39,424 nucleotides of DNA from Triparma columacea. Lineage: Eukaryota; Sar; Bolidophyceae; Parmales; Triparmaceae. Shown piece after piece: positions 1 to 39,424 of the stretch (the first letter of the stretch is position 1; every line of letters begins with the position of its first letter). The stretch spans positions 1 to 39,424 of the forward strand of contig BRYA01000489.1 of the NCBI GenBank assembly GCA_030267965.1. Direction: 5' to 3'. The notes below the pieces were generated by a model that saw nothing but the letters and a program-made list of their open reading frames with translations, made no database searches and was not told where the DNA came from. The position numbers and the translations under genes were made by a program.

Positions 1-2
1 AG

Positions 3-941
3 AGGAAGGCGAAGGAAAAGAGGGAGGAGGAAGAAAGGAAGGCTAAAATTCAACCACCCCCTCCTACACCCGCGGAGACCCGAAACGGGTTCAAGTTCAC
101 AAGCAACGACCAGCTGAAGGAGGCCGCGAAGGAGTGGGTGGAAGATAAGGACAAGGCAAAGGGGAAGTACGGCAAGATTGAAGACTGGGACGTGTCGCAG
201 GTTACGAGTTTTCGTGAGCTTTTTTATAAAGCGAAGAAATTCAATGAGGACCTGAGTCGATGGGACGTTTCGAATGTCACGAGTATGTACTGGGCGTTCT
301 ATGGTTGCTCGGCTTTCAACTCTGATCTCTCTACGTGGAACACATCGAACTATATGTATGGCATGTTTGGTGGTTGCAAGGCTTTCAACTCTGACGTCTC
401 TACGTGGAACACATCGAACTGCACGAATATGCAGGGCATGTTTCAAGGTTGCTCGGCTTTCACCTCTGATCTCTCTACGTGGAACACATCGAACTGCACG
501 ACTATGCATGCCATGTTCTATGATTGCTCGGCTTTCAACTCTGATCTCTCTACGTGGAACACATCGAGCTGCACGAATATGCAGGGCATGTTTCAAGGTT
601 GCTCGGCTTTCACCTCTGATCTCTCTACATGGAACACATCGAACTGCACGAATATGTACGGCATGTTCTATGATTGCTGGGCTTTCAACTCTGATCTCTC
701 TACGTGGAACACATCGAACTGCACGAGTATGGAGGGCATGTTTCAAAGTTGCTCGGCTTTCAACTCTAACATCTCTTCGTGGAACACATCGAACTGCACG
801 AATATGAGTGGCATGTTCAAGAATGCGACCTCTTTCGACAGTGATTTGTCTCAGTGGGACATGTCAAAGGTCAAAGAAAAAGACGGCATGTTCGAGGATG
901 CTTATGCTATGAAAGCATCCCACAAGCCCAAGGGTGTATGA
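3..941 (+). CDS. DUF285 (BspA-like) repeat protein, 5' truncated by the window
   Basis: The frame is open from the first bases of the window, so the start codon lies upstream. The visible part opens with a Lys/Glu-rich, probably coiled segment and a short Pro-rich linker. It then runs into about nine 25-residue repeats of the type MFxxCxAFNSDLSxWNTSN, followed by a shortened last unit and a TGA at 939-941. This is the DUF285 family, first described in mycoplasma lipoproteins and BspA-like leucine-rich surface proteins and expanded in several marine protists. The first and last units keep the usual W-D-V/M-S form; the central units have changed to WNTSNCTNM and are nearly identical, which indicates recent homogenisation. 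The third unit is two codons short. A role in adhesion or protein binding is family-level inference only. Confidence 0.8.
   Translation, partial: RKAKEKREEEERKAKIQPPPPTPAETRNGFKFTSNDQLKEAAKEWVEDKDKAKGKYGKIEDWDVSQVTSFRELFYKAKKFNEDLSRWDVSNVTSMYWAFYGCSAFNSDLSTWNTSNYMYGMFGGCKAFNSDVSTWNTSNCTNMQGMFQGCSAFTSDLSTWNTSNCTTMHAMFYDCSAFNSDLSTWNTSSCTNMQGMFQGCSAFTSDLSTWNTSNCTNMYGMFYDCWAFNSDLSTWNTSNCTSMEGMFQSCSAFNSNISSWNTSNCTNMSGMFKNATSFDSDLSQWDMSKVKEKDGMFEDAYAMKASHKPKGV
303..812 (+). repeat. Homogenised 75-bp coding repeats of the DUF285 gene
   Basis: Units of 75 bp share long identical stretches such as tctacgtggaacacatcgaa. Units 4 and 6 encode the same peptide and units 5 and 7 are a second matching type, so the array looks like a 150-bp two-unit block that was duplicated. 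One unit near 350-366 is 6 bp shorter than the others and keeps the frame. Confidence 0.85.
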
Positions 942-2413
942 TTAATACCAAGAAGGGGGGGTTGCAAGACGAAGTAATAACCCCTAAAATCACACATCAT
1001 TTAAACACGAAATCGCCGCACGAAGTCAACACCTTTCCCAAAACAACTTACGACAAATTGCTGCATTTATTGTCATCAAACAACACAATCTCTTTACTTT
1101 TCATTATTTTCATTTTTTTCACTGTTCCAAATAGCTTCCACTTTCCACCAAATCGCGCATTAATCAATAAGCTCGTCGCCTTTCATTCTCCTACTCCTCA
1201 TTTACCTCCCCAACCGCATAATGAAATCTCATGCATCCTTTGGTTAGTAAACTAATTCTTGTATTCAACCTTTCCGTGTTGTCGATATGACTCACCAAGC
1301 TGAATATTTATCTCTAAACTCGACTTTAATCTTCTGAATCTCCAACCCTTCCTCGCCCTATCTCTTCAATAAACCCTTTTGACATATTGAGTACTCCATG
1401 TGCACAATATGTAGCGATTTTGGATCTCAAACCCACAAAACAACCTCGGTGAAGCCCAAATGTGCCAAGAGACAGGCGTGCATTAGCCCCCTTCTCATCT
1501 GCTGTTAAAAAAGATGGTATCAGTAACGTCGCAATGGCAGAAAATGGTGTAGCGATGTAGTAGTAACCCCTTAAATCCCACATTATTGAAAATCGGAGAA
1601 GCTTTTCACGTTTGATTTATCATAACTCCCCAGTTGTCTTGAGAAGAATGCACGCACCCCATCTCCGTCCATCCGCCGTGAAATTCGCCGTCCATGAGCT
1701 CCTCCCATTGCTCGCACTTCGGTTCCTTCCTGTATTTTGATCTGAGGGTATTTGTGGTTAATGAAGAGCATTGCAAGCTGCGGGAAGTAATCGTCTTTCC
1801 CGATCCTCTACTTAGGAATTATCCCGTTCCCTTCGTCTCTTGCACACACACACGCACACACACGGGTTGATTTACTCTCCCCAAACTCACCCTGGCCCTG
1901 TTGCAGTTTGTGTTTCCAAACTCACCCTGGCCCTGTTGCAGTTTGTGTTTAAGTCTACACCCTCCTCAGTCACGTACATCACGAGCGAAAATTCATATCT
2001 CAACTTCACTCAGGGTTATGACGTAAAAAATTGTCCGAATGTGACTGTATGACTTTCTCCCGACTTGTATTGAAAAATCTCAATTTGCGATGTTCCTAAA
2101 GAGTGAAAGAAGACGAAAAGAAGGCCAAGAAGGAGAAAATGCAAGAAGGATCCCCGAAGAAGGGCATTTCTCTTTGTTTCTCCCATTTTGTACCTCAATA
2201 CAAACCGTGACCGTAACACAATAATAACAAAAACAAACGATAATACAGTACTATACCAACAAATATCACTTCTAACATCACCAAATCATACACCACAAAG
2301 TATCCACAACTCGTTCCCTCCGATTCCCGACTCGTTCTCTACAATTCGCCTATTTAATCACTATCTCATCACAACTATTATCAATATCCATACACACATA
2401 CATATCGATATCC
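942..2413. other. Intergenic stretch without a convincing gene
   Basis: Nearly 1.5 kb with only short, low-quality open frames on both strands and no recognisable domain, tRNA or rRNA. It contains a CA-rich microsatellite near 1843-1863 and an exact 35-bp tandem duplication. The last 200 bases before the SAP-domain gene are A/C-rich and are the likely promoter and 5' UTR. Confidence 0.6.
1881..1950. repeat. Exact 35-bp tandem duplication
   Basis: The 35-bp unit beginning ccaaactcaccctggccctg occurs at 1881-1915 and again, without a mismatch, at 1916-1950. It is intergenic. Perfect identity implies a recent slippage or replication event. Confidence 0.95.
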
Positions 2414-3426
2414 ATGAAGCTCTCACAGACCATTTTCCTCCTCGTAACACCCCTAACATCTGCTTTTATCCCTTCCATCACCTCCCCCCCTCCGTTCCTT
2501 CCATTCCTTCCATCCACCAGTCTCCAAAGCACGTCAGCCAGCTCCTCGCAGAGCACGTCAGCCCGTGATGAGCTCTCCCAGCACACCGTCCCAGTCCTTA
2601 AGGACATGTTAAGGGAGCGCGGTGAGAAGGTTGGGGGTAGGAAGTCGGAGCTCGTTGAGAGGCTTCTTAAGTTCAGCATCGTCTCGGTAGATGCAGCCGT
2701 TACCGAACCTTCTGACGAGGCCTCCACCGTCGCGGCCTCCACCGTCGAGGCCTCCCCCGTCGATGCCTCCCCAGTCGCCGTCGAGGCCTCCCCAGTCGCC
2801 GTCGAGGCCTCCCCCGTTGATGATGATGATGACCCTTCTGATTCAACCGACGTTCCTTACGTCGAGATCCCTACACTATCACCCTTGTCAATTAAGACCC
2901 TCCGCAAGTCCGCATCCCGTCTCCGTTCCAGGCGCACCCTACCCTTAACCTCCTTCTCCTCTTCCCCCACGTCCATTGACTCCTCAGCTCTGGGATCTCT
3001 TGACGTGTTGTTAGGAGAGAACGAACTGGTGGAGGCTAAGGCTATACTTATGGGGGGAGGACCTATCGAGGTTAAAGACGCTGTCTTTCAAATCGCAGCT
3101 ACACTGCAGGTCGCCGTTGTCGAGGTGAGAACAGGGGGGGAGAAGAGAAAGAAAGAGAGAGAGAGAGAGAGAGAGGGGATGGGAGAGGGAGGGATAGGGT
3201 TGGTGTGGGAGGTTTAATAGTACAAAACACTTCCATCAATCTAACCCAAACACTCCTCAAACCCACAACAAACTCTCAGAGGAAGGGATACTCAGCCGTA
3301 TTCTACCGTCCATCAACCTCAGGCAAGGGCATCAGGATCTACGAAAGTAACAACGCAGACGGTATGCAGTTTGAGAAAAAGATTAAGGTTAAGAGAGATA
3401 AGAGAGGGAGACCTGTTAAAGAGTAG
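2414..3426 (+). CDS. SAP-domain protein with plastid-type bipartite leader
   Basis: Two exons, 2414-3124 and 3280-3426. The 155-bp intron has a GTGAGA donor, ends CTCTCAG and is phase 0. The protein (about 285 aa) starts with the hydrophobic leader MKLSQTIFLLVTPLTSAF. The SAF at the end matches the motif at which signal peptides of secondary-plastid proteins are cut, so plastid import is likely. Residues about 55-85 form a SAP motif (TVPVLKDMLRERG, then GRKSELVERL), a helix-extension-helix element known to bind DNA or RNA. A Val/Ala/Glu/Ser/Pro-rich repeated linker follows, then a basic stretch, and the conserved basic tail KKIKVKRDKRGRPVKE encoded by exon 2. A plastid nucleic-acid-binding role (nucleoid or transcript) is inferred. 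The intron carries a GA microsatellite. Confidence 0.7.
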
Positions 3427-3498
3427 GATGGGTGACTGGACATGATGGGGAAAGGGAGGAATAATTAGAGAACGTTATGACGATGAGCGTTTATTATT

Positions 3499-5112
3499 TT
3501 ATGAGGAGTGCATTTCATTAGCGGTACGACAAAGGTGTTTCTTGATGCTCCTTTTCTCCTTTGCCTTATATTCACACCCTTCTGACGGGCATGTATGCCA
3601 CGTTACACCAATATCGTGAACATTAGCAAGGTGTGACTTGATGCTGACTCTCAACTTTGCCTTATATTCACACCCTTCTTGCGGGCATGTATGCCAGGTT
3701 ACGCCAATATTGTGAATATTAGCAAGGTGCGTCTTGAGAATGCCTCTCCGCTTCGCTTTATATTCACACCCCTCTTGCGGGCATGGATGCCATGTTACGC
3801 CAATATCGTGAATACTAGCAAGGTGTCTCTTGATAGTGCCTCTCTGCTTCGCCTTATATTCACAACCCTCTTGCGGGCATGTATGCCAGGTTACGCCAAT
3901 ATCGTGAATATCAGCAAGGTGCTGCTTGATGTTGCTTCTCTCCTTCGCCTTATATTCACAACCCTCTTGCGGGCATGCATGCCATGTTACACCAATATCG
4001 TGAATATTAGCAAGGTGTAACTTGATATCGCCTCTCTGCTTTGCCTTATATTCACACCCTTCTTGCGGGCATGTATGCCACGTTACACCAATGTCGTGGA
4101 TATTAGCAAGGTGTCTCTCGATCTTGACTCTCTCCTTCGCCTTATATTCACACCCCTCTTGCGGGCATGTATGCCATGTTACGCCAATATCGTGAACATG
4201 AGCAAGGTGCCTCTTGATGTGCTCTTCCTTCTTCGCCTTGAATTCACATCCCTCTTGCGGGCAACTATGCCATGTTACGCCAATATCGTGAACATTAGCA
4301 AGGTGGGTCTTGATTCTGCCTCTCAACTTTGCCTTAAATTCACACCCTTCTTGCGGGCATTTATGCCACGTTACACCAATATCGTGAATATGAGCAAGGT
4401 GTATCTTGAGATTGCTTCTCTGCTTCGCCTTATATTCACAACCCTCTTGCGGACATGTATGCCAGGTTACGCCAATGCCGTGAATATGAGCAAGGTGATA
4501 CTTGATGTGGCATCTCTGCTTTGCCTTATAATCACACCCTTCTTGCGGGCATGTATGCCATGTTACGCCAATATCGTGAATATCTGCAAGGTGCTTCTTG
4601 ATTCTGCCTCTCTCCTTCGCCTTATATTCACACCCCTCTTGTGGGCATGTATGCCACGTTACGCCAATATCGTGAATTAGAGCAAGGTGGCTCTTGAGTT
4701 GTGTTCTCTCCTTCGCCCTATATTTGCATCCTCTCTGTCTGCAGCGGTAAGGCCTCTTTTTCATCTCTTCCTTGTCGTACCCATACAACCTCGCAGCAAC
4801 CTGTCCATTAACACCCACCACTCCAACCCCACTGCTGTTAGTCTTCCTTTCAGCAATAACCTCCACATCCTCATCACATGGTTGGCAAACAAGAAGATCA
4901 TGCCTTACCACGTCATAATCTTCATCAACGACATCGCTTCCCGAGCCATCTACACCAATCGCTGACGATATACCCTTGTTGCGTCCTTGAAACTCAGGAA
5001 GGATACCTGGTTCCGTCGATGTAAATTCTTCCACCTTGAAATCATCTATTGTGGTGGTATTTGGCGCAAATATGTCCATATGTGACCCCAAACTCTCACT
5101 GAACACCGACAT
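3499..5112 (-). CDS. ZF-A: tandem C2H2-type zinc-finger protein (13 fingers)
   Basis: Intronless, 537 aa. The first 119 residues are the family's conserved N-terminal region (starts MSVFSESLGSHMDIFAP, later HDLLVCQPCDED) with a type-1 linker that runs into a divergent first finger (CRQRGCKYRAKE). The next fingers are 32-residue units on the plan C-x4-C-x12-H-x4-H with near-constant TWHTCPQEGCEYKAK and HDIGV segments. Helix positions -1, 2, 3 and 6 vary from finger to finger. The linker is not the canonical TGEKP. The last finger is damaged: relative to ZF-B, one base is missing just after the CR codons, so the ending CRHR-stop becomes CRTANEMHSS and the final His is lost. It is divergent from the protease-like gene that starts 216 bp away. 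Sequence-specific DNA binding is inferred from the fold. Confidence 0.85.
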   Translation of the reverse strand: MSVFSESLGSHMDIFAPNTTTIDDFKVEEFTSTEPGILPEFQGRNKGISSAIGVDGSGSDVVDEDYDVVRHDLLVCQPCDEDVEVIAERKTNSSGVGVVGVNGQVAARLYGYDKEEMKKRPYRCRQRGCKYRAKERTQLKSHLALIHDIGVTWHTCPQEGCEYKAKERGRIKKHLADIHDIGVTWHTCPQEGCDYKAKQRCHIKYHLAHIHGIGVTWHTCPQEGCEYKAKQRSNLKIHLAHIHDIGVTWHKCPQEGCEFKAKLRGRIKTHLANVHDIGVTWHSCPQEGCEFKAKKEEHIKRHLAHVHDIGVTWHTCPQEGCEYKAKERVKIERHLANIHDIGVTWHTCPQEGCEYKAKQRGDIKLHLANIHDIGVTWHACPQEGCEYKAKERSNIKQHLADIHDIGVTWHTCPQEGCEYKAKQRGTIKRHLASIHDIGVTWHPCPQEGCEYKAKRRGILKTHLANIHNIGVTWHTCPQEGCEYKAKLRVSIKSHLANVHDIGVTWHTCPSEGCEYKAKEKRSIKKHLCRTANEMHSS

Positions 5113-5174
5113 GCTCGACCAGCAAGTGTATTCTTGTCAAATTCTTCCAGTAACAGCTTTGCAAAGTGGTTCCC
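5113..5174 (-). promoter_or_regulatory. Conserved 5' block of ZF genes (ZF-A copy)
   Basis: About 60 bp directly upstream of the ATG are almost identical in ZF-A, -B, -C and -D and recognisable in ZF-E (read on the plus strand as gctcgaccagcaagtgtatt, then cttccagtaacagc). It is probably the 5' UTR with core promoter elements. No known motif was recognised. Confidence 0.6.
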
Positions 5175-5252
5175 AAATAAATTGCTTCCTTCCGATTCCT
5201 CCCCCATTTCCCATTCCTTTCTCCTTTCCCTCTCAACTTCACCTCCCTTCCC

Positions 5253-5300
5253 AAAAAGATCAAGGTCGCAAGGGACGCGAGAGGGAGGCCTGTCAAAGCT
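5253..5300 (+). pseudogene. Orphan fragment resembling the last exon of the SAP-domain gene
   Basis: Translating 5253-5300 gives KKIKVARDARGRPVKA, close to the tail KKIKVKRDKRGRPVKE of the SAP-domain protein 1.9 kb upstream. Many differences are synonymous third-base changes. It lies in frame with, and just upstream of, the protease ATG but has no sign of the preceding SAP exon. It could be a relic of a second SAP-gene copy or a shared coding module. Confidence 0.5.
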
Positions 5301-5327
5301 TTTTGCATAAATTCGAGCTCAAGACCA

Positions 5328-6566
5328 ATGAAATTGCTCCATCTCTGCCTCGTTTTCCTGTGCCAGAATGTAAGGGGTGAATACCCCGGCCCAATTGACA
5401 CCTCCATCGACTCTAATGCTGACGGAATGCCGGACAAACTCCGGTATGCTGACGACATCCCTATTTATCCAGGATCCCGATGCGGAGAGAATTTCAAGCT
5501 TTCGCCTCCTGATAGCGATTTCGGAAGAAATACCGACACGTTGCTTTGCGTTGGTCGTCCCGTGAACGGGGCCAAAGAGCAGGACGGGGACAGCGGCGGC
5601 CCAGTCTACACTGAAATCGACGGTGTGCGTGTTCAGGTTGGGGTTAACACTGGAAGTTATCCCGCTGACTACTTTCGTAACGGCGGTCCCGCAGACACCC
5701 ACATCGGGTACTACACGAGGGTGGATTCGCCTACGATAAAGCCTTGGCTCGCAGAGATTCTGGCGGGGAACCTTGCAGCCGCAAAAGCTATGACCTGTTC
5801 AGAACTGGGCGGAAAAACGAGCCCTGACCCCAACCCCCCCGACCGCCGCCGCCTCGACAACAATGGCAAACAGCGACGCCTGATCTCTGGTGCGACAGAG
5901 CAGGCAACTGAAACGCAATTTCCTGAACTCACTAGCACGGGAGGCTTGTATACAGATGAATCAGGGACGAAAGTATGGGATGCCGGATGCGATGGCACGC
6001 TGATCAAAAGCAACGCCGTGCTGCTCGCCGCCCATTGCTTCACCAACACAGAAATGGAAGCTTCAAAGGATCAAATGCGGCTATGGCCGGGCGCTTGGAA
6101 CATTGCAGACCCAGGCGCGAGCGAATCTAAAATGCGATTTGCTTCGGAGGTCATTAGGCATCCATGTTACACGCTCACGAATTACCCGGCATGCCTGGAT
6201 GCAAGCTACCCTAACGACTGCAGTGATAAATCGAAACCAATGGAGGACATTGCGGTCGCCATTTTGGAGGGAGACGCCGCAGTAGGATTGGCCACGACCC
6301 CGCTCCTAGGCCAAGGCGATCATGCCGATGTTGTGCTAGAGTTCCCTGTTTTGGGGACCATCGCTGGGTTAGGACGTTACTGTGACCCTGCAGCCGACGA
6401 GGACCCATCAAAGTGCACGATGGAAGATTATATTGTGCCTTCTGATGGCGACGAGGACGGGGACGCGGACGAGGTCGTCGATGGAGATTCGTCGGGGATG
6501 ACGCTTCAGATTGCCCCCTTGTGGTTGAGCGTTGGTTTAGCTTGTCTTATTATTGCAATAAATTAA
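5328..6566 (+). CDS. S1 (trypsin-like) protease with half-domains in reversed order
   Basis: A single 412-aa frame. Residues 1-17 form a good signal peptide (MKLLHLCLVFLCQNVRG). Residues about 35-145 match the C-terminal half of a trypsin-like domain: CVGRP, then GDSGGPVY with the nucleophile Ser89, VGVNTG, and a closing TRV...KPW. After a Lys/Arg-rich linker, residues about 185-350 match the N-terminal half: an activation-like start (RRLISGATEQ), LLAAHCF with His236, and MEDIAVAIL with Asp307, followed by GTIAGLGRYC. An acidic linker and a C-terminal hydrophobic segment (PLWLSVGLACLIIAIN) suggest membrane or GPI anchoring. The catalytic order is thus Ser-His-Asp instead of His-Asp-Ser. It may be a circular permutation, or what remains between two tandem protease domains. 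Each half keeps its hallmark residues. Confidence 0.75.
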   Translation: MKLLHLCLVFLCQNVRGEYPGPIDTSIDSNADGMPDKLRYADDIPIYPGSRCGENFKLSPPDSDFGRNTDTLLCVGRPVNGAKEQDGDSGGPVYTEIDGVRVQVGVNTGSYPADYFRNGGPADTHIGYYTRVDSPTIKPWLAEILAGNLAAAKAMTCSELGGKTSPDPNPPDRRRLDNNGKQRRLISGATEQATETQFPELTSTGGLYTDESGTKVWDAGCDGTLIKSNAVLLAAHCFTNTEMEASKDQMRLWPGAWNIADPGASESKMRFASEVIRHPCYTLTNYPACLDASYPNDCSDKSKPMEDIAVAILEGDAAVGLATTPLLGQGDHADVVLEFPVLGTIAGLGRYCDPAADEDPSKCTMEDYIVPSDGDEDGDADEVVDGDSSGMTLQIAPLWLSVGLACLIIAIN

Positions 6567-6747
6567 TGAACAAAAACATGAACTAGGGATCCCTACCAGC
6601 TCATTACGAATATCACCTACACATTAGCCAACCTAATTTAATGAAAGAAAATAACAGGACTTTTGAATACGCGTATAAATTTAGAGTTTCGTTGTGAGTT
6701 CGGTTGTGAGTTAGGGCTTAAGGTTTGGCTGTGAGGAGTGCGTTTGA

Positions 6748-8055
6748 TTAGCGGTGACGACAAATGTGTTTCTTGATGCTGCCTTTCCACTTCGTCTTAT
6801 ATTCACATCCTTCTTGCGGGCATGTATGCCATGTTACGCCAATATTGTGAATACTAGCAAGGTGGCTCTTGAGGCTGCCTTTCATCTTCGCCTTGAATTC
6901 ACAACCCTCTTGCGGGCATGGATGCCAGGTTACGCCAATATTGTGAGTATGAGCAAGGTGCTTCTTGATGCTGCTTTTCTCCTTCGCCTTATATTCACAC
7001 CCTTCTTGCGGGCATGTATGCCAGGTTACCCGAATATCGTGGATATTAGCAAGGTGCCTCTTGAGTTGTTTTCTCTCCTTCGTCTTATATTTACACCCAT
7101 CTTGCGGGCATGTATGCCACTTTACGCCAATATCGTGAATAGTAGCAAGGTGTCTCTTGATATTGCCTCTCATCTTCGCCTTATATTCACATCCGTCTTG
7201 TGGGCATGTATGCCATGTTACGCCAATATTGTGAATATTAGCAAGGTGGACCTTGATGTTTTCTCTCCGCTTCGCCTTATATTCACACCCTTCTTGCGGG
7301 CATGTATGCCATGTTACGCCAATATCGTGAATTTGAGCAAGGTGGGTCTTGATGCTGCCTCTGTCCTTTGCCTTATATTCACAACCCTCTTGCGGGCATG
7401 GATGCCACGTTAAGCCAATATTGTGAATACCAGCAAGGTGCTTCTTGATGCTGCCTCTCCCCTTCGCCTTATATTCACACCCATTTTGCGGGCATGTATG
7501 CCACGTTACGCCAATATCGTGAATATGAGCAAGGTGGAGCTTGATGCTGCCTCTCTGCTTTGCCTTAAATTCACACTCCTTTTGCGGGCATGTATACCAT
7601 ATTGTGCTAATACCGAATTGAGACTTCTTTTCATACGCAGGCTTATATTCATCATCATCATTTTCACCACTGTTACCATCACCATCCCAAGAGTCCTCGT
7701 CCTCGTCATAGTCTTCTTCGCCATTGTCATAAGTGTATTCCATTCTCGTTTCTCTCTCTCTCTCCTTGGTCCTGCTGTTGGTCTTCCCTTGAGCATCAAC
7801 CTCCACATCGTCATCACATGGTTGGCAAACAAGTAGATCATGCTGTACCACGTCATATTCTTCACCAACGACATCGCTTCCCGATCCATCTACACCAATC
7901 GCTGACGATATACCCTTGTTGCGTCCTTGAAACCCAGGAAGGATACCTGGTTCCGTCGATGTAAATTCTTCCACCTTGAAATCATCTATTGTGGTGGTGA
8001 CAGCAGGCGCAAATATGTCCATGTGTGACCCCAAACTCTCACTGAACACCGACAT
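6748..8055 (-). CDS. ZF-B: tandem C2H2-type zinc-finger protein (9 fingers)
   Basis: Intronless, 435 aa. The N-terminal region is nearly identical to that of ZF-A, but the linker is type 2: basic RTKERERETR, then a long Asp/Glu/Gly stretch, then DEYKPAYEKKSQ. Nine fingers follow; the last ends KKHICRHR, a complete C-x4-C-x12-H-x3-H finger. Comparison with this tail shows the base loss in ZF-A. The 3' flank (about 6630-6747) resembles those of ZF-A and ZF-C. The start codon is 145 bp from the ATG of the divergent oxygenase gene. Base-contact positions vary between fingers as in the other copies. Confidence 0.87.
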   Translation of the reverse strand: MSVFSESLGSHMDIFAPAVTTTIDDFKVEEFTSTEPGILPGFQGRNKGISSAIGVDGSGSDVVGEEYDVVQHDLLVCQPCDDDVEVDAQGKTNSRTKERERETRMEYTYDNGEEDYDEDEDSWDGDGNSGENDDDEYKPAYEKKSQFGISTIWYTCPQKECEFKAKQRGSIKLHLAHIHDIGVTWHTCPQNGCEYKAKGRGSIKKHLAGIHNIGLTWHPCPQEGCEYKAKDRGSIKTHLAQIHDIGVTWHTCPQEGCEYKAKRRENIKVHLANIHNIGVTWHTCPQDGCEYKAKMRGNIKRHLATIHDIGVKWHTCPQDGCKYKTKERKQLKRHLANIHDIRVTWHTCPQEGCEYKAKEKSSIKKHLAHTHNIGVTWHPCPQEGCEFKAKMKGSLKSHLASIHNIGVTWHTCPQEGCEYKTKWKGSIKKHICRHR

Positions 8056-8110
8056 GCTCGACCAGGAAGTGTATTCTTGTCAAATTCTTCCAGTAACAGC
8101 CAAAAAAGTG
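8056..8110 (-). promoter_or_regulatory. Conserved 5' block of ZF genes (ZF-B copy)
   Basis: Same block as upstream of ZF-A, with a single change in its first 20 bases (gaccagg for gaccagc). Homology fades after the aacagc motif, only about 90 bp before the ATG of the divergent oxygenase gene, so the two genes must share promoter space. Confidence 0.55.
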
Positions 8111-8200
8111 GAAAAATTTGCTCCTCCCATTTCTCTTTCCATTCACCTCCCTTCTCCTCAAAACTCCTTCCGCATTTCATCACCCCCCCATCACACCAAG

Positions 8201-9609
8201 ATGCAAATGTCCCGTTCCCTCATGTCGTCACGCATCCTATCTTCCCCTAAACCCTTCAAAAACCTACCAACCTTAACCTGTCGACTTTCCTCGACACTCC
8301 CAATCCGTTACCTCAACGATTCAAACCCCGCTATTTACCCCCCTCCATCCTACCAGCGTTCTGATGTCCTAATACACCCCCAAACAGGTGTAAAAACTGG
8401 TGTTGTTCCCTCCCCACCCCTAGCCATGACTCCCTTAGAAATTGCTAACCTCGACCAAACTTCGGAGCTCGGGGGAACCCCGGCGTTGGGTTTTTACTCC
8501 CCCCCCCCAATCGTCCCGTGGGGGTCCTCGCTGTCTCTACGCTCCCCCGAGGTGTCGTTCGACTACTTTGACTTGTTGGGTTCCAGCGAGTGCAACGACG
8601 AGGCTCTTGTCCAGCTATACAAGCATGGGATACTCAGGGTTTACAACACTCCGACGGACCAAGATGGGCAGTGGCTACTAGCCGAGTGTTTCAGCGGGGG
8701 CGGGAAGGATAAAAGAGATGAGAGGGATAGGTGAGGAAATAAGTAAATAGGGTGGGGAGGCCCCCTTCCGCGCAGAGTTGCGCGAACGAACATACTAGAG
8801 GATTAAAATGGCACACAAACAATCCAACTCCACGCCCTCCCCCCCCCCCCTCCTCTCCCCCGCCCACCTCTCCCAAACCATCCAGATCAATCTACACCTC
8901 TAACTCCGGTCCCATGAAGACCCTTTATGGTACAACATGGTCCACCTCAACCTCTTCCAGCCTCCAAGGTTCCTCCACCTCCACCGCAGACTCTGCTTAC
9001 ACTTCATTACCCTTACCCCTCCACACCGACATGACATACTTCCACAGTCCCCCCGGTCTCCAGATCTTCACGATGTCGTCTCCCGCCCCTAATGGTGGCG
9101 GCGCTAGCGTTTACCGCGACGGCTTTGAGGCCGCCCGTGCCCTGTTCGAGCTCGATAGGGGAGCGTTCGAAATTTTGACGGAGGCTGAGTTTACGTACCG
9201 TTATATAGACGAGGATCAAGGTTGGCATCTTGAGGCATCTGGTCCGATTATATCCGTGGATAAAACTCGCCTCCACGAGGACGGTACACCCGTCGTTAAA
9301 AGTATCAGGCACAACGACCTCGATAGGGTAGGTTTCCTCCCCCCCCTCACAGCTAGCGTCCCCTCCGCCTGGTACGATACGGTCGACCTCGCGTTGCGCA
9401 AGTGGGACGAGGTCGTGCACGAGCGGGGGAGGGTGAAGGAGCACTTGCGGGCAGGAGAGGCGGTGATCGTGCACAATAACAGGGTCATGCACGCTAGGGA
9501 AAGCTTCGAACTGGGGGAGGGGGAGGAGAGGAGCATCGTCGGATGCTATGTTAGTAGGGAGGACATTGAAAGCAGGTGGAGGAGAGTTATGACAAAGAGG
9601 TTAGAATAG
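8201..9609 (+). CDS. Gamma-butyrobetaine / trimethyllysine hydroxylase-like Fe(II)/2-oxoglutarate oxygenase
   Basis: Two exons, 8201-8730 and 8886-9609, joined in phase 2 through a 155-bp intron (GTGAGG donor, C-run, CATCCAG). The protein is 417 aa, like human BBOX1 (387) and TMLHE (421). The Ser/Arg-rich, acid-poor N-terminus suggests mitochondrial import. The TauD-type catalytic domain keeps the iron ligands His223 and Asp225 (LPLHTDMTYF) and His379 (NNRVMHARESFE), plus the 2-oxoglutarate-binding Arg392 in ERSIVGCY. PPGLQ after the HxD and SRWRR near the end are typical of the family. The likely role is a hydroxylation step of carnitine synthesis. I cannot separate GBBH from TMLH, and the usual N-terminal DUF971-like domain is not obvious. 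Confidence 0.82.
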
Positions 9610-9760
9610 AGGAGGAGGAGAAATAATGGTTGAGGGTGTAAATCAATTCGTTTGCCGTTTGCGCTAGAAAAACATTCATTAAACTTGCTCGTTTGGTTGT
9701 GCTTCGCTATTCACAGTTCACCTAAACACTTTTGAATCGTCGGTATTGATCATCTTCTGT

Positions 9761-11312
9761 CTATTGGTTCTCCTGGAGCACCTTGACGACGGACTTGAAG
9801 GCGAACCACTCGGGGATGTCCTCTCCAGCCCTGAGGGCCTTGCGGAACTTGGTTCCTGAGAGGGTCTTCTTGGTGAGTCCCCTTTCAGCGGCCTCGTCAG
9901 CAGTGACGTAACCCTCCTCCTCAGTGTAGACAAGGTTGAGACTGGGGACGGCCTTAATTCCGAGCTCAGGTCCCTTCTCCTTGAGGAGGTCCTGGGCGTC
10001 GTAGGCTCCGTAGAAGTCATCTCCGGTGACGGAGCTCTTGGATCCGGCCATGTCCCTCCCGACAATGAAGGCGGTGCAGCCGTAGTTCTTCCTGATCATG
10101 GCGTGCTGGATGGCCTCCCTGGGGCCAGCCATGTGCATGGAGTAGGGAAGGTAGGCCCAGAAGGTGCGGGGGTTGGCGGTCTCCTCCTTGAGGACCTCGT
10201 ACGTCTTGTACCTAACGGTTCCGGGGATGTCGTCGGCCTGGGTGGGACCACAGGTGGGGTGGACGAGGACGACTGAGTCGCTGTCGACCTCGGGGGCCTC
10301 GAGGGCCCTGGTGAAGAGCTCGTAGTGAGCGCGGTGGATGGGGTTACGGCACTGAAACGCGACGACGTCCTTGTCAGCGGGGAGCATGCTGCGGACCTCC
10401 TTGGGGGTGGCGCAAGCGAAGTCCCTGATGGGGAGGTTGAGGCCAGTGACCTTTCCACCCATGTAGTACTTTCCACGCTCGGTGGCGACCATGAGGGTTC
10501 CAGGGTGCTCAATCGCGCTGGTTCCATAGCATTTGAGAGTCTCAAGAGGCTTGTCGGGGGTGTACTTGTCGGTGAACTCAATGGTAGCAATCTCGCGGTC
10601 TCCATCCTTAAGGAGGGCAACGTCTCCAGGCTGGAGGGTCTCATCGTCAGTGTCAAAGATAATGGGGAGGCCGAAAATGAGGCCATTCTCGAGGGCCATG
10701 TTCTCAACAACACTCTTGTAGGCTGCCTCCTCCATGAAGCCGGTAAGGGGGGAAAGTCCTCCGTTCATGATGAGCTCGACATCGCAGAGCTGCCTGGGGG
10801 TGAGCTGAAGGGTCTTGGTGCACTTGGCAATAGCAGCAGCAGGGTCGGAAGTCATCAAGTCAACGAGGGTTCCTCCGTGGGGCTGAGCGCGGAGTCCATC
10901 TGCGAGGAGAGGATAGAAAGAGTTAAAATGTGTACAAATATATAGGATGTATGTTTAAAAGTGAGGAAAAAGTACATGCATTCGGTGCTGATTCACCACC
11001 ACCGCCCCGAGTTTGTGGACGTGAAGGAAATTTATCTTGGATTTGAAGTTTACGAGACAAAACCTCAAACCACGACTACTAGAAAGGCAACTAACAAGAA
11101 GCTACGAACGTTGATTTCAAAGAACCTCCAAACAATGTAACAAGAGGAGGGGTTGATGCAATTTCCGCAGACCGTCGAAACCACCCATGCGAAAAATCCT
11201 ACTCACCAGTGGTAGCCGACATGGAAAGAGCGAAACTGGCGGGCTTCGTCATAGGAGCGCTCATGAATGCGGTGGCAGAGCCGATGAGGAGAGAGATGGA
11301 AAGGAGCTTCAT
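9761..11312 (-). CDS. ATP sulfurylase (sulfate adenylyltransferase), plastid-targeted
   Basis: Two exons on the minus strand: 11312-11207 and 10899-9761, joined in phase 1 through a 307-bp intron (GTGAGT ... CTCGCAG). The protein is 414 aa. Exon 1 encodes MKLLSISLLIGSATAF followed by MSAP, a signal peptide with the TAF|M variant of the plastid-import motif and then a Ser/Ala/Lys-rich transit peptide. The mature part begins RAQPHGGTLV and contains the nucleotide-binding motifs FQCRNPIHRAH (about 217-227), HPTCGPTQADD (about 249-259) and GRDMAG (about 316). It converts sulfate and ATP to adenosine 5'-phosphosulfate, the first step of sulfate assimilation. No APS-kinase or pyrophosphatase domain is fused. 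The coding sequence is smooth and GC-rich, typical of high expression. Confidence 0.93.
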
Positions 11313-11785
11313 TTCCAAAGTTTCTTATGTGGCCAAAAGCAAAAAATGGTTTCGATCCTATGGTTGGGGATCCGAAGGAAGCCATTTCAACTTTGTGAGG
11401 CCAAATGATCGGGCCTAAGGCCAATTGCTAAAAATAAATATCGCCAAGCCGTAACGTATCGATGGCCTCCCGAACTGCGTCGCTCCCCTGTGCTTCTTGT
11501 CTTATTTTACAACTTGAACTTGCTTCAACCTATTTCATTCGTCCCTGTCCCCGTCCCCGTCCGCGTCCGCGAATCTGCGTTGGAGTATTTCGCAGTTGAC
11601 TGTTGAGCCCCCCTCTTCAACCCATTCAACCCCTCCCGTAACTCAAGATCCCGTCCAAATTTTCCACCCCTCTCGACCAAAAAAGGTCGTTTTACTAGGA
11701 TTTCTCAAGTGACAAACTTTCAGCCTCCCCTCCCCCCCCCTCACGTTTCCGCCCCAACTCCTCCCCTAAATCTCGCACCCCCGCC
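11313..11785. other. Divergent intergenic region between ATP sulfurylase and the CTFKP protein
   Basis: 473 bp between two divergent start codons; no gene seen. It holds a short pyrimidine-rich array of gtccc/gtccg repeats near 11540-11572 and C-rich tracts before 11786, probably promoter or 5' UTR sequence for both genes. Confidence 0.55.
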
Positions 11786-14526
11786 ATGGCATCGACCAAC
11801 CGCACGGTCGAATGCGTCCTTGAGATCTTCTATGCAGAAAACAAGCAGGCCCATCTCACCATTTACAGCGACTCCAACCCAACTTTAATGGCCCAGGAGT
11901 TCGCCAAGGAGCATTCACTGAGTGAGAGGTACCAGAACGCCCTCGCACAACACATCAGGGATAACCTCCGCACCGGGGCTTCGAGCTCTCAGAGTTCTCA
12001 GCACCATGTTGTTCCTCGCCCGACCCCTGCTGCTGCTGCTAGGCCTCAACAGAGCTTCAACGACGGACAGCAGAACCCCTCCTACGAGACATCAGAGAGA
12101 AATCATAGACCACAAGCTTGGGATACCGCAGAGAAGGCTGCGGTCGAGAGTGAGGCTGGTGAGTTTTTCACTTTTCACAAGGAGGGGGAGAAGCGAAGAT
12201 AGAAGCGCGGAACGATGGTCTCACCCCCCAACTCGCCCCCCCTACGGCTCGCTTCTCCAGAACGATCCAAACTTTGGGACGATCTGAAGACTGCGTGGAC
12301 CGATCCTCGCTCTGCTTCAAGTTCCTCGTTCATGCAATCTTCCACTGACAATGGTGGTCCCATCCTGCACAAGTCTCACGCTTCCGTCCAAGCCCGCAAC
12401 CGGAGCAACTCGGGGTCATCGGAGGGATCTAAGAAGAAGAAGAAGGGCAAGGGCAAGGGGACGCCGGGATCGTACAAGATATCCCGTAAGGCCCTCAAGA
12501 CTGCGAACCGGTTGCACAACCACGCAGCGACGATACAGAAGAGGCACGAGCATAGGAAGACGAACATAGAAACCGCGGAGAAGGAGTACCTAGAGATGAA
12601 CCAGTTCTCCACCTCGAAGAAAACTCGCCAGATGGCCGGCCGCAGGTCCACCTTCATGGTCAACAACTTCTCTCCCGAAATGATGCATCAGCTCACTGTG
12701 CTTGCCTCGTCAAACGACACCTCGAACCAAGACGAACACGTTTCAAACGTCCTCAACGACGTTGGATCGAGGCTGCACCTTGAGGCGGAGATCAAGAAAC
12801 AGAAGTTGACGAAAATGGCCGAGTTGAGCACCTTTGAGAAGCAGGAGGAGGAGATGAGGGGCTGCACCTTCCAGCCAGAGCTCAACACACACTCCCAAAC
12901 GATGCTCAAAGGAAGGGGAGCCAAGGATGTCTTCAAGTCCCTTTACGATCAAAACGTAGAAGTTCAAAACAAAAAAGCGTACTATGACGAGATAGCAGAG
13001 ATAAACTCCGACTGCACCTTCAAGCCAAAGATCAACGTCATATCCAAGGAAATGGCGGAATTGCTGGAGATCAGTCCCGATCCGACATCCCCGGTACCTC
13101 AAAACGAACCCAAGTGGAAGAAGCTCTACGAGGAACGCTTCAAAAAGGCGGAGCGCATCGAACAAATTAAGGTAAGGACTGGCTATCGAAATAGAAGCAT
13201 CGCGGACTGCTCCGCAAGTCACAATGCACCACACTCAATTTATACACCTCAATGCCCCCACTCAACAACGCAACCATTTCCGCGACTCGCCTCGCTCGTC
13301 GCAGAATGCCCTCCCCACAACCGAGGCGGACGAGTGCACCTTCAAGCCAGACATAGGAAGCAACAAGCACAAGCCGCTGGAGGAGAAGACGTCAGAGGAG
13401 TTTTTTGAGAGGCTCTACAAGGAACACAGTGCAATCCTTAAGCGGAAAGAGGACAGGACTGCTAATGCGGAGAAGGTGAGAATGGACAGAAGCAACTAGC
13501 ACGGAATCGCAATCACCAACGCTAACCGCTCCTCCTCACTTGCAGGACTTGTTCAAACCTCAGATCGAGCGCTCACCTCTCAACGCCAGGAACGTTGACA
13601 ACCTCCCTATCCACGAGCACCTTAACGAACAACACAAAAAGAGAGAGGAGAGGCACAAAAACAAGGTGACGGAGAAGGAACGCCTTGAGGAGGAGAAGAG
13701 AAACTTCAAGGTCAAGAGCGAGAGAACTCAAAACCTGCTGAGGAGGATGAAGAAGTCATCGTGCGAGGAGCTCTTCCGAGTCCTTCTCGCCACTATAGAT
13801 TTTAGGAAAAACCAGGAAGCAATGTCAGCGTCATTATCACCTAAGAAGGCGGCAGTGGACGTCAATGAGTCCTTCGCCGAGCTAGTTTCAACGCTCAGAG
13901 CGCACGAGGTGGAAATGGTGGAGGAGAAGAGGGATGGGGGAGGGGGAGAACACAACTCCACAAATTGGAAGGAGAAGACGCTCCTTCCGTCGTCTTGCGA
14001 TCCCACCCTCCTCGATGATAAAGTGGCCAATCTAATCACCCCCCTCCTAGAGAGACACAAGAGCTACCCAATGTCGCTCGAGTATTTCACATCCTTGGTC
14101 ATGCTGGAGCTCGAGAGGGTAGGGGTGGAGTCCCTGGACATTGTAAGGACGCTTCGAAACCGGGCGAGGCAGAACAGGGCTAGGGCGGTGGAACTATTGA
14201 AGGAATCCCCGACTAAGAGTCCGGAGAAGGACAAGGTGAAGAAGGGAGGGAAGAACCGCTTCAAGCAAGCGGCCACCATCATCAAGCTGTTTCACCCTTC
14301 AATTAACAAGAAGTCAAGCCAGCTAGTGATGAACCGTTCAAGGGCTCGCGCGGGTGGCGATTTACTCTTCACCCAGCTCCACTCCGCCCAGAAGCACATC
14401 GACCAAAGGCTCTTGCAGGCGCGGAAGCAGAAGGAGAGGGAGGAGGACGAGCACTGCACCTTCAAACCCAAACTCGTAAGCAAGCAGTCGAAGGGGAGGT
14501 ACAGAGCGAGGGAGGAGGGGAGCTGA
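11786..14526 (+). CDS. Coiled-coil protein with CTF(K/Q)P repeats, function unknown
   Basis: Four exons (11786-12158, 12261-13171, 13305-13475, 13546-14526) give 811 aa; the phases (1, 0, 0) agree at all three introns. I do not recognise a named family. Repeated short motifs of the form CTF-K/Q-P occur at about residues 326 (CTFQPELN), 376 (CTFKPKIN), 439 (CTFKPDIG) and 789 (CTFKPKLV), with a variant at 487 (LFKPQIER). They are separated by charged helices rich in Lys, Glu and Arg. A Lys-rich basic patch lies near 185. Proteins with spaced CTFxP motifs and charged helices are common in flagellated protists and often cytoskeletal or flagellar; that is the best guess here, not a demonstrated role. 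It ends tail-to-tail with the PI 4-kinase, 84 bp apart. Confidence 0.75.
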
Positions 14527-14610
14527 TAAGGCGAGTTAATAGAGATTCGATCATGTTGTACAAAGAAAAAGACACTCAATTGAATAAAGAAATTGCATGT
14601 AGAACATTTT

Positions 14611-17600
14611 TCAGAAGAGGTAGCCTTGAGAATAGTATTGGTACCGATCGTAGTTGAGGGTCCCCGAAGAGTCCTTACTCCCTGTGACGAGCTTGTAGCA
14701 GTGTGATACCGTGGTCTCCTGGTCTACGTCTGGGTTGAACCTCTTGCGGAGAGCATCGATGATTGCGTCGATCTCCGTTTGGGTCTTGTTCTGGAAGCAA
14801 GGGAAGGAGGACCCGTCCGCGGTTATCTTGACGATCTCGCAGAGCTTGTCCCCGTAGGGCTGTAGGGCGAGGAAACCCTTGGTGAACAACGTCATGAACT
14901 TGAAGTAAAGGTCGCCGTCCTTCCCACCCAATACTTGAACCATCTCAGAGGTGAACTTGAAAGGGGCGGTCTCGAGGGAGAACTGGTTTCCGGGGGCGAT
15001 CCCGAGGATGAATCCGAAGTCGATGTGCACAATGTTGCCGTCGAAGTCCAGCAGGATGTTTCCGTTGTGTCTGTCCTTGATGAGCAGGAGATGAGATATG
15101 ATGGCGTAGGCTGCGAGGGAGCTCACGAAGTTCTCCTTCTTCTTCTCTGGCTGCTCGAGTGAGGAGAACCAAGATAGCAGGCTTGTGTCCTTGTTAGATT
15201 CCTGCGTGATGAGCGTGTGTGAGGAAGCGAAGTCGTTAAAATGTTCCGTTGTAGTAGCACCCTCAACTCACCTTCCGCTGCTGCTTGAGAGCGTCGATTG
15301 AGATGGCATTTGGGACGCACTCTATCGCCCCCGTGGACCCTCCCGTCCCTATGATACCGTAGGGCTTCACTGTCAGGTTGACCCCCTCCAGCTTCCAGAT
15401 CTCACCGCAGAGCTGGACGATCTGCATTACGAAGGTCTCCTGACGGACGTCGTCGTTTGCCTTGACGATGAGGCCGACGAGGTCCCAGTTGGGAAGGTGG
15501 GCCGAGGGGGAAGACAGACGGATGCGGGCCTTCTTGTCCACCCAGGTCTCCGACGTCCAGAACTGAGGAAGGGGGGGGGGGGCGAAGAGGTGAGTATAAT
15601 TCAAAAGTCCAAGGTGGAGCGAGCGCAGCGACGATCTCCCAAGTCCCTCCCTCACCTCAACGTTGGCCCCCCTGGCCTTGCTCTTCTCTGTCTGGAAAAC
15701 CTCGTCCTTCTCCGCAATGTGTATCAGCTCCTCCTTGTTGATGAGCCCCTCCTTGTAAACCTTGATGGCCTCGGCGAGTGACGTGGATATCTTCCCGCTC
15801 CCCTTGAGTCTATCATCGATTTGTCCCGCGTCAACCGCCGAGTCCGTCGTCGCTACTGACCCCCCCCTAACGTTCAGGAGGCCCCTGAGCTGCCTGATAC
15901 CCTCGTCCTCCTTGATCTCGCTTGGGCGCCTGCTGGCAGTCCTGCTCTGGGCGGCGAGGAGGAGCTCGCGAATGTGCACGTCGGTGATGCCCTTTTCACC
16001 ACCGAAAACACCAATCCTCCTGAAGCTCTGCGGCGGCGGGAGGAGCGAAGCGATAAAGGAACGCGGTTAGCTCTTCTCTACGTTGGGGAAGGAGCTGCAT
16101 GTTCTTAGCTCTTGAAAAGCTTTCGTCACTCCTCACCTCGACTCCCACTCCGTCATCTTTTCCAACCTTCATCGGGTCGTCCCTCTCTTTCACCCAGCTC
16201 TCCCTCTCGTCGTCCTGTTTGGTTGCCTCGATCTCCAAGTATACTAAAATGGGAGTCCTGGCCTTGCTCCTGAACACCCTCCCTTCCTTCTCGACGAGTC
16301 CAATAATTCTTTCCCCCCCCTCACCAACCGGGTTCTCGCACACTAGCCCCTCGTTCCCGTTGGGTGGTTTAAGCAGTGTGTTGATCCTCTCCAGGCTAGC
16401 CTCTAGGAACTCAGGCCTGCTTCCGACGTCCTGGATCTTGAAGCACTCGCCGGCTGCTGTTCCTAGCTCCCTCATAAGGCTCAGCTGACCCACGAAGTGC
16501 TACGACGGGTTTGAGGTGGGGGTGGTGGGGGGCAGGGGGTGATAGGAGCGAGCGAGTGAGTGAGGATATTGTGGCGGCGGCGCCCTGTTCGCTCTTCGTT
16601 TTTCTCCCTTCCCTCTCCTCCACCCCCCTTCTCCTCACCTTCCACTTTTCGTTCATATCCCCCCCGTTCTTCTCCATGACATTCCTCTTAACGCTCGCCC
16701 TAAGTTTGTCCCTGTTATACCTCTTCTCCCTTTTCATCATCGCCCAGAGTAGCGTCTGTTGGTGTTCGGTAGGTTTGAACCTCCCCTCCGTCGCCGCTTT
16801 CCCCTCCCCCCATATCTCCCCCTTGAATCCCGCCTCGATCTGCACGAGTATCTTGACCATCTGGGCGTCCCCAACGTTGAAGTCACGGCCCCACCTTATG
16901 CCGGCCCTTACGTGCCAAACGAGCTCGAGGCAAAGCTTGGTTGAGACGGCTGAAACAGAGAGGAGGAAGTCTTCATAAAGGGACCTTATCCTGTGCCCTA
17001 CCACGCTCCCTACGAGTGGGAATAGTGATGTGTAGCACTGCAGGATCTGTGGCCAGAAGAGCGATAGCGTTGCCAGTCCCTCCGGAGTGGCTGTTAGTGT
17101 TAGGAAGTACTCGAGTACGTATCGTAGGTTGGATGGCGATCCCATGGTTTTCGATGCGTGCATCCTCAGGAGTTTGATGGCCGTGGTAATGTCCTCCGAG
17201 ATCCTCCCCCCCCTCTGCATAATGACGCCCCTCTCCTCGTCGTCGTCTGAACCATCCTCGTCGTCACCCTCGTCCGCAGCGAGCCTCTCTAGTACCATGT
17301 TGTCAGTCATGGTACCCCCGGAGTTCACGTACTCAGAAACGACGCTCTTAACAGACCAGCTCCGAGCACCCCAAGTTATCATCATGGGGTCGTGAACGAG
17401 CGCGCCGAAACCACCCCCAGAGACGACTTCCCAATCCGCCTCCTCTTTCTCCTCACCCTCGATTCTGAGTTTTTGCGAGCGTGCGCGTAGAGGGAGAGGT
17501 GAAAATTGTAGGTTACGTGTAAGTGTGTGTATATGTATGTATGTATGTGATGGTGTTGTGTAAAACATATTCTTTCCATCATCTTTTGCATATATAAAAT

Positions 17601-18807
17601 CCCCCTCAACCTCTCCCCTATTCTCACCTCCCTCTGATCCATTCCAAAGCTTCCTTCTTAGCTTCCCTTTCATACTCCTCAAGTTCCTTAACCTCCATAT
17701 CCCCCGCAACAACATCCAAAACCTGCTGTCCCGCATGGCAATCCTCACAAACATCAACCCCAGTTTCAAACCCATACTGCAGCATGGGTGTACCACGATG
17801 TAGTATTTGGTTTGTGCGATAAGAGAGACCACAGGACATGCAGAAACGGTAGGTGTCGTGGAGGTGGGGGTGGATACGGAGACCGGAGGTGGGGCAGGTG
17901 GAGAGAGTCTGGACGGGGGGAGGACCGAAACTTTTACCCCTGACCAAGGTTTTAGATTACAAGGTGAAGGGGGGTTATGAGTGTGTGTGTGTGTGTGTGT
18001 GTGTCAGTATATATAGTATATATATGCATTGTCCGTAACCGACCCCCCCCTTCCTTACCTATAAACCCCAATCTCCGCTTGTCCATACGGTGTTTTCCAG
18101 TACCCTCCCTCCTCCTCATCATAAACAACATCATCTCCCCCATCCTTCCCTCCTACCCCTAACTTCTTCTCATCTCTAACCTGAAGTCCACGTAGGAGAG
18201 AACAGCTACCGTTGTAAATTGCGTTCACCCAACCTGACACTTCACCTGTGGAGCACTTGCAGTGTATTAGTGTTGAGGTGTGAGTTATTATTGTGAACGT
18301 TGATGCTGGGGTCATTGGGGTTGAGGATGTTGACACACGGCGGCCGGAGGCTTGATCTGACTTTGTTGGGGTGGAGGTGGACGTGGAAATTGAAGAGGTG
18401 GAGGATGGGTGGGGAGGTGGAGGAAGTGATTGTGGATTGTGGGAGGAGGACATTGGGACTACATCATCTGAGGGCTTGGGATCAGAGGCAGATGCTATGT
18501 AGACTATTGAGATTGGGTTTGCACCTTTGAAGTAATCCTCTTTAGTCTTATATCTTCTCATTGTTACTCCACTAAGAACAACAAAGTACTCTGATCTATT
18601 ACTACCACCCTTATGTCCTCCAGTTCCCTCTCCTCCTCCAAGACCGTATCCTTCATTGTTTACGTAAGTAGAGTCATTACCATCAAAACGACATCTATTA
18701 TCTTCAGCTGTTGTTAGCTCTGAGATATGATAAGAATGGTAAGGGAAGGAGGAGGGTGGTAGACGGGATGAGGGGGTTAGGGTGAGGTAGCCTGAGTAGA
18801 GGGACAT
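14611..18807 (-). CDS. PH-domain phosphatidylinositol 4-kinase (type III-beta / Pik1-like)
   Basis: Seven exons on the minus strand: 18807-18059, 17939-17628, 17464-16639, 16499-16137, 16027-15656, 15562-15272, 15201-14611. All phases agree and the product is 1167 aa. Exon 1 is a PH domain (SLYSGYLTLT, YFVVLSGVTMRRYK, closing helix GEVSGWVNAIYNG). Exon 2 has two CxxC pairs (CMSC and CEDC, about 30 residues apart), a probable zinc site. Exon 3 is a helical lipid-kinase accessory region with an acidic insert. The catalytic domain shows TPILVYLEIEA, HLPNWDLVGLIVKANDDVRQE, the loop IKDRHNGNILL and IDFGF; it matches PI4K III-beta better than III-alpha (GGKDGDLYFKF after the activation loop). It makes PI4P, usually at Golgi or endosomal membranes. 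The 93-bp fifth intron is in frame and stop-free. Confidence 0.85.
17981..18004. repeat. (GT)12 microsatellite in the first PI4K intron
   Basis: Twelve GT dinucleotides (CA on the coding strand), followed by an AT-rich stretch. It lies between exons 1 and 2 of the PI 4-kinase gene. Confidence 0.95.
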
Positions 18808-19228
18808 GTATGGGAGGAGAAGAAGGGGGGGATTGGGAAAAGAGACGGTAGGAAAGGAGACGTTAGGAAAGGAGACGTTAAGAAGAGGAGTTTTTGAGGA
18901 GAGGAGGCCCGAGGAGGCGTGAGTGGAGCTTATTAATGGTTAAGGAGGGGATTAATATGAATTTAAATGAGTGGGGTATGAAGATATATATATTTATTGT
19001 CGTCACAATGATATATATAACGCGAGGGAGGGTTGGATTGAGGTAATCTTATTGATATTTGAAAAAGGCAGAAATTCATTTTTCATTCGGAAGGATTCGG
19101 GGTTGGGTTGGTGTCTACAGTAATTTAATGCTAATTTAATGTGGCGTAAAAACAAGACGTTTTGAAAGACGCGTATAAGTTTTTACTTTCGTTGTGAGTT
19201 TGGGCTTCAGGTTCGGCGTTGAGATTCA
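18808..19228. other. Intergenic region between PI4K and ZF-C
   Basis: No gene seen. It includes a 15-bp tandem repeat (gagacggtaggaaag and two variants, 18842-18886), AT-rich palindromic stretches near 18980-19020, and from about 19120 the ZF-type 3' flank with the doubled motif taatttaatgctaatttaat before GTGGCG, shared with the flanks of ZF-D and ZF-E. Confidence 0.6.
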
Positions 19229-20155
19229 TTAGTGGTGACGACATATGTGCGTCTTGATACTGCCTCTCTGCTTCGCCTTATATTCACACCCTTCTTGCGG
19301 GCATGGATGCCATGGTCCACCAATGTCGTGGATATTAGCAAGGTGGCTCTTGATATTGCTTCTTTTTTTCGTCTTATACTCACACCCTTCTTGCGGGCAT
19401 GTATGCCATGTTACGCCAATATTGTGAATATGAGCAAGGTGCTCCTTGATATGGGATCTCATCTTCGTCTTATATTCACACCCTTCTTGTGGGCATGAAT
19501 GCCAGGTAACACCAATATCGTGAATACTAGCAAGGTGATCCTTGATGCTGCTTCTCTGCTTTGCCTTATAATCACACCCTTCTTGCGGGCATCTATGCCA
19601 TGTTACACCAATATCGTGAATACGAGCAAGGTGGTTCTTGATATTGTATCTCTGCTTCGCTTTATAATCACACCCTTCTTGCGGGCATGTATGCCATGTT
19701 ACGCCAATATTGTGAACACTAGCAAGGTGCTTCTTGATATCGCCACTCTCCTTCGCCCTATATTTGCATCCTCTCTGTTTGCAGCAGTAAGGCCTCTTGT
19801 CTATCTCTTCCTCATCGTACTCATACAACCTCGCAGCCACCCGTCCATTCACCCCCACCACTCCAACCCCACTGCTGTTAGTCTTCCTTTCAGCAACAAC
19901 CTCCACATCCTCATCACATGGTTGGCAAACAAGTAGATCATGCTGTACCGTGTCATAATCTTCACCGACGACCTCGCTTTCCGCTCCATCTACACCAATC
20001 GCTGTCGATGTTTCCTTATTGCCTCCTTGAAACTCAGGAAGGATACCAGGTTCCGTCGATGTAAATTCTTCCACCTTGAAATCATCTATTGTGGTGGTGA
20101 CAGCAGGCGCAAATATGTCCATGTGTGACCCTAAACTCTCACTGAACACCGACAT
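19229..20155 (-). CDS. ZF-C: tandem C2H2-type zinc-finger protein (6 fingers)
   Basis: Intronless, 308 aa, the shortest family member. It has the conserved N-terminal region and a type-1 linker like ZF-A (SSGVGVVGVNGRVAARLYEY), then the divergent first finger CKQRGCKYRAKE and five standard 32-residue fingers; the last ends KTHICRHH. The small array could be the product of unequal recombination that deleted fingers. It is the first of three ZF genes arranged head-to-tail. Confidence 0.85.
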   Translation of the reverse strand: MSVFSESLGSHMDIFAPAVTTTIDDFKVEEFTSTEPGILPEFQGGNKETSTAIGVDGAESEVVGEDYDTVQHDLLVCQPCDEDVEVVAERKTNSSGVGVVGVNGRVAARLYEYDEEEIDKRPYCCKQRGCKYRAKESGDIKKHLASVHNIGVTWHTCPQEGCDYKAKQRYNIKNHLARIHDIGVTWHRCPQEGCDYKAKQRSSIKDHLASIHDIGVTWHSCPQEGCEYKTKMRSHIKEHLAHIHNIGVTWHTCPQEGCEYKTKKRSNIKSHLANIHDIGGPWHPCPQEGCEYKAKQRGSIKTHICRHH

Positions 20156-20504
20156 GCTCGACCAGCAAGTGTATTTTAGTCAAATACTTCCAGTAACAGC
20201 TTAGCAAGTTGTTCCCATTTTCTCTTGGCGAGGACGGAGTACATAATAGAAGAGGAGCAAAACATTTTGCTAACTTAACGCTAATTTAACGTGGCGTCAA
20301 GAACAGAACCTTAGAGCTTCCTACTTCAAAAAACTTTAGCACCGCCGCTTTAGCATATTTCGTTTAACATGCTTGAACTCTATTTGTGTAACAATATAAG
20401 ATGCAAAATATATTTAATCAACAATGTTAAAGAAGGTTTAGATGCTTCGACTCTGCTTAAGATGAATCAACTTATACGTGATGCTTAGAAATGTGTCTCT
20501 TGAG
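20156..20504. repeat. ZF intergenic direct repeat, copy 1 (ZF-C 5' side to ZF-D 3' end)
   Basis: About 350 bp that recur with high identity at 22263-22614. The repeat contains the ZF 5' block, the segment gaggagcaaaacattttgct, the doubled gctaacttaacgctaattta motif, an AT-rich stretch and the 3' end of the next ZF gene. It defines the unit by which ZF genes were duplicated in tandem. Confidence 0.85.
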
Positions 20505-22229
20505 GCTGGATCTCTCCTTCGCCTTATATTCACACCCTTCTTGCGGGCATGTATGCCATGTTACGCCAATATCGTGAATATAAGCTAGGTGCTTCTTGAG
20601 AGTGCCTCTCTCCTTTGCCTTATATTCACACCCTTCTTGCGGGCATGTATGCCATATTACACCAATGTCGTGGATGTTAGCAAGGTGTCTCTCGATCTTG
20701 ACTCTCCGCTTCGCTTTATATTCACATCCCTCTTGCGGGCATGGATGCCAAGTTACTCCAATATTGTGAATACCAGCAAGGTGCTCCTTGATGCTCCCTC
20801 TCATCTTCGTCTTATATTCACACCCTTCTTGTGGACATGGATGCCAAGTTACTCCAATATTGTGAATATTAGCAAGGTGCTCCTTGATGCTCCCTCTCAT
20901 CTTCGTCTTATATTCACACCCTTCTTGTGGGCATGTATGCCAGGTTACTCCAATATCGTGAATTAAAGCAAGGTGGACCTTGATATTGGATCTGTCCTTC
21001 GTCTTATATCCACACCCTTCTTGCGGGCATGTATGCCATGTTACACCGATATCGTGAATATTAGCAAGGTGTAACTTGATGTTGCCTCTCTGCATTGCCT
21101 TATATTCACACCCTTCTTGCGGGCATGTATGCCAGGTTACGCCAATGCCGTGAAAAAGAGCAAGGTGCTGCTCGATGCTTCTTCTCTCCTTCGCCTTATA
21201 GTCACACCCTTCTTGTGGGCATGTGTGCCACTTTACGCCAATATTGTGAGTATAAGCAAGGTGGGTCTTGATGCAGCTTTTCATCTTCGTCTTATATTCA
21301 CATCCTTCTTGTGGGCATGTATGCCATGTTACGCCAATATTGTGAATACAAGCAAGGTGTGTCTTGATAGTGCCTCTCATCTTCGTCTTATACTCACACC
21401 CTTCTTGCGGGCATGTTTGCCACGTTACACCAATATCGTGAATTAAAGCAAGGTGGACCTTGATGTTTTTTTTCTCCTTCGCCTTATATTCACACCCTTC
21501 TTGCGGGCAACTATGCCATGATCCGCCAATATCGTGAAAATTAGCAAGGTGCCTCTTGAGATTGCCTCTCTGCTTCGTCTTATATTCACAACCCTCTTGC
21601 GGGCATGTATGCCAGGTTACACCAATATCGTGAATAAAAGTAAGGTGCTGCTTGATTAGGCCTCTCTGCTTCGCCTTATATTCACACCCCTCTTGCGGGC
21701 ATGCATGCCATGTTACGCCAATATCGTGAATATAAGCAAGGTGGGTCTTGATGCTGCCTCTTAACTTTGCCTTATATTCACACCCTTCTTGCGTGCATGT
21801 ATACCATATTGTGCTCATACCGTATTGAGACTTCTTTTCATACCCAGGCTTATATTCATCATCATCATTTTCACCACCATCACCATCATCATCCCAAGAG
21901 TCCTCGTCCTCGTCATAGTTTTCTTCGCCATTGTCATAGGTGTATTCCATTCTCGTTTCTCTCTCTCTCTCCTTGGTCCTGCTGTTGGTCTTCCCTTGAG
22001 CAACAACCTCCACATCCTCATCACATGGTTGGCAAACAAATAGATCATGCCTCACCACGTCATAATCTTCACCAACGACATCGCTTCTCGATCCATCTAC
22101 ACCAATCGCTGACGATATACCCTTGTTGCGTCCTTGAAACCCAGGAAGGATACCTGGTTCCGTCGATGTAAATTCTTCCACCTTGAATTCATCTATTGTG
22201 GTGGTGACAGCAGGCGCAAAGATGTCCAT
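20472..22229 (-). CDS. ZF-D: tandem C2H2-type zinc-finger protein (14 fingers), family start codon lost
   Basis: Intronless; 14 fingers, ending KRHISKHHV like ZF-E. The N-terminal region and type-2 acidic linker match ZF-B. The ATG used by the other copies is ATT here (bases 22262-22260, followed by the usual TCGGTGTTC), so the first usable in-frame ATG is at 22229 (MDIFAPAVTTT), 11 residues shorter. A GTG at 22256 also lies in frame but is an unlikely eukaryotic start. The rest of the frame is intact, so loss of the start may be recent or tolerated. Fingers 10 and 11 share the segment TKMRGSIKEHLA, a local duplication. Confidence 0.8.
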   Translation of the reverse strand: MDIFAPAVTTTIDEFKVEEFTSTEPGILPGFQGRNKGISSAIGVDGSRSDVVGEDYDVVRHDLFVCQPCDEDVEVVAQGKTNSRTKERERETRMEYTYDNGEENYDEDEDSWDDDGDGGENDDDEYKPGYEKKSQYGMSTIWYTCTQEGCEYKAKLRGSIKTHLAYIHDIGVTWHACPQEGCEYKAKQRGLIKQHLTFIHDIGVTWHTCPQEGCEYKTKQRGNLKRHLANFHDIGGSWHSCPQEGCEYKAKEKKNIKVHLALIHDIGVTWQTCPQEGCEYKTKMRGTIKTHLACIHNIGVTWHTCPQEGCEYKTKMKSCIKTHLAYTHNIGVKWHTCPQEGCDYKAKERRSIEQHLALFHGIGVTWHTCPQEGCEYKAMQRGNIKLHLANIHDIGVTWHTCPQEGCGYKTKDRSNIKVHLALIHDIGVTWHTCPQEGCEYKTKMRGSIKEHLANIHNIGVTWHPCPQEGCEYKTKMRGSIKEHLAGIHNIGVTWHPCPQEGCEYKAKRRVKIERHLANIHDIGVIWHTCPQEGCEYKAKERGTLKKHLAYIHDIGVTWHTCPQEGCEYKAKERSSLKRHISKHHV

Positions 22230-22262
22230 GTGTGACCCCAAACTCTCACTGAACACCGAAAT

Positions 22263-22614
22263 GCTCGACCAGCAAGTGTATTTTTGATGGTACTTTCCAG
22301 TAACAGCTTAGGCAAAGTGGTTCCCATTTTCTCTGGCGAGGATTCGGAGATTCGGAGTAGAGGAGGAGCAAAACATTTTGCTAACTTAACGCTAATTTAA
22401 CGTGGCGTAAAAAAACAGGACCTTAGGGCTTCCTATTATTACAAACTTTAGCACCGCCGCTTTAGCATATTTCGTTTAACATGCTTGAACTCTATTTGTG
22501 TAACAATATAAAATGCTCAAATATATTTTATGCAACAATGTTAAAGAAGGTTTAGATGCTTCGACTCTTCTTAAGACGAATCAACTTATACGTGATGCTT
22601 AGAAATGTGTTTCT
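22263..22614. repeat. ZF intergenic direct repeat, copy 2 (ZF-D 5' side to ZF-E 3' end)
   Basis: Second copy of the repeat at 20156-20504, with scattered substitutions and small indels (for example an extra cggagatt near 22345). Confidence 0.85.
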
Positions 22615-25435
22615 TGAGTTCTGATCTCTGCTTCGCTTTAAATTCACACCCCTCTTGCGGGCATGGATGCCATGTTGCGCCAATACCGTGAACACGAGCA
22701 AGGTGCGTCTTGATAGTACTTCTCTGCTTCGCCTTATATTCACACCCTTCTTGCGGGCATGGGTGCCACGTTACGCCAATATCGTGAATACCAGCAAGGT
22801 GTAAATTGATGCTGCTTCTCTGCATTGCCTTATATTCACACCCTTCTTGCGGGCATGTATGCCATTTTACGCCAATATTGTGACTACTAGCAAGGTGATA
22901 CTTGATGCTGCTTCTCTGCATTGCCTTATATTCACAACCTTCTTGCGGGCATGTATGCCATGTTACACCAATATCGTGAATATTAGCAAGGTGATCCTTG
23001 ATAGTGCTCCTTTGCTTCGTCTTAAATTCACACCCTTCTTGTGGGCATGTATGCCATGTTACGCCAATATTGTGAATATTAGCAAGGTGCTGCTTGATAT
23101 TGCCTCTCTGCTTCGTCTTAAATTCACACCCTTCTTGCGGGCATGTATGCCATGTTACGCCAATATCGTGAACATAAGCAAGGTGGGTCTTGATGCTGCC
23201 TCTGTCCTTTGCCTTATATTCACACCCTGCTTGCGGACATGTATGCCATGTTACGCCAATATTGTGAACATGAGCAAGGTGCCTCTTGATGTGCTCTTCC
23301 TTCTTCGCCTTAAATTCACATCCCTCTTGAGGGCAACTATGCCATGTTACGCCAATATCGTGAACATTAGCAAGGTGGGTTTTGATGCTGCAGCTCTTCT
23401 TCGCCATAAATTCACATCCCTCTTGCGGGCAACTATGCCATGTTACGCCAATATCATGAACATTAGCAAGATGGGTCTTGATGCTGCAGCTCTTCTTCGC
23501 CATGAATTCACACCCCTCTTGCGGGCATGTATGCAAGGTTACGCCAATATCGTGAACATGAGCAAGGTGCCTCTTGATGTGCTGTTCTTTCTTCACCTTG
23601 AATTCACATCCCTCTTGCGGGCAACTATGCCACGTTACACCAATATCGTGAACATGAGCAAGGTGGGTCTTGATGCTGCTTCTCTGCTTCGCCTTATATT
23701 CACACCCTTCTTGCGGGCATGTATGCCACGTTACGCCAATGTCGTGAATATGAGCAAGGTGTAACTTTAAACTACTTCTCTGCTTCGCCTTATATTCACA
23801 CCCCTCTTGCGGACATGTATGCCATGTTGTGCCAATATCGTGAACATGAGCAAGGTGTAACTTGATGTCGCCTCTCTGCTTTGCCTTATATTCACACCCT
23901 TCTTGCGGGCATGCATGCCAGGTTACGCCTATGTCGTGAACATGAGCAAGGTGATGCTTGATGCTGCATCTCTGCTTTGCCTTATATTCACACCCTTCTT
24001 GCGGGCATGTATGCCATGTTACTCCAACATCGTGAATATTAGCAAGGTGGGTCTTGATATTGCCTCTCTGCTTCGCCTTATATTCACAACCCTCTTGCGG
24101 GCATAGATGCCACGTTAAGCCAATATCGTGAATACCAGCAAGGTGGGTCTTGATGCTGCCTCTGTCCTTTGCCTTATATTCACACCCTTCTTGCGGACAT
24201 GTATGCCATGTAACGCCAATATCGTGAATAAAAGCAAGGTGGGTCTTGATCTTGCCTCTTTCCTTCGTCTTATACTCACACCCTTCTTGCGGGCATTTAT
24301 GCCATGTTACGCCAATATCGTGAATTAAAGCAAGGTGGGTCTTGATGTGGGCTCTCATCTTCGCCTTATATTCACACCCCTCTTGCGGGCATCTGTGCCA
24401 GGTTACACCAATATCGTGGATACCAGCAAGGTGCTGCTTGATCATGTTTCTCGCCTTCGTCTTATATTCACAACCCTCTTGCGGGCATGTATGCCAAGTT
24501 ACGCCAATATCGTGCATATCAGCAAGGTGCTTCTTGATGCTGCTTCTCTGCTTCGCCTTATATTCACACCCTTCTTGTGGGCATGTATGCCATGATCCTC
24601 CAATATCGTGAATATGAGCAAGATGGGTCTTGATGTTGCCTCTCTGCTTCGCTTTATATTCACACCCTTCTTGCGGACATGTATGCCATGTAACGCCAAT
24701 ATCATGAATTTGAGCAAGGTGGGTCTTGATGCTGCCTCTCTGCTTCGCCTTATATTCACACCCCTCTTGCGGACATGTATGCCATGTAACGCCAATATCG
24801 TGAATTTGAGCAAGGTGGAGCTTGAAGCTGCCTCTCGTCTTCGTCTTATATTCACACTCATCTTGTGGGCATGAATGCCATATTGTGCTAATCCCGTTCT
24901 GAGACTTCTTTTCATACCCAGGCTTATATTCATCACCATCATTTTCACTACCATCACCATCACCATCACCATCCCAAGAGTCACCGTCATCGTCGTTGTC
25001 ATCGTAGTATTCCTCAGTAATCTCATCGCATGGTTGGCAAACAAGCAGATCATGCTGTACCACGTTACCATCATCTATCTCTTTCTCATCGTACTCATAC
25101 ATCCTCACAGCCACCTGTCCAGTCACCCCCACCACTCCAACCTCACTGCTGTGAGTATTCCTTTCAGCAACAACCTCCACGATCTCATACTCATCACATG
25201 GTTGGCAAATAAGCAGGTCATGCTTTATCCCGTAGTTATCATCTTCAACCACCTCCCCGTTTTCCGTTTCCTTGATACAATTCACTGTCGTTGTACCCTT
25301 ATTTGTGCCTTGAAACTTAGGAAAAATACCTGGTTTTGACGATGTGAATTCTTCCAACTTGAAAGAATCTATTATGGTGGTATTTGAAGCAAATAAGCCC
25401 TTGTGCGACCACATATTCTCACTGAACACCGACAT
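22586..25435 (-). CDS. ZF-E: tandem C2H2-type zinc-finger protein (24 fingers)
   Basis: Intronless, 949 aa, the largest member. The 184-residue N-terminal part is the most divergent (MSVFSENMWSHKGLFAS). It combines both linker types: the type-1 segment (SSEVGVVGVTGQVAVRMYEY) is followed by a second HDLLVCQPCDE motif and the acidic type-2 segment ending DEYKPGYEKKSQ. Twenty-four fingers follow on the C-x4-C-x12-H-x4-H plan, ending KKHISKHHV. Fingers 15 and 16 are near-identical neighbours, and finger 17 matches finger 6 of ZF-A. Helix position 6 alone takes at least eight different residues across the array. The gene is divergent from citrate synthase, start codons 169 bp apart. It could be closest to the ancestral architecture or a fusion of two N-terminal types. 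Confidence 0.88.
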   Translation of the reverse strand: MSVFSENMWSHKGLFASNTTIIDSFKLEEFTSSKPGIFPKFQGTNKGTTTVNCIKETENGEVVEDDNYGIKHDLLICQPCDEYEIVEVVAERNTHSSEVGVVGVTGQVAVRMYEYDEKEIDDGNVVQHDLLVCQPCDEITEEYYDDNDDDGDSWDGDGDGDGSENDGDEYKPGYEKKSQNGISTIWHSCPQDECEYKTKTRGSFKLHLAQIHDIGVTWHTCPQEGCEYKAKQRGSIKTHLAQIHDIGVTWHTCPQEGCEYKAKQRGNIKTHLAHIHDIGGSWHTCPQEGCEYKAKQRSSIKKHLADMHDIGVTWHTCPQEGCEYKTKARNMIKQHLAGIHDIGVTWHRCPQEGCEYKAKMRAHIKTHLALIHDIGVTWHKCPQEGCEYKTKERGKIKTHLAFIHDIGVTWHTCPQEGCEYKAKDRGSIKTHLAGIHDIGLTWHLCPQEGCEYKAKQRGNIKTHLANIHDVGVTWHTCPQEGCEYKAKQRCSIKHHLAHVHDIGVTWHACPQEGCEYKAKQRGDIKLHLAHVHDIGTTWHTCPQEGCEYKAKQRSSLKLHLAHIHDIGVTWHTCPQEGCEYKAKQRSSIKTHLAHVHDIGVTWHSCPQEGCEFKVKKEQHIKRHLAHVHDIGVTLHTCPQEGCEFMAKKSCSIKTHLANVHDIGVTWHSCPQEGCEFMAKKSCSIKTHLANVHDIGVTWHSCPQEGCEFKAKKEEHIKRHLAHVHNIGVTWHTCPQAGCEYKAKDRGSIKTHLAYVHDIGVTWHTCPQEGCEFKTKQRGNIKQHLANIHNIGVTWHTCPQEGCEFKTKQRSTIKDHLANIHDIGVTWHTCPQEGCEYKAMQRSSIKYHLASSHNIGVKWHTCPQEGCEYKAMQRSSINLHLAGIHDIGVTWHPCPQEGCEYKAKQRSTIKTHLARVHGIGATWHPCPQEGCEFKAKQRSELKKHISKHHV
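23348..23539 (-). repeat. Recent 96-bp finger duplication in ZF-E (fingers 15-16)
   Basis: Two adjacent 96-bp units differ at only a few bases and both encode the unusual finger CEFMAKKSCSIKTHLANVH, seen nowhere else in the window. This is a fresh unit-level duplication. Confidence 0.85.
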
Positions 25436-25604
25436 GCTCGACCGGGAAGTGTAGCTTTGTTGAATTCTCTTCCAGGAACAACAACAACAAAGCTCTTAAA
25501 AAGTGGTTCCAGCAGTTCATTTCGCCAGATTCAACAATCAACAACCGTCTTTTTGTTCTCCTCAACCCATTTCTCCCATTCTCTAACCCTTATATTTTAT
25601 TATC
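25436..25604. promoter_or_regulatory. Shared divergent promoter region, ZF-E and citrate synthase
   Basis: 169 bp between two divergent ATGs. The ZF side begins with a diverged form of the ZF 5' block (gctcgaccgggaagtgta). The citrate synthase side is pyrimidine-rich and ends in the T/A-rich stretch ttatattttattatc just before the ATG. Confidence 0.5.
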
Positions 25605-27930
25605 ATGCTTTCTAAGCTAGCTAACCCTCTTAAGGTGTGTAGTTGTGTCGATGTGCTGTGTTGTAGTGTATATAATAGTCGTTGAGTATTCTTAGTGGCG
25701 TAAAGTGTATTTGTGGCTCAAAATGTTGATACTTCACTTCCAATCACCAACGTTGGCTTCTCCTTCTGTGCTCAACTTTGTCTTCTGTGTTGATGTATAT
25801 GCCTTTATATGGAGATATATGGGTATATTGTGTGTATATATACCCCCACATACCATTATATACACGCAAATACCCCCAAACATAAATATAATGGAGTATG
25901 TCCAAAAGGAAGATCCTCGTCTCACAAACCAAGTGAAAGTCAAGCAAAAACTCTGCAAATTAGACAAACCAACGACTAAATATACCTCAACACTCTTCAT
26001 TACTCATCATCACGCCTCATCATCCTCACCATTCAACTTTAAACCCACAAAAATACACATTTCTTCATCACTATAACAATACGAACCAAACAACAAACTC
26101 AACCACTCAACACACCCCTCACAAACACACTCCTCACCCCCCCACCCCCCCCCCCACACACACCTCACTCAGATCCTTGGCCGTAGCCATGCTCGTTCCG
26201 TCCAGACGATCTCTGAAGTCCTAGCCTCCCAAGTCCCTCAGAAGCAGGCCGACCTCCTCGCTCTCAAGAAGGAGCACGGTTCCAAAGTCCTCGGCGAGGT
26301 AACCGTCGACCAGTGCATCGGCGGTGCCCGTGGTGTAAAATGCATGCTCTGGGAGACCTCAAACCTCGACGCTGAAGAAGGTATCAGGTTCAGAGGTTTA
26401 ACTATCCCTGACTGTCAGCAGGTTCTACCTACGTTTAAAGGTCCGAGCGGACCGGAGAACGGGGAGCCTTTGTTAGAGTCACTATTCTGGTTACTACTAA
26501 CATCAGAAGTACCAACGAAGGAGCAAGTTGACACGCTGACGGCGGACCTACATAAAAGGGCGGAGCTGCCGGGACATGTTGTGGGGATTCTTAATTCTTT
26601 GCCGAAGGATATGCACCCTATGACACAGTTCACCATCGGTGAGTGGATGACGTTTTTTACTTTTTACAAGATGAGAAGAGAAATAAGGAAGGGAGGGAGG
26701 GAGGTTCGGGGGGGTTAGGATTGAGCTACGAGGGGGATAGATCAAGCAAAGCAATGTGCACACTCTTTCCATCTTTACCTCACCTTCGTCACCCCCTCTC
26801 CCCCACCCCCCCCTCACCTCTCAGGTCTAAACGCCGCCCAAACAGGTTCCGCCTTTGCCGCCGCTTACCAAGCCGGTGCTCCCAAGTCCTCCTACCACGA
26901 TTACGTCCTCGAGGACATCCTAAACGTCGTCGCCCAGCTCCCCGAGATTGCCGCAACCATCTACAGGAACGTTTACTTCGACGGCGTCGTTGAGAAGGAC
27001 ACGAGCCTGGATTACAGTGGGAACTTCTGTAGGATGCTCGGGTATAACGACCCTAGCTTTGACGAGGTGAGAGATTGAAGCATAGGGGGAGGGGGATAGG
27101 GGGCTGATGGTTGGAACCCTGGTTGGAACCTTGGTTGGAAACATTTAAGGAATTATCATCTCTCTTTACAGGATACGACCACCCTCCAACGCTCAACACA
27201 CCCCAATGCTCCCCCCCCTGCCCCACCCACACACACCTAACTTACCTCAACCCCCCCCCCCCCCCCCTTCCACTCCCCTCCCCAGCTCATGCGTCTCTAC
27301 CTGTGCATCCACACCGATCACGAGGGTGGAAACGCGTCCGCTCACACCACCCACCTCGTCGGCTCAACCCTCTCCGACCCCTACCTCTCCTACGCCGCCG
27401 GCCTAAACGCCCTCGCCGGCCCCCTCCACGGTTTGGCTAACCAGGAGGTCCTCGGGTGGATCCAGGGCATCCAGAAGAAAATGGCGGCAGAGGGGAAGGA
27501 AATCAACGCGGAAACCATCACGGAATTCACGTGGGATACACTCAACGCGAAGAAGGTGATCCCTGGATACGGTCACGCCGTACTCAGGAAGACCGACCCT
27601 CGTTACACTTGCCAGCGTGAGTTCGCGTTGAAGCACATGCCCGATGACGAGCTTTTCAAGATCGTCAACACCATCTACGAAGTAATGCCCGGGATATTGA
27701 CGGAACATGGGAAAACAAAAAACCCATACCCTAACGTTGACAGCCATAGCGGGGTATTGCTCTGGCATTATGGGTTCACGCAGTTCCAGTATTATACTGT
27801 TCTGTTCGGGGTTAGTAGAGCGGTCGGTGCGCTGAGTCAGCTTTATTGGGACAGGGCATTGGGACTGCCATTGGAAAGACCTAAGAGCGTTACGCCGGAG
27901 TTTATTAAGAACTTCTGCGAGAAACAATAA
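25605..27930 (+). CDS. CS: Citrate synthase, mitochondrial
   Basis: Four exons: 25605-25634, 26173-26638, 26825-27066, 27286-27930; 460 aa. Exon 1 holds only ten codons ([10 protein letters not shown]). Joined in phase 0 to [11 protein letters not shown] it forms an amphipathic, Arg/Lys-containing mitochondrial presequence. The rest aligns with eukaryotic type I citrate synthases: HEGGN near 258, catalytic His294 ([11 protein letters not shown]), His343 ([14 protein letters not shown]) and Asp398 ([11 protein letters not shown]). It condenses acetyl-CoA and oxaloacetate to citrate in the TCA cycle. The first intron (538 bp) is the longest I could phase here and its donor is the weaker GTGTGT; it contains AT-rich microsatellites and a run of C's before the CACTCAG acceptor. 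Confidence 0.93.
27109..27144 (+). repeat. 12-bp tandem repeat in the third citrate synthase intron
   Basis: Three units, ggttggaaccct, ggttggaacctt and ggttggaaacat, lie in the intron between exons 3 and 4. The same intron ends with a run of about 17 C's before the acceptor. Confidence 0.85.
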
Positions 27931-28635
27931 ATGAGGGGAAGAGGGAATTGAGAGTATTAAGAGAGTTTGAGGGGGGATACAGGGAATTATATTAAAAAAA
28001 TTAAGTAAAAAGATAAGGGAGGGAAGGGGGAAACGGGGGGTAGGAATGAAGTTTTTGAGGCGAAAAAAAGGGCATTGCCCGAACATTTGTTGCGGTTCCT
28101 TTTCTTCACACGACGTATTACATTGAAACGTTACCCTCTTGAAAGTCTGTTTTGGAAGGGTTGGTGAAAAGAGGAGGGCAAAAACTCTGCCAGGTTACAC
28201 TATATTGCTAAGTAAAGCACTACATAATACCCCGAAAAACTAACCCCGGGAAATATCCCGACAACTACTACCCCGAGCACTCAGCTCATGAGCATTATCC
28301 TGAGCAGCAGCACTTTTCTCTAATCACCTGGTGATCTTCGATCGCTCCTTTTGACAGTACCTTTTGTACCATTTGATTGCATTTTAAGATTGTTCCTTTC
28401 AATCGCTCCCCCCCACCACCCGATCACTCCTTCTGATTGCTCCTCCGATCAATCCTTCGATAACTACTCCTCATCACTTCTATACTCCTTCAACCACAAA
28501 CTAAGTCTAAGACCAACAAGGGCACACGCTAAAGTAGAGACCATCGAGCAGGTTAATTACTGCGATATAACTACAATATAACTACGATATAACTACTACT
28601 ATACATCTCAAAAACACAAACAAAACATCCTCACA
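27931..28635. other. Intergenic region between citrate synthase and the fucosyltransferase-like gene
   Basis: 705 bp with no supportable gene. The first part is A/G-rich 3' sequence; 28330-28460 is a degenerate run of gatcgctcc/gattgctcc-like words; 28564-28596 is an 11-bp tandem repeat (gatataactac, three units) just upstream of the next start codon. Confidence 0.55.
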
Positions 28636-30246
28636 ATGAACCATCTCTTCTCTTCTTCCCCCCCCCTTACCCTCCTCCTCCTCCTTCTCTTCATCTTCCT
28701 CAACCTCCCTTCCTGCACCCCAGCAGAAGTGACCCGTATAATCCTCCCCCTCCATTCCCTCGGTCTTTCCAACCGTCTCCGAATCTTCGCATCCGGTTAC
28801 ATCCTCGCTCATCGTATCTCCCTCCTCAGCCAAGGTTCTTGCATAAACCTAACCGTAGACTGGCGCCCGTCCCCAGGCTGCAACGTTACCTACCAAGACA
28901 TATGGAACGACCCTAAACTCTTACCCAACCTCCCCTCCCCTCCAACCTCCTCCACCACCTCCTCCACCACTCCCTGCGTTAACGTTACTCTCCTACCCCC
29001 AGATTCGATTCCCCAAATAAACTCCCTCCTCCAAATCTCCTCCACCACCACCTCCTCCTCCTCCTCCTCATCCCCCTGGTACCACCACAACGCAACCCTG
29101 TCAATCTACGACCACGACCCTAAAATTGTAAAAGACTTCACACCTTACGTAAAACCCTTCCTAAAACAACCTCACCACCACGATACCCAGCTCTACGGTT
29201 TTAGTGAGGATACGACGACAACGGTGTTATTAAAGTCCTCAAGTATGTTCTTCGTAACCGGTATGTCATGTACTTCATATTACAATTTAAAGTCCTCCTT
29301 CTACCATCTCCTAACGTCTTCCCCATATATAAACTCCTCTTTAAACGAGGTTATTAACAACGCTATAAATACACTTTTAACATCCACGAATACGAAAGGG
29401 ATGAGGGAGTGGGTGGGGGTTCATTATAGAGCGTACGATAGTAACTTCGACTGGGAAGTCGTGCCTCCGCAGAATGGACTACTTGGACAGGATACTATTG
29501 ACGTTACTACCTCGGGTAATGAAGCTGCTGTTGGTTGGGAGAGTACAAGTCCACTTTCGTCTTTTGTTGAAGTTTTGAAGGACGCAAGGGGTAAGGAGGG
29601 GAGGCGGTTTTTAGCATTCTCTAACAGCATGGCGAGCAAAGACTACCTTGTTAGAAGCTTTCAAAAAGACGTCGTTTACAAAATCGAATATGGTATAGGG
29701 GGGGGGGAGGGGGACCTGGTGGAGAGGGGGGATAGGGTGGAGGTTGTGAAGGGTTTCGTTGACTGGGTTGTACTTGGGAAATGCGGGATGATTGTACATA
29801 GGTAAGAGGAGATTGGAATGCGACGGGGTTTGAGGGGTTTAAGAATTTATGGTAACCCTCCCCCCGAGATTGGAATGCGAGGGATTTTAAGGGGTTTAAG
29901 AACTAATGGTAAACCCCCTCTCCCCCCTCCCCCCTCCCCCCTCCCCCCGCCCCTCTCCAGCTTCGGAAGCTCCTTCGGTGAGGAGGCAGCCGTAGTAGGT
30001 TTGAGAGATAGCCTCCGCATAAGGAAGGGGGGTAACATCGTAGGCGTCGACACCTCCCGCGAGTTCTGCGGGAACCCGCAGGTCGAGGTTGACTTCGTGA
30101 AGAGAAACACCGCGGAAGGAGACAAGGAAGGACTACTGAGGTGCTACGTGGACGGGAGGGGGAGGGAAGTATGTAGCCCTAAATTGAGGAAGAGGAAGTG
30201 CGGTGAATTCACGGATAAATGGGGAGTCGAAGATGCGTACTGTTAG
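28636..30246 (+). CDS. Fucosyltransferase-like secretory glycosyltransferase
   Basis: Two exons, 28636-29801 and 29961-30246, joined in phase 2 (GTAAGA donor, CTCTCCAG acceptor); 483 aa. A strong N-terminal hydrophobic segment (TLLLLLLFIFLNLPS) is a signal peptide or Golgi anchor. The order GLSNRLRIFASGYILAHR, VDWRPSPGC, then GVHYRAYDSN and, across the splice, MIVHSFGSSFGEEAA matches the layout of NodZ/O-fucosyltransferase-like GT-B enzymes, where the HxR-type Arg and the final Ser-Ser-F element bind the GDP-sugar. Correct joining at the second motif supports the intron. Substrate unknown; a cell-wall or glycoprotein target is likely. Several N-x-S/T sites fit lumenal location. Confidence 0.7.
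29811..29924 (+). repeat. 57-bp tandem duplication inside the fucosyltransferase-like intron
   Basis: The unit starting gattggaatgcga occurs at 29811-29867 and again at 29868-29924 with a few differences, and makes up most of the 159-bp intron. Confidence 0.8.
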
Positions 30247-30257
30247 TCCAACATATC

Positions 30258-30276
30258 TATATATATATATATATAT
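30258..30276. repeat. (AT)n microsatellite
   Basis: Uninterrupted TA/AT run shortly downstream of the fucosyltransferase-like stop codon. Confidence 0.9.
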
Positions 30277-30445
30277 CTGGTTTTGCAGCAACAACAAATT
30301 CCTTCTCAAACCTTTTTGCCCCCTTTCTTTGCCACACCTCCCCCCTCCTCCTCCCACTCTCCTCTGATGATGTGGTCGTTATATATATTACATTTGCTGT
30401 AAAAATATGACATGAGCGCCAACCCCTTTCCTGTTTTTGGCGCAT

Positions 30446-31387
30446 TCACACCCTCCCCCCTGCAAGCTCGAGAGCCTCTCCCTGCTGCTCCCCCTTCTTC
30501 CTTGTCGTCCTCATTTTCTTCCTACTCCATCCCAGCCCAACCACGCACGCCGCGCCGAGACCTCCCATCATTCCCACCCCTACTCCAACGTGCGGTCTCC
30601 CGACGTTGGCTGAAGCAGTGGAGCTGACCACAAAACGATCCGAATCAGGAGGTTGGTTGGTTAGCACCCTGCTCCCCCCGACCTCCGTGCACACGGCGTC
30701 GACGGGGGTGCTGCTGTCTTGATCGTCTAATTCCCTCGGGCGCTGCTCCCCCGCCAAAGTCTCTGACGTGTAAAGTCCGAACCTTTCCCAATCGTTAGGG
30801 TCAAGGCCCGGGCAGCCGTCCCACTTGTACGTCGTGTACTGCTGGGTCGCGCGGTTGTTGCCGACGTAGCAGGTCGAGGAGTCCAGGTTGTACGCCCAGA
30901 CCGCGAACACCTTGGCCCCCCCCCCGTCCTTCTTGCAGGCCTGAGACTGAAAGAAACCCTTGCCGGGTACGCAAGGCCTGCAGTTGGGAGTTTGGCAGAA
31001 ACCAGCCTCGCGACCACAGAGAGTTACGAGAGGACCGTTCGGAGACCAGCCCGGCCCACAGGCGTCCTCCGGTAGCTTCTCTATGTAGCCCTCACAACCG
31101 CCTGCAAGGCAACTGAATGGAATGGTCGTGGACTCAGTCTTGAACTGCTCCTGAGCGACGGCACTGGGGGGAGCGGCTGATTGACGCGCGAGGCAGTACT
31201 CCTGAGAGCCGTAAGAGAGGGTGAGTGAAACAATTTTGGAGAATTGGATTGGAGTTCCCAACTGGCGACGAACCTTCTCTGAGCACCAGAACGACCACCA
31301 CGAGCAGGTTTCTTTCACGTAATCCATTGAATCAGGATTACACGCAGTTTTGCACCCATTTTTAGGCCGACTTGGAGCGCTTCCCAT
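30446..31387 (-). CDS. Cysteine-rich single-pass membrane protein, unknown function
   Basis: One open frame of 313 aa. Sixteen cysteines precede a predicted transmembrane segment at about 267-287 (VGVGMMGGLGAACVVGLGW), followed by a basic tail (SRKKMRTTRKK). This is the layout of a type I surface protein with a disulfide-bonded ectodomain. The start MGSAPSRPKNG has no signal peptide and would even fit an N-myristoylation site, which does not suit the rest; an upstream exon carrying a signal peptide is likely but I could not place it. No family recognised. Confidence 0.6.
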   Translation of the reverse strand: MGSAPSRPKNGCKTACNPDSMDYVKETCSWWSFWCSEKVRRQLGTPIQFSKIVSLTLSYGSQEYCLARQSAAPPSAVAQEQFKTESTTIPFSCLAGGCEGYIEKLPEDACGPGWSPNGPLVTLCGREAGFCQTPNCRPCVPGKGFFQSQACKKDGGGAKVFAVWAYNLDSSTCYVGNNRATQQYTTYKWDGCPGLDPNDWERFGLYTSETLAGEQRPRELDDQDSSTPVDAVCTEVGGSRVLTNQPPDSDRFVVSSTASANVGRPHVGVGVGMMGGLGAACVVGLGWSRKKMRTTRKKGEQQGEALELAGGRV

Positions 31388-31693
31388 ATTATTTTGAGGA
31401 AAGAAAAGATTTGCTGGAAAACATCAAGAATCCCGGGTAAAACAATGGTGCAAAACCATTAATTCGTTGAGATAAATTTCCTGAAGGGGTAAGTTCAGAA
31501 TAAAACCCCAGCGTGTAGCGTGGTAGATATCATGAATACCCCTTAGGTCGTTATTAATCGTATTGATCCCCTTCAGAGGTTAAAATAGTCCAATATCAAA
31601 TGAAGCCGTTGGTTGATCTTAGTCTTAATCCTTGTTTTTAATCACCATTTATCACAAAACAACAACATCTAACACACACATCAAACCTATCAG
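31388..31693. other. Divergent intergenic region
   Basis: 306 bp between the cysteine-rich gene and the His/Gln-rich gene. A/T-rich, no gene seen; it probably contains the promoters of both and perhaps a missing first exon of the cysteine-rich protein. Confidence 0.45.
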
Positions 31694-32882
31694 ATGGATA
31701 ATGCCCCTAAACCACAGACATATAGAGGAGATGCAAGCCGTAGCTCTTCAATGAGATCACATCGGCCTCGAGGTAGTCGTGGAGGTGGAGCAAAAAGGGC
31801 AGCAAAGAGAGCCGCAGCAGAAAGAGCGGCTAATTACTCATCTCAACAAATAAACAACGCAGCGATACCGATACAAACACAACAAAGTGGACGTTCTAAT
31901 CTTCATTCTCATCGTCCTAACCATTCCACACACCATAACCTTGTTAACTTTAACAATGTCTACCAACAGCACCAGCACCAGCACCAGCACCAGCACAACC
32001 AGCACCAGCACAACCACCACAATGGAGGTCACCACAATGGAGGCCACCACAACACTCACCAGCAGCACAGGCGTGTCGGTTCCAATCAGCACGGGGGCAA
32101 CCCGAGGAGCGGTAGCCAGAGGTTCAGCCTCCGGCTACAGCAGCACAGGTCAGGCCTTGGGGGAGGAGGAGTCGGAGGTCAGGGGGGGAAGGAGGTTGGG
32201 AGAGGACAGGGGAACATCAACTTTAAGAGGATGGGGGTCTACGGGGAGAGGGGGAGGGAGAATGTCATCGAGGAAGAAAGGAGGGGTAGGGGGCAGGGGA
32301 AGACGGAGGCGAAGGTGGTGGAGGGGACGACGGAAAAGAAGAGCATCCAGTTTAAACAGCAGGTAGAAATTGTGAGCGTAGAGAAGAGAGGGGAGAAGGA
32401 GGTGGGGAAGGAAGAGGTGAGATGAAAGAGGCATGTATAGTGTCGCCCCCAAATAGGCATGTGCTTCTCCGCAACAAGTTCTGTGCTTCGTCCACTAACA
32501 CAACTCGCTTCGTTCATCTCCACTCTCCCCGCCCCAGGTCCCTTTGATGACCCTCTCCGTCGTTGAGTCCGCCCTCCAGACCCCCAAACCCTTCCGCCGC
32601 TACTCCACCCGCCGATCTACCCCCCGCTCCACCCCCCGTCGTATGTCCGTTGAGTCAGCAATCGGTCGCTCCACCCCCTCGAACGATGAGAACGTTCCCC
32701 CCACCAACAGGGCAGTAGGGGGAGGGCTGGCTAGGAGGGAGAAGGAGGACACGGCGAGCGCAGTTAAGAAGAGGATAAGGGCGCAGCAGAGCAGCATGGA
32801 AGACGGCGGGAGCTTCTTCAGCACGAGCCCTGGGACTTTCTTAAGGGGGGGAGGACCGATGATGAAGAAACAGAAGGTTTGA
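31694..32882 (+). CDS. His/Gln/Asn-rich basic protein, unknown function
   Basis: Two exons, 31694-32416 and 32538-32882, phase 0 (GTGAGA donor, GCCCCAG acceptor); 355 aa. The N-terminus is basic (RGSRGGGAKRAAKRAAAER). A low-complexity middle made of CAC/CAG codons gives HQHQ and NGGHHNGGHHN repeats, then Gly/Arg-rich and Lys/Glu-rich parts. Exon 2 encodes repeated S/T-P sites (RRSTPRSTPRR) and ends in a basic GPMMKKQKV. It looks disordered, perhaps a nuclear or RNA-associated protein regulated by proline-directed phosphorylation. No domain recognised. The stop codon is followed by a run of at least 16 G's. Confidence 0.6.
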
Positions 32883-33058
32883 GGGGGGGGGGGGGGGAAG
32901 AGGGAGGGGAGAGGAGAGGCGAAGGAATGAACAAGGATGATAGGCATGGGCAAGAGGAAGCATGCAGGGGGGGCTATATAGCATTTAAGCAATAGAACCG
33001 TCTTCAAGACAAAAATGATCGCTAGTTTTAGACAGCCGCCCTCCCAACCAACACCCCT

Positions 33059-34039
33059 CTAAACGGCAGCCGGGCTGTCGTTATCAAGGAACCCCCCTCC
33101 CTCCCGGCCGCTGCTACCTCTCACATTCATCTCAACCATATTCGCCTGCTCCAGCAAGTCTTTCGCGTCAAGGTGTTGCTCCCCCTTATACCACTTCATC
33201 CTGACACAAACGTACCCAATCAGGAGGAGGAATAGGGCAGAGAGCACCCCCAGAACAGCCGCGAGAGTGTCGTTAGAAGAGAGAGAAGGGCTGGGAGAGG
33301 AGGTGGCAAGGATCATACCACAAGAGATCTTGGCACCGGAGGGCGAATGGAGGACTATGGCGTGGCCGACATATCCATTAGAAATTAAGTAGGGGGCATT
33401 GGGGACTTCTATTGGGGAGGACGTCGTGAAGGAACCATCTATGGAGAAGGAGGGGAGGGGAAGGGAAGGCAGGTTAGGTCGCGAAGGGAAGGACGACAGG
33501 TGCGCGAAAAGGCGAAAAGCGTTCGTGTTAGGACCCAGGTGCGATAAAGGCTGACTCACCTGAAGAAGAAGTCCATTCAACGGAGGTCCAAGGGTCGTAG
33601 TCATAGTAGTGGTCATAGTAATGTCCCTTGGGGAGAGCATCGATGCAAGACGGTGCCCTGCCGAGTAGCGCGAGGGGGTGGGGAGATTGGTGAGGGTGAG
33701 GTTGTAGGTTTTTAACAAGAAGGCATTATGCTTCACTGGCTTTATCAGCTGATCGCGCTCGTAGCTCATAGCCTCAGTAACAACACTACTGATGCTATCT
33801 CACCCTACATTCTGCACCTCATGGATGTGCAGGCCACCAGCTGACAGAGGTGGAAGGCCTTGAATGGAGAAGGACAGGAATATACTCGTCCCCTCCTCTG
33901 AAATTGAAGCAGAGCCCGACACAGAAGTACACTCCGAGGTTGTGCACAATGGATAAGCATTAAAGGTTGACACTTTTGCGTTGGCCATGTTCAACTGATT
34001 TGGGAAAAAGAATGCGAATTTCGGGAAAAAATCTTGCAT
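33059..34039 (-). CDS. Copper-only SOD-like domain protein with C-terminal membrane anchor
   Basis: Three exons on the minus strand: 34039-33804, 33657-33560 and 33438-33059; phases 2 then 1; 237 aa. Exon 2 is in a different frame from the long open frame of the region. Spliced, it gives the Cu/Zn-SOD sequence order: GLHIHE (the two His of GFHVH), GHYYDHYYDYDPW (third Cu His) and GHAIVLHSPSGAKISCGMI (fourth Cu His, usually GRSIVIH). The loop with the zinc ligands is missing or very short. A transmembrane helix follows (AAVLGVLSALFLLLIGYVC) and a short cytosolic tail. The N-terminus is uncertain: a CCCAAATCAG acceptor-like site just before MANAK suggests an upstream exon with a signal peptide. 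It may dismutate superoxide at the cell surface; activity is inferred. Confidence 0.72.
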
Positions 34040-34087
34040 CTCTTGAAGAAATTGTTTTTTTCACACGTTAGTTGAGAGGGCAGGGCC

Positions 34088-35676
34088 ATGTACGCGGCAC
34101 TGCTATTTCTCATCGCAGGGGAATTCATTTCCCTGCATCATGCTGTATCATGCTATGGCTGCAAAACTTGGGCATGCTCCCCTCTTCAGAAAGGTCGAAG
34201 TTCACATCTGAGTCAAGTGCTACAATCAAGCACGCGACGATGTACAAGCTTGCTAGATTCTAGCGATATTGACTCTAGAGATATTGAATTTTTAACGACA
34301 CCTTCTTCGTTGAAACACCTGTCGTGCATTGAGAAGAAGGTATCGAGGAATTCCGAATCAAGCTGGAATGACCAGAAGACAGCCGCAGCGGTGGGTGCAA
34401 TTGTTTTTGCCACTGTTCTTGGGTACGCGGGCGACATTTTCCTCGGCCCAGGCGTTTCATTTTTCACTAGCAGCGTTGGGGGTGGTTTGGGATGGAAGCT
34501 CCTTGGCGGAGACTCTGTGAGGGAGAATGATATACCGGTTGATGGGGGGAAGGATAAGGTGAGAATTGGCGGGTGTCTAAAGATGCCCGCTTTCAAAAGA
34601 CCAACCCTTCAACTTCGTCGCCACAACTGCCCCTTCCAACCCACCCGCAGAAGTTCGTCGTCGATGTCCCCGCGAGACTCAGAGCCATATTGAACCGACT
34701 TAGCTTGGAGGGACACATTGTCAGAAAGGTTGAACCGAAAATTAAAAGGGGGGAAGCTGAAAGGCTCGTTGGTCTTATTCACGACTTCGAGTACATCAAG
34801 AGCCTTAAGGATGCCTGTGATAAGTGCCTCGAGACTGGGAAACCAAGGAGACTAAGGCAGAGCTACAGCAGGACCTTGGTAGACGAGAATTCTTATGAGG
34901 CGGCGATGGATGCGGTGGGGTTGTGGTTGCATGCAACAGACAGAGTCTTGAGGGGGGGAGGGAAGGTGAGTTGGGCTAGCGACAAGGTAAAGGTATACGA
35001 ATGTTTTACTCAACAACCCACTCCTCCACCCCATCCCCACAAGGCATTCGTCCTGGTCCGCCCCCCCTCTCACCATGCGACAAGGAGCAGGGGAATGGGC
35101 GGATGCTTAGTTAACGCTATCGCATGCGCGGCTATTCACGCCCTTGAGATAAACGGGATAAGGAGCGTAGGGATATTAGATGTGGACGCCCATTTTGGGA
35201 ATGGAATAGCTAACTGTATCGAGGAAAATCAGCGGATACGCTACGTCAGTCTCCACGAGCATAATAGGGGCATGAGTTTGGGGGGATCAAGACCAGAGTA
35301 TGACCCGAGATCACCGGAGGAGGCGGACAACGGGCCATCAGGGAACATCTGTAATATTGTTCTCAAGAAAGGTGAAGGTTGGGAGACATATGAGGGAAAA
35401 CTCATGAGGGGATTAGCCTTTCTCAAGGATTGCGATATTTTGATTGTCGCGGCTGGATTTGATGCAGTCAAGGAGGACAACACTTCAGGGCTCTCATTGG
35501 TTCCTGAGGATTTCAGGGCGATTGGGCATTGTATCAATAAAACGATGGAGAAGAAGCCAATCGTTTTCGGTCTCGAAGGGGGTTACACGCATCATATGGG
35601 GGGGGGTCCGGAGGGCATGGGGGGGGTGCTGGGGGATTGTGTGGCAGAGTTCATCGAAGGGCTACGTGGTGTGTGA
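34088..35676 (+). CDS. Histone-deacetylase-family (arginase-deacetylase fold) protein with a secretory leader
   Basis: Three exons, 34088-34558, 34651-34965 and 35044-35676, all phase 0; 472 aa. Catalytic landmarks are present: RPPSHHA (His272-His273 dyad; Ser replaces the usual Gly), DVDAHFGNG (zinc ligands Asp310 and His312; the next residue is Phe instead of His), AAGFDA (zinc ligand Asp402) and LEGGY with Tyr443. So hydrolase chemistry looks possible. The N-terminus is a hydrophobic leader (MYAALLFLIAGEFIS) and a second hydrophobic stretch lies near 100-125 (AAAVGAIVFATVLGYAG), pointing to an organelle or endomembrane, not the nucleus. Substrate could be an acetylated protein or small molecule. 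The 78-bp second intron is in frame and stop-free. The start is 48 bp from that of the divergent SOD-like gene. Confidence 0.8.
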
Positions 35677-35753
35677 TTTTAAAATGAAAATCGTTATCAT
35701 GCGTCACGCTACGTGGTGTGTGATTTTAAAATGCAAAATCGTTATCTGCGTCA
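35661..35753 (+). repeat. 47-bp tandem duplication spanning the HDAC-like stop codon
   Basis: The unit gctacgtggtgtgtgatttt and following bases occurs at 35661-35707, where it contains the TGA at 35674-35676, and again at 35708-35753 with small indels. Only the first copy is in the reading frame. Confidence 0.9.
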
Positions 35754-36315
35754 ATTTCACTTTCCTTGTTTCCCTTTGACTCAACACCTACCTCACACCT
35801 CGTCACCTCAACTCTTCTCATATTCTCATAAAAAGTTTGTGGGTCCAATTAATTTGTAGCCAAACAGACAACTACCGAGTTATTGGGCCGAAGAAGCGTA
35901 GAAATAGTAGCTTCGGGAGAATTCAAACTTGTGGGCGGTACAACGGCCATAAGTGAAGTACAAATCTACAGGGTTTACAAGGTTGGTTTCAAGACCCTTG
36001 AAGGAGTGGGGCTACGAGACGGGTGCTGAGCAGGTAGGTTGTTGGGGAGGATCAACGGAAGAATATAGGCGCTAGAGGGGTGGAGGAGGCGTAGATGGAC
36101 AGAAAGAAGAAAAAAGACCCCGAGAAGAGAGGCAGCGAGTGAATCTGTTGTGTGTGGGTGTGTTAAATTCTCAGAAGGGGCCTAAATGCCGGCTTGAGTG
36201 ATCGAGGGCAACATCTCTCTCAAAGATGGGACGAGACCGGCAGTATTCTCACTCTCACCAAACGTACCCATGCCCCCACAAATTCTAAATCCCGTCAGAG
36301 TTGAGCTCACAGCAC
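35677..36315. other. Intergenic region before the START-like gene
   Basis: 639 bp. Apart from the second half of the 47-bp duplication I see no gene, RNA or clear motif. Short open frames here have no family resemblance. The promoter of the START-like gene must lie in this stretch. Confidence 0.5.
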
Positions 36316-39300
36316 ATGGACACGAAAAATGATTCCCGAGGAGGAAGAGAAGAGCGTGTGGAGGAGACTCATACACTTCAAGTTGACGCCCCGATGCCCG
36401 ATAACTGCCATTCACTACCCGATCTTGGACATGAGAGGCAAGTTACTCCGTCTTCGCCAATTGAAAGAATTCGTGGGGACGCTGGACAAGGTGAGAGAGT
36501 CGTGTCAGGGGGTTAGTGGGGGTGGAAACTCTTGACATTCTACAGCGAAAAAGGACGACGTGTCGGATCACGCGAGGAAATCTTTTCATTTTGACTAACA
36601 AAAACCATAATCGCCATTACCGCAGACTCTGAAAATGGTCATGAGGACGCCGGACAAGGTGAGTAGTGCGTTGAGAGCCGGAAAAGAAAAATACATTTTA
36701 ATACACTAGGGGAGATCTGGAAATTCGCGGGAGGACGCGTTGAAACTTTGTAATTTTTCTCACTTTTGCAATGTGTTGTGTTGTCCCCTTCACAGTCTCT
36801 AAATCTGAAAGCGCTCACGAGGACGCTGGACAAGACCAAGGTAAGTTCGATTCAGGGAGTCGTAGGGGGGGAGACCCTTGCAGTTTTCTTCACCGCCTGC
36901 GTGTGGAACGCGCGGAGCCGTTCGCGGAGGGCCTGGCCCTCGGCGTCATTTTCGACGGGCGGCACGTGCGCCAGTCTGCAACGACCGCATGGGATCAGTC
37001 TCAGGCGACCGCGTGGGTTCTATCTGCGGCGACCGCATGGGGCGCTTCTGCGGCGACCGCATGGGTTCAGTCTGCGGCGACCGCATGGGGCGCTTCTGTG
37101 GCGACCGCTGGGTTCCGTCTCCAGGGACCGCACGGGTTCCGTCTCCGGTGACCGCATGGCTTCTGTCTCCGGCGACTGTGTGGGGCGCTTGATATGCTAC
37201 ACAGAAACGAGAGGCACGCGTTGAAATATCTTCATGTTGACTAACATAACAAACACCATAATCGCCATGTGTTACCGCAGACTCTGAAAATGGTCATGAG
37301 GATGCCGGACAAGGTGAGTTGTGAGTTGAGAGCCGGAAAAGAAAAATACATTTTAATACTCTAGGGGAGAGCGGGAGAGTCGCGGGTGGGCGCCTTGAAA
37401 CTTGGTAGTTTTTTCTCACTTTTGCAACAATGTTGTCCCCTTCGCAGTCTCTAAAAGCTCTCATGAGGGTGCTGGACGAGGTGAGGTTGCGTAGTTGTGT
37501 TGACGAAAAGTGGTGTATTTTGATTGTTCAGGGGAGGGCTGGGAAGCCGTTCTGAGGGAGTTTCAGATTTTGCCTTTTTTTGACCCTTTTTCACCAAAAA
37601 TTCCCCCAAAACCACCCCCAGAAATTTCTGGCCAAACTCATCTTCAACCTGGGTTTGAAAATGTCGACGCCGAAATTTCCGACGATCCCTTGAACGGTGG
37701 AATAGCCCGGGAGAGCAATCTAAGCGCCATACCGCCTGCTGTCGGGTGCGCGACTCCCGGCCGCACGCCAGTCGGCCTTGAGACTGTCAGCCACGCCACT
37801 GCCGCTCAGTCCATGACATTAGATCCTGACAACACTGTCAGAAATATAGACCCCCCGCAGCCCCTCTCCAGCCCCAATCACGCACCCTCCGCAATACACG
37901 GTCCCGTAAATATCGATTACACAGTTCTTGGCCCAGAGCAAGGTAAACTTGTCAAGCTTCTGGATGACCGAGGAGCCGTTGAAGGCCTTATCGACCATTC
38001 TACCGGCGTCGATGTGAAAGTTATGGAGCTCGCTGGTGTCTTCCACGAAGAGCGCGAGAAGATCATCGACTTTCTCCTCACTGATTGCGAGCAGGGCAAG
38101 TTCCGAAGGAAAACCCTCCAGGAGTATGACGATGAGGAAGGAGTCATTCACAGACTCGTCTACTGGCAGCACTACAGCAGCAGGAACAAGTTTGTCGAAT
38201 TTCTCCTCGACGTCAGCGTCGTCTCTCCTGACGAATCGACGAACATTATGGAATTAACATCCCTTGATGAGGATGACCTTTCTGATGAGGCAAATGCGAT
38301 GCTTGTCAAAATTCTCGCGTCAATAAAGACCAAGACTGTCAAGCGAGGTGTCATTAAGGGGGAGCTCAGCTTCACTGAATTTGAGTTTGGACAAACTGCA
38401 GTCACCATGGTGGGAACTCTCAAGGCAGAGGAGAGAGCAACAGAGATTAAACCAGAAGTTGATGTTCGCACAGTCAAAAGCTTTAAATCTGCAAGGTCAA
38501 GCATTGGAAGGATAAAAAGCAGCATCAGCAGTGTCAAGAAAGCAAGGCCAAACATTGGAAGGATAAACAGCAGCATCAGCAGTGTCAAAAAAGGAGCTTA
38601 CAAGGATGTATTTGTTTCATGGAAGGGAATTCTAGATGAAGTCATGAAGAAGTTCAGACAGCCTGCAGTCATTGACGAGCGGAGGAAGATGCACTTTGTG
38701 GAGGAGGTCATGCCCAATGTGCCAACTCTTACTGAGGAAGAGGACAGGATGCTGGAAAGTGTCGCAGGGCTAGAGGAGAAACTCTACAAGAAGGGAAAGA
38801 GAGTCAAGGGGACACTGAAGGAGGGCATTGACAAGTTCATGTGGAGACAGGGGGACAATGTGTTGACAGCCTTTGAGGTCACTGTGGACAAGTCAGCAAA
38901 GGGCGTATTGGCAGAGCAATTTTTGCTGGACACATTTGCACGATCTAAGAAGCACTTCAAAAATAATGGGAACTTGCGAAGGGTCATCAGGAATGACGTC
39001 GACAGAACTAGAAGCTTGCATCGACATTTTGGTATGAAGGTCCCTGCCATCACCAATCGACTATTTGAGAATTGGTTTGTGTGGAAGGAAGTTAAACTTG
39101 AGAATGGCCAGACACCATACATTTTGGCTTTTGTGCCACTGACAGAGTACCCAAGAGGGGGCTTCAAGGACCTTAGTAAGGATGGATTTAAGTTGGCTGA
39201 GACTACAGGTGTCTACTTCTTCATCGAGATTGCTCCAAATGTCTGTAGGGTGACACGCGTTCAAACAGTTGATCTGAAATTCAGTGGCATTCATAAGACA

Positions 39301-39424
39301 TTGATGGACAATGCAATTGACTACCTTGCAAAGAAGCAGCTTGTTGAGGCCAACAGGTTGCAGAAGAAGTTCAGGAGGAACGGGAAGGAGGTTGATGCTG
39401 AGGTCAGGGGGGCCTTGGTGGAGA
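36316..39424 (+). CDS. START-like domain protein with an N-terminal array of duplicated small exons, 3' incomplete
   Basis: Six exons: 36316-36490, 36626-36658, 36796-36840, 37281-37313, 37448-37480 and 37622 to the window end. All joins are phase 1 and lead without a stop into the long last exon. Exons 2 to 5 (33, 33, 33 and one of 45 nt) encode 11-15-residue repeats of the form DSENGHEDAGQ and VSKSxxHEDAGQ. The last exon encodes a mostly helical region, a 17-residue tandem repeat, and from about 38880 on a START-like lipid-binding fold (RSLHRHFGMKVPAITNRL, FVWKEV, YILAFVPLTEYP), a family expanded in heterokont algae. A start at 37813 is possible if the small exons are not used. The family assignment is moderate; no function is known. 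The gene runs off the window. Confidence 0.65.
36540..36840 (+). repeat. Two-exon direct repeat, copy 1
   Basis: Contains the end of intron 1, exon 2, intron 2 and exon 3 of the START-like gene. The whole block recurs at 37199-37480 with high identity, including intron words such as gagccggaaaagaaaaatac. Confidence 0.85.
36975..37190 (+). repeat. 24-bp GC-rich minisatellite in the third START-like intron
   Basis: About nine units of 24 bp, each close to ggcgaccgcatggggcgctt and a variable end. All three forward frames stay open through the array (36878-37151). It accounts for most of the extra 300 bp by which intron 3 exceeds its duplicate, intron 1. Confidence 0.85.
37199..37480 (+). repeat. 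Two-exon direct repeat, copy 2
   Basis: Contains the end of intron 3, exon 4, intron 4 and exon 5. It differs from copy 1 by scattered substitutions and by a 12-bp shorter second exon. Confidence 0.85.
38491..38592 (+). repeat. 51-bp coding tandem repeat in the START-like gene
   Basis: Two units (38491-38541 and 38542-38592) encode ARSSIGRIKSSISSVKK and ARPNIGRINSSISSVKK. The unit is 17 residues, amphipathic and basic. Confidence 0.9.

Follow-up and report, generated by a model that had tools for sequence, protein, structure and literature searches.

Zinc-finger families whose DNA-reading residues change fast have been described mainly in animals. The KRAB-ZNF genes of tetrapods and the FiNZ-ZNF genes of cyprinid fish join one N-terminal module to many C2H2 arrays, form large lineage-specific sets that lie in clusters, and show selection at the base-contact residues, while TGEKP-type linkers between fingers are a KRAB-ZNF trait. 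In PRDM9, too, the contact positions are selected and the arrays turn over faster than their flanks. TFIIIA and CTCF are single conserved genes of fixed specificity; like the family described here they are built of C-x4-C fingers, and TFIIIA also has an 8-residue linker.

The present family comes from a member of the Parmales, the sister group of diatoms. According to the part of the genome paper available to us, Triparma columacea is a Parmales alga isolated from the Sea of Okhotsk, and its published genome has 43.0 Mb in 1,858 scaffolds (PMC10328945), which differs from the 37.85-Mb assembly (789 contigs) searched in this study. The whole stretch of DNA analysed, called the window, is 39,424 nucleotides long (contig BRYA01000489.1) and contains five finger genes, denoted A to E, with the following features:

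3499..5112, minus strand: gene A, 537 aa; N-terminal region, 12 strict fingers plus a degenerate one at the end
4753..5112, minus strand: N-terminal region of gene A, motifs GILPxFQG and HDLLVCQPCDED; without Pfam match
3532..4724, minus strand: finger array of gene A; TRF, period 96, 12.4 copies
6748..8055, minus strand: gene B, 435 aa; N-terminal region with acidic spacer; 8 strict fingers, followed by a last one of H-x3-H type
7765..8055, minus strand: N-terminal region of gene B, from the genome search with the N-terminal region
6771..7599, minus strand: finger array of gene B; TRF, period 96
9761-10858: ATP sulfurylase; matches Triparma columacea TrCOL_g5196 at 100% identity over 365 residues, T. 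retinervis at 94%
19229..20155, minus strand: gene C, 308 aa; N-terminal region and 6 fingers
19793..20155, minus strand: N-terminal region of gene C, from the same genome search
19252..19762, minus strand: finger array of gene C; TRF, period 96
20472..22256, minus strand: gene D, 594 aa from GTG; 14 fingers; true start uncertain
21975..22259, minus strand: N-terminal region of gene D, from the same genome search
22586..25435, minus strand: gene E, 949 aa; 24 fingers
25070..25435, minus strand: N-terminal region of gene E, from the same genome search
20498..24881, minus strand: finger arrays of genes D and E; TRF, period 96, one row across both

The preliminary description of this DNA counted 66 fingers in five minus-strand frames, and the same number is recovered as 64 strict fingers (C-x4-C-x12-H-x4-H; 12, 8, 6, 14 and 24 in genes A, B, C, D and E) plus two degenerate terminal ones in genes A and B. 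The 96-bp unit is borne out by TRF, which independently gives a period of 96, and by the spacing of the strict fingers, always 32 residues in the five ORFs. The genes had also been called intronless, and this is uncertain at the 5' end: gene D has ATT where its relatives have the ATG of MSVFSE (22240-22310), and the first residue of this motif is Ile in 13, Met in 10 and Thr in 1 of the 24 family ORFs that contain it. Translation may therefore begin further upstream or downstream, or an intron may separate the true start from the frame. Two Pfam finger models, PF23223 (zf-C2H2_ZNF462) and PF13909 (zf-H2C2_5), exceed their curated cut-offs in all five window proteins, in which Pfam gave no match for the N-terminal region, no SET or SSXRD match, and no KRAB model among matches up to E = 1. 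Elsewhere in the window lie an ORF of 75-bp tandem repeats with DUF285 (138-941; E 3.8e-105), a trypsin-domain ORF between genes A and B (5328-6566, plus strand), and a histone deacetylase domain protein (34573-35676), which co-occurs with the finger genes.

These five genes are a small part of a family that recurs at 139 merged loci. A genome search with the N-terminal region gave 149 matches, which merge into 139 loci on 91 contigs; the figure is a lower bound, with 150 of 161 candidates scored and pieces less than 400 bases apart merged. An exact degenerate pattern of the finger core matched 659 times in the 37.85-Mb genome and the control pattern 0 times, so the recurrence of the finger is not due to chance, and with 345 of the 500 fingers read fitting this pattern, the main-class fingers in the genome are estimated at about 950-955. 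A further genome search, in which 81 of 258 candidates were scored, returned at least 152 family matches; among those listed, 17 cross an in-frame stop, some by merely overrunning the gene end, and thus some copies of the family may be broken.

The window together with 30 fetched loci yielded 54 ORFs and 500 strict fingers. Of these, 34 were left aside, being incomplete or not having W, P, L or Y as first residue, and the analysis used the 466 complete units that remain. The unit reads WHxCPQEGCEYKAK(-1)R(2)(3)IK(6)HLA(10)IHDIGVT, the linker is eight residues long (H-DIGVTWHx-C), and a TGEKP-type linker is absent. Spacing from finger to finger is exactly 32 in 439 of 446 cases, and 465 of the 466 units are distinct as proteins. 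An invariant backbone with variable helix positions -1, 2, 3 and 6, as previously noted, is seen in the 61 full units of the window as well as in the 466 units, but the variable set was incomplete, and has to be extended by helix position 10 and the residue that precedes Cys1. The entropies over the 466 units are 3.49 bits at position 6, 3.10 at 3, 2.97 at -1, 2.90 at 10, 2.56 at 2 and 2.32 before Cys1, and at most 1.43 at every position outside these six. Position 10 lies one turn past position 6, on the same face of the helix. Covariation is strongest between -1 and 2 and between 2 and 3, and weaker elsewhere; it was set aside as proof, since neighbouring codons are linked anyway.

In 48 aligned sequences, the N-terminal region spans about 95-120 residues, with the conserved motifs GILPxFQG and HDLLVCQPCDEDxEVVAE, and is followed by one of two spacers, one of them acidic. 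Its constraint is weak (median pN/pS 0.75, 212 close pairs of 1078), and in the AF2 model of gene C residues 1-120 have pLDDT <50, i.e., predicted disorder, followed by six beta-beta-alpha fingers. One protein search with this region alone, which took in candidates of 0.55-1.75 times the query length, found six relatives, all zinc-finger proteins from jgi or ena records, and none outside the family. Reading seven stretches that had an N-terminal match but lay outside the finger list revealed a second finger class (C-x2-C-x12-H-x4-H, 30-residue unit) behind the same N-terminus, with 41 fingers in 10 genes, mostly 4-5 per gene (L056-L062). Its six most variable positions are the same (entropy 2.87 at -1, 2.78 at 10, 2.54 at 6, 2.29 at 3, 2.07 before Cys1 and 1.81 at 2), with at most 1.48 at the remaining ones. 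Since two finger classes stand behind the same N-terminus, the N-terminal region is a common module, like KRAB or FiNZ, and it is conserved across many arrays (139 merged loci, with both finger classes among the copies read).

Codon models were fitted in IQ-TREE with a separate omega per partition, on a random 160 of the 466 units and on two trees; kappa was held fixed in the null models (omega = 1). The preliminary description had staked its proposal on an excess of replacement change at -1, 2, 3 and 6, and this excess was found, with omega for the four positions together equal to 2.57 on the backbone-codon tree and 1.90 on the all-codon tree, against 0.34 and 0.30 for the backbone. Neutrality at the contacts was rejected with p = 1.9e-8 and 3.6e-4, respectively. 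Position 10 had an omega of 3.39 on the backbone-codon tree (p = 1.1e-3) and 1.94 on the all-codon tree (p = 0.071, not significant), while the residue before Cys1 had 2.98 (p = 2.5e-3) and 2.33 (p = 0.024). As the 96-base units exchange pieces, the p values should be read as guides: any finger tree is approximate, given such short units, gene conversion and exchange.

Parsimony on a tree of units gave replacement ratios of 4.4 before Cys1, 2.0 at -1, 2.1 at 2, 2.3 at 10 and 1.4 at 6. Site by site, counting thus puts -1, 2 and 6 above neutrality, as had been expected, but not position 3 of the main class, where the ratio within the codon stays below 1 (0.88 and 0.67 on two trees). Helix position 1, outside the top six, has an excess of 2.3 on the all-site tree only (p = 0.006). 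Contact dN divided by backbone dS ranges from 2.0 (all-site tree) to 4.4 (backbone tree). Compared pair by pair, units have a pN/pS close to 1 within the contact codons (1.05 at a distance of 1-12 bases), where codon changes of several steps probably raise pS; the contact excess is visible against backbone pS, in the tree counts and in the codon models. In nine collinear finger pairs, the summed dN at -1, 2, 3 and 6 was below dS (0.34 and 0.64), which taken alone speaks against selection; this sample is small, and codons 3 and 6 contribute most to it. Per-pair dN/dS from collinear fingers of paralogues proved unusable, since a single collinear run in the 54 ORFs scored clearly higher than shuffled orders (9 against a shuffled best of 3, with three more runs at 4). 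The codon comparisons support the view that the contact residues are probably under positive selection and not under relaxed constraint.

The codons of the backbone are nearly uniform. Cys1 is TGC in 452 and Cys2 is TGT in 437 of the 466 units, His7 is CAC in 442, and the His after Trp is CAT in 386 and CAC in 21; such fixation on arbitrary choices points to recent common ancestry or homogenisation at the DNA level, not to codon bias. The wobble of Thr17 is saturated (diversity 0.72), while those of Cys, His and Lys are almost frozen. Codons -1, 2, 10 and the one before Cys1 vary at their first and second bases and keep a mostly constant wobble base (G, C, T and A, respectively); for position 10, the 16 commonest codons end in T in 405 and in C in 25 of the 466 units. 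A fixed wobble beside variable first and second bases at -1, 2 and 10 speaks against both relaxed constraint and local hypermutation at these codons. At codons 3 and 6 of the main class, wobble diversity is high too: all three bases vary, and several amino acids favour one codon, which looks like a shuffling of old codon types among fingers. In the second class the wobble of codon 3 is mostly fixed (CAT, AAT, ACT or TCT in 36 of 41 fingers), and codon 6 is CAG, AAG, ACG or AGG in 31 of 41.

Units differ by 18.2 of 96 bases within an array and by 18.8 between arrays. In 71 gene pairs the N-terminal DNA is at least 88% identical over 200 bp or more, and at least 40 of these pairs (40 listed) have at most two fingers in common within 6 bases. 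Genes g38 and g42, for example, have N-terminal DNA 98.7% identical over 450 bp and downstream DNA 91.8% identical over 450 bp, with few fingers in common; in one corresponding finger pair, every residue change falls at -1, 2 or 3. The metagenome protein P0008 is 98% identical to g44 over 137 N-terminal residues and has an identical first finger, followed by different ones, and P0019 shares with g14 the last two fingers (one and no residue different) around a differing interior. P0006 follows gene C for six fingers in order; two of these retain most of the variable residues, and the other four have changed at the majority of those positions. In the compared examples, the interiors of the arrays have been replaced faster than their ends and flanks.

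With regard to DNA binding, the best sequence match in the PDB is TFIIIA bound to 5S DNA, while TFIIIA and CTCF are the best structure matches. The TFIIIA linker HNIKICVYVC, which we take to be the one between fingers 3 and 4, aligns without a gap to HGIGVTWHTC of the window; the doubt earlier raised over the 8-residue linker is eased by this, not removed. The AF2 model of gene C fits DNA-bound structures of CTCF, TFIIIA, ZFP568 and PRDM9, as any C2H2 array may.

Most of the 120 homologues listed, out of 218, carry a tail that resembles VSR nuclease and giant-virus proteins; the VSR-like match comes from a second fold look. Foldseek of a nuclease-tailed model against the PDB gave only finger structures among the best 50 matches listed, and Pfam found no nuclease model in five tail-bearing proteins. 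Finger arrays with the VSR-like tail occur in the metagenome proteins P0013, P0022, P0032, P0076 and others, and P0056, with such a tail, is filed as a Legionellales MAG protein, possibly from a misbinned eukaryotic or viral contig. The tail-bearing metagenome proteins are candidate natural zinc-finger nucleases. Within their arrays (66 of the 87 tail-bearing proteins, those with at least four units, were sampled), mismatch is 0.70-0.82 at -1, 2, 3, 6 and 10 and at most 0.57 elsewhere, including the residue before Cys1. P0076 has 171 matches in the T. columacea genome, and among the matches listed all lie in the finger part, with up to 65% identity across several fingers; genome searches with the tail (two queries, without a positive control) gave one finger match or nothing. 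Pattern scans of IMG/VR, with patterns that span a few peptides only, returned no relative, and an NCLDV capsid search gave no match, its controls being equally silent.

Compared with the systems named at the outset, the family works like a zinc-finger arms-race family and is neither KRAB-ZNF nor PRDM9. The KRAB-ZNF likeness suggested in the preliminary description holds for both architecture and evolution, whereas that to PRDM9 is weaker: the contact selection and fast array turnover are common to both, but the family is multigene, no SET domain was found in the five window proteins, and the arrays lack internal homogenisation. It lies outside animals, and what further sets this algal family apart from KRAB-ZNF and FiNZ-ZNF is an N-terminal region and finger types of its own (fingers of REST/ZNF462 type, with H-x4-H and an 8-residue linker), together with two extra hypervariable positions. 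A literature search of titles and abstracts gave no description of it, with most subscription papers outside reach, and the word 'zinc' is absent from the main text of the Parmales genome paper (PMC10328945). Expanded C2H2 families of other phytoplankton are reported in PMC11409870, in the available part of which arrays, contact residues and selection are not treated. Proteins with TrCOL names are missing from the best 120 of the 218 homologues, and the family seems to be absent from named public proteins.

We consider it somewhat better than an even chance (roughly 55%) that this is a KRAB-ZNF-like family of probable sequence-specific DNA binders that silence or block selfish DNA, a reading derived from sequence. 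Each finger is predicted to set a zinc-stabilised helix in the major groove, and the near-frozen backbone, including the TFIIIA-like 8-residue linker, would fix the spacing. The variable helix face (-1, 2, 3 and 6, plus 10 one turn on) would then read bases or contact the DNA backbone, while the N-terminal region, predicted to be disordered and followed in many members by an acidic stretch, may recruit some partner. New specificities would come, judging from the patterns above, from duplicated genes, from fingers gained, lost or swapped within arrays, and from selected changes at the reading positions, the likely driver being an arms race with retrotransposons or DNA viruses. Seven RVT_2 loci, presumably copia-type, have open frames of 549-3574 aa (G000 C408, C557, C277, C401, C687, C20 and C368) and are possible young retrotransposons; plausible targets therefore exist, but they are few, and the visible load of this element type is small.

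Several other explanations have to be weighed against silencing. The arrays may be expanded gene-regulatory transcription factors, e.g., for cold or stress, with contacts diversified to divide target genes among them; the available part of PMC11409870 reports an enrichment of C2H2 genes in polar clades of Bathycoccus as well as in certain other phytoplankton, of which two are polar, and interprets this expansion as cold adaptation, and T. columacea itself was isolated from the Sea of Okhotsk (PMC10328945). Factors of a stable network usually keep their specificity, though, whereas here omega exceeds 1 at the contacts and arrays are almost wholly replaced between very recent copies, and we regard regulation as improbable, if worth keeping in view. 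Of about equal standing is the idea that the family derives from, or counters, zinc-finger nucleases of giant viruses or selfish elements, and that its tailless proteins occupy the nuclease targets or mark viral DNA. The tail-bearing proteins do share the WHxC...H(D/N)I(G/D)V finger and the same variable helix positions, and through this resemblance a host-virus origin becomes testable; they differ in the VSR-like tail, for in the window genes little or nothing follows the last finger, and in their N-terminus. A related, tentative proposal, hardly more probable than either, is that of a protein-based genome immunity evolved by this alga independently of animals, in which more than 100 fast-changing DNA readers, sharing their finger with the nuclease-tailed proteins that resemble those of algal giant viruses and having position 10 as an extra reading position, would be engaged in an arms race with these nucleases or with mobile DNA.

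Doubtful, in our opinion, is the possibility that the arrays bind RNA or protein, or are decaying repeats under relaxed constraint, so that variation on the helix face would be unrelated to DNA. TFIIIA-type fingers bind RNA too, as TFIIIA does with 5S rRNA, a WT1-RNA complex (PDB 6wlh) among the structure matches shows that WT1 fingers can as well, and in-frame stops in 17 of the matches listed, some merely past a gene end, would agree with decay. Decay, however, is at odds with zinc ligands kept in register (439 of 446 spacings exactly 32), with a backbone omega of 0.3 and with a wobble mostly fixed in several variable codons, which relaxed constraint would not lead one to expect. Least probable by far, and in our estimate very unlikely, is a PRDM9-like system that sets the sites of meiotic recombination: selected contacts and fast array turnover are found in PRDM9 (according to the accessible part of PMC3890296), but 139 loci instead of one, differences of 18.2 and 18.8 of 96 bases within and between arrays, unlike a homogenising minisatellite, and five proteins without a SET or SSXRD match all point away from it.

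For the silencing of selfish DNA, which we favour, the significance lies in the organism: a relative of diatoms with 139 loci, an estimated 950 or so main-class fingers and omega >1 at the contacts would be a separate use of zinc fingers in an arms race, in a single-celled phototroph, and engineered zinc-finger nucleases may have natural counterparts in the tail-bearing proteins.
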